From Chromatiales bacterium (GTDB taxonomy: Bacteria > Pseudomonadota > Gammaproteobacteria > SpSt-1174): 64,000 nucleotides of DNA. Shown here piece after piece: positions 1-64,000 of this stretch. Where the stretch lies: NCBI GenBank assembly GCA_014762505.1, contig JABURS010000043.1, forward strand, positions 62,001 through 126,000, in the 5' to 3' direction. Positions within the stretch are counted from its first letter, which is position 1. Each line of letters opens with the position of its first letter. The translations under genes were made by a program, and so were the position numbers. The notes below the pieces were generated by a model. It saw only the letters and a program-made list of their open reading frames with translations, did no database searches and was not told where the DNA came from.

Positions 1-404
1 GCGCCGGTCAGCGCCAGGGCCACGGCGAGCCAGCGGGCGAGATCGATGCGCTCGCCGAGGAAGATGCGGCCGCCGAGCACGCCCCAGGCAGGCAGGAGAT
101 AGAAGAGCACCATCACCCGCACCACCTCGCCGTAGATCATGGCCATGGCAAAGGCGAGGTTGGCATAGCCGCCGATCAGTGCGACGAGAATCAGGGGCGT
201 GCGCCGGTCCAACCATTGGGCGCGCTGCCGGTAGAGGGCGGGCAGCAGCAGGAGTCCGGCCGTGCCGAAGGCGATGGTGGTCACGGCCACGCCCTCGAAG
301 CCCAGGCCGTTGAGCCACTTGAGCGGCAGCCAGGTGAGCCCCCACAGCACGGAGCCAGTGAGCAGCACGATGATGGGCAGATGTGCGGGCGGCGGCGTAC
401 GCAT
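1..404 (-). CDS. EamA/DMT-family transporter (partial, 3' end outside the window)
   Basis: Inner-membrane permease of the drug/metabolite transporter superfamily; substrate unknown. The minus-strand frame opens at ATG 404 and runs off the left edge after about 134 codons, so only the N-terminal half is seen. It shows a hydrophobic first helix (IIVLLTGSVLWGLTWLPLKW) and then alternating short loops and helices, including a segment ending in a G-rich turn and FLGERI, as EamA repeats usually do at the end of the fourth helix. It lies on the same strand as the isomerase gene upstream of it, with a 32 bp gap, so the two may be co-transcribed. Family assignment is good; substrate cannot be told. 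Confidence 0.75.
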   Translation of the reverse strand, partial: MRTPPPAHLPIIVLLTGSVLWGLTWLPLKWLNGLGFEGVAVTTIAFGTAGLLLLPALYRQRAQWLDRRTPLILVALIGGYANLAFAMAMIYGEVVRVMVLFYLLPAWGVLGGRIFLGERIDLARWLAVALALTG

Positions 405-436
405 GAGGACCTCGGTCTGGAAGCGTGGCCGCTATG

Positions 437-1285
437 CTAGCAGCTTGCCGCCATGAACTGCGCGAAGTGGGTGCGTTCGGTCTCGGCCATCCATAGGTTG
501 AGCTCGTCGAGGTCGGCCACCGGCACCTGGCTGAAGGGCAGGTGGTGGAGATAACCGTCGGGACCGAACTCGGGCGTCATGGTGGCCACCTCGAACCCGC
601 GGTCCCGCATGGCGCGCCACACAATGGTCCACCAGCGCTGGTGGGCCTGCAGGGCCTCGGCGTATTCGGGTGCTGCGGGGTGCGGGACCTGCGGACCCTG
701 GTCATAGCCCACGCGGGCATGGATGTGGCGCACCTGGGGGGCAATGGCCTCGATCACGTCGAGCTCCGTGTCCATCAGGCGTTCGCAGACCACGCACCAG
801 TGGCTGAAATCCACGGTCAGCTGCATGTCAGGCAGGGCCATGGCGATGCGATGCGTGGTCCAGGGGTTGAAGAGCGAGCGGCTGCGGTGGGTCTCGAAGC
901 TGATGGGCAGCTCGAGGTCAGCGGCAAGGTCCATTGCAGAGCCAAGGAAGTCGATGCTCTGCGATTCCGCCCAGGCGTCGCAGCCGGCCAGGGAGGTGAT
1001 GAAGCGCGGGTCGAGTTCGCGGCTCCGGGACAGGCGCTGCCCGAGCGAGGCGAGGTGCTCGGCGGGCGAGGCATGGCGGTCGGGCACGTAGCCGCCGGCC
1101 GTGCAGATCTCGGCGATGTAGTCGAGGCCATGCGTGGCCAGGGCCCGCCTGAACCGGCGCCGCTCGTCGGCGTCCTCGGGGGCCGGGCCCTCGATCCCGT
1201 CGAAGCCGGCGGCCGCGGCCGCCTCCACCGCTCCCACGTAGTCGCCGTCTAAGCCCCAGAGTGTCTTGTAGAGTTTCAGCTGCAT
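437..1285 (-). CDS. Sugar phosphate isomerase/epimerase-like TIM-barrel protein
   Basis: A 282-residue protein resembling the xylose isomerase-like/AP endonuclease 2 TIM-barrel superfamily. The N-terminal FDGIEGP, the strand-end SFETHRS, the VDFSHWCVV segment, the histidine-rich HIHARVGYDQGP and the late TPEFGPDGY are spaced like the metal-binding E/D/H/E positions of that family. Most members isomerise or epimerise sugars or inositols in the cytoplasm; the substrate here is unknown. It follows the desaturase gene on the same strand with a 9 bp gap and so probably shares its transcript. Confidence 0.75.
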   Translation of the reverse strand: MQLKLYKTLWGLDGDYVGAVEAAAAAGFDGIEGPAPEDADERRRFRRALATHGLDYIAEICTAGGYVPDRHASPAEHLASLGQRLSRSRELDPRFITSLAGCDAWAESQSIDFLGSAMDLAADLELPISFETHRSRSLFNPWTTHRIAMALPDMQLTVDFSHWCVVCERLMDTELDVIEAIAPQVRHIHARVGYDQGPQVPHPAAPEYAEALQAHQRWWTIVWRAMRDRGFEVATMTPEFGPDGYLHHLPFSQVPVADLDELNLWMAETERTHFAQFMAASC

Positions 1286-1294
1286 GGCAGGGGC

Positions 1295-2323
1295 TCAGTG
1301 GGCGGTGAGGAAGGAGACGCCGACCACGCCGATGAACCCGGCCGGATCGGTGATGCGGCCATCGGGATCGTCGGCGTTGAGCACGCGGGCCACGCGGTGG
1401 CGGTGATAGGAGGCCAGCAGGCGGCTCACGGGCAGTACGCGGTCGGTCAGATAATCGCCGTAGAGCTGCCGGTGCAGGGCAGGCAGGCGGTACCATGGCT
1501 CGGTGGGTCGCGCGTGATGGGCGTTGTGGTAACCGAAATTGAGCGTCAGCAGGTTGAGCCACGGGTGGCGTGTCGATACCAGGTTGGAGTAGGTGTTGCG
1601 TTCCTCGTGGGCACGATCGAAGCGGACCTGAGCTGCGTCGCGGTCCCCTTCCAGCGTCTCGAACAGCGGGTAGGTGTGCTGGTGCACGTCCATGAAGCGC
1701 AACACGTGCAGGAACAGCAGGTACGCCAGTCCATGGAACAGCAGGGCCCAGGGGCTGACGGCGGCCAGCAGGGCGAAGAACAGGACGCGCGAGGCGAGCA
1801 CCAGGACTACCCGGCGGCGGTTCGGGCGCCGGTTCGGCAGGACGAAGGGCAGGATCAGCACCAGCGCGTGCATCAGCAGGTCCACCGCCGGGACGTAGGT
1901 CCATTCCAGTGCCTGGATGGTGCGCAGCAGGCCCGGGTGGCGGTGCAGATGTCCGCGGAAGTCGAAGGCCACGATGTCGGCCCGGTCGACGTGGTGGCGA
2001 AAGTGCTTGTGGCGGATGCCATCGTAATCGCCATAGGCGCTGCCCACCAGCCAGCTCAGGATGGCGCCCAGGCGGGCGTTGAGGCGGTTGTCACGGAAGA
2101 TGGTGTTGTGGGCGCACTCGTGCAGCAGGTAGGCGGCGATCACCAGGGCGTGCGCCAGCAGGAAGACGCCAGGCAGTACCAGCAGGATCGAGTCGCTGGT
2201 GATCAGCAACAGCCCGCCGGCGTAACCGGCTAGGCCATAGCCCAGGGCGAGTGTGTTTGGAACAAATCCGTCGTGATACCTCAGCAGGCGCGGCATATGG
2301 AGAGTCCGCGGGTCGTCCCGCAT
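1295..2323 (-). CDS. Membrane fatty-acid desaturase
   Basis: Membrane di-iron desaturase that would introduce a double bond into a fatty acyl chain or a related lipid. With ATG 2323 the protein has 342 residues. The three histidine clusters are present: HECAH near residue 68, HKHFRHH near 105 and HNAHH near 266, with an extra DVHQH near 212. Hydrophobic stretches flank the first cluster and the region before the third, as in the FA_desaturase family. A longer frame opens at 2419, but its extra 32 residues are arginine-rich and unlike the family; ATG 2296 is another possible start. A lipid role next to the lipid locus is plausible, but the substrate is not known. Confidence 0.85.
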   Translation of the reverse strand: MRDDPRTLHMPRLLRYHDGFVPNTLALGYGLAGYAGGLLLITSDSILLVLPGVFLLAHALVIAAYLLHECAHNTIFRDNRLNARLGAILSWLVGSAYGDYDGIRHKHFRHHVDRADIVAFDFRGHLHRHPGLLRTIQALEWTYVPAVDLLMHALVLILPFVLPNRRPNRRRVVLVLASRVLFFALLAAVSPWALLFHGLAYLLFLHVLRFMDVHQHTYPLFETLEGDRDAAQVRFDRAHEERNTYSNLVSTRHPWLNLLTLNFGYHNAHHARPTEPWYRLPALHRQLYGDYLTDRVLPVSRLLASYHRHRVARVLNADDPDGRITDPAGFIGVVGVSFLTAH

Positions 2324-3133
2324 GGTGAGCCTGACCCGCCGGGTCGTCCCGCCGGATCGTGAGCGCACACGCGCTGTCTGGGGGGAAGGTCTCGCAAAGT
2401 ACGTGCCAGCCGGTAACATGGCTGGGGCTGCGCGAGGCCGGGGGGAAGACCGGGTGTTTACGCACTGTAAGCGTGCGTTGGGTGCCTGGGTGCACCGTTT
2501 CGGCGTCTGATCCTGACGGGGATGGACTGCGGAGTGAAGCGGGGTGCCAGGGTGGGGTCGCTAGTAGCGCTACTGGCGCGGGCAGGTCGGCAGTAGCAGG
2601 CGGATGCGGCCACAGGCGGTGATGCTGATCACCTGAAAAACCCTGGAATCCGTGCCAATTCAGATACTTGGTCGGGGTCCAGGTCAGGCCCGAGAGGGTG
2701 GGGCCGGAGAGCAGAAGGAGGTCGGGGAGGTGTGGGGACTTGGCGTTCTGGTCTTGGGCGTAGGGAGTGCGGCCTTGATACTGCCATCCGGCACCTTCGG
2801 GCTTGAGTTTGCGTAGTGGTGGGTGGTTCGAGCAGGCCGCTATGCCTATACTGGCGAGCTTTGCCTGAGCAGAATGGGGTGTCTGCCTTTAACGGATTGT
2901 CAGTGTTTGACGCCCGTACCGGCTCGCCCTCAGCGTGTAGCGGATCAAGTATCAGAATGAGCGTAATTTCCTACACTTGTCTGGCTACGGGGTGCTCCGT
3001 TTGGCCGGGATATTTGTACGCCTGGTTTCTGGCACGGAAGAAGATGTTGGTTCGCGTGTCCAGATGGGGTTGCGCTGAGCCAGCGTGAGAGCGTCTTCCG
3101 CATATTCTGTAATGATAAAGGAATTGTTGAGAC
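2324..3133. other. Long intergenic stretch without a convincing gene
   Basis: About 800 bp separate the desaturase from the methyltransferase. Short frames exist on both strands, but none has a good ribosome site or a recognisable protein. A minus-strand frame stays open across roughly 2500-2850 and reads like protein (PYAQDQNAKSPHLPD), but it has no start and runs into the desaturase leader in the wrong register, so it may be the remains of a gene or chance in GC-rich DNA. The right part (2850-3133) is visibly richer in A+T than the DNA to the left and probably holds the promoter of the methyltransferase. Confidence 0.5.
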
Positions 3134-3811
3134 ATGAGTATGTACACGCGTGAGAACCCAAGTCCTGAATACCTTGAAATGGTCAGGATGTACGAGACAT
3201 TGCATGAAGAGGGTGAGGCGTCAGCAGGCAAGTCGGCCAAGCAGACCTTTCCCGGAAAGATGCTAATCAGGCATGCGCCTGGAATAAAAGAGATGATTGA
3301 TCGTACCGGTGCGAAGACGATCCTGGATTATGGTGCTGGCAAGGGGCTGGGATATACATTGAAAGATGTTCAGTTAACCAAGTCCCTTAAGGTCGCCAGT
3401 ATCCAGGATTACTGGGACGTCGACGAGATTCGTTGCTATGACCCGGGTTATGAGCCATTTAGCGAATTGCCGACTCAGCAGTATGACGGTGTCATAAGCA
3501 CCGATGTGCTGGAGCATATTACCGAGCCTGATGTGCCGTGGGTGATAGATGAGATGTTCTCGCTCGCTCGCAAGTTTGTTTACGCCAATATCGCATGTTA
3601 TCCGGCTGTGAAGTTGCTGCCCAATGGGCAGAATGCGCATTGCACAGTGCGCCCCCCCCAGTGGTGGGCGGGTGTCGTTCATGCCATTGCAATGCGGCAC
3701 ACTGGTGTTTCGTATCGTCTGATCATGTCAACGGCAACGGGGCCGAGGAAGAAATTCGGTTTCGCCAAGAATCGAAAGAAGGTTTATCACACCGTGGAGA
3801 GGATGGTGTGA
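3134..3811 (+). CDS. Class I SAM-dependent methyltransferase-like protein
   Basis: A 225-residue protein with a SAM-binding Rossmann motif (ILDYGAGKGLGY, residues 63-74) followed about 60 residues later by a DVLEHI motif, the usual layout of class I methyltransferases. Acceptor unknown. It starts at ATG 3134 behind a weak AAGGA at 3118-3122. The base composition is less GC-rich than the genes to the right, as is that of the O-antigen ligase gene, which suggests that the pair was acquired together with surface-polysaccharide functions. It converges on the O-antigen ligase gene with about 50 bp between them. Confidence 0.7.
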   Translation: MSMYTRENPSPEYLEMVRMYETLHEEGEASAGKSAKQTFPGKMLIRHAPGIKEMIDRTGAKTILDYGAGKGLGYTLKDVQLTKSLKVASIQDYWDVDEIRCYDPGYEPFSELPTQQYDGVISTDVLEHITEPDVPWVIDEMFSLARKFVYANIACYPAVKLLPNGQNAHCTVRPPQWWAGVVHAIAMRHTGVSYRLIMSTATGPRKKFGFAKNRKKVYHTVERMV

Positions 3812-3862
3812 GTGCCATTCGCTTTCTGTGCTCAGGGTTTTGAGGGAAGCTTCATCTCCTCG

Positions 3863-5203
3863 TCAGCCCTGTTGAACTCGGTCCGAAGGGTGTTCTTTGT
3901 TGATACTGAAGTACGGCGAGAAGGCCATCGCGATGCCCGCGAAGAAGATCCAGTAGAAACGCCAGTCATAGTTAATGACGCGGTAGTTCCCCATCGCTAC
4001 TACAAAATGTAGTGCCAGACAGATAAGGACAAACAAGAAAACATCCTTTGGTAGCGAGCCATTCCGTGTGGCTGCGATCATGTCCCTGAAAAGAGATGCT
4101 ACCAGTGCGATCCCAATCAAGGCCCCTATCAGGCCAAATCGCAGCAAGGTTTCCGGGTAGGCGCTATGCAGGTCATTAAAGAGCTTGAAGCTGTCAGGTG
4201 CGCAGCACTGTATGAGCATCTTGCTTGATCCGGGGCCCCAGCCGAAAAATGGCCTTTCGGCCCACATCTCGAAACCGAATTCGATCATGTTAACTCTAAT
4301 CCCGATCGACTTGACGCTGCCTGCTTCGTGCGTTGATGGGATAGATTCTATTTCTCCCTCGACTAGCTGGTTCCAGGTCTCGGCTTCTGTTGTCAGTCTG
4401 TTCTGAATTGTCTGGTATTGGAAGGCTGCGAATATCAGTGCGATGATCGAAATTGAGATGGCCAATAGCGCCAGTGATCGGCGCGACATTATTCCGAGCC
4501 TCCATGCCATGAAAGCAGTGAAGGCTATGAAGGCAGGTGCGATCAGCCACACGGACCGTGACTGAGAAATGACAATAAACTGAATTATGATCGCCAGTGA
4601 CAAGAGCCAGATGAGCATTGCCGTGCGATTGCCTGGGGCGACGAGCCGCGGAAAGAAAATGAGCAGCCCAAGCATGGCCGCAAATGCGTACTGTCCCATC
4701 GGTATCGCGGTGGGGAATCCAAGCGCATGGCGAGTTGACCACCATTGTTGGGACGTGCTGATCAGATCGGGCAGATTAACGAATCGCCCGATGAAGAATC
4801 CCGCTATGGCCAGCACGATAGTAGGCCATAAATAGTTCGCGTTAGTGCGGAGTGCCAGCGCAAACAATAGGAAACCGAAGAGGTAGATGTGGCGCGCGCC
4901 TTCCTCGATCATCAGTAGGGCATGTTCTCGAAACTCCAGCGAGAAGTAGAGCATGCTGAGCGCAATGTAGGCGATCAACGTCAGGGAGAGGATGCCAGTC
5001 GGAGATCTCGTCAGGCAGCGAGATGTTTGTCTCCAATTGATAATTGCGCCCAGGAGCAGGAAAGCCAGGCCGACAACGGCGATCTCCCGGAACGACCATA
5101 CGCCGAAGGAAAATAGGAGAATACCTAATTTCTGAAGGATCTCGGATTTCGGCTGAGGCGAGCGCAGGTCTGTGAGGATGTTGTTGTGTAATAACGAGTT
5201 CAT
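3863..5203 (-). CDS. O-antigen ligase/polymerase-like membrane protein (Wzy_C family)
   Basis: Multi-pass inner-membrane protein of about 446 residues. Near the C-terminus a large periplasmic-type loop contains RPFFGWGPG and, some 25 residues later, DLHSAYPETLLRFGLIG, the signature layout of O-antigen ligases and Wzy-type polymerases (a GxGPG segment, then an H-containing N/S-x-Y-x-E element). An R-S-V-W segment (SQSRSVWL) in the middle is also typical. Such proteins join or polymerise lipid-linked glycans at the outer face of the inner membrane. The frame is open to ATG 5251, but ATG 5203 gives the more usual N-terminus. Lower GC than the downstream genes hints at transfer. Ligase and polymerase cannot be told apart from sequence. 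Confidence 0.8.
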   Translation of the reverse strand: MNSLLHNNILTDLRSPQPKSEILQKLGILLFSFGVWSFREIAVVGLAFLLLGAIINWRQTSRCLTRSPTGILSLTLIAYIALSMLYFSLEFREHALLMIEEGARHIYLFGFLLFALALRTNANYLWPTIVLAIAGFFIGRFVNLPDLISTSQQWWSTRHALGFPTAIPMGQYAFAAMLGLLIFFPRLVAPGNRTAMLIWLLSLAIIIQFIVISQSRSVWLIAPAFIAFTAFMAWRLGIMSRRSLALLAISISIIALIFAAFQYQTIQNRLTTEAETWNQLVEGEIESIPSTHEAGSVKSIGIRVNMIEFGFEMWAERPFFGWGPGSSKMLIQCCAPDSFKLFNDLHSAYPETLLRFGLIGALIGIALVASLFRDMIAATRNGSLPKDVFLFVLICLALHFVVAMGNYRVINYDWRFYWIFFAGIAMAFSPYFSINKEHPSDRVQQG

Positions 5204-5389
5204 GTTTCTCAATTGCGGTCCGGCTAGATCCGGTTTGACGGTTGGCTGCATCCGCTTTGGGGGTGATGTCTAAACGGCTCCGGGCGGCATTGTCGGGGCA
5301 GGGGTGGGTAGGTCCTGCCAGGCGGCAGTGTAGTCGATGCGCTGCTCCTATTCCACGGTCCCCGGTGGAATTTATGGCTGGCTACGCAT

Positions 5390-6406
5390 ATGATTGGGCG
5401 CACATTAAAATGCCATGTTGTGATGCCCCTTATGCCGAATCAGTTAGCTGTATTTGCGGCCTCCCTGCCTCAAATCTCCAGGACGCTACGCCTGAAGGTG
5501 AGCGTCTGGGGGCTGAAGAAGTGGGCCAGGTTGACCAGGCGGCATCTGGATGACCATGTGGCGGCGGAGCGAAGGTTGCGGGGCAAGGACCAGCTGGACA
5601 GGCTTCGCCGTGCCGATGTTGTGGTCGTGTCGTTCGGCAAGAGCGGGCGAACCTGGCTGCGGGTGATGGTTTCCCGGCTGTATCAGCAGATGCACGATTT
5701 GCCGGAAGACGCCCTGCTCGGCTTTGACAACTTCCATAACATGAATAAGGCCATCCCCCGTGTCTTCTTTACCCACGACAACTACATCGGCGACTACACC
5801 GGGCACAAGGACAGCAAGGTCGATTTCTACGGCAAGAAAGTCGTGCTGCTGGCACGGGACCCGCGTGACGTGGCGGTCTCGCAGTTCTTCCAGTGGATGT
5901 ACCGCATGAAGCCGGAGAAGAAGCTTCTAAACGAGTATCCCCCACATGGTACGGAACTTTCCCTCTTCGACTTCGTGATGCATCCGGGCGGTGGCATGCC
6001 GAAGGTGATCGATTTCATGAACCTATGGGCCCGGGAGATGGGGAACGTAAAGGACATCTGCGTGATCCGCTACGAGGACATGCGTGCCGAACCGGAGAAG
6101 ACGCTGGCCAAACTGGCCGAGTTCATGGAAATGGGCGCCGCTGATGCGCAGATCCGCGAGGCGGTGGAGTATGCATCGTTCGAGAGCTTGAAGAAGAAAG
6201 AGGCTGCAGGGAGTTTCCGTCTCGGCGGCGGTCGTATGATGCCAGGGGACAAGAACAACCCGAATAGCTACAAGGTGCGTCGGGCCAAGGTAGGTGGCTA
6301 CCGAGACTACTTCGAGGATGAACAGGTGCGGGCCATCGACGAGTTGATGGAGTCGACCCTCGACCCGGTGTACGGGTACCGGGCCTCGGAGCCTGTTGAA
6401 AAATAA
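5390..6406 (+). CDS. PAPS-dependent sulfotransferase (copy 1)
   Basis: Cytosolic-type sulfotransferase that transfers sulfate from PAPS to a hydroxyl group. The 5'-phosphosulfate loop is SFGKSGRTWL (residues 81-90), the candidate catalytic histidine lies in FTHD (His129), and the 3'-phosphate motif is RDPRDVAVSQFF (156-167, with Arg156 and Ser164). C-terminal KVRRAKVGGYRDYF resembles the RKGxxGDW cofactor element. A paralogue lies at 14383-15312 and matches over its whole length. The start is uncertain: ATG 5390 adds about 26 residues compared with the paralogue, and ATG 5432 is an alternative. PAPS would come from the fused Sat/CysC at 31236-32951. A lipid or glycolipid acceptor is inferred from the locus. 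Confidence 0.85.
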   Translation: MIGRTLKCHVVMPLMPNQLAVFAASLPQISRTLRLKVSVWGLKKWARLTRRHLDDHVAAERRLRGKDQLDRLRRADVVVVSFGKSGRTWLRVMVSRLYQQMHDLPEDALLGFDNFHNMNKAIPRVFFTHDNYIGDYTGHKDSKVDFYGKKVVLLARDPRDVAVSQFFQWMYRMKPEKKLLNEYPPHGTELSLFDFVMHPGGGMPKVIDFMNLWAREMGNVKDICVIRYEDMRAEPEKTLAKLAEFMEMGAADAQIREAVEYASFESLKKKEAAGSFRLGGGRMMPGDKNNPNSYKVRRAKVGGYRDYFEDEQVRAIDELMESTLDPVYGYRASEPVEK

Positions 6407-6485
6407 AGAGTTATCTGGCTCTGCGCGCTAGGGCCGGTGCCAATTCAATGCGCGGTACGGGACGTCATCCAGCCGCTTCAATTCT

Positions 6486-6505
6486 GGCGGGCATGGCCCG
6501 CCCTG
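6486..6505. repeat. GGCGGGC palindrome, copy 1 (terminator-like hairpin)
   Basis: Seven-base stem GGCGGGC / GCCCGCC with loop ATG, lying between the convergent sulfotransferase and glycosyltransferase genes. The same stem occurs at 10849-10865 and 21393-21409, each time after a gene end. It could act as a transcript-end hairpin; there is no strong T-tract. Confidence 0.5.
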
Positions 6506-6548
6506 TTGGCGACCCTCCGCAGAACTTCCTGGATTTTTTCGCTCTCGG

Positions 6549-7457
6549 TCAGTTTGCCTTGGCCAGCGGCGGGGTGCGGTCCAGTACCTCGAAGGCGTCG
6601 TGGCGGATGTGGTCCTTCTGCATCTCGTCGCGCAGTCTGGCCTCGGTGACGATGCCCTCGTCCAGGCATTCCTTCAGCAGTCCGAAGAACAGGGCTTCCT
6701 GGTTGGGGTCCGGGTGCGGCTGGTATCTGCCGGCCAGGCCGTAGTCGCCGAACAGGGCGCGGCGGGCGCGGCGTAGCCAGTGCTTGGGCGGGAACAGGCG
6801 GAATTTGTCGGCGGCGCGGAAGTCCACCGGCAGCCCGGTCTTCCAGGGCTGGGTCTTGCGCTTGGTGGTGTGCAGCATCTTCGTGCCGGCGTCGAGGTGG
6901 TCGAGGTCGTTCCACTGCTTTTCGAGCAGGCCGATGGTGTCCGGGTCCTCGTACTTGAGGCAGACCCAGCCCATGTAGTCGCGGGTGCCCTCGAACATGG
7001 CGTTGAACTGTTCCTCGAACTTCCAGTGGCTGAGTCGGGCGTTGTCCAGCAGCATGACGCTGGTCGCCATGCAGCCCTTCTTGCCCTTGGCCAGGTCCTT
7101 GGGGCGACAGCAGATCGCCTTGCCTTCCATGTCGCGCGAGAACAGCTCCCACACGTCGCCCACGGCGAAGACGTCCGGGTCGATGACGACAGAGCGACCC
7201 TCAAAGCCCATCAGCTCGGGCGGCATGAAGCGGGTGGGGGTGAAGGATTGCAGGTCGTCCCGGACCCAGGGGCGCCATTCGCCGTCCCGCAGGTAGAGCT
7301 GGCCCTCGCGCGACCGGAGTATCGGGAAGTCGTCATAGTGCATGATGCGGATGTCGAAGCGCTCGTTGTGTTTCGAGTTGCGGCGCAGCGCATGCTGTGC
7401 GACCAGGGCGCCAACGTACTGCTTGTCGTTGGTCTGGATGAAGACGCAGTGGTCCAT
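6549..7457 (-). CDS. GT-A fold glycosyltransferase, GT8-like (copy 1)
   Basis: A 302-residue cytoplasmic protein resembling glycogenin/GT8-type glycosyltransferases. It opens with a short strand (CVFIQTN) followed by a helix (LVAQHALRR), and a metal- and sugar-nucleotide-binding D-x-D is visible as VVIDPDVF (Asp93, Asp95). A C-terminal KTQPWKTGLPVDF loop with several histidines (MLHTTKRK) could be the second metal site. It is a clear paralogue of the gene at 12103-13053, with blocks such as DDLQSFTPTRFMPPELMG identical in both. Divergently arranged with the ELM1-family gene at 7645. Sugar donor and acceptor unknown; a glycolipid acceptor is inferred from context. Confidence 0.7.
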   Translation of the reverse strand: MDHCVFIQTNDKQYVGALVAQHALRRNSKHNERFDIRIMHYDDFPILRSREGQLYLRDGEWRPWVRDDLQSFTPTRFMPPELMGFEGRSVVIDPDVFAVGDVWELFSRDMEGKAICCRPKDLAKGKKGCMATSVMLLDNARLSHWKFEEQFNAMFEGTRDYMGWVCLKYEDPDTIGLLEKQWNDLDHLDAGTKMLHTTKRKTQPWKTGLPVDFRAADKFRLFPPKHWLRRARRALFGDYGLAGRYQPHPDPNQEALFFGLLKECLDEGIVTEARLRDEMQKDHIRHDAFEVLDRTPPLAKAN

Positions 7458-7542
7458 GCAGGGGTCCTCGAGGTTGCTGCCACCGTAAGTGCGCGCATTT
7501 TACCGGGCCCATCGGGGTAAGCCAACGCGAGTCGCGTTCTGG

Positions 7543-7556
7543 TTGAGCCAGATCAA
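7543..7556. promoter_or_regulatory. FNR/Anr-like palindrome
   Basis: TTGAG-CCAG-ATCAA differs from the FNR consensus TTGAT-N4-ATCAA at one base. It sits in the divergent intergenic region between the glycosyltransferase (7457) and the ELM1-family gene (7645), about 37 bp upstream of a perfect TATAAT. A role in oxygen-responsive control is possible, but one such site could be chance. Confidence 0.35.
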
Positions 7557-7592
7557 TACCCGGCCTCCTTTCTGGCGAGGTGGCAAAATGCG

Positions 7593-7598
7593 TATAAT
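7593..7598 (+). promoter_or_regulatory. Sigma70-type -10 element
   Basis: A perfect TATAAT. No good -35 lies at the right distance (TTCTGG with a 17 bp spacer), so activation may be needed, perhaps through the palindrome at 7543-7556. Its position inside the open frame that begins at 7489 argues that translation of the downstream gene begins later, at TTG 7645. Confidence 0.5.
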
Positions 7599-7644
7599 TT
7601 CGGCCTATTCTTCCGCCCGTTTTCGTTTTTTCAAAGGACTGGTC

Positions 7645-8808
7645 TTGGCGCAAGCGCAACCTGCATCTCCACGTATCTGGCTGGTCCTCGGCGACAAGCG
7701 CGGCGACAACGGCCAGGTGGAGGTGATCGCCGAGGCCCTGTCGCGGCGTTTCGGCTGGTTCAGCGAGTGGCATCACGTGGAGATGCTGCCGAAATACGTG
7801 CTGGGCAAGCCGCGCCCCGGCCCCACCCTGCACCATATCGACCGCGAGCGTTCCGATCCGCTGGCGCCGCCCTGGCCGGACCTGATCCTGACCTCCGGAC
7901 GCCGGCCGGCCAACGTGGCGCTGTGGATCAGGAAGCAGTCCGGCGGGCGCAGCCGCATCGTGCTGGTGGGCCGGCCGGCCGGCTTCCTGTTCCATTATCA
8001 GTCGCGCTTCGATCTCATCATCACCAGCGCCGAGACCATGCCGGCGCCCTTCCCCAACGTCACGCACATCAGTCTGCCGCTCATGCGGGTCGACGAGGCG
8101 CGCCTGGATGCGGGTCGGCGGGAATGGCAGGCGGCGTTTTCCGCGCTGCCCCGGCCACTGGTCGTGTTCCTGATCGGCGGGCCGACGCGCCCCTTCGTCT
8201 ATGACGACGCGGTGCTGGACCGGCTGTGCGTGCGCGTCGGGCAGGTGGTGGCGGCCGGCGGCACGCCGTATCTCGTCACCTCGCGGCGCACGCCCGCGGA
8301 TTATGCGGCGCGGCTGAAGGCGGCGCTGCCCGAGGCGGCGCGATTCTACGACTGGCGCAATCCGGAGGGGGAGAACCCCTATGCCGGTTTGCTGGCGCTG
8401 GGGGACCGGTTCGTCGTCACGGGCGACAGCATCTCGATGATGGTGGAGGTGGCCAAGCTGGGCCGCCCGCTCGAGATCCTGCCCTTGCCCACCAGCCTGG
8501 TCGGCGGGCTCGACCAGGCACGACGCCGGCTCGCCGTGTGGCTGTTCCAGCCGGCCCGCAACAACGGCGCCGGTGAACGGCTGCGCATCGCCCTGGCCCG
8601 CGGGCTGTATCATGCCCGCCTCATGCAGCAGGCGCGGCATTTTCCACGGTTTCACCAGCGGCTGGTCGACGAGGGACTGGCGAGCTGGATCGGCGAGGGC
8701 GGTGACGAGCCGCGCTCCAGCGCGGACGGGGTGGCACGTGTGCTGAGCCAGGGTGAGCGGGACCTGGCACGCATCACGGATCGCATCGCCAGGCTGTTTC
8801 AGGCCTGA
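7645..8808 (+). CDS. ELM1-family GT-B-like protein (copy 1)
   Basis: Member of the mitochondrial fission ELM1-like family, which has a predicted GT-B glycosyltransferase fold; bacterial members occur in surface or lipid loci. Family hallmarks are WLVLGDKRGDNGQ at the N-terminus, LAPPWPDLILTSGRR, VLVGRP, VFLIGG and the late GDRFVVTGDSISMMVEVA segment. The start is taken as TTG 7645 because AAAGGA lies at 7634-7639 and a TATAAT lies inside the longer frame; this gives 387 residues. Two paralogues lie at 13114-14211 and 20210-21349. The signal-peptide protein gene follows after 19 bp, in an apparent operon with the lipid kinase. Biochemical activity of the family is poorly known. Confidence 0.75.
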   Translation: MAQAQPASPRIWLVLGDKRGDNGQVEVIAEALSRRFGWFSEWHHVEMLPKYVLGKPRPGPTLHHIDRERSDPLAPPWPDLILTSGRRPANVALWIRKQSGGRSRIVLVGRPAGFLFHYQSRFDLIITSAETMPAPFPNVTHISLPLMRVDEARLDAGRREWQAAFSALPRPLVVFLIGGPTRPFVYDDAVLDRLCVRVGQVVAAGGTPYLVTSRRTPADYAARLKAALPEAARFYDWRNPEGENPYAGLLALGDRFVVTGDSISMMVEVAKLGRPLEILPLPTSLVGGLDQARRRLAVWLFQPARNNGAGERLRIALARGLYHARLMQQARHFPRFHQRLVDEGLASWIGEGGDEPRSSADGVARVLSQGERDLARITDRIARLFQA

Positions 8809-8827
8809 TTCATTTCGCCGACCTATC

Positions 8828-9841
8828 ATGGCCCACATGTCCGAACATCATCCCCTTTTCGCCGCAAGACGCCGCACCGGCCTGTTGGCAGCAGCGCTCT
8901 TCGCCTCGGTGCTGGGTGCGTCCTCCGCACTGGCCGATGCGGCGAGTACGTCGTCTCTGCCGGACCTGAAGGCCGTCGGTTGGCAGTCCCTGGGCTATTC
9001 GCGCGCCAACATCTGGGCCTCGGTGTCGTCGCGTATCGCCCTGCACGAGTTGCCTGCCTCGTCCCTGCCGGCCGGCGGCCTGCCGCAGGGTCAGGGGGCA
9101 TCTCAGGGCGCATCTCAGGGGCTGTCGCCGGCCGGCGGGCAGATGCTGCTCCTGCAGGCGGATAGTCAGGCGGCCTCCAATCGCGAGCGACTCTCGGTCT
9201 GGTTCGACCCGCTGGCCGAGACCCTGTTGCAGCGCTGCCGCGTGGCCTATGGCCGTAGCGACAGCCGTGCCCAGTGCTATCGCTACGGGGATGCCACGGT
9301 GTGGCGGGAGCGCCGCGAGCGCAGCGGTAATGGCGGTCCCGACGAGCCGGAGTGGGTGCAGGGCGGCGCGAAGACGGCCGTCGTTCCGGACTGGACGGTG
9401 TCCAGCCGGGTCAGGTTGTCACGACCCGCCGCCATACCGGCCGATGCCGGTCTGGTCTCGCCGATGCTGCTCCTGCCGCTGGCGAGCGCGGCCCCGCTGG
9501 AGACGCGCGGCGACAGCCAGACCGTCTACGTGCACACGGACCAGGACTTCTTCCGTGTCACCCTGCGGGTGCAGGGACGTGAGACCGTCGATGTGGAATA
9601 TCGGCAGACGGCCATGGATGGCACGACACGCAAGATCGTCGGCCCGGTCCGGGTCCTGGTCGTCGAGGTCGAGCCCCATGCCGTGGGCACCGCCCGGGAG
9701 CCCTTCACCCTGCTCGGCATGTCCGGGCCACTGCAGCTCCTGCTCGATCCGGCGACCCGCGTGCCGTTGGCCGTGCGTGGCGAGGCCCCCTGGGTCGGCG
9801 CCACCGAGCTGCGCCTGGACAGCGTGCGACTCGCCCGATGA
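8828..9841 (+). CDS. Secreted protein of unknown function
   Basis: A 337-residue protein with a clear signal peptide: positively charged start (AARRRTG), hydrophobic core LLAAALFASVLGASS and an Ala-x-Ala-like cleavage site near ADAAS. The mature part is predicted periplasmic. A short repeat (QGASQGASQG) near residue 75 is encoded by a 12-base tandem repeat. The C-terminal 110 residues look beta-rich (VYVHTDQDFFRVTLRV and VGPVRVLVVEVEP) and end in a strand typical of lipid- or envelope-associated beta folds, but I do not recognise the family. The stop codon overlaps the lipid kinase start (ATGA at 9838-9841), suggesting translational coupling and a shared pathway. ATG 8828 is chosen because the longer frame lies inside the preceding gene. 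Confidence 0.65.
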   Translation: MAHMSEHHPLFAARRRTGLLAAALFASVLGASSALADAASTSSLPDLKAVGWQSLGYSRANIWASVSSRIALHELPASSLPAGGLPQGQGASQGASQGLSPAGGQMLLLQADSQAASNRERLSVWFDPLAETLLQRCRVAYGRSDSRAQCYRYGDATVWRERRERSGNGGPDEPEWVQGGAKTAVVPDWTVSSRVRLSRPAAIPADAGLVSPMLLLPLASAAPLETRGDSQTVYVHTDQDFFRVTLRVQGRETVDVEYRQTAMDGTTRKIVGPVRVLVVEVEPHAVGTAREPFTLLGMSGPLQLLLDPATRVPLAVRGEAPWVGATELRLDSVRLAR

Positions 9842-10839
9842 CACGGCCTGGGAACGTCGTCGCAACGCGGGTGGCGCTGATCAGCAACCCGGGCAGCGGC
9901 AACAACCGCAGGGCGCTGGACCGGGTCAGTGCGCGCCTGGCCGCCTGGCCGCAGCTCGCACACCATATCACCCGCTCTCCCGCCGAGGCCGAGGCCCTGG
10001 TCCCGCGCCTGGCCGCGGAGGACGTGGAGGTGGTCGCCATCAATGGCGGCGACGGCACCATCGCCGCCCTGGTGGGCATGATCCTGCACCACTGGCCCGC
10101 CGATCGCCTGCCGCTGATCCTCGTGCTCCCCGGCGGTACCGCCAACATGACGGCGGGTGACGTCGGCCTGGCGGCCTCGCATCGTCGCGCCTGGCGGCGC
10201 TTCTACCGCTGGCTGGCGCAGGACTGCCCGCTGGACGGCCGAGTCATCGAGCGCCACATCATGCGCGTGGAGGGGGCCCGGGACGGACAGCGACGCTATG
10301 GCATGTTCCTCGGCACCGGTGCGATCATGCAGGCCACGCAGTATGCCCACAGCGCGGTGCATTCGCGCGGGCTGGGGGGCGAGATCAGTCTCGGCCTGAT
10401 CCTGATTCGCGCCCTCTGGGGGCTGGTCCGGCAGGATCCCCGCTTCTACCAGCCCACCCGGGTGCGCATGCGGCTGCAGACGGGCGAGGATGACCCGCTC
10501 GAGCGGGACGAGGCCCCGATGCTGATCCTGGTGGCGAGCACCCTGGGGCGTCTCTTTCTGGGCATTCGCCCGTTCTGGTCGACACGGCCCGGCGCCCTGG
10601 GGCTGACGGCCATCCAGGCCGGTGCCGCGCGGTTCTCGCGCAGCATCCTCTCGGTGCTGCGCGGGCGGCCCAACCGCCATGCCACGCCTGAAAACGGCTA
10701 CGAGAGCCTGCGTGCCGATCGTGCCGAGCTGTGGTTCGACGGCGAGCTCAACCTGGACGGCGAACTCTTCGCCACCGCCGCCGACCGGCCGCTGGTGGTG
10801 ACGGCAGAAGGCCCGGTGCGCTTCCTGCGCCCGCGTTGA
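9838..10839 (+). CDS. Lipid kinase of the diacylglycerol/sphingosine/ceramide kinase family
   Basis: A 333-residue cytosolic lipid kinase of the DAGK catalytic fold. The nucleotide-binding segments are all visible: NPGSGN (17-22), NGGDGT (69-74) and PGGTANM (98-104). The C-terminal domain ends with LWFDGELNLDGELF, the usual acidic lid of the family. Members phosphorylate diacylglycerol, sphingosine or ceramide using ATP. Given a ceramide operon 17 kb away and a Tam41-like CDP-lipid synthase directly downstream, ceramide or diacylglycerol are both plausible substrates; sequence alone does not decide. The start ATG overlaps the stop of the secreted protein gene. Confidence 0.85.
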   Translation: MTRPGNVVATRVALISNPGSGNNRRALDRVSARLAAWPQLAHHITRSPAEAEALVPRLAAEDVEVVAINGGDGTIAALVGMILHHWPADRLPLILVLPGGTANMTAGDVGLAASHRRAWRRFYRWLAQDCPLDGRVIERHIMRVEGARDGQRRYGMFLGTGAIMQATQYAHSAVHSRGLGGEISLGLILIRALWGLVRQDPRFYQPTRVRMRLQTGEDDPLERDEAPMLILVASTLGRLFLGIRPFWSTRPGALGLTAIQAGAARFSRSILSVLRGRPNRHATPENGYESLRADRAELWFDGELNLDGELFATAADRPLVVTAEGPVRFLRPR

Positions 10840-10848
10840 GCGGCATAG

Positions 10849-10876
10849 GGCGGGCCATGCCCGCCGTTATTTTTAG
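10849..10876 (+). terminator. GGCGGGC palindrome, copy 2, with T-rich tail
   Basis: Stem GGCGGGC / GCCCGCC with loop CAT, directly after the lipid kinase stop and followed by CGTTATTTTTA. The T-rich tail makes it a fair intrinsic terminator for the ELM1-secreted protein-kinase transcript. Confidence 0.5.
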
Positions 10877-11051
10877 GCGTGTGAAAATCACTTCTTGCCA
10901 GAAGCTGGGCGGGCGGCGGCCGCGGGTCGTCCACATGGGAGAGGGCCAGGGGTGTTGCAGGCGCAGGGCCTCTGGCCCACCCCTGGCCCACGAAGGCCCG
11001 TAGCCTGTATCCTGCTCCCCCGGCTTCTCGAACAAGGCTTGCCCGATCCCC

Positions 11052-12011
11052 ATGACCGGCCCGCAGTCATCCCCGCCCGATTATCCTGTCGTCGACGGCC
11101 CGACGCCGGCCGACTCGGCCCCGCTGCGCGCCCTGGTCGAGGCCCTGGAACGGCGCTTCGGCGACGCCCTGCAGGCGGTGGTGCTGTACGGCTCCTGCCT
11201 GCGCAGCACCGACCTGCTCGATGGCCTGGTGGACCTCTACGCCCTGGTGGACGACTACGCCCGCGCAGAACCCCATGCGGGACTGCGGCTCGGTGTGCGC
11301 CTGCTGCCGCCGAACGTCTATTACCTGGAGGCCCCCGTGGGGGAGGCCACCGTGCGCTGCAAGTACGCGGTGCTGAGTCTGGCCCATTTCGAGCGTGGCA
11401 CCAGCCGGGCCTGGTTCCAGTCCTACCTCTGGGGTCGCTTCGCCCAGCCGGTGAAGGTGGTGTACAGCCGCGAGCCGGCGGTGGAGGCCCGTCTGCAGGC
11501 GGCCTGTGTGCAGGCCGGCGAGACCCTGCTGCGCCGGGCCATTCCGGCGTTGCCGCCCGAGGGGCGGCTCGACGCCCTGTGGGCGGGCGCGCTGGCACTG
11601 AGCTATGCCACCGAGCTGCGTTCCGAGCGCCGGGGGCGGGCCGCCGAGCTGGCCGGTCACGGGCAGGGCTTCTACGCGGCCCTGACCCCTGTGCTCATCC
11701 CGCGCCTGGGCGGTCTGCTGGCGCTGGAGGAAGGCGGTGACGGCCTGCGTTACCGCTCCCGTGCCAGCGCCGCCTCGCGCCGCCTCGCGTCGCTGCTCTG
11801 GTGGCTGCGACGGGTGCAGGGCAAGACCCTCTCCATGGCCCGGCTGATCAAGGGGCTGTTCACCTTCGAGGGCGGACTCGACTACCTGGCCTGGAAGCTC
11901 ACCCGGCACTCCGGGCAGGTGGTCGAGATCCCGGACAAGGTGCGCCGCCGGCCGCTCATCCACATCTGGGGACTGTTCTGGCAGCTGTACCGGCGCGGGG
12001 TGTTCCGCTAG
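11052..12011 (+). CDS. Tam41/Mmp37-like phosphatidate cytidylyltransferase
   Basis: A 319-residue protein resembling Tam41, the mitochondrial enzyme that makes CDP-diacylglycerol from phosphatidate and CTP. Shared features: the nucleotidyltransferase-fold YGSCLRS (46-52) with acidic residues in DLYALVDD (61-68), then NVYYL, KYAVLS (104-109), LWGRFAQPVKV (126-136), an ALSYATELR segment near 180, and KGLFTFEGGLDYLAWKL near 265-281, matching the yeast element KGVFT...YAWAKKL as I remember it. It has no transmembrane helices, unlike CdsA. It lies 212 bp after the lipid kinase gene. The product could be CDP-diacylglycerol or, if the kinase makes ceramide-1-phosphate, a CDP-activated ceramide; the latter is speculation. 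Confidence 0.7.
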   Translation: MTGPQSSPPDYPVVDGPTPADSAPLRALVEALERRFGDALQAVVLYGSCLRSTDLLDGLVDLYALVDDYARAEPHAGLRLGVRLLPPNVYYLEAPVGEATVRCKYAVLSLAHFERGTSRAWFQSYLWGRFAQPVKVVYSREPAVEARLQAACVQAGETLLRRAIPALPPEGRLDALWAGALALSYATELRSERRGRAAELAGHGQGFYAALTPVLIPRLGGLLALEEGGDGLRYRSRASAASRRLASLLWWLRRVQGKTLSMARLIKGLFTFEGGLDYLAWKLTRHSGQVVEIPDKVRRRPLIHIWGLFWQLYRRGVFR

Positions 12012-12102
12012 CCCGGATTGCTTGACCTGTGTCATGACACCGGTGGCGGGGATACTGTATGATTTGCGCGCAGGTAAACAGCCAATCGGCAGGCCAATCA
12101 TC

Positions 12103-13053
12103 ATGAAGCACGCGGTATTCATCCAGACCAACCACAAGCAGATCGTCGGCGCCATCGTGGCCGAGCACGCCCTGCGCCGGTACTCCACGCACAACGACCA
12201 GTTCGACGTGCGCATCATGGACACCCGCGACTATCCCTTCTTCAAGGCACGCGAGGGGCAGAGCTATCTGCGTGACGGCGTGCAGCGCGTCTGGCTGAAC
12301 GACGACCTGCAGTCCTTCACCCCCACCCGCTTCATGCCCCCGGAGCTGATGGGCTACGAGGGCCGCGCGGTGGTGATCGACCCCGACATCTTCGCCTGCA
12401 CCGATATCTGGGAACTGCTGGACCGCGACATGCAGGGCAAGTCCATCATGTGCCGCATGCGTTCCGGCCCCAAGGGCTATATCGACCGCTGCTACGCGAG
12501 CAGCGTGATGCTGCTGGACTGCGCCAAGCTCACGCACTGGAAGGTCGAGGAGCAGTTCAATGCCATGTTCGACGGCGACTTCGACTACCAGCCCTGGGTC
12601 TGCCTGAAGAACGAGGATCCCGAGAGCATCGGTTTCTTCGAGAAGGAGTGGAACGACTTCGACAGCTTCTCGCCGAATACGAAGATGCTGCACACCACCC
12701 GGCGCAAGACCCAGCCCTGGAAGACCGGGCTGCCCATCGACTGGCGTCCGGCCGAGCGCTTCCGTCTGTTCCCGCCCGCGGCCTGGATCCTGCGCGCGCG
12801 CCGTCACATCTTTGGTGAGTACGGGCTGCTCGGCAAGTACAAGGAGCACCCGGACCGGAACCAGGAGGTCTTCTTCTTCGGCCTGCTCAAGGAATGCGTC
12901 GAACAGGGCAAGATCAGCGAGGAATTCCTGCGTGAGGAGATGGCCAGGAACCACGTGCGCCACGACGCCTTCGAGGTGCTGGAGCGCACGCCGGCCCTGC
13001 CCGCCGCGCCGGCCCATCCGCTGAGCGCGCAGCGCCTGGACAGTGCGGCCTGA
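12103..13053 (+). CDS. GT-A fold glycosyltransferase, GT8-like (copy 2)
   Basis: A 316-residue paralogue of the gene at 6549-7457, with the same FIQTN N-terminus, the D-x-D in VVIDPDIF at the same residues (93-95), identical core blocks (DDLQSFTPTRFMPPELMG) and the KTQPWKTGLPIDW loop. ATG 12103 is preferred over the track start in the leader because it matches the N-terminus of the paralogue. It follows the Tam41-like gene after 91 bp and converges on the second ELM1-family gene, with a strong bidirectional hairpin between. Likely a sugar transferase on a lipid-linked acceptor; donor unknown. Confidence 0.7.
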   Translation: MKHAVFIQTNHKQIVGAIVAEHALRRYSTHNDQFDVRIMDTRDYPFFKAREGQSYLRDGVQRVWLNDDLQSFTPTRFMPPELMGYEGRAVVIDPDIFACTDIWELLDRDMQGKSIMCRMRSGPKGYIDRCYASSVMLLDCAKLTHWKVEEQFNAMFDGDFDYQPWVCLKNEDPESIGFFEKEWNDFDSFSPNTKMLHTTRRKTQPWKTGLPIDWRPAERFRLFPPAAWILRARRHIFGEYGLLGKYKEHPDRNQEVFFFGLLKECVEQGKISEEFLREEMARNHVRHDAFEVLERTPALPAAPAHPLSAQRLDSAA

Positions 13054-13077
13054 GGCCAAGCACCACACCGTCCATGA

Positions 13078-13105
13078 AAGAGGCCCGGCAATGCCGGGCC
13101 TCTTG
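13078..13105. terminator. Bidirectional intrinsic terminator
   Basis: Perfect 10 bp stem GAGGCCCGGC / GCCGGGCCTC with a three-base AAT loop, an A-rich left side and TCTT on the right. It lies exactly between the convergent glycosyltransferase and ELM1-family genes and can serve both. Confidence 0.75.
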
Positions 13106-13113
13106 CGTTCGGA

Positions 13114-14211
13114 CTACGGTTCCTGTGTCGTGGTGGCGCCGGTAAAGAGCGCGCGGATGCGCGCGGCCGCGCGCTGTGCCTCGTCCGGTGCGTCACACGC
13201 ACGTGCCCAGTCCTCGCCGCCGGCGATCAGCCCGGGCGCATCCTCCAGCCAGCGTGCCTTGCCCTCCTGCACCAGCGCCGCCTGGATGCGCGAAACATCC
13301 CGGCGCATGCGCCGGGGCGCCAGGTGCATGGCCAGACGGTGGCTCAGGGGCTTGTGGCGGAAGTTGTGCGGCTGCCGCCACCAGGGCCCGGGCGGATCGC
13401 CCGGGTCGAACAGGTACAGCGGCCGCCCCAGTGCGCTGGCCTCGGTCAGCATGGACATGCTCTCGCCGGTGACGACGAAGCGGTCGGCCAGCCCCAGGTA
13501 GGCGAGGTACGGGTTTTCCTGCGCGCCGTCCCGCGCGTGCCACCAGTAGGCCTCGGCCGGTACGTCCAGGGCCGCGCGAAAGGCCTCGGCCACGGCGGGC
13601 GGCGTGCGCGGACTGTCCGTGACCAGCACCGAGCCGCCGGTCTGCGCGACCAGTCGATTCACGCCCGCGGCCAGGCGTCGGCCCTTCTCGGGGGTGAAGA
13701 CGAAGGGGCCGCTGTCGCCGCCGATCAGCACCGTGGTATAGGGGCGCGGCAGGTGCGCGAGCCGTGGGGCCAGCGTCTGTGCCGCGCTGGCCGCGCGTTC
13801 GCGCGTGATGCGATGCAGCGGCAGGGCGTTGTGCAGCACGTTGGTCTGCCGTGGCAGGAAGTACTGCGGGGTGGTGACGATCAGGTCGTAGCAGGCCAGC
13901 GGCGCCCAGGGGCGGCCGATGTGCACCAGTCGCGTCCGGTTGCCGGATTGTCTGCGAATCCAGCGGGCCACGGGCTCGTTGCGCCGGCCGGCGCTGATCA
14001 CGAGATCGGGCCAGGGCGGGGCGAGGGGGCTGGAGGCGCTGCGGTCGATGCCGGCCAGGGTGGTGCCGAGCAGGAGATGGGGGGCGAGCTCCCAGCTGCG
14101 GGCGAGGATGCGCTTTTCCTCGAAGGGCCAGCCGAGGGCCTCGGCCAGGGCCAGTACCTGATTGTTGTCACCGGCCTTTCTGCCCAGCAACACCCAGACC
14201 TGTTTTTCCAT
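13114..14211 (-). CDS. ELM1-family GT-B-like protein (copy 2)
   Basis: A 365-residue ELM1-family protein. It has VWVLLGRKAGDNNQ at the N-terminus, LAPPWPDLVISAGRR, RLVHIGRP, the TTPQYFLP loop, TVLIGGDSGPF and GLADRFVVTGESMSMLTEA. It is closer to copy 3 (20210-21349) than to copy 1: both share the TTPQY segment and the N-x-L-P-L-H-x-I/V element. The divergent neighbour at 14383 is the second sulfotransferase. A GT-B glycosyltransferase role is predicted from the fold; the reaction is unknown. Confidence 0.75.
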   Translation of the reverse strand: MEKQVWVLLGRKAGDNNQVLALAEALGWPFEEKRILARSWELAPHLLLGTTLAGIDRSASSPLAPPWPDLVISAGRRNEPVARWIRRQSGNRTRLVHIGRPWAPLACYDLIVTTPQYFLPRQTNVLHNALPLHRITRERAASAAQTLAPRLAHLPRPYTTVLIGGDSGPFVFTPEKGRRLAAGVNRLVAQTGGSVLVTDSPRTPPAVAEAFRAALDVPAEAYWWHARDGAQENPYLAYLGLADRFVVTGESMSMLTEASALGRPLYLFDPGDPPGPWWRQPHNFRHKPLSHRLAMHLAPRRMRRDVSRIQAALVQEGKARWLEDAPGLIAGGEDWARACDAPDEAQRAAARIRALFTGATTTQEP

Positions 14212-14248
14212 CGCTGCCGGTTCGATCCGCTGACCTGAGGTGGGCGGG

Positions 14249-14276
14249 TTGCCCCTGAAAAACCTGTGTTATGATA
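14249..14276 (+). promoter_or_regulatory. Candidate sigma70 promoter for sulfotransferase 2
   Basis: TTGCCC at 14249 and TATGAT at 14270 with a short 15-16 bp spacer, about 105 bp before the sulfotransferase start. The spacing is suboptimal. Confidence 0.35.
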
Positions 14277-14382
14277 CGCGCCCTGTCCGGGGGGCGAAAG
14301 CGGCCGGGCCGGCCGATTGCCGGCTGTGTGTCATGCAGCGCTGTTGCCCGCCGATTTTCCGCCACCGACGTCCGCGCCGCCT

Positions 14383-15312
14383 ATGTCCGACATGTCCTTC
14401 AAAGCCATCAGCGCCCTCGTGCTGCGCCACCTGGTGCTGGGGCTGCTGTTCTTCCTGCCGCGCTCGCGGCATGTGGCGCTGGAGCGCTGGCTGCGCGGCA
14501 AGGAGGAGCATCGCCTGCTCCGGGCCGCCGACTGGGTCCTGCTGTCCTATGGCAAGAGCGGGCGCACCTGGTTTCGCGTGATGGTGTCGCGCTTCTATCA
14601 GCTGCGCAACGATCTGCCCACCGACCACCTGCTCGAGTTCGACAACTATCACCGGCTCGACCGGTCGGCGCCGAAGGTGCTGTTCACCCACAACAACTAT
14701 ATCCGCGACTACGTCCACGACCGGGACAGCCTGGACTACTACCGCGGCAAGAAGACGGTGCTGCTGGTGCGCGACCCGCGTGACGTGGCCGTCTCGCAGT
14801 ACTTCCAGTGGCGCTATCGCATGCGCCCGCGCAAGAAGCTGATCAACAACTACCCGCTGCATGGCAGCGAGGTGTCGATCTACGACTTCGTCTGCAACCC
14901 GCACTGCGGTATCCCCGCGATCGTCGCCTATCTCAACGTGCTCGCCGATGCCATGCAGACCATGGGCGAGGATGTGCTGATGGTGCGTTACGAGGACCTG
15001 CGCCAGGATGCGGCGTCGGTGCTGCGACAGGTCTTCGATTTCGTCGGCACGCCGGGCAGCGAGGAGCAGATCGCGGCGGCGGTCGAGTACGCGGCCTACG
15101 AGAACATGAAGAAGCTCGAGGCCGGCAAGGACCTGCGGGGAACCGGGCAGCGCGTGAAGCCGGGTGACAGCAGCAACCCGGACTCCTTCAAGGTCAGGCG
15201 TGGGAAGGTGGGTGGCTATCGGGATTATTTCACGCCCGAGCAGACCGCGGTGATCGACGCCATGGTGGACGAGCACCTGCGGCCGGTCTTCGGCTACACG
15301 CAGGCAGGCTGA
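14383..15312 (+). CDS. PAPS-dependent sulfotransferase (copy 2)
   Basis: A 309-residue sulfotransferase paralogous to the gene at 5390-6406. The PAPS loop is SYGKSGRTW (55-63), the candidate catalytic histidine is His103 in FTHN, the 3'-phosphate motif is RDPRDVAVS (130-138), and KVRRGKVGGYRDYF lies near the C-terminus. A hydrophobic N-terminal stretch (LVLRHLVLGLLFFLP) could associate it with the membrane, which fits a lipid acceptor. ATG 14383 is preferred over the upstream 14317 because the extra residues are unlike the paralogue. The stop is 6 bp from the end of the convergent nucleotidyltransferase gene. Confidence 0.85.
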   Translation: MSDMSFKAISALVLRHLVLGLLFFLPRSRHVALERWLRGKEEHRLLRAADWVLLSYGKSGRTWFRVMVSRFYQLRNDLPTDHLLEFDNYHRLDRSAPKVLFTHNNYIRDYVHDRDSLDYYRGKKTVLLVRDPRDVAVSQYFQWRYRMRPRKKLINNYPLHGSEVSIYDFVCNPHCGIPAIVAYLNVLADAMQTMGEDVLMVRYEDLRQDAASVLRQVFDFVGTPGSEEQIAAAVEYAAYENMKKLEAGKDLRGTGQRVKPGDSSNPDSFKVRRGKVGGYRDYFTPEQTAVIDAMVDEHLRPVFGYTQAG

Positions 15313-15318
15313 GGCCGC

Positions 15319-16179
15319 TCAGCCTTTCTGTTTCGCCCCGTGTGCGGCCGAGCTGGCGTACTGCTGCACCAGCTGGTAGTCCGCCACCGAGTCCACGTCC
15401 ACCGCGGCATTGGCGTAGGGCAGGATCACCACGCCCAGGCGTAGCCCGAGCTTGCGCGACAGGCGCGCGAGCGCATCCTCCAGCGTCAGGCGTCCCATCC
15501 GGTAGCGAATCACCGCCGAGAGTCCCAGCAGGCGGATGACCACCAGCGGTTTCTTGCGATCCTTCTCCACGCGTCGCCAGAAGTCGGCCACGCGCCGGCC
15601 GTCCGCCGTCATGAAGGCGAACAGGTTGCAGCCGCAGTAGTTGCCATCGCGAAAGCGCAGGACGGTCTTCTTCAGGTCGGGGTAGGTGCTCTTCACCAGC
15701 TCATAGGGTGCGAGGCCGATGACCACGTCGCAGCCGGTGGCGGCACTGTCGCTGCAGAAGCGGTCAACGATTTCGCTGGTGAGCAGCGGGTGGTCGGCCG
15801 TGGTGAGCAGTACCGGCCGTCTCTCGGGGAAGCGGCGCAGCATGTGATCGGCGCTGGTGCTGGGTGTGCCCGCGGCCGGTGCCCAGCCGACGCGTTGCTG
15901 CGTGACGAGTTCTGCGAGCTTTGTGTCGGCCTTCACGCAGTCCTCGGTCGGGCCACTGAGGTCGATGGAGTCGATGCTGGCAGCGCCTTCCAGGGCCTGG
16001 ATGACGCGGCGGATCATGCTGGCGCCACCGATGTCGATGAGCGCCTTGCAGGCGACGCCGGAGTGGTCACGCAGGGCATCGCGCTGCGTTCTCTCGCCGG
16101 CAAGAATCACGGAGGCGAAGGCGGGCATGTCGGTCGTCGGGGCGTGTTCCGGGGCGGGGGTTGTCTTCGGGTCGCTCAC
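15319..16179 (-). CDS. Nucleotidyltransferase, MobA/NTP_transf_3-like
   Basis: About 286 residues from GTG 16179, or 269 from ATG 16128. The N-terminal ASVILAGERTQRD and CKALIDIGGASMIRRVIQAL match the nucleotide-binding start of sugar nucleotidyltransferases, though the usual GxGTRM loop is changed to GERTQRDAL. TTADHPLLT is the typical metal-binding D-x-P-x motif, and VDVDSVADYQLVQQY the usual C-terminal V-D-x-D-x-x-x-D-x element. GTG 16179 begins 8 bp after the stop of the GNAT ceramide synthase candidate, so both are probably in one transcript. The product could be a nucleotide-activated headgroup for the lipid locus; substrate unknown. Confidence 0.65.
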   Translation of the reverse strand: MSDPKTTPAPEHAPTTDMPAFASVILAGERTQRDALRDHSGVACKALIDIGGASMIRRVIQALEGAASIDSIDLSGPTEDCVKADTKLAELVTQQRVGWAPAAGTPSTSADHMLRRFPERRPVLLTTADHPLLTSEIVDRFCSDSAATGCDVVIGLAPYELVKSTYPDLKKTVLRFRDGNYCGCNLFAFMTADGRRVADFWRRVEKDRKKPLVVIRLLGLSAVIRYRMGRLTLEDALARLSRKLGLRLGVVILPYANAAVDVDSVADYQLVQQYASSAAHGAKQKG

Positions 16180-16186
16180 GCCCGGC

Positions 16187-17335
16187 TCACAGTTTCTTCT
16201 GGTAGACGCGGTAGCGCTTGTAGATGTCGCTGCCAATCGCTTCGATGATATGGCGCATGCCGTCATTATCTTCGAGTATCCAGCCCATCTCAACCGTCTC
16301 CACGCCGCGTCGGGACATCTCTTTTCTCACGGCGTCGATGACGAGGAAGGCGAGTGTCGGGCCGAGGCGCGAGTACTGGTATTCCTTGCGCACGCCCATC
16401 AGCGCCACGCGCGTGCTGCGCGGACCCTTCACCTTCAGCCGCCAGAGCAGTTTCGCCCAGCCCAGCGGGAACAGGCGGCCGCGCAGGTCGGCGATGAGTT
16501 CGTTGATGTTGGGCAGGGCGGTGATGAAGGCCACGGGCCTCCCGTCGATCTCGGCGATCTGGATATAGTCGTCGGGCAGCAGCAGGGTGAGGCTCTTCGC
16601 AACCTCCTCGAACTCCGCGTGCGTGAAAGGGACGAAGCCCCAGTTGTCGGACCAGGCATCGTTGAAGATGTCGCGCATGGCCTCGAACTCGGCCGCCTTC
16701 GCCTTGCGGTTGAAGGGGCGTATCGTCACCTGGCGACGCGCACGGGTGGCGAGCTTCTCCATCACCTCGGGGGCGGTGAAGTCCGGCCGCACCGTATAGG
16801 TGAGCAGGTTCTTCACGCCGGCGAAGCCCTGTTCCTCCAGGCGTTGCTGATAGTAGAGCGGGGCGTGACCCATCATGATGAAGGGCGGTGCCTCGAAGTT
16901 GTCGACCAGCAGGCCGATCTCCTCGTTGATGGAGAGATTGTAGGGGCCGCGGATCCACGCGGCACCGCGCTCGCGCAGCCAGGCCTGCGCCGTATCCAGC
17001 AGGATCTGGAAGACGGGCGCGTCGTCCACGGCCTCGAGCATGCCGAAGTAGCCGACCGGGCCGCCGTCCAGCGGCGGCTGCAGCTGATCGAGCTGGGCGG
17101 TGATGCGACCGACCGGTTCGCCGTCGCGGTAGGCCACCCAGCGCGCGATCTCGCAGTGTGCGAACAGCGGTGCATTGTGGAACACGCGCTGTTTCTGTTC
17201 GAGCAGCAGCGGCGGCACCCAGGCCGGATCATCGGCGTAGATGCGCTCCGGCAGGTGCAGGAAGTCACGCACCGTCTGTCGGCTGTTTGCCTCGATGACG
17301 CGGATGTGGCCGCTGCCGGCCGCTGCGTTCGGCAT
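16187..17335 (-). CDS. bCerS: GNAT-type acyltransferase, candidate bacterial ceramide synthase
   Basis: A 382-residue cytoplasmic protein built like a double GNAT domain. The N-terminal part has VGRITAQLD, YFGMLEAVDD and RGPYNLSINEEIG (129-141); the C-terminal part has IAEIDGRPVAFITALP and ends with GWILEDNDGMRHIIEAIG and YKRYRVY. This layout resembles the bacterial ceramide synthase described in Caulobacter, a GNAT-type enzyme that N-acylates 3-ketosphinganine; the identification is by memory of the family and by its locus with spt, acpR, cerR and aasR. ATG 17335 has a good GAAAGGA site 5 bp upstream, so the longer frame to 17455 is rejected. A general GNAT function cannot be excluded. Confidence 0.65.
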   Translation of the reverse strand: MPNAAAGSGHIRVIEANSRQTVRDFLHLPERIYADDPAWVPPLLLEQKQRVFHNAPLFAHCEIARWVAYRDGEPVGRITAQLDQLQPPLDGGPVGYFGMLEAVDDAPVFQILLDTAQAWLRERGAAWIRGPYNLSINEEIGLLVDNFEAPPFIMMGHAPLYYQQRLEEQGFAGVKNLLTYTVRPDFTAPEVMEKLATRARRQVTIRPFNRKAKAAEFEAMRDIFNDAWSDNWGFVPFTHAEFEEVAKSLTLLLPDDYIQIAEIDGRPVAFITALPNINELIADLRGRLFPLGWAKLLWRLKVKGPRSTRVALMGVRKEYQYSRLGPTLAFLVIDAVRKEMSRRGVETVEMGWILEDNDGMRHIIEAIGSDIYKRYRVYQKKL

Positions 17336-17566
17336 GTAGGTCCTTTCTCGCTCGGTACTCGGATGCGCCGCGCGCGGGCGCGGCGAAGACCCGGGAATGA
17401 TAGCATGCCGGGCCGTCCTGCAGCCGTGGTTGCCCGGCCGGCGTGCCCCGGTCACATCCCGGGCCCGGGTATGCGAACCGGCCGGTCAAATCGGGTAAAA
17501 TGGCGGCATTTCACACGCCCTGCCCCGGCAGGCACCCGCACCGGATATAAGGAAGTCGATCTCCCC

Positions 17567-18535
17567 GTGGCCAAGTTCATCCTCGGCAATACGTTTCGCA
17601 AGAAGGCGTTCGACAACCCCGTTGTGCGCCACACGCTGTGGTTCCTGGACCTGCTCCTCATCGGCCTGCTGTACGGCATCTTCAAGCTGCTGCCGGTGAC
17701 CTGGGCCTCGGCACTGGGTGCCCGGCTCGGTCGCCTGTTCAGCCGGCTGTTCGAGGGGCGAAACCGGCATATCCGTGCCAACCTGTCGCTGGCCTTCCCG
17801 GAGAAGTCGGCCGAGGAGATCGAGCGCCACGTGGGCGAGGTCTGGGCGAACGCCGGCGCGATACTGGCCGAGTACCCGCATATCCGCCGCATCATCGATC
17901 CACAGCGCGATTTCCTGGAGATCGTGATCCGCGAGCAGATCCCCGCCTATTCCGATCCGAACCAGCCGGCGGTGTTCGTGGTGGCGCACCTGGCCAACTG
18001 GGAGGTGGTCGGCGCTTCCATGGCGCGATTCGGCATCCGTTCCTATGCCATGTACGCGCCGCTGGCCAATCCCTGGTTCAACCGGCTGATGCTGCGCTAT
18101 CGCGGCATGCTGGGCTGCGAGCTCATCTCGCGCGACCAGGGGGTGCGCCCCTTCGTCAACGCGCTCAAGGGCGGCGGTTCGGCGGCCATGATCATCGACC
18201 GGCGGGTCGAGGGGGGTGAACCCATCCCGTTCTTCGGTGTCGATAAGCCATCGTCGACCCTGCCCGCACGCCTGGCGCTGCGTTTCAAGGCCCCGCTGGT
18301 GCCGGTGCAGGTCGAGCGGCTGTCCGGGCCGCGGTTCCGTGTCACCTTCCACGAGCCATTGCAGGTGAGCGACCCGCAGGCCGATGTCGATACGCAGGCC
18401 ATCGACCTCACGCGCCAGATCCACGAGCACTACGAGCGCTGGATCAGCGCGCGTCCGGGCGAGTGGCTTTGTACGAAAAAAATCTGGCCCGGTGATATAC
18501 TCCGGGCCAGAACCGATGCCTACAGAAAGGCGTAG
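17567..18535 (+). CDS. LpxL/HtrB-type lysophospholipid acyltransferase (copy 1)
   Basis: A 322-residue inner-membrane acyltransferase of the lipid A lauroyl/myristoyltransferase family. An N-terminal hydrophobic helix (LWFLDLLLIGLLYGIFKLL) is followed by RANLSLAFPEKS and the catalytic HX4E motif HLANWE (141-146). MIIDRRVEGGEPIPFFG is the family's acyl-donor element. The start is taken as GTG 17567 behind AAGGA at 17549-17553; the much longer open frame upstream is antisense to the GNAT gene. It heads a plus-strand set with the 2-hydroxylase-like gene. It may acylate a sphingolipid-type product rather than lipid A; not decidable here. Confidence 0.8.
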   Translation: MAKFILGNTFRKKAFDNPVVRHTLWFLDLLLIGLLYGIFKLLPVTWASALGARLGRLFSRLFEGRNRHIRANLSLAFPEKSAEEIERHVGEVWANAGAILAEYPHIRRIIDPQRDFLEIVIREQIPAYSDPNQPAVFVVAHLANWEVVGASMARFGIRSYAMYAPLANPWFNRLMLRYRGMLGCELISRDQGVRPFVNALKGGGSAAMIIDRRVEGGEPIPFFGVDKPSSTLPARLALRFKAPLVPVQVERLSGPRFRVTFHEPLQVSDPQADVDTQAIDLTRQIHEHYERWISARPGEWLCTKKIWPGDILRARTDAYRKA

Positions 18536-18564
18536 GTATCGGACAACGCACAGGTAATCCCGTC

Positions 18565-19212
18565 ATGTCGGAGCATCAATCAACCCGCGCGCATCGAGTG
18601 GACGAGTCGGTTCGTCTGTTCGAGAACCCGCTGCTGGAGAAACTCAGCCACGTGCACCCCATCGTGCCGCTGCTGGTGTGGGGCCCGCTGGCGTTGTGGC
18701 TGATGGTGCGCGCGGTGACGGTCCACGGCATCGGCCCCGCCGGGCTGGCACTGATCGCGGTGGCCGGCCTGCTGACCTGGACGCTCGCCGAATACCTGCT
18801 GCACCGCTTCCTGTTCCACTTCCCGGCGAAGAGCCGGATGGGCAAGCGGTTCATCTACCTGTTCCACGGCGTGCACCATGACACCCCGCAGGACAAGACC
18901 CGCCTGGTGATGCCGCCGGCCGGCGCGGCGCCGATCCTGGCCGTGCTGTGGCTGCTGTTCAGCCTGGTGCTGCCGCAGCCCTGGGCCGAGCCCTTCACGG
19001 CCTTCTTCATCGTCGGTTACCTGGTGTACGACTACATCCACTACGCGACGCACCACTTCCCCATGCGCCACCCCCTGCTGCGTTACCTCAAGCAGTACCA
19101 CATGCGGCATCACTTCGCCGGTGAGGAAGGGCGTTACGGGGTGAGTTCCCCGCTGTGGGACTGGGTCTTCGGCACCTACGTGCCGAAACCGGCGTCCGCC
19201 GGCAAGCGCTGA
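18565..19212 (+). CDS. Fatty-acid 2-hydroxylase-like membrane protein
   Basis: A 215-residue membrane di-iron enzyme of the sterol desaturase/fatty acid hydroxylase superfamily. Histidine clusters HRFLFH (80-85), HGVHH (101-105), HYATHH (159-164) and HMRHH (179-183) match the spacing in FA2H/Scs7, the enzymes that 2-hydroxylate the N-acyl chain of ceramide. TPQDKTRLVMPP directly after the second cluster, and the ending SSPLWDWVFGT, are also characteristic. There is no cytochrome b5 domain, unlike in yeast Scs7. It lies between two LpxL-type genes, 29 bp after the first. Ceramide acyl hydroxylation is a good inference from family and locus. Confidence 0.8.
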   Translation: MSEHQSTRAHRVDESVRLFENPLLEKLSHVHPIVPLLVWGPLALWLMVRAVTVHGIGPAGLALIAVAGLLTWTLAEYLLHRFLFHFPAKSRMGKRFIYLFHGVHHDTPQDKTRLVMPPAGAAPILAVLWLLFSLVLPQPWAEPFTAFFIVGYLVYDYIHYATHHFPMRHPLLRYLKQYHMRHHFAGEEGRYGVSSPLWDWVFGTYVPKPASAGKR

Positions 19213-19266
19213 TCCTGGTCGTGGTGATCCACGCACCCGCTGGCCGCTGAGGCCGGAACACCCGCC

Positions 19267-20217
19267 ATGCCCAAGTACTATCTGCTGCCCAAACGGTTGA
19301 TCGACCGCGCCCCCTGGGTGCAGACGCCGGTGTGGATGCTCGAGGCATCGGTCTTCTACCTGTTCCTGGCCTTTGCGCGCCTGCTGCCGTTCCCGGTGGT
19401 CGCCGCCGTCTTCTCGTACGTGCTCGGCAGCCTCGGTTATCACAACGAGAAGAAGCGGCGCGTGGTGCGGCGTAACGTGGCGATGGTGCTGCCGCAGGCC
19501 ACGGAGGCGGAGCGGGAGCGGGTGGTGAAGCGGATCTTCCGTTCCACCGGCCTGGCCGCGGCCGAGCTCTTCCTGCTCGGGCGACTCTGGCGCCGTCGCC
19601 ACCGCTATCTGGAATTCTCGGTCCACCCGGAGGCGCAGGCCGCCTTCGAGCGCAAGGAGGCGATGGTCTTCGCCACGGCGCACACCGGCGCCTGGCAGCT
19701 GTGCAATCTCATCAGCCGCGAGTATGGCCTGGCCATCTCCACGATTTACGCCAGGGAGCCGAACCCCTGGCTGCACCGTTTCTTCCTCGGCCTGCGCAAG
19801 GCCTTCGGCGCGCGACTGGTGCCGAGCACCGGCGGGGCGCGCGAGCTGGTGCGCGAATTGGCCGCCGGCCACTCGGTGGGGGCGGCCTTCGACACCCGCC
19901 TGGACCAGGGCGAGATGGTGCCCTTCTTCGGCATCCCGGCCCCGACCAACACCATGCCGGCCCTGCTGTCCCTGCGTGGCTACAGGCTCATCCCGATCCG
20001 CGCCCTGCGCCTGCCGGGGCATCGTTATCGTGTCGAGGTGCTGGCACCGCTCACGCCGGCAGATCCGCAGGCCGGGCGACAGGCGCAGGTGTTCGATCTT
20101 ACTGCGCAGCTCAATCACGTCTTCGAGGGCTGGATCCTCGAGGACCCGGGCCAGTGGCTGTGCATGAAGCGGCGCTGGCCCAAGGACGCGTATCCGGCGG
20201 AGGCCGCGCGTGCCTGA
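19267..20217 (+). CDS. LpxL/HtrB-type acyltransferase (copy 2) with altered active-site motif
   Basis: A 316-residue protein of the lipid A acyltransferase family, with an N-terminal hydrophobic helix (VFYLFLAFARLLPF), RRNVAMVLPQATE and the donor-site element RLDQGEMVPFFGIPAP. The catalytic motif is HTGAWQ (139-144), with Gln in place of the acidic residue of HX4D/E. In this family the acidic residue supports the catalytic histidine, so the enzyme may be slower, changed in chemistry or inactive. The 3' end overlaps the third ELM1-family gene by 8 bp, which suggests coupled expression. Confidence 0.75.
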   Translation: MPKYYLLPKRLIDRAPWVQTPVWMLEASVFYLFLAFARLLPFPVVAAVFSYVLGSLGYHNEKKRRVVRRNVAMVLPQATEAERERVVKRIFRSTGLAAAELFLLGRLWRRRHRYLEFSVHPEAQAAFERKEAMVFATAHTGAWQLCNLISREYGLAISTIYAREPNPWLHRFFLGLRKAFGARLVPSTGGARELVRELAAGHSVGAAFDTRLDQGEMVPFFGIPAPTNTMPALLSLRGYRLIPIRALRLPGHRYRVEVLAPLTPADPQAGRQAQVFDLTAQLNHVFEGWILEDPGQWLCMKRRWPKDAYPAEAARA

Positions 20218-21349
20218 GGCCGGCAGCATGCCGCGGGTCTGGGTCGTGGATGCCTACCGCTCCGGGGAGCAGACCCAGCTGCGGGCCCTGGCGGAGGGGC
20301 TGGGCTGGCCCTTCGAGATCAAGACCCTGCGCTACCGCAAGTACGAGATGCGTACCAACCTGTTTCGTGGGCGCGACCTCCGTGGCATCGACCTCGACGC
20401 CTCCGATACCCTGCAGTCCCCCTGGCCGGACCTGGTGCTGTCCTCCGGCATGCGCAACGAGCCGGTGTGCCGCTGGATCCGCGACCAGTCCGGTGGCCGC
20501 ACGCGCATCGTCTTCATCGGCCGGCTGTGGGCCGATCCCGCGCATTTCGACCTGGTGGTCACCACGCCGCAGTACCGCGTGCCGGAACGGCCCAACGTAC
20601 TGCGCAACGACCTGCCCCTGCACCATGTGCGGCCCGACCGGCTGGCCGAGGCCGCCGCCCGATGGGCCCCCCGGCTGGCCCATCTGCCGCGTCCCTACAT
20701 CACCGTGAACGTGGGTGGCAACAGCGGCCCCTACGCCTTCGGCCGGCATGCCGCGAGGCGACTGGTGCGCGATGCGGTGGCCCTGGCGCGCGCGCGCGGC
20801 GGCTCGCTGCTGGTGAGTTCCAGCGCACGGACCCGCCCGGCCGTCATCGAGGCCTTTGCCGCGCAGGGCGACGTGCCCATGCAGCTCTACCGCTGGAAAC
20901 GCGGGGATGCCGAGAACCCCTATCTGGGCTTTCTCGCCCTGGCCGACGAGATCGTCGTCACAGCCGACAGCATCTCCATGCTCTCCGAGGCCTATGCCAC
21001 GGGCAAGCCGGTCCACATGTTCGACCTGGGGGCGGGGCGCCTGAGCATGCGTCGCGACCTGCACCTCGCGGCCGGCGAGCCGGCAAGGGCAGAGGCGGTC
21101 ATGAGGGAGGATGCGGACCGGCCGGACCTGGCCATCGGCGCCCTGGCCTACCGCGCGCTGATGCGCTGGGGCTGGAAACACCTCTCGCGGGACATCAGCC
21201 AGGTCCACCTGCGCCTGATCCGCTCGGGGAAGATGAACTGGCTGGGCGACCCGCTGCCCCCGATGCCGGCCGAGGGCCAGTCCAGCGACATGCAGCGCGC
21301 CGTGGCCCGGATACACGAGCTGCTGGGGCTGGACGCGCCGCCAGCCTGA
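20210..21349 (+). CDS. ELM1-family GT-B-like protein (copy 3)
   Basis: A 379-residue ELM1-family protein with WVVDAYRSGEQTQL at the N-terminus, LQSPWPDLVLSSGMR, RIVFIGRL, a TTPQYRVP loop, VGGNSGPYAFG and ALADEIVVTADSISMLSEA. It is closest to copy 2. GTG 20210 overlaps the acyltransferase gene by 8 bp; ATG 20228 is the alternative. That gives three copies of one family within 14 kb, each beside lipid- or sulfation-related genes. They may act on successive sugars or on different lipid acceptors. The reaction is not known. Confidence 0.75.
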   Translation: MPEAGSMPRVWVVDAYRSGEQTQLRALAEGLGWPFEIKTLRYRKYEMRTNLFRGRDLRGIDLDASDTLQSPWPDLVLSSGMRNEPVCRWIRDQSGGRTRIVFIGRLWADPAHFDLVVTTPQYRVPERPNVLRNDLPLHHVRPDRLAEAAARWAPRLAHLPRPYITVNVGGNSGPYAFGRHAARRLVRDAVALARARGGSLLVSSSARTRPAVIEAFAAQGDVPMQLYRWKRGDAENPYLGFLALADEIVVTADSISMLSEAYATGKPVHMFDLGAGRLSMRRDLHLAAGEPARAEAVMREDADRPDLAIGALAYRALMRWGWKHLSRDISQVHLRLIRSGKMNWLGDPLPPMPAEGQSSDMQRAVARIHELLGLDAPPA

Positions 21350-21392
21350 AACCGGCGCGACGTCCTTCCGGTTGGATGTATCACCCGGTCGC

Positions 21393-21409
21393 GGCGGGCC
21401 TGGCCCGCC
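21393..21409. repeat. GGCGGGC palindrome, copy 3
   Basis: The same seven-base stem GGCGGGC / GCCCGCC, here with loop CTG, between the convergent ELM1-family and ABC exporter genes. Identical stems occur at 6486 and 10849. The rest of the 182 bp gap contains CCTCTGTGGCGC at 21439-21450, similar to a block near 34340, but no gene. Confidence 0.5.
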
Positions 21410-21531
21410 CTATGGCACCGAGGTAAACCGGATGTGTTCTTCCTCTGTGGCGCTTAGATTTTTCGTGTACGCCTATGGGGCACGATGCATAGGGCGGCCC
21501 CCGTGGCCGCCGCAGATGCCATTCGACGGGC

Positions 21532-23259
<1,728 letters not shown>

Positions 23260-23343
23260 AAGCGGGTTTCCAGGTCGCGTGGCGGCGCAGGTCGGGCCGG
23301 GGCGGGGATTATCGCCTCTGGGCAGGGGGTGTTCAAACCGGCC

Positions 23344-24411
23344 TCACCAGCGCAGGCGGTAGACCAGCAGGACGGCGGCCGCCAGGATGCAGGCCAGCGG
23401 GAAGGCAGCGGTGGCCGGCGCCGGCAGGTGGAAGATCTGGCCCAGTGCCAGCACCACCTGGGAGCCGAGGTAGAACAGCACGCCGATCAGCGCCCCGGTG
23501 GCGAGCTGGCGGCCCATGCCGCTGCGCCGGCTACCCGGCTTCACGCCCAGGCCCAGGGCGAGCAGTCCCATGGTCACGGTGGTCAGTGGTAGCAGCAGGC
23601 GGTTCCAGAAGGCCATGGCGGGGGCCTCCGAGGCCTGGCCGCTGCGGGTCAGGTAGCCGTGATACTCCCGCAGCACGCTGGTCGACATGCTGTCCAGGCT
23701 GAGCAGTAGCCGGTCCAGCTCGTCCTGCGACCAGAGCCCGTCCATCGTCAGCTCGGCCGGTTGCCGGATGGTCATCACTCCCCCCTCCCAGCGGCGCTCC
23801 AGGGTCTTGTGCAGGCGCCAGCGGCGCCCGCCCAGGGGTTCGGCGCGCACGGCGTGTATGGCGCGCAGCAGTTGCTTGTCTTCGGCGAATACGTAGATGT
23901 CGATGTCGCGGGGCGGCTTGCCGGCCTTCAGCCGGCCGACACGGAAGAAGGTGTTGTCCGAGCGCGACCAGAGGCTCTGGCCGGGCTCCAGGCTGTTGTT
24001 GCCGCGGGCGTCGCTGCGGATCTCCTCGCCCAGCTGGTGCAGTGGCGGGGTGACCCACTCCATGGCGCCCCAGAGCGTCAGCGCCAGGACCAGGAAGGGT
24101 ACTGCGAGCAGGCGCAGGAAGCGGGACTTGTCCAGGCCCGAACCACGCACCATGGTCATCTCGTTGGCCTGTTCCAGGCGGGCAAAGGCCGTGAGGGTGC
24201 CGATCAGCACGATCACCGGGGCGAGCATGATGAGCTGTTGCGGCAGGGTGAAGGCCACGTACAGCATGGCCTCGGTGGTGGTATAGCGACTGGTGACGCG
24301 GTCGAGTTCGTCGATCAGGCGCACCAGCATGAGCAGGATGGCGAGGATGGCGGTGGCCATCAGCCAGCCGGCGACCATGTGGCGTGTCAGGTAACCGCGG
24401 AGTATGCGCAT
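23344..24411 (-). CDS. lptG: LptG-like permease (YjgP/YjgQ family)
   Basis: A 355-residue inner-membrane protein of the LptF/LptG family, the permease subunits that pull LPS out of the inner membrane together with LptB and LptC. It has two N-terminal helices with RLIDELDRVTSRYTTTEAM, a periplasmic beta-jellyroll region (residues about 130-260, e.g. WSRSDNTFFRVGRL) and three C-terminal helices. It lies 4 bp after the LptF-like gene. It may be the housekeeping LPS pair or a dedicated copy for the lipid made by this locus; the position right beside the ceramide operon favours the latter, but a genome search is needed. Confidence 0.8.
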   Translation of the reverse strand: MRILRGYLTRHMVAGWLMATAILAILLMLVRLIDELDRVTSRYTTTEAMLYVAFTLPQQLIMLAPVIVLIGTLTAFARLEQANEMTMVRGSGLDKSRFLRLLAVPFLVLALTLWGAMEWVTPPLHQLGEEIRSDARGNNSLEPGQSLWSRSDNTFFRVGRLKAGKPPRDIDIYVFAEDKQLLRAIHAVRAEPLGGRRWRLHKTLERRWEGGVMTIRQPAELTMDGLWSQDELDRLLLSLDSMSTSVLREYHGYLTRSGQASEAPAMAFWNRLLLPLTTVTMGLLALGLGVKPGSRRSGMGRQLATGALIGVLFYLGSQVVLALGQIFHLPAPATAAFPLACILAAAVLLVYRLRW

Positions 24412-24415
24412 GGCG

Positions 24416-25516
24416 TCAGTGGGCCCCCCGCAGGCGCAGTGGCCGCAGACGTGCCCCCGGCAGCATCAGCCCCAGCAGCAGTGCCAGCGGCAGCAGATAG
24501 GCGAGCCACAGCCCGGGTACCGCCGGAATGCTGCCCTGCTCGACGAGGGTGCGTATCACCGTGATCTCGGTGAAGATCAACAGATAGGCGGCTACCGCCA
24601 GCAGGTTGCCCCGGGTCTGCGATGCCCGCGGCCGCGAACGGGCCAGCGGGAAGGCGAGCAGGGCCAGCAGGATACTGGCCAGCGGGGTGGACAGGCGCCA
24701 CTGGTATTCGGCGATATCCTTCGGATCGGTCGATCGCGCCAGCTCGAAGGTCGGGGTGGCCTTGTTGCGGTATTTCTCCCGTGCCTCCTCGGCGGCACCC
24801 CAGATAATGTTCATCTCCGCAAAGCGCATGCTCCAGTCGGTCTCGCCGGCCTGGTCGAGCAGGTAGCTGTAGCCGTCGCCGAAGGTCAGCAGCGCCTCCT
24901 GCCCGGGGTCCAGCCGGGGCAGGCGGGCCGTCTCGGCACGTATCAGCTCGATGTAGCTGGCGCCGTCCTCGTCCAGGTGGGTCTGGAAGAGGAAGACCTT
25001 GCGATGCAGCCCCTCTTCCTCGGCGCGTTCGTCGGCGATGAACATGTAGCCGTCGTCGTCCAGCGAGACGAAGCGCCCGGCCGAGAGGTTGCTGGCGTCG
25101 AGCTGGCTGATGGCGCGACCCTCCAGGCGATAGATGCTGTCGTAGGCCCAGGGGCGACCGAATACCGAAAGCAGGGCCACCACCGTGGCAATGAGCAGGG
25201 CGGCCATGCCGACGCTGCCCAGCAGGCGCAGCGGGGAGACGCCCACCGAGGCGAGCACGGCGATCTCGCCGTTCTGGTACAGCCGCCCCATGACGAACAG
25301 CACGGAGAAGAACATCGAGGTGGGCAGGATGATCTCCAGCGTGGTGATGCTGGACAGCCCCACCAGCTTGAGGGCGGTGAGCATGTCGATGAGCCCGTCG
25401 GCCGCCATGGCGAGGTTCTTGGAGAGGCTGAAGCCGGTGTAGACGAGCAGGAACAGGCCTACCCCCAGGATAACCGGGCGCAGGATCTCGCGGACGATGT
25501 AGCGGTCGATCAGCAT
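24416..25516 (-). CDS. lptF: LptF-like permease (YjgP/YjgQ family)
   Basis: A 366-residue partner of the LptG-like protein. N-terminal DRYIVREILRPVILG and the FFSVLFVMGRLYQNGEIAVLASVGVS segment (a cytoplasmic coupling helix that would contact an LptB-type ATPase) are typical of LptF. A periplasmic jellyroll region follows, with a helix-rich C-terminus containing PLARSRPR. It starts at ATG 25516, 22 bp after the metallophosphatase stop, so the whole minus-strand run from aasR to the ABC exporter is tightly packed. No LptB, LptC or LptA gene is seen in the window. Confidence 0.8.
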   Translation of the reverse strand: MLIDRYIVREILRPVILGVGLFLLVYTGFSLSKNLAMAADGLIDMLTALKLVGLSSITTLEIILPTSMFFSVLFVMGRLYQNGEIAVLASVGVSPLRLLGSVGMAALLIATVVALLSVFGRPWAYDSIYRLEGRAISQLDASNLSAGRFVSLDDDGYMFIADERAEEEGLHRKVFLFQTHLDEDGASYIELIRAETARLPRLDPGQEALLTFGDGYSYLLDQAGETDWSMRFAEMNIIWGAAEEAREKYRNKATPTFELARSTDPKDIAEYQWRLSTPLASILLALLAFPLARSRPRASQTRGNLLAVAAYLLIFTEITVIRTLVEQGSIPAVPGLWLAYLLPLALLLGLMLPGARLRPLRLRGAH

Positions 25517-25538
25517 GGTCGTGACCGGCCGATGGCCA

Positions 25539-26486
25539 TCACGCGGCGTGTGCGCGTTCGATCGACTGGGTGGTGCATGTGCTCGTCTCCACGCGGTGGT
25601 CCATGCCTACGCGCCGCGCGGTGAGTTCCAGTTCCCAGCCCCGCCCGGCACGGGTGATGCGGTAGAGATGATACGCCGCCAGTTCGCCGTGCACCGAGGA
25701 GGCGGAGGGGACGCCGATCACCGGGGCGTGACCGTCACGGGTCTCCAGCGCCTGGTGATGGCTCTCGTGGCCGTGGCCATGGATGACCAGCTCGATGCCC
25801 TCGGCGGCCAGCAGCGCCTGCAGCTCGGCGCTGTCGACCAGGCGCTTGCGGCGGCTGACCGTGCCCTCGATGAGCGGGTGATGGATGAGCAGGACGCGGA
25901 ACAGGCCCTCGGCACGCGTGCTGCGCAGCAGCTGCACGAGGCGCTCGCGCTGTGCCGCGCCGACCCGGCCCACGGCCAGTCCCGCGGGCGAGGCAACGGC
26001 GCTGGACAGCCCGATCAAGGCCAGTGGGCCGCGGCGACGCAGCACCGGGAAGGCATTGTCCACATCGTCCGCGGCTGCATCCGTTGCGTCGCCCTGCCAG
26101 TAGGGCGCCCAGTGGGCGGCGCCCTGCTCCCAGGCGCCGGGTACGGTGGCGTCGTGGTTGCCGGGCACGATCATCACGCGCGCGGGGTCGGCAAGGCGAT
26201 CCAGCCAGGCGCGCGCCTGCCGGTATTCGCTCTCCAGGCCGAGATTGGTGAGGTCGCCGGTCACGGTGATCCAGTCCGGGGCTTGGGCATGCAGGTCCGC
26301 CACCAGGCGGTCCAGGGTCTCGGGGAGGTAGCGCTTGTGGCGTTTCGTGTACCAGGAGAGCAGGCCCAGCAGGCGCTTGTTGAGTACGGCAGTGGGCGGC
26401 ACACCGGCGGGCAACGGCAGGTGCGGGTCCGACAGGTGTGCCAGTACCGTGCTGCTCGTGTCCTCTGGGTGGCGGCGGGGCTGCAT
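25539..26486 (-). CDS. Calcineurin-like metallophosphatase
   Basis: A 315-residue metallophosphoesterase with the full motif set: SDPH (D-x-H, residues 19-22), GDLTN, GNHD, a HHP pair, and GHGH. It is close to the Icc/CpdA-like branch. ATG 26486 is chosen over the longer frame (26654), which overlaps spt and is arginine- and proline-rich. It stands between spt and lptF in one strand run, 64 bp after spt. In this position a lipid phosphatase acting on a phosphorylated sphingolipid intermediate is possible, but cyclic nucleotide or other phosphoester substrates fit as well. Confidence 0.75.
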   Translation of the reverse strand: MQPRRHPEDTSSTVLAHLSDPHLPLPAGVPPTAVLNKRLLGLLSWYTKRHKRYLPETLDRLVADLHAQAPDWITVTGDLTNLGLESEYRQARAWLDRLADPARVMIVPGNHDATVPGAWEQGAAHWAPYWQGDATDAAADDVDNAFPVLRRRGPLALIGLSSAVASPAGLAVGRVGAAQRERLVQLLRSTRAEGLFRVLLIHHPLIEGTVSRRKRLVDSAELQALLAAEGIELVIHGHGHESHHQALETRDGHAPVIGVPSASSVHGELAAYHLYRITRAGRGWELELTARRVGMDHRVETSTCTTQSIERAHAA

Positions 26487-26550
26487 CAGCGTCGTCGTGG
26501 TTTGCCGGGTTGATATGGCGGGCCGGGCACGTGGCCCGGCCCGCGAGCGC

Positions 26551-27765
26551 CTAGTCCTGGCCGCCGCAGCGGGCCGAGGCAAAGGCCGTGCTGGCACGGG
26601 CGTCCCCGAAGGCGGCCACGATGGCATCGATCTGCTCGAAGCTGTGACCGGCACTCATGCTGCAGCGCAGCAGCGAGGCGCCGTCCGGCGAGGCGGGCGG
26701 GACCACCAGGTTGACGTAGACGCCGCTGGCCAGCAGCTCGTTCCAGATGCGGGCCGCCTCGTCGTGGGACTCCACGCGTACCGCGACCACCGGGCTGGGT
26801 GGCGAGGCGAGCTTGCAACCCAGGTCGGTGAGGCCGGTGTAAAGCCGGTCCACGTTGGCCCACAGCCGCTCCTTGATCTCGGGGCGGGTGCGGATGGCCT
26901 TCAGTGCCCAGTGTGCCGCGGCGATATTGGCCGGGCTCGAGGAGGCGGTGAAGATGTAGGGGCGGCTGCCGTAACGCAGCAGGTTGAGTTCTTCGTGGCG
27001 GCTGACGCAGAAACCGCCCAGCGAGCCCAGGCTCTTGCTGAAGGTGCCGGTGATGAAGTCCACCTCGTCGAGGATGCCGGTCTGTTCAGCCACGCCCAGG
27101 CCTCTCTCGCCGTACACGCCCAGGGAGTGGGCCTCGTCCACCATGAAGTAGGCGCCGAATTCCTTGGCCACGGCGCAGAGCTCCGCCAGCGGGGCGGTGT
27201 CGCCCAGCATGCTGTACAGGCCCTCGGTGATGACCAGTGAACCCTCGGCGTCCGCGCCTAGACGGCCGAGACGCTTGCGCAGGTCGTCCGGGTCGTTGTG
27301 GCGGAAGGTGAAGAAGTCCGCCCCGCTGATGCGGCAGCCGTCATAGATGCTGGCGTGGCTGTGGGCGTCGAGCACCACCTTGTCGCCCGCGCGCAGCAGG
27401 CCCATGATCAGGCCGAGGTTGGCCTGGTAGCCGGTGGAGAAGATCATCGCCGACGGCACGCCGTAGAAATCCGCAAATTCCTGTTCCAGCGCGACGTGGC
27501 TGGAGAAGCTGCCATTGGCCATGCGCGAGCCGGTGGTGCCGCTGCCCTGTTCGTGCAGGGCGTCGCAGGCCGCATCGAGAATGCCCTGCTCGAAGGTGAG
27601 GCCGAGGTAGTTGTTGGTGCCGGCAAGAATGGTGCGCCTGCCGGCGATCATGGCCTCGGTGGCGGACAGCAGCTTCTCCATGACGACCCGGCTGGGGTCG
27701 GCGTCGGCCGCTCCCAGGGCGTCACGAATGTGTGTGAGTTCGGCGAAGCGTTTGGAAATACTCAT
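26551..27765 (-). CDS. spt: Serine palmitoyltransferase-type alpha-oxoamine synthase
   Basis: A 404-residue PLP enzyme that would condense serine with an acyl thioester to form 3-ketosphinganine, the first committed step of sphingolipid synthesis. NNYLGL (51-56) is the family's substrate-entry motif, HSHASIYDG carries the ring-stacking histidine, VDEAHS (209-214) the PLP-pyridine aspartate and TFSKSLG (241-247) the PLP lysine Lys244. BioF and KBL share the fold; the neighbours (dedicated ACP, acyl-ACP synthetase, NAD-dependent reductase) point to Spt. The start overlaps the acpR stop (ATGA, 27762-27765). The absence of biotin or threonine genes nearby supports this call. Confidence 0.85.
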   Translation of the reverse strand: MSISKRFAELTHIRDALGAADADPSRVVMEKLLSATEAMIAGRRTILAGTNNYLGLTFEQGILDAACDALHEQGSGTTGSRMANGSFSSHVALEQEFADFYGVPSAMIFSTGYQANLGLIMGLLRAGDKVVLDAHSHASIYDGCRISGADFFTFRHNDPDDLRKRLGRLGADAEGSLVITEGLYSMLGDTAPLAELCAVAKEFGAYFMVDEAHSLGVYGERGLGVAEQTGILDEVDFITGTFSKSLGSLGGFCVSRHEELNLLRYGSRPYIFTASSSPANIAAAHWALKAIRTRPEIKERLWANVDRLYTGLTDLGCKLASPPSPVVAVRVESHDEAARIWNELLASGVYVNLVVPPASPDGASLLRCSMSAGHSFEQIDAIVAAFGDARASTAFASARCGGQD

Positions 27766-28028
27766 GACTTATCCTCGGCAAGCCGTTTGACCTGGTTGGC
27801 GAGATCCTGGACGGTGCTGACATCGGCCATCACGTTCAGGGGGACGATCACGTCGAAATGGTCCTCGATCTCCGTCAGCAGTTCCATGACGTTGATGGAG
27901 TCCAGACCCATGTCCGCCACCAGGTTGGTCTGCTCGTTCAGTTCGATGTTCTTGGTCGGGAAGCGTTCCAGCAGGTGAAACAGCGTCTGCAGGATCTCCT
28001 GGTACAGGTCTTTGGTCTCACTCGACAT
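27762..28028 (-). CDS. acpR: Acyl carrier protein for sphingolipid synthesis
   Basis: An 88-residue ACP with the phosphopantetheine serine in DMGLDSINVME (Ser44). It would carry the acyl chain between the acyl-ACP synthetase and serine palmitoyltransferase. ATG 28028 is the start: the longer frame up to 28169 lies inside cerR. It overlaps the end of cerR by 11 bp and its stop overlaps the spt start. This ACP is distinct from the housekeeping fatty-acid ACP in sequence around the serine (INVMEL rather than VELVM) and in context. Confidence 0.85.
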   Translation of the reverse strand: MSSETKDLYQEILQTLFHLLERFPTKNIELNEQTNLVADMGLDSINVMELLTEIEDHFDVIVPLNVMADVSTVQDLANQVKRLAEDKS

Positions 28029-28980
28029 TCGATATGCCCTCATCCGTCCGAGGTCGCGCTCGCTTGAGCAGTAAGGGTAGCCCGTCACGCAGGGTGATGG
28101 TGGGCTGCCAGCCGGTGGCGCGACTGAATTCGGTATTGTCGCAAACCCAGTCGGGATGGCGAAGTTCATTTACCTTGCCTGGCGTCAGCATCGGCAGATA
28201 GCCGAACAGACGCGCAGCGAGGAGGTTGGCGGCGGCAAGGCCGCGCAGCAGCGCGCCCGGGACCCTCAGCCGCAGGCCACGGCCGCGCCCGGTGACGTCC
28301 TCGACGATGGTGGCGATGTCTTCCCAGCTGTAACCCTCGCTACGACCGTCGTGTATTTCATACGTTCCACGCGCCTCACTGTCCAGCAGGCTGAGGACGG
28401 CGGTGGCCAGGTCGCTGACGTGCAGCAGGGAGGCGCGCGCGCCAGGCGAGCCGAGCAGGGGCGTCAGCCCCCAGGCCATGGTATTGAACAGCGGCAGCAG
28501 TTCGCGGTCCCCCGGCCCGTATACCGCCGGTGGCCGCAGCACCGCCCAGGACAGGGCCGTGCCTTCCGCCACCGAGGCCAGGCGCACCTCGCCCTCGCGC
28601 TTGCTCGCGGCATAGGGCGACAGGCCCGGTTCGCGGGCGGCAAGGGACGAGATCAGGATGAGGCGGGGAGGCCGGGGCTGGGCCAGGGCGATACGGGCAA
28701 TGCGCTCGGCGCCGTCGGCGTTGATCGGCCGGAAATCCTGTTCCGTGCGTCCGCGTACGCGGCCGGCTACATGCACCACGGCGTCCGCGCCGGCCAGCAA
28801 CTGCTGCAGGGAGGCTTCGTCGTGCAGTCCGCCGGTGACCGTTTCCAGTGCCTGGTGACGCAGCGGCAGGGTCTGCCGGTGCACCAGCGCCCTGACCCGC
28901 CACCCCGATTCCAGCAGTTGCGCGACCAGGGCCTGTCCGACGAAACCCGACGCCCCGGTAACGGCGACTGTTGCGGTCAT
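28018..28980 (-). CDS. cerR: NAD(P)-dependent epimerase/dehydratase-type reductase, CerR-like
   Basis: A 320-residue extended short-chain dehydrogenase. The cofactor loop is VTGASGFVG (7-15) and the catalytic pair is Y123-x3-K127 (YAASK), with a helpful SS pair upstream (LISSLA). In bacterial ceramide synthesis CerR is thought to reduce the 3-keto group after N-acylation. The gene sits between aasR and acpR with a 4 bp ATGA overlap with aasR (28977-28980), the order reported in Caulobacter as I recall it. A sugar-nucleotide epimerase role is less likely in this operon. Confidence 0.8.
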   Translation of the reverse strand: MTATVAVTGASGFVGQALVAQLLESGWRVRALVHRQTLPLRHQALETVTGGLHDEASLQQLLAGADAVVHVAGRVRGRTEQDFRPINADGAERIARIALAQPRPPRLILISSLAAREPGLSPYAASKREGEVRLASVAEGTALSWAVLRPPAVYGPGDRELLPLFNTMAWGLTPLLGSPGARASLLHVSDLATAVLSLLDSEARGTYEIHDGRSEGYSWEDIATIVEDVTGRGRGLRLRVPGALLRGLAAANLLAARLFGYLPMLTPGKVNELRHPDWVCDNTEFSRATGWQPTITLRDGLPLLLKRARPRTDEGISNVE

Positions 28981-30782
28981 GCCAGGCGTCGGATCGGGTC
29001 CCCGGCCGGCTGTGCGGAACGCGTGCGCGAGGCCTCGGAACCGACCCGCGAGGCGGTGCCCTGCTTGCGGGCGATGTAGTCCAGGCGGGCGCGCGAGCGC
29101 GAGAGCTTGCCGGACGAGGTGCGCGGCAGGGTGCGCGGCGGCACCAGCTCGACGATGCACTCGATGCCGAACTCGGCGCGAACCAGGCCCTTGATGTTCT
29201 TCACCAGTTGCTCGCGCTTCTCGTTGTCGCGCTCGCGGCACTGCACCACCAGGGCGGCCATCTCGTGCTGATCCTCCTCGGAGGTGACGGAGAAGGCGGC
29301 CACGTCGGTATAGCGCACGCCGGGCTGGGTCTTGGCCAGGTATTCGAGATCCTGCGGCCAGATGTTGCGGCCGTGCACGATGATCATGTCCTTCTTGCGG
29401 CCGGTGACGAACAGCCGGTCGCCGATCAGGTAGCCGATGTCGCCGGTGTTGAGCCAGCCGTCTTCGCTCAGTACTTCGCGGGTGGCGGCCTCGTCGTGGA
29501 AGTAGCCGCTCATGACGCTGGGGCCGCGCACGTGGATGGCTCCGGCATGGCGCTCCGGCAGCGGGTTGCCGTTGTCGTCGCGTATCGAGACCTCGAAGGT
29601 GGGCAGCATCACGCCGCAGTCCACGTAGCGGGCCACGCGGGTGCCGTCGCGTTTGGCCTGTTCCGGGTCCACCGGGCGGGCCACGCTTTCATGCTGCAGG
29701 TGCTCGGCGTCGATGTAGTCGATGCCCAGGTCGGCGCCCAGCTTGGCGAAGCTGATGCCCAGCGAGCATTCGGCCATGCCGTAGCAGGGCAGGTAGGCGC
29801 GCGGATTGAAGCCGGCAGGCGCCAGGGCCTCGGCGAAGCGCTGCAGCGGCTCCGGGCTGATCATCTCGGCGCCCACGCAGGCGGCGCGCAGGGCGCTGAG
29901 GTCCCACTGCTCGGCATCGCGCGCACGCACCCGCATGGCCGCCAGGTCGTAACCGAAGGGCGGGGCGGAGGTGATGGTGGCGCGGTTGGCCGACATCATG
30001 TCCAGCCACTTGCGCGGGCGCATGGCGAAGTCGTGGGTGCCGAGGAAGTCCACCGAGCGCTGGGTGACCATCGGCATGATGATGAAGGCCACCAGCCCCA
30101 TGTCGTGGAAGAAGGGCAGCCAGGAGCCGAAGCGATCCTGCTCGTTCAGCTCCAGTCCGTGCACGGCCATGTCGTGGATGTTGGCCAGCACTGTGGTGTG
30201 GTCGATGACCACGCCACGGGGGAAGCGGGTGCTGCCCGAGGTGTACTGGATGTAGGCGGTATCGCCCGGTTCGGCGCCCGGCAGTTCGCCGGTGGCCGGC
30301 TCGAGCTGGTCGAAGACCTCGGGGGTGCCCACGCAGCGCAGGTCGAGGCCTTCCACGGCCTCCTCGAGAAAGCTCATCCACTCGGACGGCGCCATCGCGG
30401 CGGCGGCGCCGCAGTTCTCGATCAGCTTGCGCAGCTGGGAGACGTAGGCGGCATGGCCGCCGATGTGCACGGTGGCGGGCAGGGGGACGGGCACCAGACC
30501 GGCGTATTGACAAGCCCAGAAGAAGCGGACAAAGTCGGGCGTGGTCTCGGCGACCAGGGCCACGCGCCCGCCTTTCTCGATGCCCAGCCCGACCAGTCGA
30601 CGCGCCAGCTCCAGGGCCTGTTCACGCAGCTCGGCATATTTCGCGGCGGCATACAGCTCGCCCCGCGCGTTGTAGAAGTTCACGCCAGTTTCACCGCCAG
30701 CGGCATAATCCAGGGCTTCGCACAGGGTCGAGAATGTAGAAGGTCGCAAAGCTAGATCATGCGAACTGCCTGTCGGCTGCAT
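28977..30782 (-). CDS. aasR: Acyl-ACP synthetase / fatty acyl-AMP ligase for sphingolipid synthesis
   Basis: A 601-residue ANL-family adenylating enzyme that would activate a fatty acid and load it on the ACP. YTSGSTRFPRG (180-190) is the ATP P-loop; the glycine-rich YGMAECSLGISF and the hinge GRKKDMIIVHGRN follow; SGKLSRSR near the end contains the C-terminal catalytic lysine. The insertion region typical of fatty acyl-AMP ligases fits the WLPFFHDMGL motif. It is the first gene of the aasR-cerR-acpR-spt operon. AAGGA lies 9 bp upstream of the ATG. Confidence 0.85.
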   Translation of the reverse strand: MQPTGSSHDLALRPSTFSTLCEALDYAAGGETGVNFYNARGELYAAAKYAELREQALELARRLVGLGIEKGGRVALVAETTPDFVRFFWACQYAGLVPVPLPATVHIGGHAAYVSQLRKLIENCGAAAAMAPSEWMSFLEEAVEGLDLRCVGTPEVFDQLEPATGELPGAEPGDTAYIQYTSGSTRFPRGVVIDHTTVLANIHDMAVHGLELNEQDRFGSWLPFFHDMGLVAFIIMPMVTQRSVDFLGTHDFAMRPRKWLDMMSANRATITSAPPFGYDLAAMRVRARDAEQWDLSALRAACVGAEMISPEPLQRFAEALAPAGFNPRAYLPCYGMAECSLGISFAKLGADLGIDYIDAEHLQHESVARPVDPEQAKRDGTRVARYVDCGVMLPTFEVSIRDDNGNPLPERHAGAIHVRGPSVMSGYFHDEAATREVLSEDGWLNTGDIGYLIGDRLFVTGRKKDMIIVHGRNIWPQDLEYLAKTQPGVRYTDVAAFSVTSEEDQHEMAALVVQCRERDNEKREQLVKNIKGLVRAEFGIECIVELVPPRTLPRTSSGKLSRSRARLDYIARKQGTASRVGSEASRTRSAQPAGDPIRRLA

Positions 30783-31235
30783 TACAGTGTTCCTTATTCC
30801 GTTTTTCGGAAATATCCGGTTGTTGCGTCAATCTGTTCGGGCAAATAGTAAAGTACGACCGCTGAATTCCCCAAGTGGTTCATTTCACAGCAGAAGTCAC
30901 CCGTTTCCCCAGGCCGCAGGGGCCTATCCTAGGCGCCACCCTGTCAGGCACATAATATAAGCGAGCGATGATACGACGCCGGGCAGGGTGATTTCAATCG
31001 GCACTCGACACGTCCCGCCCGGTTTCGGTACCATCGCCTACCCCCGGGCAAAGGCGTGGCGACCCAAAACTATCATCCCGGGCAGGGAATTGATGGAACG
31101 TGCTGCACAGAATGTGCATCCGCCACTGTGGCACCCTCTCCCCCCGCCCGTTAGTCTCCAGCCATTGGGCATGCATGTATCGTGCCCGAGCAGCGGGCAT
31201 GACAGATTTCACGGACTTGCAAGAGTAAGCACCAC
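30783..31235. other. Divergent intergenic region of the ceramide operon and PAPS genes
   Basis: About 450 bp between the divergently transcribed aasR and sat/cysC. It is relatively A+T rich near 30790-30860 and 30945-30985 (AATATAAGCG). A promoter candidate for aasR lies at 30845-30874. No open frame with a good start is seen, and no riboswitch or repeat was recognised. Confidence 0.6.
30845..30874 (-). promoter_or_regulatory. Candidate sigma70 promoter for the ceramide operon
   Basis: On the minus strand TTGGGG and TACTAT are separated by 18 bp, about 65 bp upstream of the aasR ATG. The -10 has five of six consensus bases if TACTAT is compared with TATAAT loosely; the -35 is moderate. Confidence 0.4.
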
Positions 31236-32951
31236 ATGACAACAGGCCTGATCGCCCCACATGGGGGCGAGCTCAAGGAGCTTTATGCCGATTCCGCGCG
31301 CGTCGAGGCGCTCAAGCGCGAGGTCTCGGACCTGCCTTCCTGGGATCTGACCCCGCGCCAGCTCTGTGACGCCGAGTTGCTGCTCAATGGTGCCTTCTCC
31401 CCGCTCACGGGATTCCTGGGCGAGGCCGATTACCGTGCCGTGCTCGCCGACATGCGCCTGGCAGACGGCACCCTCTGGCCGATGCCGATCACCCTGGACG
31501 TGAGCGAGGCCTTCGCCGGCAACGTGAAGGCGGGGGATCGTATTACCCTGCGCTGCCCCGAGGGCGTGCCGATCGCCATCCTCACCGTGACCGACATGTG
31601 GACGCCGGATCGTCGGGCCGAGGCCGTGGCCGTGTTCGGCAGCGACGATGACCTGCACCCGGGCGTGGATTTCCTGCTCAACCGTTCCAACCCCGTCTAT
31701 CTCGGCGGCAGCCTCGAGGGCATCGAGCCGCCCACCCACTACGATTTCCGTCACCTGCGCGACACCCCGCGCGAGCTGCGCGAGAAGTTCGTGAAGTGGG
31801 GCTGGCGTCGCGTGGTCGCCTTCCAGACCCGCAACCCGATGCATCGCGCCCACCAGGAGCTCACCTTCCGGGCCGCGCAGCAGGTCGAGGCCAATCTCCT
31901 GATCCAGCCCGTGGTCGGCATGACCAAGCCGGGCGACATCGATCACTACACGCGCGTGCGCTGCTACGAGAAGATCCTGGACTGCTACCCCGACCAGACC
32001 ACCGGCCTGTCGCTGCTGGGTCTGGCCATGCGCATGGGCGGTCCGCGCGAGGCGCTGTGGCACGCCATCATCCGCAAGAACTACGGCTGCACCCACTTCA
32101 TCGTCGGGCGCGACCACGCCGGTCCCGGCAAGAACCGGGCGGGCGAGGACTTCTACGGGCCCTACGACGCCCAGGAACTGGTGGCGACCTACCAGGACGA
32201 GCTCGGCATCCAGATGGTGCCCTTCCAGATGATGGTGTACGTGCAGGAGCGCGCCCAGTACGTGCCGATCGACGAGGTGGCCGAGGGCGAGACCGTGCTC
32301 AACATCTCCGGCACCGAATTCCGCCGCCGCCTGCGCGAAGGGCTCGACATCCCCGAGTGGTTCTCCTACCCGGGCGTGGTGCAGGAGCTGCGTCGCGGCT
32401 ACCCGCCGCGCGACCGCCAGGGGCTGGTGATCTTCTTCACCGGCCTGTCGGGCTCCGGCAAGTCGACCATCGCCAACGCCCTGCGCGTGAAGCTCATGGA
32501 GATGGGCGGTCGCCCGGTGACGCTGCTTGACGGCGACCTGGTGCGCAAGAACCTGTCCAGCGAGCTCGGCTTCTCGCGCGAGCACCGCGATCTCAACATC
32601 CAGCGCATCGGCTTCGTCGCCGCCGAGATCGCCAAGGCCGGCGGCATCGCCATCTGCGCGCCGATCGCGCCCTACGCGGCCACCCGCCGCCAGGTGCGCG
32701 AGATGGCCGAGGCCCACGGCGGCTTCATCGAGGTGCATGTCGCCACCCCGCTGGAGGTCTGCGAGCAGCGTGACCGCAAGGGGCTGTATGCCAAGGCGCG
32801 CGCCGGCCTCATCAAGGAATTCACCGGCATCAGCGATCCCTACGAGGAGCCGGAGAACCCCGAGATGCGCATCGACACCGCCGATGCCAGTGCCGACGAG
32901 GCCGCCCATCGCATCCTGCTCAAGATGGAGAGCATGGGCTTCCTCAAGTAA
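31236..32951 (+). CDS. sat-cysC: Bifunctional ATP sulfurylase / APS kinase (PAPS synthetase)
   Basis: A 571-residue fusion that makes adenylylsulfate from ATP and sulfate and then phosphorylates it to PAPS. The sulfurylase part (to about residue 390) carries QTRNPMHRAHQ and GRDHAGPG; the kinase part has the P-loop GLSGSGKST near 403 and LLDGD about 30 residues later. Assimilatory and oxidative sulfur genes are absent nearby, while two sulfotransferases are in the window, so supply of PAPS for sulfation is the likely role. In sulfur oxidisers single Sat proteins usually lack a fused kinase. It is divergent from the ceramide operon and followed by cysQ after 26 bp. Confidence 0.9.
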   Translation: MTTGLIAPHGGELKELYADSARVEALKREVSDLPSWDLTPRQLCDAELLLNGAFSPLTGFLGEADYRAVLADMRLADGTLWPMPITLDVSEAFAGNVKAGDRITLRCPEGVPIAILTVTDMWTPDRRAEAVAVFGSDDDLHPGVDFLLNRSNPVYLGGSLEGIEPPTHYDFRHLRDTPRELREKFVKWGWRRVVAFQTRNPMHRAHQELTFRAAQQVEANLLIQPVVGMTKPGDIDHYTRVRCYEKILDCYPDQTTGLSLLGLAMRMGGPREALWHAIIRKNYGCTHFIVGRDHAGPGKNRAGEDFYGPYDAQELVATYQDELGIQMVPFQMMVYVQERAQYVPIDEVAEGETVLNISGTEFRRRLREGLDIPEWFSYPGVVQELRRGYPPRDRQGLVIFFTGLSGSGKSTIANALRVKLMEMGGRPVTLLDGDLVRKNLSSELGFSREHRDLNIQRIGFVAAEIAKAGGIAICAPIAPYAATRRQVREMAEAHGGFIEVHVATPLEVCEQRDRKGLYAKARAGLIKEFTGISDPYEEPENPEMRIDTADASADEAAHRILLKMESMGFLK

Positions 32952-32977
32952 CACGCCGACCCAGGAATCCGTACATC

Positions 32978-33799
32978 ATGCCCGTCGATACCCAGGCCCT
33001 GCTGCCCGCCGTCTGCGACCTAGCCCGCGAGGCCGGGGCCGCCATTCTGCGTGTCTACGAGAGCGACGACTTCGACGTCCAGACCAAGGGCGACGACTCC
33101 CCGCTGACCCGCGCCGACCTCGCCTCCAACCGCGTCATCGTCGACGGCCTGCGCCAGCTGGACGCCAGCATCCCGGTGCTGTCCGAGGAATCGCGGCAGG
33201 CGCCCTACAGCGAGCGCGCCGGCTGGTCCCGCTACTGGCTGGTGGATCCGATGGACGGGACCAAGGAGTTCGTCAAGCGCAGCGGCGAGTTCACCGTCAA
33301 CATCGCACTGGTCGACGAGGACGGCGTGCCGGTGCTGGGCGTGGTCTATGCCCCCGTGCTCGACCGCCTGTACTTTGCGGCACGCGGTCACGGTGCCTTC
33401 CGCCAGGACGGTCAGGACACCCCGCGGCCCATCCACGTGGCGGCCTACGACGGCAGCACCCCGAACATCGTCGCCTCCCGCTCGCATGGCGGCGAGACCC
33501 TCAAGCGTTTCCTCGACCAGGTGGGCGACTTCGAGGTCGTGAGCATGGGCAGCTCGCTCAAGCTCTGTCTCGTCGCCGAGGGTGCGGCGCATCTTTATCC
33601 CCGCCTCGGCCCCACCATGGAATGGGACACCGGCGCGGCGCACGCCATCGTCAACGAGGCCGGCGGGCAGGTCACCGATCTCTCCGGCAGGCCGCTGGCC
33701 TACAACAAGGAAGACCTGCTCAATCCCTACTTCATGGTCGAAGGCAATCCGCCCTATCCCTGGCGCGAGATGCTGCCCGCCGACATCGAGCCCGCATAG
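32978..33799 (+). CDS. cysQ: 3'(2'),5'-bisphosphate nucleotidase
   Basis: A 273-residue metal-dependent phosphatase of the inositol monophosphatase fold that dephosphorylates 3'-phosphoadenosine 5'-phosphate to AMP. DPMDGTKEF near residue 90 is the metal site, PVLSEES carries the activating glutamate, and WDTGAAHAIVNEAGG near 210 is the second motif. PAP is the by-product of PAPS-dependent sulfotransferases and inhibits them, so the gene completes a sulfation module with sat-cysC. Transcribed together with it (26 bp gap). Confidence 0.9.
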   Translation: MPVDTQALLPAVCDLAREAGAAILRVYESDDFDVQTKGDDSPLTRADLASNRVIVDGLRQLDASIPVLSEESRQAPYSERAGWSRYWLVDPMDGTKEFVKRSGEFTVNIALVDEDGVPVLGVVYAPVLDRLYFAARGHGAFRQDGQDTPRPIHVAAYDGSTPNIVASRSHGGETLKRFLDQVGDFEVVSMGSSLKLCLVAEGAAHLYPRLGPTMEWDTGAAHAIVNEAGGQVTDLSGRPLAYNKEDLLNPYFMVEGNPPYPWREMLPADIEPA

Positions 33800-33851
33800 A
33801 CGCCACAGCGTCAAAGGGCTATCCTAGGCCCCGTTCAACCGCCCGTCACAG

Positions 33852-33928
<77 letters not shown>

Positions 33929-33933
33929 TATGT

Positions 33934-33965
33934 AAAAAAAGGCCCCGATACATGGGGCCTTTTTT
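33934..33965 (+). terminator. Intrinsic terminator of tRNA-Arg
   Basis: GGCCCC / GGGGCC stem with a seven-base loop, an A-tract before and six T after; it can work in both directions. The tandem repeat carries an identical copy. Confidence 0.85.
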
Positions 33966-34091
33966 ATGGTCATCCATGCGCCATCGCCCGAGAGGTTTCG
34001 AACCTCTGACGATAGACAAAGCGGGTTCGAGCCGAGCGCAGCGCGCGAGGCCGCCGCCAGAGCGGCCCATCCTCTCGGGCGCGCCATATGT

Positions 34092-34123
34092 AAAAAAAGG
34101 CCCCGATACATGGGGCCTTTTTT
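34092..34123 (+). terminator. Second copy of the tRNA terminator in the tandem repeat
   Basis: Same hairpin and T-tract as at 33934-33965, exactly 158 bp further. A third, mutated copy lies near 34249-34275. Confidence 0.75.
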
Positions 34124-34426
34124 ATGGTCATCCATGCGCCATCGCCCGAGAGGTTTCGAACCTCTGACGATAGACAAAGCGGGTTCGAGCCGAGCGCAGC
34201 GCGCGAGGCCGCCGCCGGAGCGGCCCATCCTCTCGGGCGCGCCATATGAAAAAAAGGCCTCGATGCACGGGGCCTTCTTGTTGTTGCTTGGCGAAAGATT
34301 CTGCTGCAGGTGGCAAAGAGACAACCGTGTCTGCTCTTCCTCTGTGTGCTCTGTGCCCTCTGTGGCGCATAGGCTTTCGCCTTTCACCTAAGGCCTAACG
34401 CCGCGGTGCCATGTAACATCAGTCGG

Positions 34427-34681
34427 TCATTGCAGCTTACGTCGTTTTTCCTGGTACTCGTCTTCGTCGATTTCACCCCTGGCATAGCGTTCGTCGAGGA
34501 TATCCAGGGCGCGGCTTTGTTCGCTTCCGGATTTGCCCGTCCCACTCGGGGTGCTGCTCCATAGCCACCGTGCAAGTGCCACGATGCCCAGAATGACGAC
34601 GATCCAGAACAGGAGCATGAGCAGGCCGCCGCCCAGTCCCATACCGAAAAACGAATGGCCGCCCCAGCCGGAGTCGTACAT
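34427..34681 (-). CDS. Small membrane protein with SHOCT domain
   Basis: An 84-residue protein with one hydrophobic helix (LLMLLFWIVVILGIVALARWLW) and a C-terminal SHOCT motif (ALDILDERYARGEIDEDEYQEKRRKL). SHOCT domains are short oligomerisation elements often found at protein ends. It is the last gene of the minus-strand copper run, next to a Met-rich protein. The upstream extension of the frame is unlikely. Confidence 0.75.
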   Translation of the reverse strand: MYDSGWGGHSFFGMGLGGGLLMLLFWIVVILGIVALARWLWSSTPSGTGKSGSEQSRALDILDERYARGEIDEDEYQEKRRKLQ

Positions 34682-34749
34682 GATGAGAGTCTCCTGGTTT
34701 TGTTCAAGGGGGAAAAACCGGCACGCGTTATCGCGTGCCGGTCGCAGGG

Positions 34750-35307
34750 TTACTGCATCATGCCCATGCCGGGCCCCATCATGCCGCGGAACTGTTGACG
34801 CTGCTCCTTGTCGAGCATCTGCATCATCTGCTGCCGCGTTTCCAGGCCTTCACGCATCATCTCCAGCCGGATATCCGACATTTTCTGATAGGCCTTGGAG
34901 ACGGTATCCGGATTCGGGTCTTCCTTGGCCCATTCCTTTTGCAGCTCCAGCATCGCTTCCTGCATGTCGGTCATGTGCTCCCAGCGCTCCTTTTGTGCCT
35001 TCTGCTGGAGATCGAACAGTTTCTGACGCTGGTCGTCGCTCAGGTTCATCATGGCCATGGGGTTGCCATAGCCCTGGCCGTAGCCAGGGCCTCCCATCAT
35101 CGGGCCGCCCATCATGCCCATTCCGTAGCCCATGCCCACACCCGGGCCCATCATGCCCATTTGCATGCCGTTCTGACAGGGCCCGTAGGCCTCACCCATC
35201 ATTCCGCCGTAGCCATGGGCGAAGGCGGTTGTGCCGCTGCTGAGGATGGCCGCGAAGACCGTTGTCAGCAGGACCGGTTTGAGCGATTTACTGATCGTGC
35301 ATTTCAT
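34750..35307 (-). CDS. Met-rich periplasmic protein of the Spy/CpxP type
   Basis: A 185-residue secreted protein: signal peptide ending in TTAFAHG, then a long Met- and Gly-rich stretch (GMQMGMMGPG, MGYGMGMMGG and similar) and helical segments with LSDDQRQKLFDL and LETRQQMMQML, resembling the LTxxQ repeats of Spy/CpxP. The Met stretches could bind Cu(I). It lies in the copper island between the SHOCT gene and a secreted unknown protein. Confidence 0.75.
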   Translation of the reverse strand: MKCTISKSLKPVLLTTVFAAILSSGTTAFAHGYGGMMGEAYGPCQNGMQMGMMGPGVGMGYGMGMMGGPMMGGPGYGQGYGNPMAMMNLSDDQRQKLFDLQQKAQKERWEHMTDMQEAMLELQKEWAKEDPNPDTVSKAYQKMSDIRLEMMREGLETRQQMMQMLDKEQRQQFRGMMGPGMGMMQ

Positions 35308-35371
35308 GGCAGTTACTCCTTGCCGGTTGTGTTATCGCGACCTGGGTCGCGTGTGTGTGAGCCCCTTTGGC

Positions 35372-35797
35372 TCAGTTTGAAGAAGGCCATTGCCATCCTC
35401 CGTGCTCTTCGCGTGGTTTTTCGATTTGAGGGGACTGGAGAATGAGTGCCGATATGCCATCATGTGGCCCCAGTCCCCGGTAAATGACATTGCTGACCAC
35501 GCCTCGCTGGTCGAATTCCAGGATGTAGCGATGTGTGCCATGCCCATACCCATATTCGTAGACCCATCCCATGTGCCCGTTGGGTAGAGTGATTTTCTGA
35601 TGGGCTCCCCCATGCTGTCCGAAGGCTGTAAGCTCGTCGATCACGCCGAGTGGATACGCTTGTAATGCCTCGGATGGGTCGCCCGCATCGCGAGGCAGAG
35701 TCGGCGGTTGTGGTATGTGTTCGGTCGCGCCGAGATTCATCGGCGTGAACGCGATAGCTGCAAGAAGTAACGTTGTAAACAGGCTTATGGATTTCAT
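35372..35797 (-). CDS. Secreted protein of unknown function in the copper island
   Basis: A 141-residue protein with a signal peptide (LFTTLLLAAIAFTPMNLGA) and a His-containing, glycine- and aromatic-rich body (GHMGWVYEYGYGHGTHRY). Its size and composition resemble small copper-island proteins of the periplasm, but I do not recognise the family. It is 39 bp from the P-type ATPase gene on the same strand. Confidence 0.55.
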   Translation of the reverse strand: MKSISLFTTLLLAAIAFTPMNLGATEHIPQPPTLPRDAGDPSEALQAYPLGVIDELTAFGQHGGAHQKITLPNGHMGWVYEYGYGHGTHRYILEFDQRGVVSNVIYRGLGPHDGISALILQSPQIEKPREEHGGWQWPSSN

Positions 35798-35836
35798 GGA
35801 GTGGTCCCTCCTTCAGGTGCTGTGAATGCACGCCTT

Positions 35837-37894
35837 TCAATCGTTCATCTGAGTCCAACCCAGCAACTTTGCATTGACGGCAACGATGACAGTGGATAGC
35901 GACATCAGCATCGCCCCGACGGCCGGCGAGAGCAGCAGGCCGGCCCAGTAGAAGACGCCGGCGGCGAGTGGGATGGCAGCAACGTTGTAACCGGTTGCCC
36001 ACCAGAGATTCTGGATCATCTTGGCGTAGGTCGCCTGGGCCAGTTCGATGATGGCTGCTACGTCACGCGGGTCGGAGCGGACCAGCACGATATCGGCGGA
36101 TTCCATCGCGACGTCAGTGCCGGCGCCGATGGCGATGCCGACATCGGCCTCCACGAGCGCCGGGGCATCGTTGACACCGTCACCCACCATGGCCACTTGC
36201 AGACCGCGTGACTTCACCTCCCTGATCTTTTCCGCCTTCTGGTCGGGAAGGACCTCGGCGAAGTAGTCGTCCAGCTCCAGTTCCTCGGCCACCCATTGCG
36301 CCACGGCCGTGGCATCCCCTGTCAGCATCATCACCTGGATGCCCTTGTCCTTGAGCCGACGCAGGGCCTCGCGCGAGGAGTCGCGTATGATGTCGGCCAA
36401 CGCGATGGCGCCCACCGGCGCCTCATCCACGAGCACGTAAACGACGGTCTTCCCGGCGGCCGCCGCGTCCTCTACGCGGTCGTCATCGACCTTGATCTTC
36501 TGTTCGGCGAGGTAGCCGAGGCTCACGACCTTCACGGTGTTGCCATCAACTTCCGCCTCGGCCCCCTTGCCGGGGATGGCGTGGAACGCGCGTGTTCGCG
36601 GAATGTCGATGTCTCGCTCGACGGCGGCGGTAACAATGCCCTGGGCGATGGGGTGCTCCGACTGGTTTTCGAGCCCGGCGGCCAGGCGGAGGATCTCGTC
36701 TTCACCGCGGTCCGCGAGTGCGATCACATCGGTGACGCCGAAACGCCCTTCGGTAAGCGTGCCGGTCTTGTCGAACACGACGGCCTGAAGCGTCCGCGCG
36801 CGCTCGAAGGCGGAGCGGTCGCGGATCAACAGGCCATGGCTGGCCGACAGCGAGGTGGAGACGGCTACCACCAGTGGTACCGCGAGGCCCAGGGCATGCG
36901 GGCAGGTAATGACCATGACCGTGACCATGCGCGCGAGGGAAAATTGGAAATCAGCGCCAAGTAGCAGCCATGCCGCCAGCGTGGTGCCGCCGGCGGTGAG
37001 GGCAATGAGGGTGAGCCACAGGGCCGCGCGGTTCGCGAGGTCCTGGGTGCGGGAACGCGAGGCCTGGGCCTGGCGCACCATGTCGATGACCTGGGCTAGA
37101 TAGGTCTCATCGCCGGTCTTTTGTACTTCCACCGTCAGGCTGGCCTCACCGTTGACGGAGCCGCCGATCACCTCATCGCCCATACCTCTTTCAACCGGAC
37201 GGCTCTCGCCAGTGAGCATGGCCTGGTTGACCGAGCTGCGGCCCTCGATCACGTTGCCGTCGATGGGGATCTTCTCGCCGGGTTTGACCAGCACCCGGTC
37301 GCCGGCACGCAACTCGGTTACCGGAACCTCCTCGGTGTGGCCCTGCGCGTCCAGCCGGTGTGCATCGGCCGGCATCAGACGCACCAGCTCTTCGAGGGCG
37401 CGCGAGGCGCCCATGACCGAGCGCATCTCGATCCAGTGGCCGAGCAGCATCACGTCGATCAGCGTGGCGAGCTCCCAGAAGAACACGCCGCCGGGCAGCC
37501 CCAATACCACTGCGGCCGAGTAGAGGTAGGCCACCGTGATCGCGAGCGAGATAAGCGTCATCATGCCCGGCTGACGCTTGCCAAACTCGTCGAGTAGGCC
37601 GGTCAGGAAGGGCCAGCCGCCGTAGAAATAGACGATGCTGGAGAGCGCGAACAGGGCGTAGCTGTCGCCCACAAACGCCAGCGCGTCGCCGATGCCCAGT
37701 ACCGACTGGATCAGCGGCGACAGCAGCAGGATGGGGACGGTCAGTGCCAGCGAGACCCAGAAGCGGAGCCGGAAGTCGGTGATCATTGCCCCGTGGTCAT
37801 GGCCGGCATGCCCGGTGTGATCGTGCTGATTCCCTCCCGCGCGTGCCTGGAGCCCTGCCGTGGGAAGATCGGCATTGTGTGCGTGGGTGTGCAT
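35837..37894 (-). CDS. Copper P1B-type ATPase (CPH type)
   Basis: A 685-residue heavy-metal ATPase. [22 protein letters not shown] and [10 protein letters not shown] mark the actuator, phosphorylation and nucleotide domains. The membrane metal site is [11 protein letters not shown]: a CPH motif, which defines the CopB-like P1B-3 group (Cu(I)/Cu(II), also Ag), rather than the CPC of CopA. The N-terminus has no CxxC domain but is His-rich (HTHAHNAD and [12 protein letters not shown]), typical of that group. ATG 37894 lies one base after the stop of the thioredoxin-like gene, so both are translated together; the longer frame is antisense noise. Confidence 0.85.
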
Positions 37895-37895
37895 C

Positions 37896-38126
37896 TCACT
37901 TGACTCCGGCGAACAGTGCACGCAACTCGTGCTCGGTGGGGACCTCGCGGGAGATGACATTGTCGTCTACCACCAGGCAGGGTGAATGCCGGATGCCGAG
38001 GCGTAGGGCTTCCTGGGGATGCTCCTCCACGAACACGAGTTCGTAGTCAATGCCCAGGTCCCGAAGTTCGCGTTCGAGATTGAGACGATGTTTACAGGTT
38101 CGCGTGGCTATGATCTTGACGTTCAT
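37896..38126 (-). CDS. Small thioredoxin/glutaredoxin-like protein
   Basis: A 76-residue protein with beta-alpha-beta start (VKIIATRTCKHRLNLE), and SPCLVVDD carrying the cis-proline region. The active site is T-x-T-C-K-x-R: a single cysteine where glutaredoxins have CxxC. A cis-Pro and a second Cys (Cys50) are present. It precedes the copper ATPase by one base, so a role in redox or metal handling is inferred. Function otherwise unknown. Confidence 0.65.
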   Translation of the reverse strand: MNVKIIATRTCKHRLNLERELRDLGIDYELVFVEEHPQEALRLGIRHSPCLVVDDNVISREVPTEHELRALFAGVK

Positions 38127-38283
38127 GGATGACCTCGGTTGCCGCGGCTTCTGCGGTGTGGCGGCGGGTACCCTGCGTTGTGGCTTCAGGTGGGTCCGGA
38201 AGATGAGGGACCACCACGGCAGGCGTTTGAAAGGCGGCCTCGTGAGGCAGGCGCGCTCCGGTGCCGTTAGGGGTTGGTGTTGT

Positions 38284-38727
38284 CTAGATGCGCAGGCGTT
38301 CGGTGCGCAGGAACAAGGCTCGTCCGGTCGGGAGGTACCGCCGGAGCAGTAGGACGTGGCGGCTTATGAGTCGTGGCGTAAGGCCGAGGGTGCGTGGGAG
38401 GTGCGTGAAGAGGCCGTTGGGCGAGTCGAAACCGGATTTGGGCTCGCCCGAGATGGGTAAATAGGGCGCTTCACCGGCCGGGGACTCGATCGACGGGCAG
38501 TGCACGCCCGTGTCGTGACCATGCCCCAGGGGGGGCGGCGTGGTACCTGCCGAGTAGGGATGGTTGTTCGCCGTGGTGTGTGCATGCGGCATCGCCGCCG
38601 CCACCGCTTCGCAGCAGGGCTCGAGCGCGAGCACCGTCCAGCTGGCAAGCCACAGCAGAACCAGCGTCGCCGCCAGCCGGCGGTGTCTCTGGAAGTGCCT
38701 ATTCAGGTTGACGTGCTGCCTGTTCAT
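38284..38727 (-). CDS. Small membrane/secreted protein of a copper island
   Basis: A 147-residue protein from ATG 38727. It has a positively charged N-terminus (RHFQRHRR) and one hydrophobic helix (LAATLVLLWLASWTVLALEP), then Cys-Cys and several histidines (HAHTTANNH, HGHDTGVHCP). This resembles small proteins found beside cop genes (CopL/DUF2946-like). It lies in a weakly packed stretch, 157 bp from the thioredoxin-like gene. A metal-binding role is inferred. Confidence 0.5.
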   Translation of the reverse strand: MNRQHVNLNRHFQRHRRLAATLVLLWLASWTVLALEPCCEAVAAAMPHAHTTANNHPYSAGTTPPPLGHGHDTGVHCPSIESPAGEAPYLPISGEPKSGFDSPNGLFTHLPRTLGLTPRLISRHVLLLRRYLPTGRALFLRTERLRI

Positions 38728-38859
38728 GCCAATCCTCCAATCCCTCCGAGATTGCCTGGCCGACGGGTCTACCTGAGAAAGTAGTCGTCGGCCCGGCAAA
38801 CTGCAAACCAGCAATAACATTTGAAATATCATGGTATTAGTCTGTGTGGGCAGGCGGCC

Positions 38860-38882
38860 CCGGGGTCCTGTGATGACCCCGG
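38860..38882. terminator. Hairpin after copB
   Basis: CCGGGGTC / GACCCCGG with a seven-base loop, about 10 bp beyond the copB stop on the minus strand. The tail is not T-rich, so its efficiency is uncertain. Confidence 0.35.
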
Positions 38883-38891
38883 AGCGGTCCC

Positions 38892-39605
38892 TTAAAACCA
38901 GGCCCTTACCCCGGCTACCAGATGGGTCTCGGTGGTGTCTTCGCCGGCGGCCTCGAGCAGGTCGGCGGTGCCGCCGAACTTCTTCTCCCAGTTCACGCCG
39001 ATATAGGGCGCGAATTCGCGACGGATCTCGTAACGCAGTCGCAGGCCGGCCTCCAGATCGGTGAAGCCGGAGCCGAGACCGACCTCGGGGTCTTCGTCCT
39101 TCTGCCAGTTGAGCGCCACCTCCGGAGACAGAATCAGCCGCTGGGTGAAGAGGATTTCGTATTCGCCCTGCAGGCTGGCGGCGAGGTTGCCGTCATTGCC
39201 GCCGGCGTAGACGAAGGCATCCACCTCGAAGAAGTAGGGCGCCAGACCGGAGAATCCGATGGCGGCCCAGTCGCGTTCCGGATCGGGCTCAAAGTCGCGG
39301 CGCCAGCCGACCTGTAAATCCCAGTACGGCGCGACAGCCCGGCTGTAGAGGAATTCGCCGGTAGCGGATTCCGTCTTGCCCTCAAGACGCTCGCCATCGG
39401 TCTTGATCCATAACTTGTTGAGATCATGGCCGACCCAGGCCTCGCCCTCCCAGGCGTAGAGGTCGCCGTCATCGACGTCGCGCCATTCGAACTGGTCGAT
39501 CTTGACCATAGCCAGCAGTGGGTCATCCTCGGCCCCGGCCAGGGCGCCTGCCGGGAGTGCGGTCAGCATTCCGACTGCGAGCAAGGCGTGTTTAATGTTC
39601 TGCAT
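38892..39605 (-). CDS. copB: Outer-membrane copper resistance protein CopB
   Basis: A 237-residue beta-barrel protein with a signal peptide (HALLAVGMLTALPAGALAG) and the family pattern of the CopB/PcoB barrel: WEGEAWVGHDLNKLWIKTDGE near the N-terminus, RRDFEP, YFFEVDAFVY and the C-terminal LVAGVRAWF with terminal Phe, as in outer-membrane proteins. It follows copA with 11 bp. No Met-rich N-terminal extension is present. It works with CopA in periplasmic copper sequestration. Confidence 0.85.
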   Translation of the reverse strand: MQNIKHALLAVGMLTALPAGALAGAEDDPLLAMVKIDQFEWRDVDDGDLYAWEGEAWVGHDLNKLWIKTDGERLEGKTESATGEFLYSRAVAPYWDLQVGWRRDFEPDPERDWAAIGFSGLAPYFFEVDAFVYAGGNDGNLAASLQGEYEILFTQRLILSPEVALNWQKDEDPEVGLGSGFTDLEAGLRLRYEIRREFAPYIGVNWEKKFGGTADLLEAAGEDTTETHLVAGVRAWF

Positions 39606-39616
39606 GACAGTTCTCC

Positions 39617-41500
39617 TCAGCTCACGACGACTTTCCGGAACATGCCCGGCATGTGGTAAAGCAGGTGGCAGTGATAGGCCCAGCTGCCCAGGGCGTCGGC
39701 CGTGACCAGATAGCTGATCATGGCGCCTGGCTGGACGATCACCGTGTGCTTGCGTGGGATGCGCCCGGGCTCGCCGGTCTCCAGGTCACTCCACATGCCG
39801 TGCAGGTGGATGGGATGGTTCATCATCGTGTCGTTGATGAGATTGATGCGTAGTCGCTCGCCGTACCGGAAATGCAGCGGTTCGGCATCCGCGAACTTGA
39901 CGCCATTGACCGACCACATGTAACGACTCATGTTGCCGGTGAGATGCAGGTCTATTTCGCGTTCGGGTTCGCGTGGATCGGGCGTGGCATGAAGGTTGAC
40001 GAGATCCGCGTACGTGAGCACGCGGCGCCCGTTGCCGCGCAAGCCGATGCCGGGGTCATCCAGCCGGTACTGCGGGGCTTCGGCCCGCATATCGATGTGT
40101 GGGCCGTACTCTGTCCGGGCATGGACGATGGGGGCCTTGCTGCCATAGCCCGCACGGCCGTTTCCCATGGCGCCGGCGGTCATGCTGTCGCGACCCATGT
40201 CGTGGCCGGCATGGGACATGTCGTGCCCTGAGTGGTCCATGCCGGACATCTGGGACATGTCGTGTCCGGAATGGTCGATGGCTGGTGTGTTGGGGGAATT
40301 GTCGGGCATGGTCGACATGTCGTGCCCGGCGTGCCCCATGCCGCTCATGTCCATGCCCATGTCCATGTGGCTGAGTACGGGTGCCGGATCCATCGGCGGC
40401 ACATCGACGGCCAGCCGAGGGTCGGGGGTGAGGGTGCCGCGAGCGTAACCCGAGCGGTCGATGGCCTGCGCGAAGACGGTATAGGCCCGATCGTCCTTCG
40501 GCTCCACGATCACGTCATAGGTCTCGGCCACACCGAGGCGAATCTCGTCCACGGTGACCGGTTCCACGTACTGGCCATCGGCGGCGACCACGGTCATCTT
40601 CAGGCCGGGGATACGCAGGTCGAAGAAGGTCATGGCCGCCGCATTGATGATGCGTAGCCGAACCCTCTCGCCGCGCTTGAACATGCCCACCCAGCCGTCG
40701 TCGGGTGTTACGCCGTTCATCAGGAAGGTGTAGGTGTAGCCGGTGACGTCCGATATGTCACGGTCCGACATGCGCATCTCGTTCCACATGGCGCGTGCCG
40801 CCATGTAGTCGTCGAAGCCCTTTTCCTTGAGCTCTGCGATCTGTTCTCCCAGCGTGCGCTCGCGGAAATTGTAATAGTGCGAAAGCTTCTTGAGTTTGGC
40901 GTAGATGCGATACGGGTCTTCGTCGCTCCAGTCGGACAGTACGACGACGTGATCGCGATCGTAGGCGAAGGGCTCCGGGGCCTTCGGATCGATGATGATG
41001 GCGCCGTAGGAGCCGGTCTGTTCCTGAAAGCCCGAGTGGCTGTGATACCAGTAGGTACCATTCTGGATGACCGGAAAGCTGTAGGTGAAGCTCTCGCCGG
41101 GTCTGATGCCCTTGAACCCGTCACTGATGTGCGGCACGCCGTCCTGTGTGCTTGGAAGGATGAGTCCGTGCCAGTGGATGGACGTGTCCTCGGCCATCAT
41201 GTTGTTCACGCGCAGCGTGACGGTGTCGCCCTCGCGCATACGCAGGACCGGGGCAGGTACGGAGCCGTTGATGGCGGTGGCGATGCGCTCCTTCCCGGTG
41301 AAGTTGACCCGTGTCGGGCTATAGGTCAGCTCGAAATGGCTGCCGTGTAGTATCTGTGGCCCCTGGTGCGGATTACGGGTGGTGCCAAGGCTGGGGCCTG
41401 CGGTCAGCCCGAGCAGCGCGCCGCCGGCGACGCCCGTGACAAAACGCCGGCGCGAGGGGGAGAAACCCCGGTGGCGCGGCAGGAGAATCTTGTTGCCCAT
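39617..41500 (-). CDS. copA: Copper resistance multicopper oxidase CopA
   Basis: A 627-residue periplasmic multicopper oxidase that would oxidise Cu(I). It has a twin-arginine signal (SPSRRRFVTG, residues 14-23), the four copper-binding blocks IHWHGL, YHSHSGFQ, HPIHLHGMW and YHCHLLYHMPGM, and a Met- and His-rich stretch with repeated DHSGHDMS in the middle. ATG 41500 gives the usual signal start; the 16 residues before it are unlike the family. It is the first gene of copA-copB. Confidence 0.9.
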   Translation of the reverse strand: MGNKILLPRHRGFSPSRRRFVTGVAGGALLGLTAGPSLGTTRNPHQGPQILHGSHFELTYSPTRVNFTGKERIATAINGSVPAPVLRMREGDTVTLRVNNMMAEDTSIHWHGLILPSTQDGVPHISDGFKGIRPGESFTYSFPVIQNGTYWYHSHSGFQEQTGSYGAIIIDPKAPEPFAYDRDHVVVLSDWSDEDPYRIYAKLKKLSHYYNFRERTLGEQIAELKEKGFDDYMAARAMWNEMRMSDRDISDVTGYTYTFLMNGVTPDDGWVGMFKRGERVRLRIINAAAMTFFDLRIPGLKMTVVAADGQYVEPVTVDEIRLGVAETYDVIVEPKDDRAYTVFAQAIDRSGYARGTLTPDPRLAVDVPPMDPAPVLSHMDMGMDMSGMGHAGHDMSTMPDNSPNTPAIDHSGHDMSQMSGMDHSGHDMSHAGHDMGRDSMTAGAMGNGRAGYGSKAPIVHARTEYGPHIDMRAEAPQYRLDDPGIGLRGNGRRVLTYADLVNLHATPDPREPEREIDLHLTGNMSRYMWSVNGVKFADAEPLHFRYGERLRINLINDTMMNHPIHLHGMWSDLETGEPGRIPRKHTVIVQPGAMISYLVTADALGSWAYHCHLLYHMPGMFRKVVVS

Positions 41501-41596
41501 ACTGGTTTTCCTCTGCTTGTGGTGTCTGCGCGAACAGACGCCAGGCATGAAACGTTTCGGCCACTAGAGGGCCGTTCTGCGTTCAACAGGGGGAAA

Positions 41597-41977
41597 TCAG
41601 CTACGGGGTGGGCGGTACAGGCTATCTGGGGGGGAGGCGACCGCAGAAACGGACTTGAGACGGGCGTGTCCATCCGCCAGTGTCGGCGTCTGGGAGGGGG
41701 GAAGGGCGATGATGGAAAAGGTGCAGCTGCCGCACTGGCCGGTGCTGCAGCTCATGGAGGCAGAATGACAGGTGCCGGGTGGGCAGCAATCGCAGTCGTG
41801 TGTGTTTTCATGCTGATCCGCCGCATCCATTGGCATGGGATGTGCCACGCCGCTGCGTTCGTGCATCTGCATGCTGTCGTCACTGGTGGCTGGCATGGCG
41901 AACAGGGGCTGTAGCGGCACCGTCAGGAGTGTGACGGTAACCAGCAGGCTCAGCAGGCTGTGTGTCAGTCTGTTCAC
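41597..41977 (-). CDS. Small secreted Cys-rich protein, copper-island type
   Basis: A 126-residue protein from GTG 41977: hydrophobic N-terminus (LLSLLVTVTLLTVPLQPLFA) as a signal peptide, then a stretch with Met and His (MQMHERSG, PMPMDAAD) and a Cys cluster (CDCCPPGTC, CSTGQCGSC). This suits a periplasmic copper-binding protein next to copA, 96 bp upstream of it on the same strand. The frame continues to 42103 upstream, but without a good start. Confidence 0.55.
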   Translation of the reverse strand: MNRLTHSLLSLLVTVTLLTVPLQPLFAMPATSDDSMQMHERSGVAHPMPMDAADQHENTHDCDCCPPGTCHSASMSCSTGQCGSCTFSIIALPPSQTPTLADGHARLKSVSAVASPPDSLYRPPRS

Positions 41978-42084
41978 GCTATGAAGTCTATGCCATCCGG
42001 TGTTGGGTTGCAAGTACGCCCGCCGCGACATGCGGCACGAGGTATGCATGCCAGACTCGGACCATGAAATGCGTGATAGGTTTC

Positions 42085-42128
42085 GTGCCGGGCGCGCCGG
42101 CAATATCGCCGGCGCGCCCTTGCGGCAC
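42085..42128. terminator. Strong hairpin after the UspA gene
   Basis: Perfect 12 bp stem GGGCGCGCCGGC / GCCGGCGCGCCC with a six-base loop, extended by GTGCCG / CGGCAC. It stands 18 bp beyond the uspA stop and before the copper gene. No T-tract, but the stem is very stable. Confidence 0.5.
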
Positions 42129-42145
42129 TGTTTTGCTCCTGACGC

Positions 42146-43000
42146 CTAACGCAGCAGCAATACCGGCACATGCGCATGCCGCACGACGTTGGCGGTGGTG
42201 CTGCCGACGAGGAACTGGCGGATGCGGGAGTGACCATAGGCGCCCATCACGATGAGGTCGATGGCGTGTTCCTTGCGGTAGTTGCAGAGCACGGTCTCGA
42301 CGTCGCCGGCCTGGATGCAGGCCGGTGCCTCGAAGCCGGCGGCCTGCAGGGTTTCGCGCGCCCAGTCGAGCTGGGTCTGGTTTTCGGGCTTGTCGTCGCC
42401 GACCATGACGACGTGCACGGGCAGGCCCTTGAACAGCGGGCTGCCGGCGACCATCTCCACGCACTTGCGGGTGGTGTCGCTGCCGTCGAAGGCGATCATG
42501 ATGCGGCGCGGTTCGGTGTATTCGGTGGTTGTGACGAGCACCGGGCGCTGCACGGTACGCACCACGCTCTCGACGTTGCTGCCGATGTGCTCGCCGAGGC
42601 TGTCGGTATGCTCGCCTTCCTTGCCCAGCACCAGCAGGCGGGTCTCCTCCTGCAGCTCGACCAGGGTCTCGAGCAGGTCACCATGGCGCTGGCGGCGGTC
42701 GGCCTCGGCAATGCCGGCGGCCTTCACGCGGTCGTAGGCCTCTTCCAGCATCAGCCGGCCCTGTTCCAGCGCGATCTTGTTGCGCTGGGCGTCCAGCTCG
42801 GCCAGTTCGTTGAGCAGGCTTTCGCGGTTGCCGAAGGTGAGGTTCCCGCTCAGGTTGCGCTTGCCGCTGGGGAATTCGCTCTTGTCCAGCACGTGCAGCA
42901 GCACCAGGGGGGCGTCCATCTGCCGGCTGCTCCAGGCGGCGTAGTCGCAGACGGCGGGCGAGGCCGTGGAGCCGTCGATGCAGGCGATCACGTTTGTCAT
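42146..43000 (-). CDS. Universal stress protein, tandem UspA domains
   Basis: A 284-residue cytoplasmic protein of two UspA domains. The first begins MTNVIACIDGSTAS; the second begins RIMIAFDGSD and has the ATP-binding loop GAYGHSRIRQFLVGSTTANVVRHAHVPVLL, close to the family's G-x2-G-x9-G-S/T pattern. ATG 43000 replaces the upstream frame start at 43084. It follows the SulP gene after 13 bp, a pairing seen with SulP transporters in bacteria, where the Usp could modulate transport. Confidence 0.8.
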   Translation of the reverse strand: MTNVIACIDGSTASPAVCDYAAWSSRQMDAPLVLLHVLDKSEFPSGKRNLSGNLTFGNRESLLNELAELDAQRNKIALEQGRLMLEEAYDRVKAAGIAEADRRQRHGDLLETLVELQEETRLLVLGKEGEHTDSLGEHIGSNVESVVRTVQRPVLVTTTEYTEPRRIMIAFDGSDTTRKCVEMVAGSPLFKGLPVHVVMVGDDKPENQTQLDWARETLQAAGFEAPACIQAGDVETVLCNYRKEHAIDLIVMGAYGHSRIRQFLVGSTTANVVRHAHVPVLLLR

Positions 43001-43013
43001 TGTTGTGTCCTCC

Positions 43014-44492
43014 CTAGTGATCCATGAGTTTATCAACGGCATCCGGCTTGTCATGCACGGCGAAGCGGTCGACGATGGTGGCACTGGCCTCGTTGAGCCC
43101 GATGACCTCCACCTCGGTGCCCTCGCGTCGGAACTTTATCACCACACGGTCCAGCGCGGCCACGGCGGTGATGTCCCAGAAATGGGCCTCGGTGAGATCA
43201 ATCATCACCTTATCAACCGCCTCCTTGAAATCAAAGAATTCGATGAACTTGTCCGCCGAGGCGAAGAAGACCTGGCCGACCACGCGGTAGCTGCGGGTGT
43301 TGCCGTCCTCGGAGAGCTTCGAGACCACGTACTTGTACTGGCCCACCTTGTTGGCGAAGAACAGCGAGGCCAGCAGCACGCCGGTGAGCACGCCGAAGGC
43401 GAGATTGTGGGTGAAGACCACCACGATCACGGTCATGACCATGACGATGCTGGTACTCGGAGGGTGCTTCCTCATGTCGGGAATCGAGCGCCAGCTGAAG
43501 GTGCCGATGGAGACCATGATCATCACCGCCACCAGCGCGGCCATCGGGATCTGCGCGACCCAGGTGTCGAGGAACACCACCATGATCAGCAGGAAGATGC
43601 CTGCTGCGAAGGTGGACAGACGTCCGCGGCCGCCGGATTTCACGTTGATGACCGACTGGCCGATCATGGCGCAGCCGGCCATGCCGCCGATGAGGCCCGA
43701 GCCGATGTTGGCGACGCCCTGGCCCTTGCACTCGCGGTTCTTGTCGCTCTTCGTGTCGGTGAGGTCGTCGATGATGCTCGCTGTCATGAGCGACTCCAGC
43801 AGGCCGACGATGGCCAGCGACAGGGAGTAGGGGAAGATGATGGCCAGGGTCTCGAGGTTGAGCGGTACGTCGGGCCAGAGGAAGACCGGCAGGGTATCCG
43901 GCAGGTCGCCCATGTCGCCCACGGTGCGCACGTCGATATTGAAGTACATGGCGATCGCCGTGAGCACCACGATGGTGACCAGCGGAGAGGGTACGGCCTT
44001 GGTGACCAGGGGCAGCAGGTAGATGATGCCAAGGCCCGCGGCGGTCATGGCGTAGACGTGCCAGGTGACGTTGGTGAGTTCGGGCAGCTGGGCCATGAAG
44101 ATGAGGATGGCCAGGGCGTTGACGAAGCCCGTCATCACCGAGCGGGAGACGAAGCGCATCAGCGAGCCGAGCTTGAGGAAGCCGAAGACGATCTGGATCA
44201 CGCCGGTGAGCAGGGTGGCGGCCAGCAGGTATTCCAGGCCGTGTTCCTTGACCAGCGTGACCATGAGCACGGCCATGGCAGCGGTGGCCGCCGAAATCAT
44301 GCCCGGGCGCCCGCCCGTGAAGGCGATGATCACGGCAATGGCGAAGGAGGCATAGAGCCCGACCTTGGGATCCACCCCGGCGATGATGGAAAAGGCGATG
44401 GCCTCCGGGATCAGGGCCAGGGCGACCACCAGGCCGGCGAGCAGGTCGTTGCGGATGTTGCCGAACCAGTCTCTGCGTATCGTCTCGTACAT
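43014..44492 (-). CDS. SulP-family anion transporter with STAS domain
   Basis: A 492-residue inner-membrane transporter with about 12 helices and a C-terminal STAS domain (from about residue 395). N-terminal [26 protein letters not shown] is the SulP signature; [28 protein letters not shown] is the helix 7 to 10 region. SulP proteins move sulfate, bicarbonate or other anions. Sulfate import for PAPS synthesis would fit the sulfation genes 10 kb away; bicarbonate is as likely. ATG 44492 is the start. UspA follows after 13 bp. Confidence 0.85.
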
Positions 44493-44961
44493 GTTGCTGT
44501 TTTCCGTTGCTTGCGACGGTGTCCGGCATCGGGCGCCGGCCGGTGTCGTGATGAATCTGAGGGCCTGTCGTGCAGGCACAGGGGGACTGTGTCGCCCGTG
44601 GATCAAGGCGAATTGAGGGTGCGCTCTATTGCTGTGAGCGCGAGGCGCGGATGGCTACGGCGGACTCGGTAGCCAGCGGTGCGGATGCGGCATCGGGTAT
44701 TTCAAGGTCGGGGATTACGGGACGCGAATGATACCGGCAACGCTGCCGGATTTCCATGTTGCCCCCATGACAGTGACGGGTTGCCTTGTCGACAGGTTTT
44801 GCGACCGGGCTTGCATCTGGGGGGTGATAAAACTAGATTCCATGGGTCGCGATGCCGTTCGGCAGGGTCATCCTGGATGACTGCCGGGCGGGATGATGGG
44901 ATATCGCGACACGTGGCGCCGGTTGCGCCTTGTTTCAGGATGATGAAGAGGGACCTCTTCG
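44493..44961. other. Intergenic region before the contractile injection operon
   Basis: About 470 bp between divergent SulP and injection-system genes. Contains a promoter candidate at 44811-44839. No convincing gene; several short frames are shadows. Confidence 0.5.
44811..44839 (+). promoter_or_regulatory. Candidate promoter of the contractile injection operon
   Basis: TTGCAT and TAGATT with a 17 bp spacer, about 120 bp before the first gene. Both boxes match consensus at four of six positions. Confidence 0.4.
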
Positions 44962-45645
44962 TTGATCGACGGAATCGACAACACGCTGAAGGCATGGATG
45001 GTTTCGACACTGGGTGACGTGGACGTCAGCCTTGAGCCGCCCGGTCTCTGTCCGAAACATGGATGCCTGAGTCTCTATCTGCTGGACATGCAGCATGCCC
45101 CGCCGGCCAACCGCGGCCGGTCGAAAACCTTCAGTCTCCTGCTGCGCTACCTCGTCACCGCCTGGGACGAGGACCCACTGATCGCACACCGCAGGCTGGG
45201 CGAGCTGGCCATACAGCTGGCCGAGCACCCTGACTACCAGCTTGATCTCGAGCCCCTGCCCGCCACGGCCTGGGCTGCATTCGGCATTGCCCCGCGCCCG
45301 GCCTTCCTGCTCTGCGCCCGTTTCGAGCCCGAGCGCGAACTGGCACCTGTACAGCTCATCCGCGAGCCGCCCACGCTGCGCGCCCAGGTCCTCGGTCGGT
45401 TCGAGGGGGTGCTGCTGGGTCCCGGTGACCATCCCGTGGTTGGCGCCCGGGTGGAGCTGCCGGCCTTTGGTCGCCACGCCGTGAGTGACCGCAAGGGTTA
45501 TTTCTGCCTCACCGCCATCCCCGTGGAGCCCGTACGCAAGCAGCTGCGCATACGTGCCAAGGGGCGCGATCTGGCAACCACCGCGGAGCACCGGCCCGAT
45601 CAGCCGGGGCCCGTCACGATTCACCTGGACCTGACGGAGGCCTGA
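44962..45645 (+). CDS. Pvc16/DUF4255-like contractile injection system protein
   Basis: A 227-residue protein that opens with MIDGIDNTLKAW and SLYLLDMQ, resembling the DUF4255 (Pvc16/Afp16-like) proteins that terminate or cap the tube. After about residue 140 there is a beta-sandwich resembling a carboxypeptidase regulatory domain (GRFEGVLLGPGDHPVVGARVELP and GYFCLTAIPVEP). The start is TTG 44962 with GAGGGA upstream. It is the first gene of the operon, and the sheath gene starts one base after its stop. Confidence 0.65.
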   Translation: MIDGIDNTLKAWMVSTLGDVDVSLEPPGLCPKHGCLSLYLLDMQHAPPANRGRSKTFSLLLRYLVTAWDEDPLIAHRRLGELAIQLAEHPDYQLDLEPLPATAWAAFGIAPRPAFLLCARFEPERELAPVQLIREPPTLRAQVLGRFEGVLLGPGDHPVVGARVELPAFGRHAVSDRKGYFCLTAIPVEPVRKQLRIRAKGRDLATTAEHRPDQPGPVTIHLDLTEA

Positions 45646-45646
45646 G

Positions 45647-46864
45647 ATGCCTGAGTATCTTTCACCCGGAATTTACGTCGAGGAGGTCAAATCCGGTGCG
45701 CGCCCGATCGAGATGGTCGGGACACGCACGGCGGCCTTCATCGGTGTGGCGCCCGACAGCAGCCGGTTTGTCGAAACCCCGAGGGCCTGCAACAACCCCA
45801 GCGAATTCGAGCGCCTGTTCAACCCGTCGGGAAAGGAGTCGACCGTCCTGTCCCGGGCGGTGCATGGGTTCTTCGATAACGGCGGATCACGTTGTTATGT
45901 CCTGAATATCGGCGAGAAGGGCACGGTGGCCGGCGATGCCCGAAAGCGCAGCGGCGTGCACGCGCTCGCATCGATCGACGAGATCGCCATGGTCGCGGCA
46001 CCCGGTGCCACCGATGCGGCGGCCTACGAGGCGCTGCTGTCCCACTGCGAGGGCATGGGGGATCGCTTTGCCATCCTGGATGCAGCGGAAGGCGCCAGGG
46101 AAAACCCGGATGCACTCAAGGAGGTGGCAGGCGCTACCGCCGCCGATGCTGACGAGGAGGGCGGCAGCAGCCGTCGGCGCGCATCGTCCGGTCTGCGACC
46201 GCGCGCGTCGAGCTACGGTGCATTCTATTTTCCCTGGCTGGTGGTATCCGACAAGTACAGTGGCAAGCCGGTGACGCAGCCGCCCAGCGGCCACCTGGCG
46301 GGGGTGTATGCGCGTACCGATGCGACACGCGGCGTGCACAAGGCGCCGGCCAACGAACCGATTCGCCAGGCGTTGGGCCTGACCTACCAGGTTACCCATG
46401 CCGAGCAGGGTGAGTTGAACCGCGCCGGCGTCAACTGCATCCGTTTCTTCTCCGACAGCGGCATCCTGATCTGGGGCGCGCGCACCCTCGACGAGGCGGC
46501 CAGCGAGTATCGCTACATCCCCGTGCGCCGCACCATGCTCGCCCTGCGTGAGTCGATCCAGGACGGGACGCGCTGGGCCGTGTTCGAACCCAACGACGAG
46601 AACACCTGGAAGACGGTGGAGCGGGATATACGCGCCTTCCTCACCCTGCAGTGGCGTGCCGGTGCCTTGATGGGCGCGACACCGGAGCAGGCGTTTTACG
46701 TGAAGTGCGACGCGGAAACCAATCCGCCCGAGGTGATCGACGCGGGCCAGATGGTGACGGAAATCGGTGTGGCACCGGTGAAGCCGGCCGAGTTCGTCAT
46801 CTTCCGCGTCTCACAGTGGAGCGGCGAGACCGCCACCGTGACCGCTGCCGAGGCCGAGGCCTGA
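45647..46864 (+). CDS. Contractile tail sheath protein
   Basis: A 405-residue sheath subunit. The N-terminal PEYLSPGIYVEEV and GTRTAAFIGVAP are hallmarks of phage and injection-system sheaths; the C-terminal domain with WRYI-like segments (ENTWKTVERDIRAFLTLQWRAGALMG and FYVKCDAETN) is the conserved T4-gp18 sheath fold. It would contract and push the tube. The middle domain (residues about 170-200) has a disordered Gly/Arg/Ser stretch. Second gene of the operon. Confidence 0.85.
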   Translation: MPEYLSPGIYVEEVKSGARPIEMVGTRTAAFIGVAPDSSRFVETPRACNNPSEFERLFNPSGKESTVLSRAVHGFFDNGGSRCYVLNIGEKGTVAGDARKRSGVHALASIDEIAMVAAPGATDAAAYEALLSHCEGMGDRFAILDAAEGARENPDALKEVAGATAADADEEGGSSRRRASSGLRPRASSYGAFYFPWLVVSDKYSGKPVTQPPSGHLAGVYARTDATRGVHKAPANEPIRQALGLTYQVTHAEQGELNRAGVNCIRFFSDSGILIWGARTLDEAASEYRYIPVRRTMLALRESIQDGTRWAVFEPNDENTWKTVERDIRAFLTLQWRAGALMGATPEQAFYVKCDAETNPPEVIDAGQMVTEIGVAPVKPAEFVIFRVSQWSGETATVTAAEAEA

Positions 46865-46893
46865 GGCCCATAGCTGACAGGGAGTAGAACATC

Positions 46894-47328
46894 ATGGCTG
46901 AAGCCATCAACGAGACATATCGCGCATATAACTTCGTGCTGAAGATCCAGGACCAGGACGCCGGGTATTTCACCGAGGTCAGTGGCTTGAACGTCGAGAT
47001 CGAGACCATCGAATACCGCGAGGGCGGTGCGGGGCCTGCCGTACGCAAGCTGCCCGGGCGGGTCAAGTACGGCGACGTCACACTGAAGTGGGGGCTCACG
47101 GAGAACAGGGAACTCACGGACTGGCTCAAGGCCATCGCGCAGGGCGACATTCAGCGCAAGGATATCTCCGTCATCCTGCGCAAGCCCAATGGGGTGGAAG
47201 AGGCGACGCGCTGGAACCTGCGCAACGCCTGGCCATGCAGCTGGCGCGGCGCCAGTCTTGATGCAAGCGAGAACGAGGTCGCCATCGAGACCATGGTCAT
47301 CACCCATGAAGGCCTCGAGCGGGCATGA
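46894..47328 (+). CDS. Inner tube protein (gp19/Pvc1-like)
   Basis: A 144-residue tube subunit. AYNFVLKIQDQDAGYFTEVSGLNVEIETIEYREGG followed by KLPGRVKYGDVTLKWG is the family signature. It would polymerise into the tube inside the sheath. AGGGAGTAGA lies 5 bp before its start. Its stop overlaps the start of the disordered protein gene (ATGA, 47325-47328). Confidence 0.85.
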   Translation: MAEAINETYRAYNFVLKIQDQDAGYFTEVSGLNVEIETIEYREGGAGPAVRKLPGRVKYGDVTLKWGLTENRELTDWLKAIAQGDIQRKDISVILRKPNGVEEATRWNLRNAWPCSWRGASLDASENEVAIETMVITHEGLERA

Positions 47329-48482
47329 GGCCGAGCCTTCGCCAGTTCGAACGACGGTTGGTGACGCGCGTACTGGGTCTGCTCCAGGCGTGGCAGTGGC
47401 GCCTCTACCGCTGGCAGGGGCGGATCGAGCAACGCCTGCTCGGAGAGACGTCCGCATTCACGGACACGGGCCCCGCTGGGCAGGCGCCGGCAGACGAGGC
47501 GCCCGACCACTGGGTTGACCTGGTGCGACGGCGTGCCCCCTGGTTGTTGCGGCGCCCGCCCCTGCATGGCGTGGCCGAGCGTCAGCCGAACCTCGGCCCG
47601 ACATCTCCCCGGGAATCGACACCGGCACGACGCCGGGGTGAGTCCGGTGGACGAACCGAGGAAGTGGCATCCATGCCGGCCAGGCATGACCGCGTATCCG
47701 CCGAGACAGCTGCACGCCCTGTTGCCGGGGTAGTGAATGTGCGGGATCGCGGCAGGGGGGCGGCGCGTCAGGGCGATCCGGTCCATAGTGGCGTGCAGGG
47801 AATCCAGGCGCGCGCTGATCTCCCACCGGTGGACGATACGGCCCGCCGACACCAAACCGTGCGCAAAACGGAGCCGGCGAAGGACGCTGCCGACGCAGTC
47901 GTGGTCTCGGCGGGCGGGGCGCAGGCAGATGTTTCCCCGGCGGCAGCGACGGGCGTGGTTCGACATGCGCCGCCCCATGACGCGGCGCGCACGAAGGACC
48001 GCATGGCTGCTTCCGTGGCGAACAGGCGCGATGCGCTGCCCCGGTCACCCGTCAAGCCTGTCGATGCCATGGCGTCGGGTCACGAAGCCGGTGACAGGCC
48101 GGAGGGGAAGATATCGCGTGGCGAGGCACTGGACGGCTCGAGGACGCAAAAGAGTCACTCAGCCGGGTCGGCGGATGCGCGGGAACAGGTGTCGTACACG
48201 GGCCGGCAGGCAATGTCGCAGGAGGCGGTCGCCGCACAGCAGCCCAGGTCGCGCAGGGCCGGTGCCGTGGCGCAGGGGCACAGCGAGGTTGACGAGGTGC
48301 TACTGCGGCCACCATGGCCAAGGCTGCCGGACGAGACCGACGGGACGGAGGACCGTCCCGGGAGCTGGCCCGTCCTGCCGAAGGAAACGCGCGAGCACGA
48401 AGGGCATGACGGGAACGGATGGCTGCAGAGGCATCGGAGCCGGCTGCGTCGTGAGCAGGAGGGGGTGGCTTGGAGAGGGTAG
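47325..48482 (+). CDS. Long disordered protein between tube and LysM genes
   Basis: A 385-residue protein without any recognised family. The N-terminal 60 residues are helical and basic (LRQFERRLVTRVLGLLQAWQWRLYRWQGRI), followed by about 280 residues rich in Arg, Ala, Gly, Pro and charged residues with no clear secondary structure. The C-terminal 30 residues again contain charged helical parts. The ATGA overlap with the tube gene and the 13 bp overlap with the LysM gene indicate a real operon member. Injection-system operons often have a small tube-like or adaptor gene here; a cargo, tape-measure substitute or scaffold is only a guess. Confidence 0.55.
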   Translation: MRPSLRQFERRLVTRVLGLLQAWQWRLYRWQGRIEQRLLGETSAFTDTGPAGQAPADEAPDHWVDLVRRRAPWLLRRPPLHGVAERQPNLGPTSPRESTPARRRGESGGRTEEVASMPARHDRVSAETAARPVAGVVNVRDRGRGAARQGDPVHSGVQGIQARADLPPVDDTARRHQTVRKTEPAKDAADAVVVSAGGAQADVSPAAATGVVRHAPPHDAARTKDRMAASVANRRDALPRSPVKPVDAMASGHEAGDRPEGKISRGEALDGSRTQKSHSAGSADAREQVSYTGRQAMSQEAVAAQQPRSRRAGAVAQGHSEVDEVLLRPPWPRLPDETDGTEDRPGSWPVLPKETREHEGHDGNGWLQRHRSRLRREQEGVAWRG

Positions 48483-49213
48483 CCTTCCTGGTCGAGGAGA
48501 CTGGTCAGCGCGTGAGCTGCCTGCTGAATCCGGAGTCGGTACAGCTGCGACGGCAGTCCGGGGTCAGGCCGCGGGAATCGGCCGGCGGGCTGTTGAGCGG
48601 CGCGAATCTGCTCGATGATCCCTTGCTGCTCACGGGTGGCGGCTGGACAGAGCTGACGCTCAATCTGCTGTTCGACGTAACGCTGGACGGCTCCAGCATT
48701 CGCAGCGCCGATGTGCGTGATCTCACCGGGCCGCTATGGGGCCTGGCGGAGAACTCTGCCCTGTCCGGGGGCAGGGGGCGCCCACCCCAGGTGCGGTTCT
48801 TCTGGGGGAAGAGCTGGAACATCCCGGGCGTCATCGCGGCAATCGCCGAGCGTCTGGAGTATTTCACTGCCGACGGTGCGCCACGTCGCTCATGGCTGCG
48901 ACTGCGGATGCTGCGCGCCGTATCGGACGTGGCGACAACACGGCGTCCCGGTATGCACCCGGGCGGGTCGGTCGGCGACTGGCCGCAGCAGGGTGCCCAG
49001 CCCGCCTCACCCGATGGGATCCAGGTGCACGAGGTCTCGGGTGTCCAGGGCGAGGGGGCGGCCGACCGGCTCGATACGCTGGCCTACCGCTACTATGGCG
49101 ACGCCTCGCTGTGGCGACGCCTCGCGCAGTTCAATGGACTGGAGAGTCCCTTTCGGCTCGCGCCAGGGCTGCAGCTGGAAATTCCTTCCTTCATCGAGCC
49201 AGAGACCGATTGA
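48470..49213 (+). CDS. LysM-containing tube/baseplate protein (gp53-like)
   Basis: A 247-residue baseplate-hub protein. The N-terminal VAFLVEETGQRVSCLLNPESVQLRRQSG is typical of the LysM-containing tube-initiator proteins of injection systems; RADTLAYRYYGDASLWRRLAQFNGLESP with LAPGLQLEIP is the C-terminal LysM domain (residues about 195-240). Start TTG 48470 has CAGGAGG upstream. It ends with TGATG overlapping the next gene by one base. Confidence 0.75.
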   Translation: MERVAFLVEETGQRVSCLLNPESVQLRRQSGVRPRESAGGLLSGANLLDDPLLLTGGGWTELTLNLLFDVTLDGSSIRSADVRDLTGPLWGLAENSALSGGRGRPPQVRFFWGKSWNIPGVIAAIAERLEYFTADGAPRRSWLRLRMLRAVSDVATTRRPGMHPGGSVGDWPQQGAQPASPDGIQVHEVSGVQGEGAADRLDTLAYRYYGDASLWRRLAQFNGLESPFRLAPGLQLEIPSFIEPETD

Positions 49214-50787
49214 TGGATGCGGTTGTCACATTGCCGGAGATCGGGGTGGCGGTGGATGGCCAGGCCTTGTCCGCTGCCTGTCAGCAGGCACTGGGAGAGA
49301 TCATGGTGTCGCAACAGCTGTCACGGCCCAGTCAATGCGAGCTGGTCTTCCATGACCTGCCGGTGGAGAGTGACCTCGATACGCTGATGCCCGGCAGTAC
49401 GCTGATCGTGACCGTCACGCAAGAGAGGCGACGCCTGTTCGCTGGTGAGGTGACGGCCGTCAACGATCGGTATGGGGCAGACCGGGGGCGCGAGCTCCGT
49501 GTGCGTTGCTACGACCGTCTGCATCGTCTGCGCAAGCGCCAGCCGGTGCGCGCCCACGCCGACCAGACGCTGGCCGCACTTGCCGGCAGCCTGGTGGCCG
49601 ATATCGGGATCACCGTGCAAGGCGAGGACGACGGGCCGATGCTGCGCTGGCTTGTTCAGCATCGTCAGTCGGATCTGGAACTGCTCCGTACCCTGGCCGA
49701 ACGTGGCGGCTACTACTTTTATCTGCATGACGACGTCCTCCGGCTGATGACGCTCGAGGGGATGGAGTACCCGGCGCAGGAACTGGTGCTCGGCGATTCA
49801 TTGCTCGAGGCGGGCGTCGAGGTCAATTCCGACCGGGCCTGCCGTGGCGTCGATGTCCATGCCTGGGATCCCTGGGAGGCGGCGCCACGCCCCGGGCATG
49901 CCACGGCCGCCCGTTCCGGACGAAGAGTCGCAGCCACTGCCGAACCGGAGCGCGTTGGCGGCGAGCCGGTGCGCAGCCTGGCGGGCCGTACCCTGCAGGA
50001 TACGGTCCAGGCTGATGCCCTGGCCCAGGCCGAGCTCGACCGGCGACATGCCAACGAAGTGGTGCTGGCCGGGGTGGCCGCGGGTGATCCTGCGTTGCAT
50101 CCGGGCAGGGTAGTGCAGGTGAGCGGCCTGGCGGCTGCCGTTAACGGGCGATATGTGCTCACAGCTGCCAGGCATCGTATCGATCGCCGTCGCGGCTATC
50201 TCACCGAGATCGACACATCGGTGGCCGAGTCAACGACGTCGTCCGACCAGGGCGGCATGACCATCGGTCTGGTAACCGATGTCGACGACCCGCAGGGTCT
50301 CGGCCGTGTGCGGGTGAGCCTGCCAGGTTTCGCAGACACCGACTCGCTCTGGTTGCAGGTGCTGCTCCCGGGTGCGGGCAAGGACAAGGGCCTTGTCGCC
50401 TTGCCCGATACAGGCGATCGCGTATTGGTGATGTTTGCAGATGACGACCCCGCCCAGGGCGTGGTGCTGGGTGGTTTGTACGGTGAAGTGACGCCGCCGG
50501 ATGAAGCAGGCGTGGCATCCGGTGCGGTCGAGCGCTTCCTGTTCCGAACACCGGGCGGTCAGCAACTGACGCTCGATGACGGGCGGCGACGCGTCACAGT
50601 CAAGAACGACAACGGTGAGTTCCTGGAACTCGCGCCGGATCGACTGCGGGCCGGCAACAGTGACGGCAGTTTCATCGAGCTGTCCTCCGAGCGTGTACGC
50701 CTGCACGCGGGGGTGGACCTGGAGATCGATGCCCCGGGACGGTCGATCACCATACGTGGCAAGTCCATAGATTTCGAGAGTGCATGA
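49213..50787 (+). CDS. VgrG-like spike protein (gp27-gp5 fusion)
   Basis: A 524-residue spike. The first 350 residues have the phage late control D/gp27 fold (ELVFHDLPVESDLDTLMPGSTL, RELRVRCYDRLHRL, HRQSDLELLRTLAERGGYYFYL); an OB-fold of the gp5 type follows (GLVTDVDDPQGLGRVRVSLPGF and VALPDTGDRVLVMF), and the last 70 residues are a beta-helix-like repeat. It would form the trimeric tip that carries effectors. The predicted start is ATG 49213; the track frame from 48736 extends into the LysM gene. Confidence 0.85.
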   Translation: MDAVVTLPEIGVAVDGQALSAACQQALGEIMVSQQLSRPSQCELVFHDLPVESDLDTLMPGSTLIVTVTQERRRLFAGEVTAVNDRYGADRGRELRVRCYDRLHRLRKRQPVRAHADQTLAALAGSLVADIGITVQGEDDGPMLRWLVQHRQSDLELLRTLAERGGYYFYLHDDVLRLMTLEGMEYPAQELVLGDSLLEAGVEVNSDRACRGVDVHAWDPWEAAPRPGHATAARSGRRVAATAEPERVGGEPVRSLAGRTLQDTVQADALAQAELDRRHANEVVLAGVAAGDPALHPGRVVQVSGLAAAVNGRYVLTAARHRIDRRRGYLTEIDTSVAESTTSSDQGGMTIGLVTDVDDPQGLGRVRVSLPGFADTDSLWLQVLLPGAGKDKGLVALPDTGDRVLVMFADDDPAQGVVLGGLYGEVTPPDEAGVASGAVERFLFRTPGGQQLTLDDGRRRVTVKNDNGEFLELAPDRLRAGNSDGSFIELSSERVRLHAGVDLEIDAPGRSITIRGKSIDFESA

Positions 50788-51128
50788 TGCGTTGGCTGAC
50801 GGAAGATGCCGTGCTGGTCTGTGCCCATGAGACGGGGCTGGTGGGTATTGTGGCGACACAGGACCTGGTCAGCATCGAGCGCCGGAGGGTACTCGTGGCA
50901 ACCGATCCGGAAGGTCGGCCCATCGTCGGATGCCCGAACGTGGGGCCAACCATCAAGCCATGCACGGCCACATTGAAGGTGAAGCAGGGATATTCCGCGC
51001 TGCTTCGCATCGACGGCCGCCCCGTCTGCCTGGACACCGTAACGGGGCTCACCGACGGGACGCCGCCGGGAGCCGTCGAGTACAAGGTGCGGCGTAGTGG
51101 CCAGGATCTCGTGGAGGAGGGGCGCTGA
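50784..51128 (+). CDS. Small protein in the spike-tip position, PAAR-like candidate
   Basis: A 114-residue protein after the spike. It is beta-rich, with PIVGCPNVGPTIKPCTATLKVKQG near the middle, a size and position like PAAR or PAAR-like (DUF4280-type) tip proteins. Three Cys/His-like positions could bind metal. The ATG overlaps the VgrG stop (ATGATGA) and the stop overlaps the gp25 start. PAAR assignment rests mainly on position; it could also be a small baseplate protein. Confidence 0.5.
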   Translation: MMRWLTEDAVLVCAHETGLVGIVATQDLVSIERRRVLVATDPEGRPIVGCPNVGPTIKPCTATLKVKQGYSALLRIDGRPVCLDTVTGLTDGTPPGAVEYKVRRSGQDLVEEGR

Positions 51129-51553
51129 TGGAGCGCTATCGGGCCTGGCGCTTCGTGCATCCGGATTTCGATACCCCTGTCGAGGGACAGGGTATCGGGG
51201 TATCGCGTACCGGCGCGATCGCCATGGTGAGTGAGGCGGCCTCGGTGCGACAGTCCCTGCTGTTGCTGATCACGACCAGGCCTGGCGAACGCGTGATGCG
51301 CCCCGATTATGGCTGCGAGCTGTACCGCCTGGCATTCGCACCGAACGATGCCACCACGCATGGGCTTGCGATCCACTACGTGCGACGTGCAATCGAACGA
51401 TGGGAGCCGCGTGTGGATGTGCTGGATGTGGATGCGACGGCCAACCTCGAGGAGTCGCATCGTATGGATGTCTGGCTGTCATATCGCGTGCGCCGCACGC
51501 TGCAGCAGGATGCCTTGACCGTGACTGTCATGCTGGAACAGGGAGAGATCTGA
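51128..51553 (+). CDS. Baseplate wedge protein gp25-like
   Basis: A 141-residue wedge protein with ASVRQSLLLLITTRPGERVMRPDYGCELYRLAF, the standard motif of GPW/gp25 proteins. It nucleates the sheath at the baseplate. One-base overlaps with both neighbours (TGATG). Confidence 0.85.
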   Translation: MERYRAWRFVHPDFDTPVEGQGIGVSRTGAIAMVSEAASVRQSLLLLITTRPGERVMRPDYGCELYRLAFAPNDATTHGLAIHYVRRAIERWEPRVDVLDVDATANLEESHRMDVWLSYRVRRTLQQDALTVTVMLEQGEI

Positions 51554-54165
51554 TGCCGCTGCGTTCGCCCAATCTCGACGATCGCGATTTCGAGCAGTTG
51601 GTCGCCGATGCACTGCATGTCATCGACCAGCGTTGCCCCGAGTGGAGCGACCGGTCGCCCGGCGATCCGGGCATGGTGCTGGTGGACGTCTTCGCCCACC
51701 TGACCGAGACCATGTTGTATCGCCTCAACCGGCTGCCGGAAAAGGCGTACATCGAGTTCCTGCGTCTGATCGGCGTGAAGCTGTATGCGCCGACTGCCGC
51801 CTCCACGCAGTTGCGTTTCAGCCTGGCTCGCGCACGTGAAAAGGCAGTGACGATACCGCGCGGTACGCGCGTGTCCGCGGCAGGCGGTGCTGATGCGCCG
51901 GTGTTCGTGACGCTGGAGTCGGCCACGATCGATGCCGGGGCGACCGGGGTGGAGGTGCCCGGGTTTCATGCCACGATGATCGATGCCGAGCTCCTGGGGC
52001 ATGGCACCGGGCTGGCCGGTCAGTCGCTTCGGCTGCGTCAGCACCCTGTCGTGGCCGCCACCGATCCGCGCCTGCAACTGGTGGTCGGGGTGGAAGTCGA
52101 TGCCAGCGAACTGGGTTCGGATACCCCGGCCCTGAGATACGAGGGCAAGGCGTTCCGGATCTGGCGCGAGGTGCAGAACTTCAGCGATCCGGTGGAAGAC
52201 CGGTTCGTGTTCGTCGCCGATCGCCTGAGCGGGTTGATTCAGTTCGCTCCGGCCATTCACCTGGGTGGTAAAGAAGGTCTGACCGAGGCGCGGGCTCTTG
52301 CGGAGATCCCGCCGAAGGATGCGGAGATTCGCGCCTGGTATCTGCAGGGCGGAGGGGATGCGGGAAATGTGACGGCGCAGACGCTCACCCAGCTAAAGGA
52401 TGCAATCCCGGGCGTGCAGGTGACAAACCCGGTGCCGGCCAGCGGGGGGAGGGCGACCGAGACACTGGATAACGCCATGCGCCGCGGCGCGCAGGAGATA
52501 CACGCGTTGCATCGTGCCGTGACGGCGCGCGACTTCGAGATGCTCGCCGAGCGGAGCTCGGGGGCAGTGGCACGCGCCAAGGCCTTTACCCGTGCATCCA
52601 TCTGGCGTCATGCGCAGCCGGGCGCGGCCGAACTGGTGCTCGTGCCCTCCGTGCCGGTGCAGGCCTGGTCCGGCGACCGAGTCACCCTCGAACAGCTGCA
52701 TGCCCATGAAAATGTCAGCTCATTGGCAGCATTGCAGAAGACGCTCGATGAGCGCCGTCCACTCGGCACCCAGTGCCTGCTGTCCTGGGCCCGCTACAAG
52801 CAGGTCGTCGTCAAGGCAACCGTCGTGGTCTATCGCGAGGAAGACCCGGATGCCGTGCGTACACGTGTCCTGCGCCGTCTCAACCGGACCCTCAGTCCCC
52901 TGGCGGCCGAGGACGGCGTTGCCGCGTGGCCTTTCGGCCATGCCCTGACCAACTGGCATGTGTACAAGGTCCTCAGTTCCGAACCCGGGGTGCGTACCGT
53001 CGATGATCTCGCCCTGCAGGTCGATCATGCACCGGATGCCGAGGTGCGAGCCGTGACGGTGGATGCCTTCCAGCCGAATACCTGGTATGCCGCAGCAGGC
53101 GATGCGATCTACCGTTCCATGAACAACGGCGAGGGCTGGGAGCAGTTGCGGCGCTTCGATGACGAGTCGCCCGTGCTGTTGAAGCCCTATCCTCGCGAGG
53201 CGGCCACGCCCACCGAATCGGGACGGCGTCCGGCGCGTGCCGGATTTCTCGCGGTGGTGACCGAGTTTCCCGGTGAGACCCAGTCATCGCGCGTCTATTT
53301 CTCCACGGACTGCGGCGATACCTGGGAGGCCGGTCCCCGTACCGATTTCCAGATCTACGACATGGCATGGGTCGAGCAGAACGATACGCCCGGCCTGATG
53401 CTCGCCACCGAGGCCGGCCTTTACTATGTGAGGGTGCAGGAGGCCGCCGTGCCGGAGCAGCTGGTGGTCGAGCCGGATGACCTCGGCCTGGGTTTCTACA
53501 ATGTCGCGGTATCGAGTGACGCCATGGGTGGCGTCAGCGTGGCGGTCGCCGCGCGCGGCAAAAAGGGTGTGTATCTCTCCCACCAGGGTGGCCAGTCGCG
53601 GACCTTCAGCAATATTGGCCTCAGGAACGAGGAGGTGCGCGTGCTCGAGGTACAGCATGTGGGCTTGCGGCGTTACATCTGGGCAGGCATGGCGGCGGTG
53701 GGTGACGATCCGGGCAAGGGCTGTTTCCGCTGGCTGCTGACCGGTGCAGAAGACAATCCAGAAGGCTGGATCGGCTTCGCCAAGGGCTGGGATGCCAGCA
53801 GCTGCCGCTTTCTCGCCTTCGTCGATAACAGGGCCTACGCCGCCACGCAGCGTGGCGGCGTGCTGTCGCTCGACCTGGAGGCGCGTGACGCGGACTGGAA
53901 GGCCTCCGGCGTGAACGGTGGACTTCCTTTGCGTGAACTGCGCAGGTTCGAGCCCGTTGATGGCCTGGCGGCGAGTGCCGATGGTCGTTGGCTGATGGCG
54001 GCCGGGATGAGAGGGATATACCGGAGTCAGGATGGGGGCGGAAGGTTCGAATCCTGTTCTTCGCGTACGTTCAGTGACCGGGTGACCCTGCCTCCTACCT
54101 GGCTCTTCTGTTCGGGTGAGCACGAGATAAAGGTGATAGGCGAAGATGAACTCCAGCACGATTGA
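51553..54165 (+). CDS. Baseplate J-like protein fused to an Asp-box beta-propeller
   Basis: An 870-residue protein. The first 490 or so residues are the baseplate J/gp6-like wedge: MPLRSPNLDDRDFEQLVADAL, LYRLNRLPEKAYIEFLRLIGV, VTIPRGTRVSA and the late LSPLAAEDGVAAWPFGHALT. From about residue 497 the protein changes to a propeller with Asp-box repeats: IYRSMNNGEGW, VYFSTDCGDTW (the S-x-D-x-G-x-T-W form) and IYRSQDGGGRF, with repeated strand pairs such as LMLATEAGLYYVRV. Such propellers bind partners or carbohydrates. ATG 51553 replaces the longer frame start. The end overlaps the next gene by 20 bp. Confidence 0.8.
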   Translation: MPLRSPNLDDRDFEQLVADALHVIDQRCPEWSDRSPGDPGMVLVDVFAHLTETMLYRLNRLPEKAYIEFLRLIGVKLYAPTAASTQLRFSLARAREKAVTIPRGTRVSAAGGADAPVFVTLESATIDAGATGVEVPGFHATMIDAELLGHGTGLAGQSLRLRQHPVVAATDPRLQLVVGVEVDASELGSDTPALRYEGKAFRIWREVQNFSDPVEDRFVFVADRLSGLIQFAPAIHLGGKEGLTEARALAEIPPKDAEIRAWYLQGGGDAGNVTAQTLTQLKDAIPGVQVTNPVPASGGRATETLDNAMRRGAQEIHALHRAVTARDFEMLAERSSGAVARAKAFTRASIWRHAQPGAAELVLVPSVPVQAWSGDRVTLEQLHAHENVSSLAALQKTLDERRPLGTQCLLSWARYKQVVVKATVVVYREEDPDAVRTRVLRRLNRTLSPLAAEDGVAAWPFGHALTNWHVYKVLSSEPGVRTVDDLALQVDHAPDAEVRAVTVDAFQPNTWYAAAGDAIYRSMNNGEGWEQLRRFDDESPVLLKPYPREAATPTESGRRPARAGFLAVVTEFPGETQSSRVYFSTDCGDTWEAGPRTDFQIYDMAWVEQNDTPGLMLATEAGLYYVRVQEAAVPEQLVVEPDDLGLGFYNVAVSSDAMGGVSVAVAARGKKGVYLSHQGGQSRTFSNIGLRNEEVRVLEVQHVGLRRYIWAGMAAVGDDPGKGCFRWLLTGAEDNPEGWIGFAKGWDASSCRFLAFVDNRAYAATQRGGVLSLDLEARDADWKASGVNGGLPLRELRRFEPVDGLAASADGRWLMAAGMRGIYRSQDGGGRFESCSSRTFSDRVTLPPTWLFCSGEHEIKVIGEDELQHD

Positions 54166-54694
54166 GTCGCTTCTGCCCGAGGTGTTTCGGCGCACCCTGC
54201 ATCCGGGCGGGGTGCTGCCTGCCCTGCTCGAGGTCATGGAGGCGCTGCACGGGCCGTCGGAGGAGGTGCTGAGCGATGTGGACAGATATTTCGATCCCTA
54301 CCGCACGCCGGATGCCATGGTGCCTGTGCTGGCGTCCTGGGTCGATCTGGACCGGTTCTTCCCGGAGTACGCCAGGGGGGCTGAGGGTGATCTGAGCGAG
54401 ACGCAGACATTGTCGACGGGTGTCGGACGCCTGCGTGAATTGATCGCCGCCGCCATCGAGCTGTCGCAATGGCGGGGCACGCGTGGAGGTCTGCGCCGGT
54501 TCCTGGAGGTGGCAACCGGCTTGCAGGGTTTTCAAATCGACGAGCAGGTGGTGGACGAACATGGTCTGCCCCTGCCGTTTCATATCCGGGTGAACGCCCC
54601 GGCTGCTGCTGCTCCTCACCGTTCGCTGGTCGAACGAATTCTCGAGCAGGAAAAGCCGGTGTATGTGACCTACGAACTCGTATTCAATACCTGA
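54146..54694 (+). CDS. Phage tail protein I-like baseplate protein
   Basis: A 182-residue protein with the tail protein I signature: LLPEVFRRTLHPGGVLPALLEVMEALH, DPYRTPDAMVPVLASWVDLDRFF, and RLRELIAAAIELSQWRGTRGGLRRFLEVATG. It belongs to the baseplate. It overlaps the J-like gene by 20 bp and is followed by the PASTA protein gene after 14 bp. Confidence 0.8.
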   Translation: MNSSTIESLLPEVFRRTLHPGGVLPALLEVMEALHGPSEEVLSDVDRYFDPYRTPDAMVPVLASWVDLDRFFPEYARGAEGDLSETQTLSTGVGRLRELIAAAIELSQWRGTRGGLRRFLEVATGLQGFQIDEQVVDEHGLPLPFHIRVNAPAAAAPHRSLVERILEQEKPVYVTYELVFNT

Positions 54695-54708
54695 CCAGGG
54701 AGTAAGGC

Positions 54709-56007
54709 ATGGCCAGTATCGTCGAAATCAGGGCAGCCACCACCAGCGTGGTATGTGATGACAGCGGTGTCGCGCAACACGTCATCAATGTACATAACGT
54801 GAGTGGCCGGCGTTTGCGTATCGGTGCGCGCGTGCATGTGGATGCGCCCGCAGAAGGCGGCTGGATAGGAAAGATTCATCTTCCCGCCAACGAGCGTCAG
54901 CAGGAATGGGATCTCGATCCGGACAAGACGATCCAGCTCACCGTGCCCATACAGGCGGGTGATGCGTCGGCAGGGAAATATACCTTCCGTGTCGAGGTGT
55001 ATTCCACGGACGCACCGAGTGAGGATTACACGACCGGGGACGGAATCGCCTTCGAGGTGAAAGAGAAGCCGGTCGTCACGGAGCCGAAGAAGCCGTTCCC
55101 CTGGTGGATCATCGCCGTGATCCTGGCCGTGCTGGTGGTCGGCGGCGTCACCTGGTGGGCCATTGCCCACTTTACGAAGGCCACCGTGCCCGACCTGGTC
55201 GGCCTGTCCCAGACCGAGGCGGCGGATGAGATCGATGCCGCTGGTCTGACGCGCGGTGATATCACGCGAGAGGCCAGTGAGGATGTCGCGCCTGACATCG
55301 TGCTGAGGCAGGACCCTCCGGCAGGAGAACGGGTGGCGAAGGAATCCAGTGTCTCGATCGTCGTCGCGGAGGCCGACATGACCGCGACGGTGCCCGATCT
55401 TGGTGGCCTGACACAGGCTGCCGCGACGGCGCGGCTCGAGGCGGCCGGGCTGAAGCTGGGGAATGTCACTACCGAGGTCACTACCTCGACAACCGCCGGA
55501 ACGGTCCTGCGCCAGAGCCCGTCGTCTGGAACCAGTCTGCCGAGGGATTCCAGCGTCTCGGTGGTGCTCGCCAAGGCGGCGCCGGTGGCGCCGGGAATCC
55601 ACAAGCAGGGGATCTTCTCGGTGCGTCAGACCTGGCATGGGGACCTGGATTCCGGGGCGGAGACAAGCAGTGGTGCCGATTTCTGGTTCCGTGCTGAAAC
55701 GGCAACGCGGCGATACCTGGCACCGGAGAATGGTGCGACCTTCCGGGTCATGGGCTCGGGTCAGCCGGACTATTTCGCCTGCAAGGATGCTGCGCTCTCT
55801 GCAAGTGTCATCGATGTCACGCGGCTGCGTGCCGGAACCTGGGTATGTGCCAGGACCAGCGAGGGACGTTACGCCGCCTTCACCTTCACGGCGGAGATAG
55901 GCGCAAGCCCAGGGGTGATGCGCATCCGCCATGTCACCTGGGACAAGTTGCTCGTGCTCAATCCCCTGCCGATTCAGCCGGGTGTGATACACATCCCGCC
56001 ACGATAA
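54709..56007 (+). CDS. Membrane protein with two PASTA domains, in the injection-system operon
   Basis: A 432-residue protein: a beta-rich N-terminal domain of about 120 residues, one helix (131-153, WIIAVILAVLVVGGVTWWAIA) preceded by KKPFPWW, then PASTA 1 (158-220, VPDLVGLSQTEA) and PASTA 2 (226-289, VPDLGGLTQAAA), and a C-terminal domain (298-432). The positive charge before the helix predicts N-terminus in the cytoplasm and PASTA domains in the periplasm, where they could bind peptidoglycan. This suggests an anchor that ties the contractile particle to the envelope. AGGGAG 6 bp upstream. PASTA proteins are rare in Gammaproteobacteria. Confidence 0.75.
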   Translation: MASIVEIRAATTSVVCDDSGVAQHVINVHNVSGRRLRIGARVHVDAPAEGGWIGKIHLPANERQQEWDLDPDKTIQLTVPIQAGDASAGKYTFRVEVYSTDAPSEDYTTGDGIAFEVKEKPVVTEPKKPFPWWIIAVILAVLVVGGVTWWAIAHFTKATVPDLVGLSQTEAADEIDAAGLTRGDITREASEDVAPDIVLRQDPPAGERVAKESSVSIVVAEADMTATVPDLGGLTQAAATARLEAAGLKLGNVTTEVTTSTTAGTVLRQSPSSGTSLPRDSSVSVVLAKAAPVAPGIHKQGIFSVRQTWHGDLDSGAETSSGADFWFRAETATRRYLAPENGATFRVMGSGQPDYFACKDAALSASVIDVTRLRAGTWVCARTSEGRYAAFTFTAEIGASPGVMRIRHVTWDKLLVLNPLPIQPGVIHIPPR

Positions 56008-56050
56008 GGAGCTCCGTCCCGCGCCTGAAAGGGCGCGGGACAGCATCGTC

Positions 56051-56650
56051 ATGGACAAGAAAAAACTGATACTGATTGTCGTGGTGCTGGTGCTGATCAC
56101 GGTGCTTTATCTGCTTGCGCTTGGCGTGGGTATCGGTCGCAAGGATGACGACACGGTATCCATGGCCGGGATCAAGACGACGATAGCCGGGCGCCTGGAA
56201 GGCCTGTTCGCTGACGCGGGGCCCCGGGTCGAGGTGAAGCGCCTTTCCTGCAATGCGCAGCGTGCCAGTGAAGGCCTGGTGCTGACCCAGGGAAAGCCGT
56301 CGTGCCGGCTGGACATCCGGGGCTCGAACGAACACGACTATCGCAAGCTGGAGATTGGTGTTGAAGGGGATGCGACCCCCGTCTGGTTGCGGTCGGTTGA
56401 ACAGGGGGACAGTGAATATACCCTGGATACAGCCTGTGAACCGTATAACAGGGTTGCCGGTTCACCGCGACTGGAGGTCGCTTACCGGCCCGCAGACGAG
56501 GAAGAAGATTCATCTGCGGTCTGCTGGATCCGCCAGGAGGAAGGAAAGCCTGTGAGCCTGGTGGTGATGCGAAAGGGCGGTACGCTGGTGCTCGCATGCA
56601 AGGGGTGCACGGCAAGTCCGAGACGCGAGCTCAGATTGAAACTGCACTGA
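56051..56650 (+). CDS. Single-helix membrane protein, end of injection-system operon
   Basis: A 199-residue protein with an N-terminal anchor (LILIVVVLVLITVLYLLALGVG) and a periplasmic domain with six cysteines (e.g. LSCNAQRA, PSCRLDI, VCWIR, LACKGC), perhaps with disulfides. No family recognised. It lies 43 bp after the PASTA gene on the same strand, so it probably belongs to the same unit. GC content and codon use look similar to the neighbouring genes. Confidence 0.6.
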   Translation: MDKKKLILIVVVLVLITVLYLLALGVGIGRKDDDTVSMAGIKTTIAGRLEGLFADAGPRVEVKRLSCNAQRASEGLVLTQGKPSCRLDIRGSNEHDYRKLEIGVEGDATPVWLRSVEQGDSEYTLDTACEPYNRVAGSPRLEVAYRPADEEEDSSAVCWIRQEEGKPVSLVVMRKGGTLVLACKGCTASPRRELRLKLH

Positions 56651-56660
56651 TGGTCGATTA

Positions 56661-57356
56661 TCAGCCCACTGCCCGGTCTATGCGCAGTGCCTTGATCACG
56701 GCCGGGATCGATCCGATCAGGAATACGAGCGCCCAGATGGCGGCCAGGATGGCGACGATGATGGCGCCGATGTCGTCGGTGATGCTGACCAGGAGGCGCG
56801 GGAATGCATGCGTGAATGCAATCACCACGTTGGCCAGCAACGAGCTGAGCACGATCAGCACCAGCCCCTTGTTCTCGAGGAAGCGCTGGTGTGCGAGCAC
56901 CAGGAGTACGGCGAAGACGATCTTGAGCGCCATGATGCTTCCCAGGGTGGCCTGTGCCGCGCCGACTTCGAAGTTCGCGTAGGTGGCGAGATAGGCCAGC
57001 GTGCCGAAGGGTACGGCCATCAGCAGTGTCACCATGAGCATGAGCAGGCCGATGGCGACAAAGATCATGGTGATGGCCAGAATCAGCACCGCCAGCGAGA
57101 AGAAGAAGGTGGCGATGCCCTGGAGTCGCCCGTGTATGCGCTCGGGCAGTAGTAATGAGAGCCCGATCAGACCAACAGTGAAGAGTATGAGGCCATCGAG
57201 CAGGGCCAGATAGGCGATGCCCAGGCCGGGCGTTGGCAGTTCCTGCTGGCCTGGTTCGAATTCGCCCAGGTAGGCCGTCGAGCCCAGCTCGATGAGCACC
57301 ACGAGGGCCATGACGACGAGGGCGGCGATAAAGACAGGGGTGCGAAGCTTGTCCAT
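56661..57356 (-). CDS. Multi-pass membrane protein of unknown function
   Basis: A 231-residue protein with about six helices (VFIAALVVMALVVLIEL, GLILFTVGLIGLSLLL, FFFSLAVLILAITMIFVAIGLLMLMVTLL, IVFAVLLVLAHQRF, LVLIVLSSLLANVVIAF, IIVAILAAIWALVFLIG). ATG 57356 is the start. It converges on the injection-system operon with a 10 bp gap. Family not recognised; no transport motif. Confidence 0.65.
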   Translation of the reverse strand: MDKLRTPVFIAALVVMALVVLIELGSTAYLGEFEPGQQELPTPGLGIAYLALLDGLILFTVGLIGLSLLLPERIHGRLQGIATFFFSLAVLILAITMIFVAIGLLMLMVTLLMAVPFGTLAYLATYANFEVGAAQATLGSIMALKIVFAVLLVLAHQRFLENKGLVLIVLSSLLANVVIAFTHAFPRLLVSITDDIGAIIVAILAAIWALVFLIGSIPAVIKALRIDRAVG

Positions 57357-57360
57357 GGGC

Positions 57361-57471
57361 CTACCTGTCGGGGTGTCCGGATGATGCCGATACGGCGGTG
57401 ACGGAGTGAGTGGAAAGGCCTCCGCCAGCAATCATCGGCGCGATGCCGGAAAACTTTGCAGCAATCTCCAT
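57361..57471 (-). CDS. Possible small ORF upstream of the membrane protein
   Basis: A 36-codon frame starting MEIAAKFSGIAPMIAGGG with GGAGAC 7 bp upstream, ending 4 bp before the membrane protein start. The good ribosome site is the only evidence; it might be a leader peptide. Its function is unknown. Confidence 0.3.
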   Translation of the reverse strand: MEIAAKFSGIAPMIAGGGLSTHSVTAVSASSGHPDR

Positions 57472-57570
57472 GCCCCAGTCTCCTTTGTGTCCGCCCGGTA
57501 CCACAGACGTGGTGAAACGGTTTGAGCGTCGCCATGGATTCAAGCACAGGAACCGGGTGCCCACAAGGCA

Positions 57571-57608
57571 AAAGGCCCACCGCATCAATCCGGATGCGGT
57601 GGGCCTTT
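57571..57608. terminator. Intrinsic terminator (bidirectional)
   Basis: Perfect 16 bp stem AAAGGCCCACCGCATC / GATGCGGTGGGCCTTT with a six-base loop. It stands 26 bp beyond the RND gene stop and serves its transcript. Confidence 0.8.
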
Positions 57609-57633
57609 GTGTTGGTGCCTGTGATCCGGGGTG

Positions 57634-60600
57634 TCAGCTGGCCTGTGCGCGCAGCTTGCTGTGATCGCGGGCAATGAGCAGGTAGAAGGCCGGCAGCACG
57701 AACAGGGTGAACAGCGTGCCGATACCCAGGCCGGCGACGATGGTCAGGCCGATGTGGAAGCGGCTGACTGCGCCCGGTCCGGTCGCCAGCAGCAGCGGGA
57801 TCATGGCCACGATCAGCGCGATGGAGGTCATGATGATGGGGCGCAGTCGGATGGCGGCGGCCTGTTCCACGGCCTCGCGTTTCGAGAGTCCGTCGCGGAT
57901 CTGCAGCTGGTTGGCGAACTCGACGATGAGAATGCCGTGCTTGGCGATCACGCCGATCAGGGTGATGAGTCCCACCTGGGTGTAGATGTTCACGCTCATG
58001 GCCCAGAAGCCCAGGGTGATGAAGATGAGTGCCCCGGCCGTTGCGAGCGGCACCGATACCATGACGATGAGCGGATCGCGCCAGCTCTCGAACTGTGCGG
58101 CCAGTACTAGGTAGATGACGATCAGTGCGAGGAACAGGGTCACGATCAGGCCGCCGCTCTCCTGGGCGTACTGGCGCGACGAACCCCGGTAGTCGGTGCC
58201 GTAACCGCGCGGCAGGATGTCCGCGGCGGTGGTCTCGAGATAGTCCAGCGCGGTACCCAGGGTCACGCCCGGGAAGGGCACGCCTTCCACGGTGATGGAG
58301 TTGAGCTGCTGGAACTGGGTGCGGTTCGAGGGTTCCACACCGCGCTCGAGGCTGGCGATGGTGGATAGCGGCACCAGCTCGCCATTGCCCGAGCGCACGT
58401 AGTAGTCCTTCAGCATCTCGGCGGTGAGGCGGAACTCGCGCTCGACCTGGGGGATGACCTTGTAGCTGCGACCCTCCAGGTTGAAGCGGTTCACGTAGCC
58501 GCCGCCCAGCATGGCACCCAGGCTGCGGCCGATCTCGCCCATGCTGATGCCCAGGTCTCCGGCACGGTCACGGTCGATGTCGATGGTGATCACCGGGCGG
58601 TCGATGTCCACCGATTTCTTCAGGAACATGAACTGGCCACTCTGCATGGCCTTGCCGATGATCTGGTCGGCGTACCCGGCGATCTCCTCGTGCGGCCGGT
58701 CGGAGGTGAGCACGAACTGCACCGGCAGGCCGCCGCTCGAGCCCGGGATGCTCGGGCGCGGGAAGGCGGCAGTACTGTAGCCGGCCACACCGGCCAGGGC
58801 CTGCTGCAGCTGGGGCAGGACCTCGCCCTGCGAGCGCTCGCGCTCGCTGTCGGCCACCATCTTGAAGCCGCCGAAGGTGGTGTCCGGTGTCATGCCCAGG
58901 ATCATGAAGCTGTCGTTGTACTCGGGAAACTCCTCGAAGCGGTTCTGGATGTCGCGCGCATAGGCCTCGTGGTAGTCCAGCGTGGCGGTGCGTGGCGCGT
59001 TTGCCATGTAGAAGATGATGCCCTGGTCCTCGTCGGGCGCGAGCTCGGGCTTGGCGGTGACGAACATGAAGTAGTTCGAGGCCAGCACGCCGATGCCGAA
59101 CACCACGGTGGGCAGGATCTTGTTGAGGTTGCCGCGCAGCAGGCGCAGGTAGCGGTCCGACAGCCAGTTGAAGACGCGCTCGACCTGCTGCTCGAAACGT
59201 CCCTCGCTGCCATGTGGCTTGAGCACCTTGGCCGAGAGCATGGGCGAGAGCGTGAGCGCGACCACGCCGGAGATGAGCACGGCGGCGGTGAGGGTGAAGG
59301 CGAACTCGGTGAACAGGGTGCCGATGAGCCCGCCCATGAAGCCGATGGGCGCGTAGACTGCCAGCAGGGTGGTGGTCATGGCGATGATGGGCACGGCCAG
59401 TTCGCGCGCCCCCTGGATGGCGGCATCGAAGCGGCTCATGCCTTCCTCGATGTGGCGGTGGATGTTTTCCACCACGATGATGGCATCGTCCACCACCAGG
59501 CCGATGGCGAGCACCATGGACAGCAGGGTGAGCAGGTTCAGCGAGTAGCCCAGGGCGAGCATGATGAAGGCCGCGCCGATCAGCGACAGCGGCACGGCCA
59601 CGGCCGGGACGATGGCCGCGCGCCAGGAGCCCAGGGTGAGGAAGATGACCAGCAGGACGATGATCACCGCCTCGCCGATGGTCTTGTAGACCTCGTCGAT
59701 GGAGTCCTCGATGAAGCGGCTCGCATCGTAGGGAATGCGGACGTCGATGCCGTCCGGCAGTTGCGCGCGGATCTGCGGGATCTCCTCGTTGACGAGGTTG
59801 GCGACCGTGAGCGGGTTGGCGCCCGGTGCGGGCTGGATGCCGATGAAGGCGGCGGGCACGCCCTTGTACCAGGCGGTGGAATCGTAGCTCTCGCCGCCCA
59901 GCTCGATGCGGGCGATGTCGCGCAGGCGCACCAGCGCGCCGCCCTCGTTGCGCACCACCAGCTTGTTGAAGTCCTCGACGTTGCTCACGTCGGTGTTGGC
60001 CGTGAGCACGATGGAGACGTACTTGTCCTTGGTGGCGCCGATGCCGGCCTGGTAGTTGTTTTCACGCAGTACGTCGGCGACTTCCTCGGCGGTGATGTCC
60101 AGCGCGGCCATGCGCTTGGGGTCCAGCCAGATGCGCATGGCGAACTGCTGGCCATAGAGCTCGGCCTTGGCCACGCCCGGCAGGGCCTGCAGCTGGGGCT
60201 GCACCACGCGCAGCACGTAGTCGGTGACCTGCGGGCGCGGCACCTCGTCGCTGAAGAAGGCCACGTACATCAACGCGGTGGAGTCGCCGGTGGTGGCGTC
60301 GATCACCGGGCTCTCGGCCGCCTGCGGCAGTACGTTGCGCTGGCTGGCGACCTTGGCCTGGATCTCGGCGACCGCGGCGTTCGGGTCGTAGTTGAGCTGC
60401 ATGTGGGCCTCGATGGTCGAGACCCCCTGCGAACTGGTGGCGAACAGGTAGTCGATGCCGTCGGCCTCGGCAATGGCCTGCTGCAGCGGCGTGGTGATGA
60501 AGCCCTGGATCAGCTCGGAATTGGCACCGGGATAGGCCGTGGTGACCGTGACCACGGTGTTCTGCATCTCCGGGTACTGGCGCACGTCGAGCAGGCCGAG

Positions 60601-60684
60601 GGAGCGCAGGCCCACGAGCAGGATCAGCAGGCTGACGACGGTGGCCAGTACCGGGCGCTGGATGAAGATGTCGGTGAATTTCAT
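57634..60684 (-). CDS. RND multidrug efflux transporter (HAE1 type)
   Basis: A 1016-residue inner-membrane proton-driven pump. It has 12 helices with two large periplasmic loops; the proton relay is seen in GLVVDDAIIVVENIH (helix 4), and the second half repeats the layout (VNIYTQVGLITLIGVIAKHGILIVEFAN). It exports hydrophobic compounds through an outer-membrane channel with the adaptor encoded upstream (4 bp ATGA overlap). No outer-membrane component is in the window. Confidence 0.9.
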   Translation of the reverse strand: MKFTDIFIQRPVLATVVSLLILLVGLRSLGLLDVRQYPEMQNTVVTVTTAYPGANSELIQGFITTPLQQAIAEADGIDYLFATSSQGVSTIEAHMQLNYDPNAAVAEIQAKVASQRNVLPQAAESPVIDATTGDSTALMYVAFFSDEVPRPQVTDYVLRVVQPQLQALPGVAKAELYGQQFAMRIWLDPKRMAALDITAEEVADVLRENNYQAGIGATKDKYVSIVLTANTDVSNVEDFNKLVVRNEGGALVRLRDIARIELGGESYDSTAWYKGVPAAFIGIQPAPGANPLTVANLVNEEIPQIRAQLPDGIDVRIPYDASRFIEDSIDEVYKTIGEAVIIVLLVIFLTLGSWRAAIVPAVAVPLSLIGAAFIMLALGYSLNLLTLLSMVLAIGLVVDDAIIVVENIHRHIEEGMSRFDAAIQGARELAVPIIAMTTTLLAVYAPIGFMGGLIGTLFTEFAFTLTAAVLISGVVALTLSPMLSAKVLKPHGSEGRFEQQVERVFNWLSDRYLRLLRGNLNKILPTVVFGIGVLASNYFMFVTAKPELAPDEDQGIIFYMANAPRTATLDYHEAYARDIQNRFEEFPEYNDSFMILGMTPDTTFGGFKMVADSERERSQGEVLPQLQQALAGVAGYSTAAFPRPSIPGSSGGLPVQFVLTSDRPHEEIAGYADQIIGKAMQSGQFMFLKKSVDIDRPVITIDIDRDRAGDLGISMGEIGRSLGAMLGGGYVNRFNLEGRSYKVIPQVEREFRLTAEMLKDYYVRSGNGELVPLSTIASLERGVEPSNRTQFQQLNSITVEGVPFPGVTLGTALDYLETTAADILPRGYGTDYRGSSRQYAQESGGLIVTLFLALIVIYLVLAAQFESWRDPLIVMVSVPLATAGALIFITLGFWAMSVNIYTQVGLITLIGVIAKHGILIVEFANQLQIRDGLSKREAVEQAAAIRLRPIIMTSIALIVAMIPLLLATGPGAVSRFHIGLTIVAGLGIGTLFTLFVLPAFYLLIARDHSKLRAQAS

Positions 60685-61784
60685 TCCTGGGTGATCCCGG
60701 CGTCGTCGAGTTCAACGGAATTGTCGATGGTCACGGCCTGGCCGTCGCGCAGCTTGACCAGCCCCGCGCGCACCACGCGCTCGCCGGCCTCCACGCCCCG
60801 GGTGATCACGACGTGACCCTCGCGGGATTCGCCGGTGGTCACCTGGCGCCGTCTGGCCACGAGTGCGCCCTCGCCTTCACCGGCTTCGATGACGAAGATG
60901 AAGTCGCCGTAGGTGTTGAAGCTCACGGCCGTGCGCGGCACGGTGAGCACGCGCTCCTCGCGGCCTTCGACGGTTTGCACCTCGGCGAACATGCCCGGGC
61001 GCAGCCGCCCTTCGGGATTGGCCAGCGTGGCACGGACCTTGATCGTGCGGGTACCGGCATCGATGCCGGACTCCAGCGCACTCACCTGCCCGGTGAAGGT
61101 CTCGTCGGGCAGGGCGTCGACCGACAGGTTCACGGTCTGGCCGACGGCCAGGCGCGGGAAATAGCGTTCGGGCAGGGTGTAGTCGACGAAGATCGGGTCC
61201 AGTGCCTGCAGGCTGACGATGGGGTCGCCGGGCTGCAGGTACTCGCCGAGGCTGACCTCGACGATGCCGAGCTGGCCGCTGAAGGGGGCGCGGATGGTCA
61301 TGCGCTTGATGCGCGCGGCTTCCGCCTCGGCCAGGGCCTCGGCGGATTCCCAGGCGGCCTGGCGCTCGTCGTATTCGGCCTGGGAGATCGCGCGCTTGGG
61401 CAGCAGGTCGGCGGCCCGGTCGAACTTCACCCGGGCCAGACGGGCATCCGCGCGCAGCGCCGCCAGCGCGGCGCGCTCCACGGAATCATCCAGGGTGAGC
61501 AGCACATCGCCCTTCGCCACCAGCGAGCCCGAGGGCGAACGGATCTCGGCCACCTTGCCCGCCATCTCGGTGGTCACCGTGATGCCGTTTTCGGCGACCA
61601 GGCTGCCGACCGCCTCGAGCGCAGGCTGCCAGGTCTCCTCGCGTACCTCCGTGGCGGCGATCACCGCCGGTGGCTGGGGCTGCGAGAGCATCTTGTTCAT
61701 CATGTGGAAGGAGAAGGCCTTCCAGGCCGCGATGGGGCCGAAGATGGCGACGAACAGGGCGAGGACGATCAGCAGGCGCTTCAT
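60681..61784 (-). CDS. RND efflux periplasmic adaptor (membrane fusion protein)
   Basis: A 367-residue HlyD-like adaptor. Signal or anchor helix (LIVLALFVAIFGPIAAW), a lipoyl domain split by an alpha-helical hairpin (KVAEIRSPSGSLVAKGDVLLTLD and ITIRAPFSGQLGIVEVSLGEYLQPGD), and a beta-barrel domain (LPDETFTGQVSALESGID). It links the pump to the outer-membrane channel. Divergent from the marR gene with 145 bp between. Confidence 0.85.
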   Translation of the reverse strand: MKRLLIVLALFVAIFGPIAAWKAFSFHMMNKMLSQPQPPAVIAATEVREETWQPALEAVGSLVAENGITVTTEMAGKVAEIRSPSGSLVAKGDVLLTLDDSVERAALAALRADARLARVKFDRAADLLPKRAISQAEYDERQAAWESAEALAEAEAARIKRMTIRAPFSGQLGIVEVSLGEYLQPGDPIVSLQALDPIFVDYTLPERYFPRLAVGQTVNLSVDALPDETFTGQVSALESGIDAGTRTIKVRATLANPEGRLRPGMFAEVQTVEGREERVLTVPRTAVSFNTYGDFIFVIEAGEGEGALVARRRQVTTGESREGHVVITRGVEAGERVVRAGLVKLRDGQAVTIDNSVELDDAGITQE

Positions 61785-61888
61785 GGATGGACACCTTACG
61801 TGTTTTTATTCGTGTGGCATTCGCGGGGTGTGGCATGTAGCTGGCCGTCCCGGCGACTACATATAGCGCATAGCTTCGCACAGAAATA

Positions 61889-61902
61889 TTTCGATGTCGA
61901 AA
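61889..61902. promoter_or_regulatory. Palindromic operator candidate of the MarR regulator
   Basis: TTTCGA-TG-TCGAAA, a perfect inverted repeat, with a further TCGAAA half-site at 61912. It lies between the divergent adaptor and marR genes, in an A+T-rich patch. The most likely ligand-responsive operator. Confidence 0.6.
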
Positions 61903-61929
61903 AAATAAATATCGAAACATTCTGGTAAT

Positions 61930-62469
61930 ATGCGGGTTATGAATCAGGATATCCCACAGGATCGCGTCGACCGGGCACTGGCCGAATGGCAGCTGGCGTG
62001 CCCCGACCTCGACCTCTCGGCATCGGCCGTCACTCTGCGGCTCGTGTTGCTCGGGCGCTATATCGAGCAGCAGGCCAAGACCAGCTTCGCCCCCTTCGAC
62101 ATCCAGCCCTGGGAATTCGATGTGCTGGCCACCCTGCGGCGCAAGGGGGAGCCCTACGAGCTCTCGGCCGGGGAACTGGCGCGCAGCGTGCTCATGACCT
62201 GCAGCGGCATGACACACCGGCTCGACCGTCTCCAGGCCCGCGGGCTGGTGGAGCGGGCCGCCTCCCCCAGCGACCGCCGCCAAGTACTGGTGCGCCTGAC
62301 GCCGGCCGGTTGCGAGCTGGTCGATACGGCGGTGCAGCGGCGTGCCGAGTCCGCCCGGCGGCTGATGGGCCTGTTCTCGACGGAGGAGGCCGCGCACCTG
62401 ACGGGCGATCTGCGTCGTCTGCTCATCGCCCTGGAGCAGGGTGGGGAGTGTTGCGAGGCGCCGTCCTAG
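61930..62469 (+). CDS. MarR-family transcriptional regulator
   Basis: A 179-residue winged-helix repressor. The helix-turn-helix part is ELSAGELARSVLMTCSGMTHRLDRLQARGLVER, and the wing ASPSDRRQVLVRLTPAG is the family's signature. ATG 61930 and ATG 61939 are both possible starts. Expected to control the divergent RND pump through the palindrome at 61889-61902, with a phenolic or other lipophilic ligand. Confidence 0.85.
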   Translation: MRVMNQDIPQDRVDRALAEWQLACPDLDLSASAVTLRLVLLGRYIEQQAKTSFAPFDIQPWEFDVLATLRRKGEPYELSAGELARSVLMTCSGMTHRLDRLQARGLVERAASPSDRRQVLVRLTPAGCELVDTAVQRRAESARRLMGLFSTEEAAHLTGDLRRLLIALEQGGECCEAPS

Positions 62470-62561
62470 ACCGGGTACGGCAAAATCACTGCGTATTTAT
62501 GTGGTTAGCGGCGGCCGGCCCCGGCCGGCGCGGCATTCTGGTGCATATCGGACTTTTCCCG

Positions 62562-62567
62562 TATAAT
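62562..62567 (+). promoter_or_regulatory. -10 element of the cytochrome c5 gene
   Basis: Perfect TATAAT, about 85 bp before the start. The -35 region (TGGTGC) is weak. Confidence 0.55.
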
Positions 62568-62651
62568 CCGCGGCTGTTTTTTCACCGTGGTGTCCGACTT
62601 GGGTTGCCCGAATCGCGCGCCTTGCACGCATGGGGCATTTAGGAGGAAAAC

Positions 62652-63113
62652 GTGCATCAAGAAGACAAAGATTTCATGGCGAAGTTCATGATGGTACTGG
62701 GCATTCTCGTGCTGCTGGCCGTCGTGATCTTCCTGCTGGCCCGTCTGGTGACGAAGGTCGATGAAGGCACCGGCGCCGGTGGCGAGAGCAGCATGCGCCA
62801 GGCTGCCATCGAGGAACGCCTGCAGCCGATCGGCACCGTGGTCTCCGGCGAGAAGCAGACCGGTCCGGTCGTGCGTGCTCCGGAAGATATCTACGCCCAG
62901 GTCTGCGCCGCCTGTCACGACACCGGTGCGGTGGGGGCCCCCAAGGTCGGCAACAAGGGTGACTGGGCCCCGCGTATCTCCAAGGGCATGGATACCCTGG
63001 TCTCGCACGCGATCAACGGCTTCAATGCCATGCCCGCGCGGGGCGGCGATTCCAGCCTGAGCGACGAGGACGTGAAGAAGGTCGTGGAGTTCATGGTCGG
63101 CAAGTCGAAGTAA
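62652..63113 (+). CDS. Membrane-anchored cytochrome c5-like protein
   Basis: A 153-residue monoheme cytochrome c. N-terminal anchor (FMMVLGILVLLAVVIFLLARLV), then a heme-binding CAACH (residues about 86-90) and a distal Met in FNAMPARGG, followed by the cytochrome c5 pattern DTGAVGAPKVGNKGDWAPR. It would transfer electrons in the periplasm, possibly to the cbb3 oxidase. Start GTG 62652 with strong AGGAGG. Terminator at 63136-63166. Confidence 0.9.
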   Translation: MHQEDKDFMAKFMMVLGILVLLAVVIFLLARLVTKVDEGTGAGGESSMRQAAIEERLQPIGTVVSGEKQTGPVVRAPEDIYAQVCAACHDTGAVGAPKVGNKGDWAPRISKGMDTLVSHAINGFNAMPARGGDSSLSDEDVKKVVEFMVGKSK

Positions 63114-63135
63114 GCCTGCCGGCTTCGATCTCTCC

Positions 63136-63166
63136 AAGGCGCGCCCCATCGGGGCGCGCCTTTTTT
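63136..63166 (+). terminator. Intrinsic terminator after cytochrome c5
   Basis: 12 bp stem AAGGCGCGCCCC / GGGGCGCGCCTT with loop ATC and a T-tract of six. Confidence 0.9.
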
Positions 63167-63227
63167 GTGCCCGTCGTCAGCCACCGCCCGGGTGATAAGC
63201 CCTGTCTATGCCCCTATCAATGCCCGG

Positions 63228-63241
63228 TTGATCTAGGTCAA
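63228..63241. promoter_or_regulatory. FNR/Anr-type site upstream of ccoN
   Basis: TTGAT-CTAG-GTCAA differs by one base from the FNR consensus TTGAT-N4-ATCAA. It lies about 102 bp before the ccoN start. cbb3 oxidases are commonly induced by FNR or Anr under low oxygen. Confidence 0.7.
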
Positions 63242-63343
63242 CATCCCCGTCATCCGTTGCAGGCATCCTGAGGTCCGTGTCGCCTGCCGGCCAATGGGGA
63301 GCCGGCAGGCCCCACCTGTCTCAACCTTTGGGGGCGTCATACG

Positions 63344-64000
63344 ATGGAGACCTATAACTACCGGGTGGTGCGCCAGTTCGCCGTGATGACGGTGGTCTGG
63401 GGTATCGTCGGGATGCTCGTCGGTGTCTATATCGCGGCCCAGCTGCGCTGGCCGGAACTCAATTTCGACATACCCTGGCTCACCTACAGCCGCCTGCGGC
63501 CGCTGCATACCAATGCGGTGATCTTCGCCTTCGGCGGCTCGGCGCTGTTCGCCACCTCCTACTACGTGGTGCAGCGCACCTGCCACGCCCGTCTGTTCTC
63601 GGACAGGCTGGCCGGGTTCACCTTCTGGGGCTGGCAGGCGGTCATCGTGCTGGCGGCCATCACCCTGCCTCTGGGCATCACTACCAGCAAGGAATACGCC
63701 GAGCTGGAGTGGCCCATCGACCTGCTGATCACCGTGGTGTGGGTGTCCTACGCCATCGTGTTCTTCGGCACGATCATGAAGCGCAAGGTGAAGCACATCT
63801 ACGTGGCCAACTGGTTCTACGGCGCCTTCATCCTCACCGTGGCCCTGTTGCACGTCGTCAACAGCGCGGCCTTGCCGATCACCCTGACCAAGTCCTATTC
63901 GGTCTATCCCGGTGCCATCGATGCCATGGTGCAGTGGTGGTACGGACACAACGCGGTGGGCTTTTTCCTCACCGCGGGCTTCCTCGGCATGATGTACTAC
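63344..64000 (+). CDS. ccoN: cbb3-type cytochrome c oxidase subunit I (partial, 3' end outside the window)
   Basis: The first 219 residues of CcoN, the catalytic subunit of the high-affinity cbb3 oxidase. Two conserved histidines are seen: one in [19 protein letters not shown] (heme ligand region) and one in [12 protein letters not shown] (Cu(B) ligand region). About six helices are in the visible part. ATG 63344 is the start; upstream GGGGGCG is a poor ribosome site. The other cco genes are expected to the right. Confidence 0.9.

What the first reader, a model, noticed from the sequence alone, without database searches (positions are those of the whole stretch)
5390..33799. Possible biosynthetic locus for a sulfated sphingolipid
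In one region lie ceramide synthesis, a ceramide-type hydroxylase, acyltransferases, a lipid kinase, five GT-like proteins, two PAPS sulfotransferases, PAPS synthesis and PAP removal, and lipid-export proteins. Such a set would be expected for an anionic, sulfated sphingolipid, analogous in logic to sulfatides of animals. I do not know of a described bacterial pathway with this exact content.
Basis: inference. Interest (0 to 1): 0.9.

Follow-up and report, generated by a model that had tools for sequence, protein, structure and literature searches.

The report
Gene cluster for a sulfated sphingolipid
A block of about 30 genes in a sulfur-oxidiser-like bacterium appears to build a sugar- and sulfate-decorated sphingolipid for its outer membrane, and the same sulfation genes travel with ceramide genes in many unrelated marine bacteria, which suggests an undescribed bacterial counterpart of animal sulfatides.

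Summary
Window 5390-33799 encodes a full bacterial ceramide set, a ceramide-kinase-type lipid kinase, CpgD/CpgC-like nucleotidyltransferases, a hydroxylase, two LpxL-like acyltransferases, three ELM1-type (GT-B) and two GT8-like glycosyltransferases, two intact PAPS sulfotransferases (ST), Sat-CysC, CysQ, an MsbA-like ABC transporter and LptF/LptG. The backbone resembles the Caulobacter ceramide-phosphoglycerate locus; the sulfation/glycosylation module is the addition.

New evidence ties sulfation to the sphingolipid. In 369 gammaproteobacterial genomes, all 6 carrying this ST clade also carry serine palmitoyltransferase (Spt; 20/369 overall), 3-12 kb away in five of the six. Two congeneric genomes differ by the ST block beside spt. 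A colinear, 60-78% identical cluster sits in alphaproteobacterial Roseovarius. The host's only full APS kinase lies in the cluster and the host has no PAPS reductase, so PAPS is available for sulfotransfer. Fifteen ST+/Spt+ genomes lack a detectable LpxC, which disfavours lipid A as acceptor there.

Best reading: a sulfated (phospho)glycosphingolipid exported to the outer membrane. Acceptor sugar, sulfate position and product are inferred. No description of such a pathway was found in the open-licence papers searched. I rate it a new variant of a known kind.

The parts
3134..3811 (+). SAM methyltransferase-like protein, probable cluster member
   Evidence: Weak PF13489; 73-78% identical homologue beside ST1 in Roseovarius L026-L029
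3863..5251 (-). Wzy_C / O-antigen-ligase-like membrane protein, membership unsure
   Evidence: PF04932 57 bits; weak homologues (27-30%) inside the cluster in L057 and L062
5390..6406 (+). ST1, PAPS sulfotransferase
   Evidence: PF00685 95 bits; PAPS motifs intact
6549..7457 (-). GT8-like glycosyltransferase (U302a)
   Evidence: No Pfam/NCBIfam; 65% identical to U302b, same family as the modelled one
7489..8808 (+). ELM1-type GT-B glycosyltransferase (ELM_a); start may be 7582 or 7717
   Evidence: PF06258 169 bits
8753..9841 (+). Exported-looking protein of unknown function, conserved beside the kinase; start probably 8837
   Evidence: No Pfam or NCBIfam match; 26-33% homologues next to the kinase in Halieaceae, 49% in Thiohalobacter
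9838..10839 (+). Ceramide-kinase-like lipid kinase (CpgB / CC_1160 type)
   Evidence: PF00781 49 bits; GGDG motif present in the sequence
11052..12011 (+). Tam41-like nucleotidyltransferase (CC_1161/CpgC-like candidate)
   Evidence: PF09139 20.6 bits, below cut-off 24; CC_1161 described as CDP-DAG-synthase-like in PMC11324152
12022..13053 (+). GT8-like glycosyltransferase (U302b); start probably 12106
   Evidence: AlphaFold2 pLDDT 91.8, Foldseek top GlyE, LgtC, GT8, E about 1e-8; invariant D-P-D
13114..14211 (-). ELM1-type GT-B glycosyltransferase (ELM_b)
   Evidence: PF06258 216 bits
14317..15312 (+). ST2, PAPS sulfotransferase; start probably 14383
   Evidence: PF00685 88 bits; 53% identical to ST1; nearest solved structures are plant cytosolic sulfotransferases
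15319..16179 (-). CpgD-like (MobA-like) nucleotidyltransferase
   Evidence: PF12804 50 bits
16187..17335 (-). GNAT-type ceramide synthase (CerS)
   Evidence: PF00583 28 bits; beside CpgD or core ceramide genes in most Spt loci
17567..18535 (+). LpxL-like acyltransferase 2
   Evidence: 32% identity of the sister-genome gene to LpxL 1; reading frame and start
18565..19212 (+). Fatty-acid / sphingoid hydroxylase
   Evidence: PF04116 79 bits
19267..20217 (+). LpxL-like acyltransferase 1
   Evidence: PF03279 126 bits
20210..21349 (+). ELM1-type GT-B glycosyltransferase (ELM_c)
   Evidence: PF06258 201 bits; AlphaFold2 pLDDT 92.2, Foldseek GT-B, top MGD1 galactolipid synthase
21532..23259 (-). MsbA-like ABC transporter
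   Evidence: PF00664 + PF00005
23344..24411 (-). LptG/LptF permease
   Evidence: PF03739 189 bits; this and the next are the only two in the genome
24416..25516 (-). LptF/LptG permease
   Evidence: PF03739 180 bits
25539..26486 (-). Metallophosphoesterase
   Evidence: PF00149 55 bits; beside spt or the kinase genes in other loci
26551..27765 (-). Serine palmitoyltransferase (Spt)
   Evidence: NF047599 572 bits, cut-off 500
27762..28028 (-). Acyl carrier protein (AcpR-like)
   Evidence: PF00550 47 bits
28018..28884 (-). SDR reductase (CerR-like)
   Evidence: PF01370 88 bits
28977..30683 (-). Fatty acyl-AMP ligase / acyl-ACP synthetase (AasR-like); first ATG at 30782
   Evidence: PF00501 192 bits; NF006624 743 bits
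31236..32951 (+). Bifunctional ATP sulfurylase / APS kinase (PAPS synthesis)
   Evidence: NF004040 957 bits; the only full APS kinase in the genome
32978..33799 (+). CysQ, PAP phosphatase
   Evidence: TIGR01331 316 bits, cut-off 229

Best explanation
The locus makes a sulfated glycosphingolipid, probably carrying a phosphate or phosphoglycerate too, and exports it to the outer membrane. An AasR-type ligase loads a fatty acid on the dedicated ACP; Spt condenses it with L-serine; CerR reduces and CerS N-acylates to dihydroceramide; the PF04116 enzyme hydroxylates a chain and the LpxL-like enzymes may add further acyl groups. The lipid kinase makes ceramide-1-phosphate, and the CpgC/CpgD-like nucleotidyltransferases activate head-group parts. 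The ELM1 (GT-B) and GT8-like proteins add sugars. ST1 and ST2 transfer sulfate from PAPS to head-group hydroxyls; Sat-CysC supplies PAPS and CysQ removes PAP. The ABC transporter flips the lipid and LptFG moves it outward. Enzyme classes, intact ST motifs, gene linkage and the PAPS situation are shown here by computation; substrates, order of steps and the product are inferred.
For: Enzyme families. ST PAPS motifs (KSGRTW, RDPRDVAVS, RRGKVGGY): invariant core residues in the window pair and sister, and key K/G/T/W, R/P/D/S, R/K/G residues kept in about 98% of 245 homologous STs. PAPS logic: one full APS kinase in the genome, in the cluster, and no PF01507 protein (PAPS reductase/CysD) in a genome rated 100% complete, while 14/14 controls have one. 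Co-occurrence: ST clade in 6 of 369 gammaproteobacteria, all 6 with Spt (20/369), hypergeometric 1.2e-8, and 4/4 (4e-6) without the window's genus; three weaker PF00685 hits have no Spt. Linkage: nearest ST 3-12 kb from Spt in five of those six; of 35 loci of at least 20 kb found by ST alone, 23 hold a ceramide/CPG core gene and 15 Spt; gene order is rearranged between groups, so linkage is retained rather than merely inherited. Natural comparison: G151 and G262, same genus, same core cluster, but only G151 has GT8-like + ST2 + ELM_a beside spt. Transfer as a unit: colinear cluster in Roseovarius at 60-78% identity; Roseovarius Spt joins the window's clade (100/99), away from other gammaproteobacterial Spt. 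Fifteen ST+/Spt+ genomes without LpxC.
Against: No lipid measured in any carrier. Seven of 44 ST+ genomes gave no Spt at E<=1e-70, among them a complete Defluviicoccus chromosome, and five delta/myxobacterial ones only a 39-42% match that may be another alpha-oxoamine synthase, so the ST/GT module may also serve another acceptor. The window's own genome has LpxC and only this one LptFG pair, so the exporter may also, or mainly, move LPS. An O-antigen-ligase-like gene lies just outside. Sat-CysC/CysQ adjacency was seen in the sister species but in almost none of the other loci.
Confidence: 0.74

Rival explanations
1. The STs and glycosyltransferases decorate LPS core or O-antigen, and they merely share a locus with sphingolipid genes.
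For: LpxC present in the window's genome; the only LptFG pair is here; an ELM1-like protein is needed for lipooligosaccharide core assembly in Acinetobacter baumannii (PMC10936431); O-antigen-ligase-like neighbour.
Against: ST+/Spt+ genomes without LpxC, including isolates Roseovarius tolerans DSM 11457, R. mucosus DSM 17069, Roseovarius sp. 217, Pseudohaliea rubra and Fodinicurvata fenggangensis, keep the module; the ST clade and Spt co-occur 6/6 although Spt is in only 20 of 369 genomes of the class sample.
Confidence: 0.12
2. The STs sulfate a surface polysaccharide or a small secreted molecule; clustering with ceramide genes reflects a shared envelope island.
For: PF00685 is a broad family with diverse acceptors; Wzy_C-like gene adjacent; 12 of 35 long ST loci show no ceramide/CPG core gene within 10 kb.
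Against: Presence/absence beside spt in congeners, repeated linkage in different gene orders, and cross-class movement with the ceramide genes; no capsule polymerisation/export set was identified among the cluster genes scanned.
Confidence: 0.08
3. The locus makes an ordinary ceramide-phosphoglycerate lipid as in Caulobacter, and the sulfation genes act elsewhere (general PAPS metabolism).
For: Ceramide genes, kinase, CpgD-like, LptFG and ABC match the Caulobacter locus in content.
Against: No PAPS reductase in the genome, so PAPS has no assimilatory use by that route; ST genes interleave with the core and move with it.
Confidence: 0.06

Closest known systems
Caulobacter crescentus ceramide phosphoglycerate locus CC_1152-CC_1168 (PMC11324152, PMC12275187, PMC10331486)
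   Same: Five ceramide genes, ceramide kinase, CpgD-type nucleotidyltransferase, CDP-DAG-synthase-like protein (weak), phosphoesterase, LptF/LptG and a flippase candidate in one region; an anionic outer-membrane sphingolipid
   Different: Window adds two sulfotransferases, PAPS synthesis/removal, three ELM1 and two GT8-like proteins, hydroxylase and two LpxL-like acyltransferases; no CC_1159 or CC_1153 counterpart recognised
Animal sulfatide synthesis (UGT8 + cerebroside sulfotransferase Gal3ST1)
   Same: Logic: ceramide, then sugar, then PAPS-dependent sulfation
   Different: Different sulfotransferase family (PF00685 here; Gal3ST family from own knowledge), different glycosyltransferases
Sulfonolipids (capnine) of Bacteroidota (PMC9304779)
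   Same: Anionic sulfur-bearing sphingoid-type outer-membrane lipid
   Different: Sulfonate built in at the first condensation step; here a serine-type Spt and, by inference, later O-sulfation
Sulfate-1-deoxyceramides of the Black Sea (PMC11334938)
   Same: Sulfated ceramide-type lipid attributed to bacteria
   Different: Known only by mass spectrometry of water samples, without sulfation genes; sulfate placed on the fatty acid chain

Membership tests
Bacterial ceramide / ceramide-phosphoglycerate locus (Caulobacter type) | Five ceramide genes aasR, cerR, acpR, spt, cerS | tested here: met
   Spt above the NCBIfam equivalog cut-off, the others by domain family and synteny
Bacterial ceramide / ceramide-phosphoglycerate locus (Caulobacter type) | Ceramide kinase with GGDG motif and no CxxxCxxC | tested here: met
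   PF00781; NGGDGT in the sequence and too few cysteines for CxxxCxxC; criterion from PMC10331486
Bacterial ceramide / ceramide-phosphoglycerate locus (Caulobacter type) | CpgD phosphoglycerate cytidylyltransferase | tested here: inconclusive
   PF12804 only; the three active-site residues were not aligned
Bacterial ceramide / ceramide-phosphoglycerate locus (Caulobacter type) | CC_1161-type CDP-DAG-synthase-like protein | tested here: inconclusive
   PF09139 20.6 bits below cut-off 24
Bacterial ceramide / ceramide-phosphoglycerate locus (Caulobacter type) | CC_1159-type CDP-alcohol transferase needed for CPG2 | tested here: not met
   No such domain among the cluster genes; the rest of the genome was not searched
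Bacterial ceramide / ceramide-phosphoglycerate locus (Caulobacter type) | Second, dedicated LptF/LptG set | tested here: not met
   Pair present, but the only pair in the genome
Bacterial ceramide / ceramide-phosphoglycerate locus (Caulobacter type) | Direct sequence orthology to the Caulobacter proteins | not tested
PAPS-dependent sulfotransferase (PF00685, SULT type) | Family score and PAPS-binding motifs | tested here: met
Animal cerebroside sulfotransferase (Gal3ST) | Membership of the Gal3ST Pfam family | tested here: not met
   Only PF00685/PF13469 matched
Bacteroidota sulfonolipid pathway | Cysteate-using first enzyme in place of Spt | tested here: inconclusive
   The enzyme passes the serine palmitoyltransferase equivalog cut-off; it was not compared with the cysteate enzyme
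GT8 glycosyltransferases (U302a/b) | GT-A fold with DxD | tested here: inconclusive
   Foldseek prob 1.00, E 1e-8, TM about 0.45 to GlyE and LgtC; invariant D-P-D; no Pfam match, activity untested
Sulfated sphingolipid producer | Product detected | not testable with these tools
   Needs lipidomics

The most novel reading that the evidence does not exclude
Sulfated glycosphingolipids made by this module replace LPS as the main outer-leaflet lipid in several proteobacterial lineages: 20 of 44 ST+ genomes show no LpxC (15 of these with a clear Spt), including named isolates, against 241 of 249 Rhodobacteraceae that have LpxC; and the only LptFG pair of the window's organism lies in the sphingolipid cluster, although that organism itself keeps LpxC.
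Probability: 0.35. Interest if true: 0.92.

Novelty: new variant of a known kind. Interest (0 to 1): 0.76.

Why it matters
It would give a genetic candidate for bacterial sulfated sphingolipids, with cultured carriers (Roseovarius tolerans, R. mucosus, Thiohalobacter thiocyanaticus, Chromatocurvus, Pseudohaliea) in which it can be tested at once. It offers candidate genes for sulfated ceramide-type lipids seen without genes in the Black Sea, a function for bacterial ELM1 proteins and a new GT8-like family, and a way to ask whether an anionic sphingolipid can naturally stand in for LPS.

Tried and rejected
Sphingolipid-sulfotransferase literature searches found no bacterial pathway; the library holds open-licence papers only. 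The idea that the window's organism itself lacks LPS was rejected: it has LpxC. A weak APS-kinase hit on C29 covers only 49 of 152 positions and was not counted as a kinase. The third PF00685 gene of the genome (C30) and the G044 homologue are weak relatives without cluster genes around them. Sequence searches of the GT8-like and ELM1 profiles against PDB gave nothing useful; folds did.
Full report
Observation. The ceramide operon runs on the minus strand: acyl-AMP ligase, SDR reductase, ACP, Spt, followed by a metallophosphoesterase, LptF, LptG and an MsbA-like ABC transporter. Spt passes the NCBIfam equivalog cut-off for serine palmitoyltransferase (572 bits against 500). CerS (GNAT), the CpgD-like nucleotidyltransferase, a PF04116 hydroxylase and two LpxL-like acyltransferases lie at 15-20 kb. 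The second LpxL-like gene (17567-18535+) was missed by the gene call and found through the sister genome. A PF00781 lipid kinase with a GGDG motif and a Tam41-like nucleotidyltransferase lie at 10-12 kb. Sat-CysC and CysQ close the block at 31-34 kb.

Glycosyltransferases. The 'five GT-like proteins' are three PF06258 ELM1 proteins and a 65%-identical pair without any Pfam or NCBIfam match. An AlphaFold2 model of one of the pair (pLDDT 91.8) matches GT8-type enzymes (GlyE, LgtC, xyloside xylosyltransferase, glycogenin; E about 1e-8, TM about 0.45) and the family has an invariant D-P-D. The ELM1 model (pLDDT 92.2) matches GT-B enzymes, the best being the plant galactolipid synthase MGD1. In Acinetobacter baumannii an ELM1-like protein is required for core oligosaccharide assembly (PMC10936431). 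The reading as glycosyltransferases is therefore by fold; donors and acceptors are unknown.

Sulfotransferases and PAPS. ST1 and ST2 are 53% identical, match PF00685 strongly, and keep the PAPS-binding motifs, whose key residues are also kept in about 98% of 245 related proteins. The best solved relatives are plant cytosolic sulfotransferases. The genome (2.77 Mb, rated 100% complete) has one full APS kinase, that of the cluster, and no PF01507 protein at all, whereas all 14 control genomes have one. PAPS made here therefore has no PAPS-reductase outlet and is available for sulfotransfer. This is inference from absence in a draft assembly.

Conservation. The sister genome G001 (its contig is that of a MAG labelled Thioalkalivibrio sp. 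SpSt-1174) has the same order from CysQ to the 11052 gene, including ST2. G002, of the same family, has neither ST nor Spt. A scan by ST sequence alone found 227 relatives; the best 80 lie in Thiohalobacter, Roseovarius, Halieaceae, Methylothermaceae, Rhodospirillales/Kiloniellales and delta/myxobacteria. Around them the GT8-like family (59 loci for the U302b query), ELM1, CERK-like, nucleotidyltransferase, LptFG and Spt recur in several different orders. Of 35 loci of at least 20 kb, 23 hold a ceramide/CPG core gene and 15 hold Spt.

Co-occurrence test. In 369 gammaproteobacterial genomes the ST clade (E<=1e-60) occurs in 6, all with Spt; Spt occurs in 20 (hypergeometric 1.2e-8; 4 of 4 and 4e-6 without the window's genus). 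In five of the six the nearest ST is 3-12 kb from Spt; in the sixth (G206) they are on different contigs. Three weaker PF00685 hits have no Spt. The genomes are related to varying degree, so these are not strict probabilities. In the fourteen Spt genomes without ST the spt region holds ceramide/CPG genes but no GT8-like gene, apart from one 24% match in G279. G151 and G262, same genus, share the same core cluster; only G151 has GT8-like, ST2 and ELM_a next to spt. This is close to a natural insertion experiment.

Transfer as a unit. Roseovarius (Alphaproteobacteria) carries a colinear cluster at 60-78% identity, including both STs. In the Spt tree Roseovarius groups with the window and G001 (100/99), apart from Halieaceae and other gammaproteobacteria. 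The simplest reading is horizontal transfer of the whole cluster, which argues that the STs and ceramide genes form one functional unit.

Acceptor. LpxC is present in the window's genome, but 20 of 44 ST+ genomes have none, and 15 of those have a clear Spt; 241 of 249 Rhodobacteraceae have LpxC, and the only ST carrier in that sample, R. tolerans, does not. Where LpxC is absent, lipid A is an unlikely acceptor. Limits: one gene family was tested, many carriers are MAGs of unknown completeness, and the Roseovarius cases may be a single loss. Seven ST+ genomes gave no Spt match, and five only a distant one, so an additional acceptor is possible in those lineages.

Comparison with the known. The backbone resembles the Caulobacter locus for ceramide phosphoglycerates, but CC_1159 and CC_1153 counterparts were not recognised and orthology was not tested directly, so I say 'works like' and not 'is' a CPG2 locus. 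Sulfonolipids and animal sulfatides differ in enzymes. Sulfate-1-deoxyceramides have been reported from the Black Sea without sulfation genes. No paper found in the held library describes sulfotransferases in a bacterial sphingolipid locus; subscription papers were not searchable, so novelty is provisional.

Verdict. Observation confirmed; interpretation supported, with product chemistry unproven. Confidence 0.74 for a sulfated (phospho)glycosphingolipid, interest 0.76.

Noticed in passing
whole genomes of L024, L026, L027, L057, L072, L076 and others: LpxC (PF03331) not found in 20 of 44 genomes carrying the ST clade, including several named isolates; possible natural loss of LPS.
   Followed up: partly
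window 23344-25516: The only two LptF/LptG genes of a genome rated complete lie in the sphingolipid cluster although the genome has LpxC; the exporter may be shared by LPS and sphingolipid.
   Followed up: partly
L024, L026-L029 (Roseovarius) against window 3134-27765: Colinear cluster at 60-78% identity in another class, indicating horizontal transfer of the whole locus.
   Followed up: partly
window 1295-2296: FA_desaturase-family gene near the cluster; could be the counterpart of the Caulobacter CC_0202 hydroxylase of the amide-linked fatty acid.
   Followed up: no
window 45647-54165: Phage-tail-like genes (sheath, baseplate hub, OB-domain injector, baseplate J), perhaps a contractile injection system or prophage remnant.
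   Followed up: no
window 35837-41548: Probable copper resistance genes: P-type ATPase, CopB and a multicopper oxidase.
   Followed up: no
ST subgroup next to ELM_a in Halieaceae and Thiohalobacter (e.g. L022, L034): A third, divergent ST type (32-37% to ST1); in the 245-protein alignment about 43 sequences carry Tyr in place of the conserved His125 and a similar number have Asn in place of Arg83, probably this subgroup.
   Followed up: partly

Follow-up and report, generated by a model that had tools for sequence, protein, structure and literature searches.

A sphingolipid gene cluster in a gammaproteobacterial genome that has lost most lipid A synthesis genes

Results

The window analysed here, a 64,000-nucleotide stretch of a Chromatiales bacterium genome, carries on its minus strand (30782-26551) a four-gene operon, aasR-cerR-acpR-spt, in which every gene starts with ATG and successive genes overlap by 4, 11 and 4 bp, so that an AasR and a dedicated AcpR are encoded together with Spt. 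The first gene, aasR (28977..30782), encodes a fatty acyl-AMP ligase or acyl-ACP synthetase of 601 aa, which scores 743 bits against the PRK09192 fatty acyl-AMP ligase model (cut-off 600), contains YTSGST, GRNIWP and GK motifs and has the fatty acyl-adenylate ligase 3pbk as its closest solved relative. It is followed by cerR (28018..28980), an extended SDR reductase of 320 aa that matches the Epimerase family (PF01370), carries GASGFVG and YAASK motifs, is 71–81% identical to relatives and has no hydrophobic segment that could be seen in its sequence; by acpR (27762..28028), an acyl carrier protein of 88 aa (PP-binding, PF00550) with a GLDS phosphopantetheine site; and by spt (26551..27765), a predicted serine palmitoyltransferase of 404 aa. 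The initial annotation had given these coordinates and overlaps exactly, its four family identities agree with our matches, and the Caulobacter gene order that it invoked is indeed that of CC_1165-1164-1163-1162 (PMC9386255). Mechanical open frames also exist on the opposite strand; a gene call based on codon usage chooses the four genes named here. As the operon is conserved in the nearest relatives, with Spt 81–91% identical, it is not a product of chance. The promoter-like site of the operon (30968..30997, minus strand; TTGAAA-18-TATCAT) is a consensus match only, two such sites having been found where 0.7 were expected.

The family to which Spt belongs, the alpha-oxoamine synthases, takes several substrates, and sequence gives no certain reading of substrate choice; the operon might thus make another alpha-oxoamine, such as an amino ketone lipid formed from alanine or glycine, in place of a serine-based sphingolipid. 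Spt, however, scores 572 bits against the NCBI serine palmitoyltransferase equivalog NF047599 (cut-off 500) and only 319 bits against the bioF model (cut-off 426), and falls well below the cut-offs for kbl and CAI-1 synthase. Its catalytic residues (SHASIYDG, DEAHS, FSKS and LLRCS, aligned with 2x8u and 2jg2) are kept, the PLP lysine and its partner residues being conserved. In a tree, the comparison on which the initial annotation had staked its reading, Spt lies within the proteobacterial Spt clade (35 rows, support 100/100) and apart from BioF and Kbl. With homologues of cerS, cerR and a lipid kinase close by as well, a product other than a sphingolipid is very improbable.

On sequence grounds, this is a true bacterial sphingolipid operon, though of a common kind. 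The initial annotation had considered it worthy of note on the basis that sphingolipids are rarely reported in Gammaproteobacteria, a view that does not survive comparison: the operon is carried by 4039 of 5426 complete Escherichia coli genomes (74%), an assay of the E. coli B Spt exists (PMC9386255), and the literature describes contiguous clusters in Azotobacter and Pseudomonas luteola (PMC11324152). Spt above cut-off occurs in 20 of 369 sampled genomes of Gammaproteobacteria, and most other spt-bearing genomes sampled share the same gene order, usually with LptFG and cerS. These E. coli and class-wide counts rule out the operon as a novelty in the class.

The four genes form part of a larger cluster. 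The description of a 'complete core operon' is slightly inexact, as it leaves out a fifth gene, cerS, for N-acylation, whose homologue lies outside the operon on the minus strand (16187..17335); this N-acyltransferase, of bCerS/YghO/CC_1154 type, is 47–50% identical over 97% of its length to spt-adjacent yghO genes of E. coli and Pseudomonas, yghO being the orthologue of aca/CC_1154 (PMC9386255). Also on the minus strand are a calcineurin-like metallophosphoesterase resembling CC_1158 (25539..26486; PF00149; 44% to a Roseomonas cluster gene), the sphingolipid-type LptF2 (24416..25516; TIGR04407; LptF2 clade support 100/99) and its partner LptG2 (23344..24411; TIGR04408; cluster-type LptG clade 100/99). 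These are the only two PF03739 genes, and the only LptF/LptG pair, remaining in the genome. They are followed by an ABC exporter, a probable sphingolipid flippase (21532..23250; PF00664 and PF00005; 46% to an spt-adjacent P. veronii gene), which scores 254 bits against the MsbA model (cut-off 602); no other gene of this genome matches MsbA over its full length. A CofC/MobA-like nucleotidyltransferase resembling CC_1153 (15319..16179; PF12804; 32–46% to cluster genes elsewhere) and an ELM1-type glycosyltransferase (13114..14211; PF06258) complete this strand, together with a gene (6549..7457) 48% identical to a Roseomonas gene beside spt.

The plus strand adds candidate genes for decoration: an ELM1/GtrOC1-type glycosyltransferase (20228..21349; PF06258; 79% to a relative), two LpxL-like acyltransferases (PF03279) scored against lipid A equivalogs (A, 17567..18535; B, 19267..20217, the latter far under the cut-offs), a fatty acid hydroxylase (18598..19212; PF04116; 34% to a Roseomonas cluster gene), a further ELM1-type glycosyltransferase (7717..8808; PF06258) and two sulfotransferases (PF00685; A, 5390..6406, with sequence motifs; B, 14383..15312, with PAPS-site motifs). 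Divergent from aasR lie sat-cysC for PAPS synthesis (31236..32951; PRK05537, 957 bits) and, beyond it, cysQ, a PAP phosphatase (32978..33799; TIGR01331); sat-cysC is divergent from aasR in a same-genus metagenome-assembled genome (MAG), G001, too. The protein at 12103..13053, of which the minus-strand gene at 6549..7457 is a paralogue (65%), is tentatively a GT8-like glycosyltransferase, a suggestion drawn from an invariant DPD motif in the alignment and a low-confidence model matching GT8 folds (pLDDT 60, TM about 0.28). A lipid kinase (9838..10839; PF00781; 25–38% to cluster lipid kinases) is a candidate ceramide kinase of CpgB/CC_1160 type, and a Tam41-like cytidylyltransferase (11052..12011; 33–50% to cluster genes) is a candidate for CC_1161, its 20.6 bits against PF09139 lying under the Pfam cut-off of 24. 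Minus-strand open reading frames at 17486-21316 are antisense artefacts and were discarded, since the plus strand holds the true genes of that stretch. Lipid kinase, phosphoesterase and CofC-like homologues, with the Tam41-like candidate, are features in common with the CPG/CPG2 cluster, although these wider head-group assignments rest on identities of 25–50%. A CDP-alcohol phosphatidyltransferase of CC_1159 type, needed for CPG2, gave no tblastn match when cluster proteins of Roseomonas and Diaphorobacter were searched against the window and 34 kb of flanking sequence.

The notable feature of this genome is the loss of lipid A genes, which is not visible from the four genes of the operon. Targeted searches of the genome, which is 100% complete in 43 contigs, recovered no lpxA, lpxB, lpxD, waaA, MsbA or canonical lptFG. 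LpxB was without a match by family search of the genome, with positive controls; no MsbA equivalog rose above cut-off; and tblastn, in one case with a single query concatenated from nine E. coli K-12 proteins, found no LpxA, LpxD, LpxB or WaaA in the same genome in which it found RnhB, FabZ, LpxK, KdsB and CoaD. Every tblastn target was found in the control genomes (Thiohalobacter, G002 and G046). An intact lipopolysaccharide (LPS) pathway, considered because lpxC and lptD are present, was overturned by the missing lpxA, lpxB, lpxD and waaA.

An assembly artefact, with the LPS genes hidden in unassembled gaps, would be in keeping with 43 contigs and with losses that are not spanned, such as that of waaA, known from tblastn only. 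Synteny argues against it at the lpxD/A/B, msbA and lptFG sites, each covered by contiguous, N-free sequence: lpxD, lpxA and lpxB are excised from skp-fabZ-rnhB with the flanks in place, another gene occupies the place of msbA before lpxK, and lptFG is missing between pepA and an RDD gene, with no remnants of these genes seen at the deletion sites. Given also the 100% completeness and the recurrence of the lpxB, lpxD and msbA losses in a second assembly, G001, we consider an artefact highly unlikely.

Related genomes differ in these gene sets. G002 has no sphingolipid operon and a full LPS set; Thiohalobacter, a close relative, has both systems; G001 is intermediate, having kept lpxA and lost lpxB, lpxD and msbA; and the genome studied here has almost none of the LPS set. 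What stays is lpxC with intact motifs, lpxK, kdsB and lptD, and a divergent protein with a Kdo-transferase N-domain adjoins lpxK. The AlphaFold model of that protein (pLDDT 43) was too poor for use.

Discussion

From the gene identities, the Spt phylogeny, the cluster, the gene losses and the sole LptF2–LptG2 pair, all read from the sequence, we infer enzyme activities, head groups, a transport route and the content of the outer leaflet. AasR would charge AcpR with a fatty acid, Spt would join acyl-AcpR and serine, and CerR would reduce the keto group; the expected product of the four genes is a sphingoid base, N-acylated by the nearby CerS homologue. Other cluster genes probably decorate the ceramide with phosphate, sugars, extra acyl chains and perhaps sulfate, after which the lipid would be flipped by the ABC exporter and probably delivered to the outer membrane via LptF2G2 and the retained LptD. 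With the lipid A pathway, MsbA and canonical LptFG gone, the outer leaflet is most likely sphingolipid, and we consider it probable that sphingolipids replaced LPS in this gammaproteobacterial lineage.

This reading is weakened by the retention of lpxC, lpxK, kdsB and lptD, genes that should disappear in time if the loss were clean. The two LpxL-like genes remaining, within the cluster, and the 43-contig genome were also counted against it. Retained LpxC, LpxK, KdsB and LptD, and the Kdo-transferase-like protein beside lpxK, would also suit a cell in which sphingolipids are an extra lipid alongside LPS, the arrangement of E. coli, Caulobacter and Thiohalobacter, and in which the lipid A enzymes have diverged beyond detection. 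Such a cell is unlikely, however, as lpxA, lpxB and lpxD are gone from a conserved site with intact flanks, and conservation of these genes is good (about 50% from E. coli to Thiohalobacter), every LPS-bearing control having yielded them in the search. There is, likewise, only a slight chance that LPS was lost and the leaflet filled mostly by phospholipid or another glycolipid, with sphingolipids minor: there are other bacteria that have neither lipid A nor sphingolipids, and the sulfotransferases and glycosyltransferases could act on a polysaccharide, but the sphingolipid cluster houses the sole remaining LptF/LptG pair and the sole remaining MsbA-like exporter.

Replacement of LPS by sphingolipid can be extended to a more detailed scheme, which we put forward as speculative and somewhat less likely to be right than wrong. 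A sulfated, phosphorylated, multi-acylated glycosphingolipid would have taken the place of LPS, one cluster making and exporting it and assuming the roles of MsbA and LptFG, with LpxK, KdsB and the Kdo-transferase-like protein, left from LPS synthesis, recruited for decoration and with Thiohalobacter and G001 representing intermediate steps. Our literature searches found no report of sulfated bacterial sphingolipids, nor of LPS-free gammaproteobacteria with sphingolipids. As the sole LptF and LptG are the sphingolipid-linked pair, the proposal that LptF2G2 transports sphingolipid is directly testable here.

One of the closest published parallels is the Caulobacter crescentus CC_1168-CC_1152 phosphosphingolipid (CPG/CPG2) cluster (PMC11324152), which shares the four-gene order and homologues of cerS, the lipid kinase, phosphoesterase, CofC-like gene and LptF2/LptG2, the Tam41-like gene being a candidate for CC_1161. 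The present cluster differs in the CC_1159-type gene not found in the window and 34 kb flank, and in its added sulfotransferases, LpxL-like acyltransferases, three ELM1 and two putative GT8-like glycosyltransferases. Wild-type Caulobacter, moreover, keeps LPS; lipid A-free Caulobacter needs sphingolipid, and Sphingomonas is naturally without lipid A (PMC10964400). E. coli B (PMC9386255) has the same operon order, five ceramide genes including yghO, and a separate sphingolipid-type LptFG, but E. coli retains the canonical LPS pathway and LptFG, and its Spt is 52% identical. The Sphingomonas glycosphingolipid envelope is alike in combining sphingolipid genes with a cell lacking lipid A synthesis, read here from the absence of lpxA, lpxB, lpxD and waaA while lpxC and lpxK stay; Sphingomonas, however, is an alphaproteobacterium with scattered genes, whereas here a gammaproteobacterium has them in one cluster, and its relatives include one that bears LPS and one that is intermediate.

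The pattern seen here may account for the lack of lipid A genes that was noted long ago in Nitrosomonas. N. europaea retains only lpxK and Nitrosospira multiformis only lpxA, and the 2010 paper reporting this attributed the loss in Nitrosomonadaceae to genome reduction, with sphingolipids unmentioned (PMC3087551). As in the present genome, an Spt operon in the family accompanies near-total lipid A gene loss, down to a single leftover gene; the operon is carried by Nitrosomonas relatives, whose Spt falls on a branch of the tree separate from that of the window.

Identity and distribution of the sphingolipid operon

The four genes aasR-cerR-acpR-spt lie on the minus strand of the window (30782-26551), exactly at the coordinates given in the initial annotation, and their overlaps of 4, 11 and 4 bp were confirmed. 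Against NCBIfam NF047599, Spt reaches 572 bits, above the cut-off of 500, and it stays far under the cut-offs of the bioF, kbl, ALA-synthase and CAI-1 synthase models; among solved structures it is closest to two serine palmitoyltransferases, 2x8u and 2jg2, and its PLP-site residues align with theirs. AasR reaches 743 with PRK09192 (cut-off 600), AcpR belongs to the PP-binding proteins and has a GLDS site, and CerR is an extended SDR carrying Rossmann and YxxxK motifs. The assignment as Spt also held in a maximum-likelihood tree of 50 rows, where the protein falls inside a proteobacterial Spt clade of 35 rows (support 100/100), set apart from BioF and Kbl of E. coli as well as from a second relative encoded by the genome itself; its sisters come from a same-genus MAG (91%), Thiohalobacter thiocyanaticus (81%) and one gamma MAG.

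The supposed rarity of such operons in Gammaproteobacteria was not borne out: the E. coli version is found at 80% query coverage or more in 4039 of 5426 complete E. coli genomes, plasmids of Klebsiella, Pseudomonas, Roseomonas and Diaphorobacter carry the operon, and Spt exceeds the cut-off in 20/369 sampled genomes of the class (here taking in beta-type families). The gene order recurs across the sample, mostly with LptFG and a cerS homologue, and is shared by Caulobacter and E. coli B, in both of which Spt, AcpR and AasR have been characterised (PMC9386255). By itself, the four-gene operon is one more case of a well-known system. What is new is a sphingolipid cluster in a gammaproteobacterium without lipid A synthesis, beside an LPS-bearing relative and an intermediate; a literature search covering few subscription papers found no earlier report of such a gammaproteobacterial case.

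Loss of lipid A genes and envelope export

The window genome comprises 2.77 Mb in 43 contigs and is 100% complete. Searched by tblastn with nine E. coli proteins, it yielded RnhB, FabZ, LpxK, KdsB and CoaD, and not LpxA, LpxB, LpxD or WaaA; all nine queries matched in Thiohalobacter, in a related genome with a full LPS set and no sphingolipid operon (G002) and in another LPS-bearing control (G046). A family search of the window genome for LpxB, in which the positive controls did respond, likewise gave no match. At the skp-fabZ-rnhB-dnaE site, lpxD, lpxA and lpxB are missing, and the former msbA slot, adjoining lpxK-ycaR-kdsB, is held in both genomes of the genus by a protein of 383-384 aa (L174:8441-9595 on contig C18 of the window genome, 384 aa; L181:5297-6448) that weakly matches the Kdo-transferase N-domain (PF04413, 25 bits). 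The loss sites are free of N, and no remnants of the lost genes were seen there. Losses of lpxD, lpxB and msbA at the corresponding sites are also seen in the same-genus MAG, which keeps lpxA. The window genome retains LpxK, KdsB, LptD and LpxC, the last (L011:1492-2412, contig C41) with intact catalytic motifs despite the missing lpxA, lpxB and lpxD. LpxA, LpxD and LpxB being absent, the known lipid A route is therefore unable to run.

The genome's single LptF/LptG pair lies inside the cluster; in a tree, its LptF (clade of 20 rows, 100/99) and LptG (clade of 19 rows, 100/99) group with the sphingolipid-cluster proteins of E. coli, Klebsiella and Pseudomonas, apart from canonical pairs. Thiohalobacter reads valS-holC-pepA-lptF-lptG-RDD, whereas the window genome reads valS-holC-pepA-RDD on one contig. 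The top MsbA match is the cluster's ABC exporter, which scores 254 bits where the cut-off is 602; this protein and the sphingolipid-type pair (LptF2G2) are the remaining envelope exporters, with LptD retained. The simplest reading is that sphingolipids have taken over the outer leaflet, where they would replace LPS. This agrees with precedents in Caulobacter, whose growth without lipid A is supported by a sphingolipid, and in Sphingomonas, naturally without lipid A (PMC10964400, PMC10331486). For the window system, what the enzymes do, which head groups are added, how the lipid is transported and what the outer leaflet contains are all inferred. The Nitrosomonas group is possibly a parallel case: the operon is present in Nitrosomonas and Nitrosovibrio genomes, and the lipid A genes are reduced to lpxK in Nitrosomonas europaea and lpxA in Nitrosospira multiformis (PMC3087551). 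Retention of LpxK in both the window genome and N. europaea hints at its reuse.

The wider cluster and its predicted product

Downstream of spt, on the same strand, follow a metallophosphoesterase, LptF, LptG and the ABC exporter (gaps of 64, 22, 4 and 93 bp), and a scan of 25400-31300 revealed no terminator-like site. Farther out, the cluster encodes a homologue of cerS, at 47-50% to yghO genes, together with a lipid kinase, a fatty-acid hydroxylase, a Tam41-like protein and a nucleotidyltransferase of CofC-like type; its glycosyltransferases comprise three ELM1 enzymes and, tentatively, two GT8-like proteins. It also holds two sulfotransferases and two LpxL-like acyltransferases (17567-18535 and 19267-20217); the latter, in a genome that has lost the lipid A pathway, may O-acylate a sphingolipid. 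The majority of the wider cluster's genes are matched in clusters for sphingolipids from Roseomonas, Diaphorobacter and further proteobacteria.

Sulfotransferases next to spt turned up only in the window genome (two, at 5390-6406 and 14383-15312), its sister MAG (one), Thiohalobacter (expanded to four; L110/L111) and a more distant genome, G342 (one). Divergent from aasR, in the window genome and its sister, lie the PAPS-making sat-cysC and cysQ. Together these genes make a sulfated sphingolipid a plausible, if unproven, predicted product. Elsewhere in the window are a metal-resistance cluster (34750-41548), encoding a heavy-metal-resistance (LTXXQ-type) protein, a P-type ATPase, CopB and a multicopper oxidase, and, from 45088-46864 onward, phage tail-sheath-like and Pvc16-like genes, perhaps of a contractile injection system or prophage remnant.
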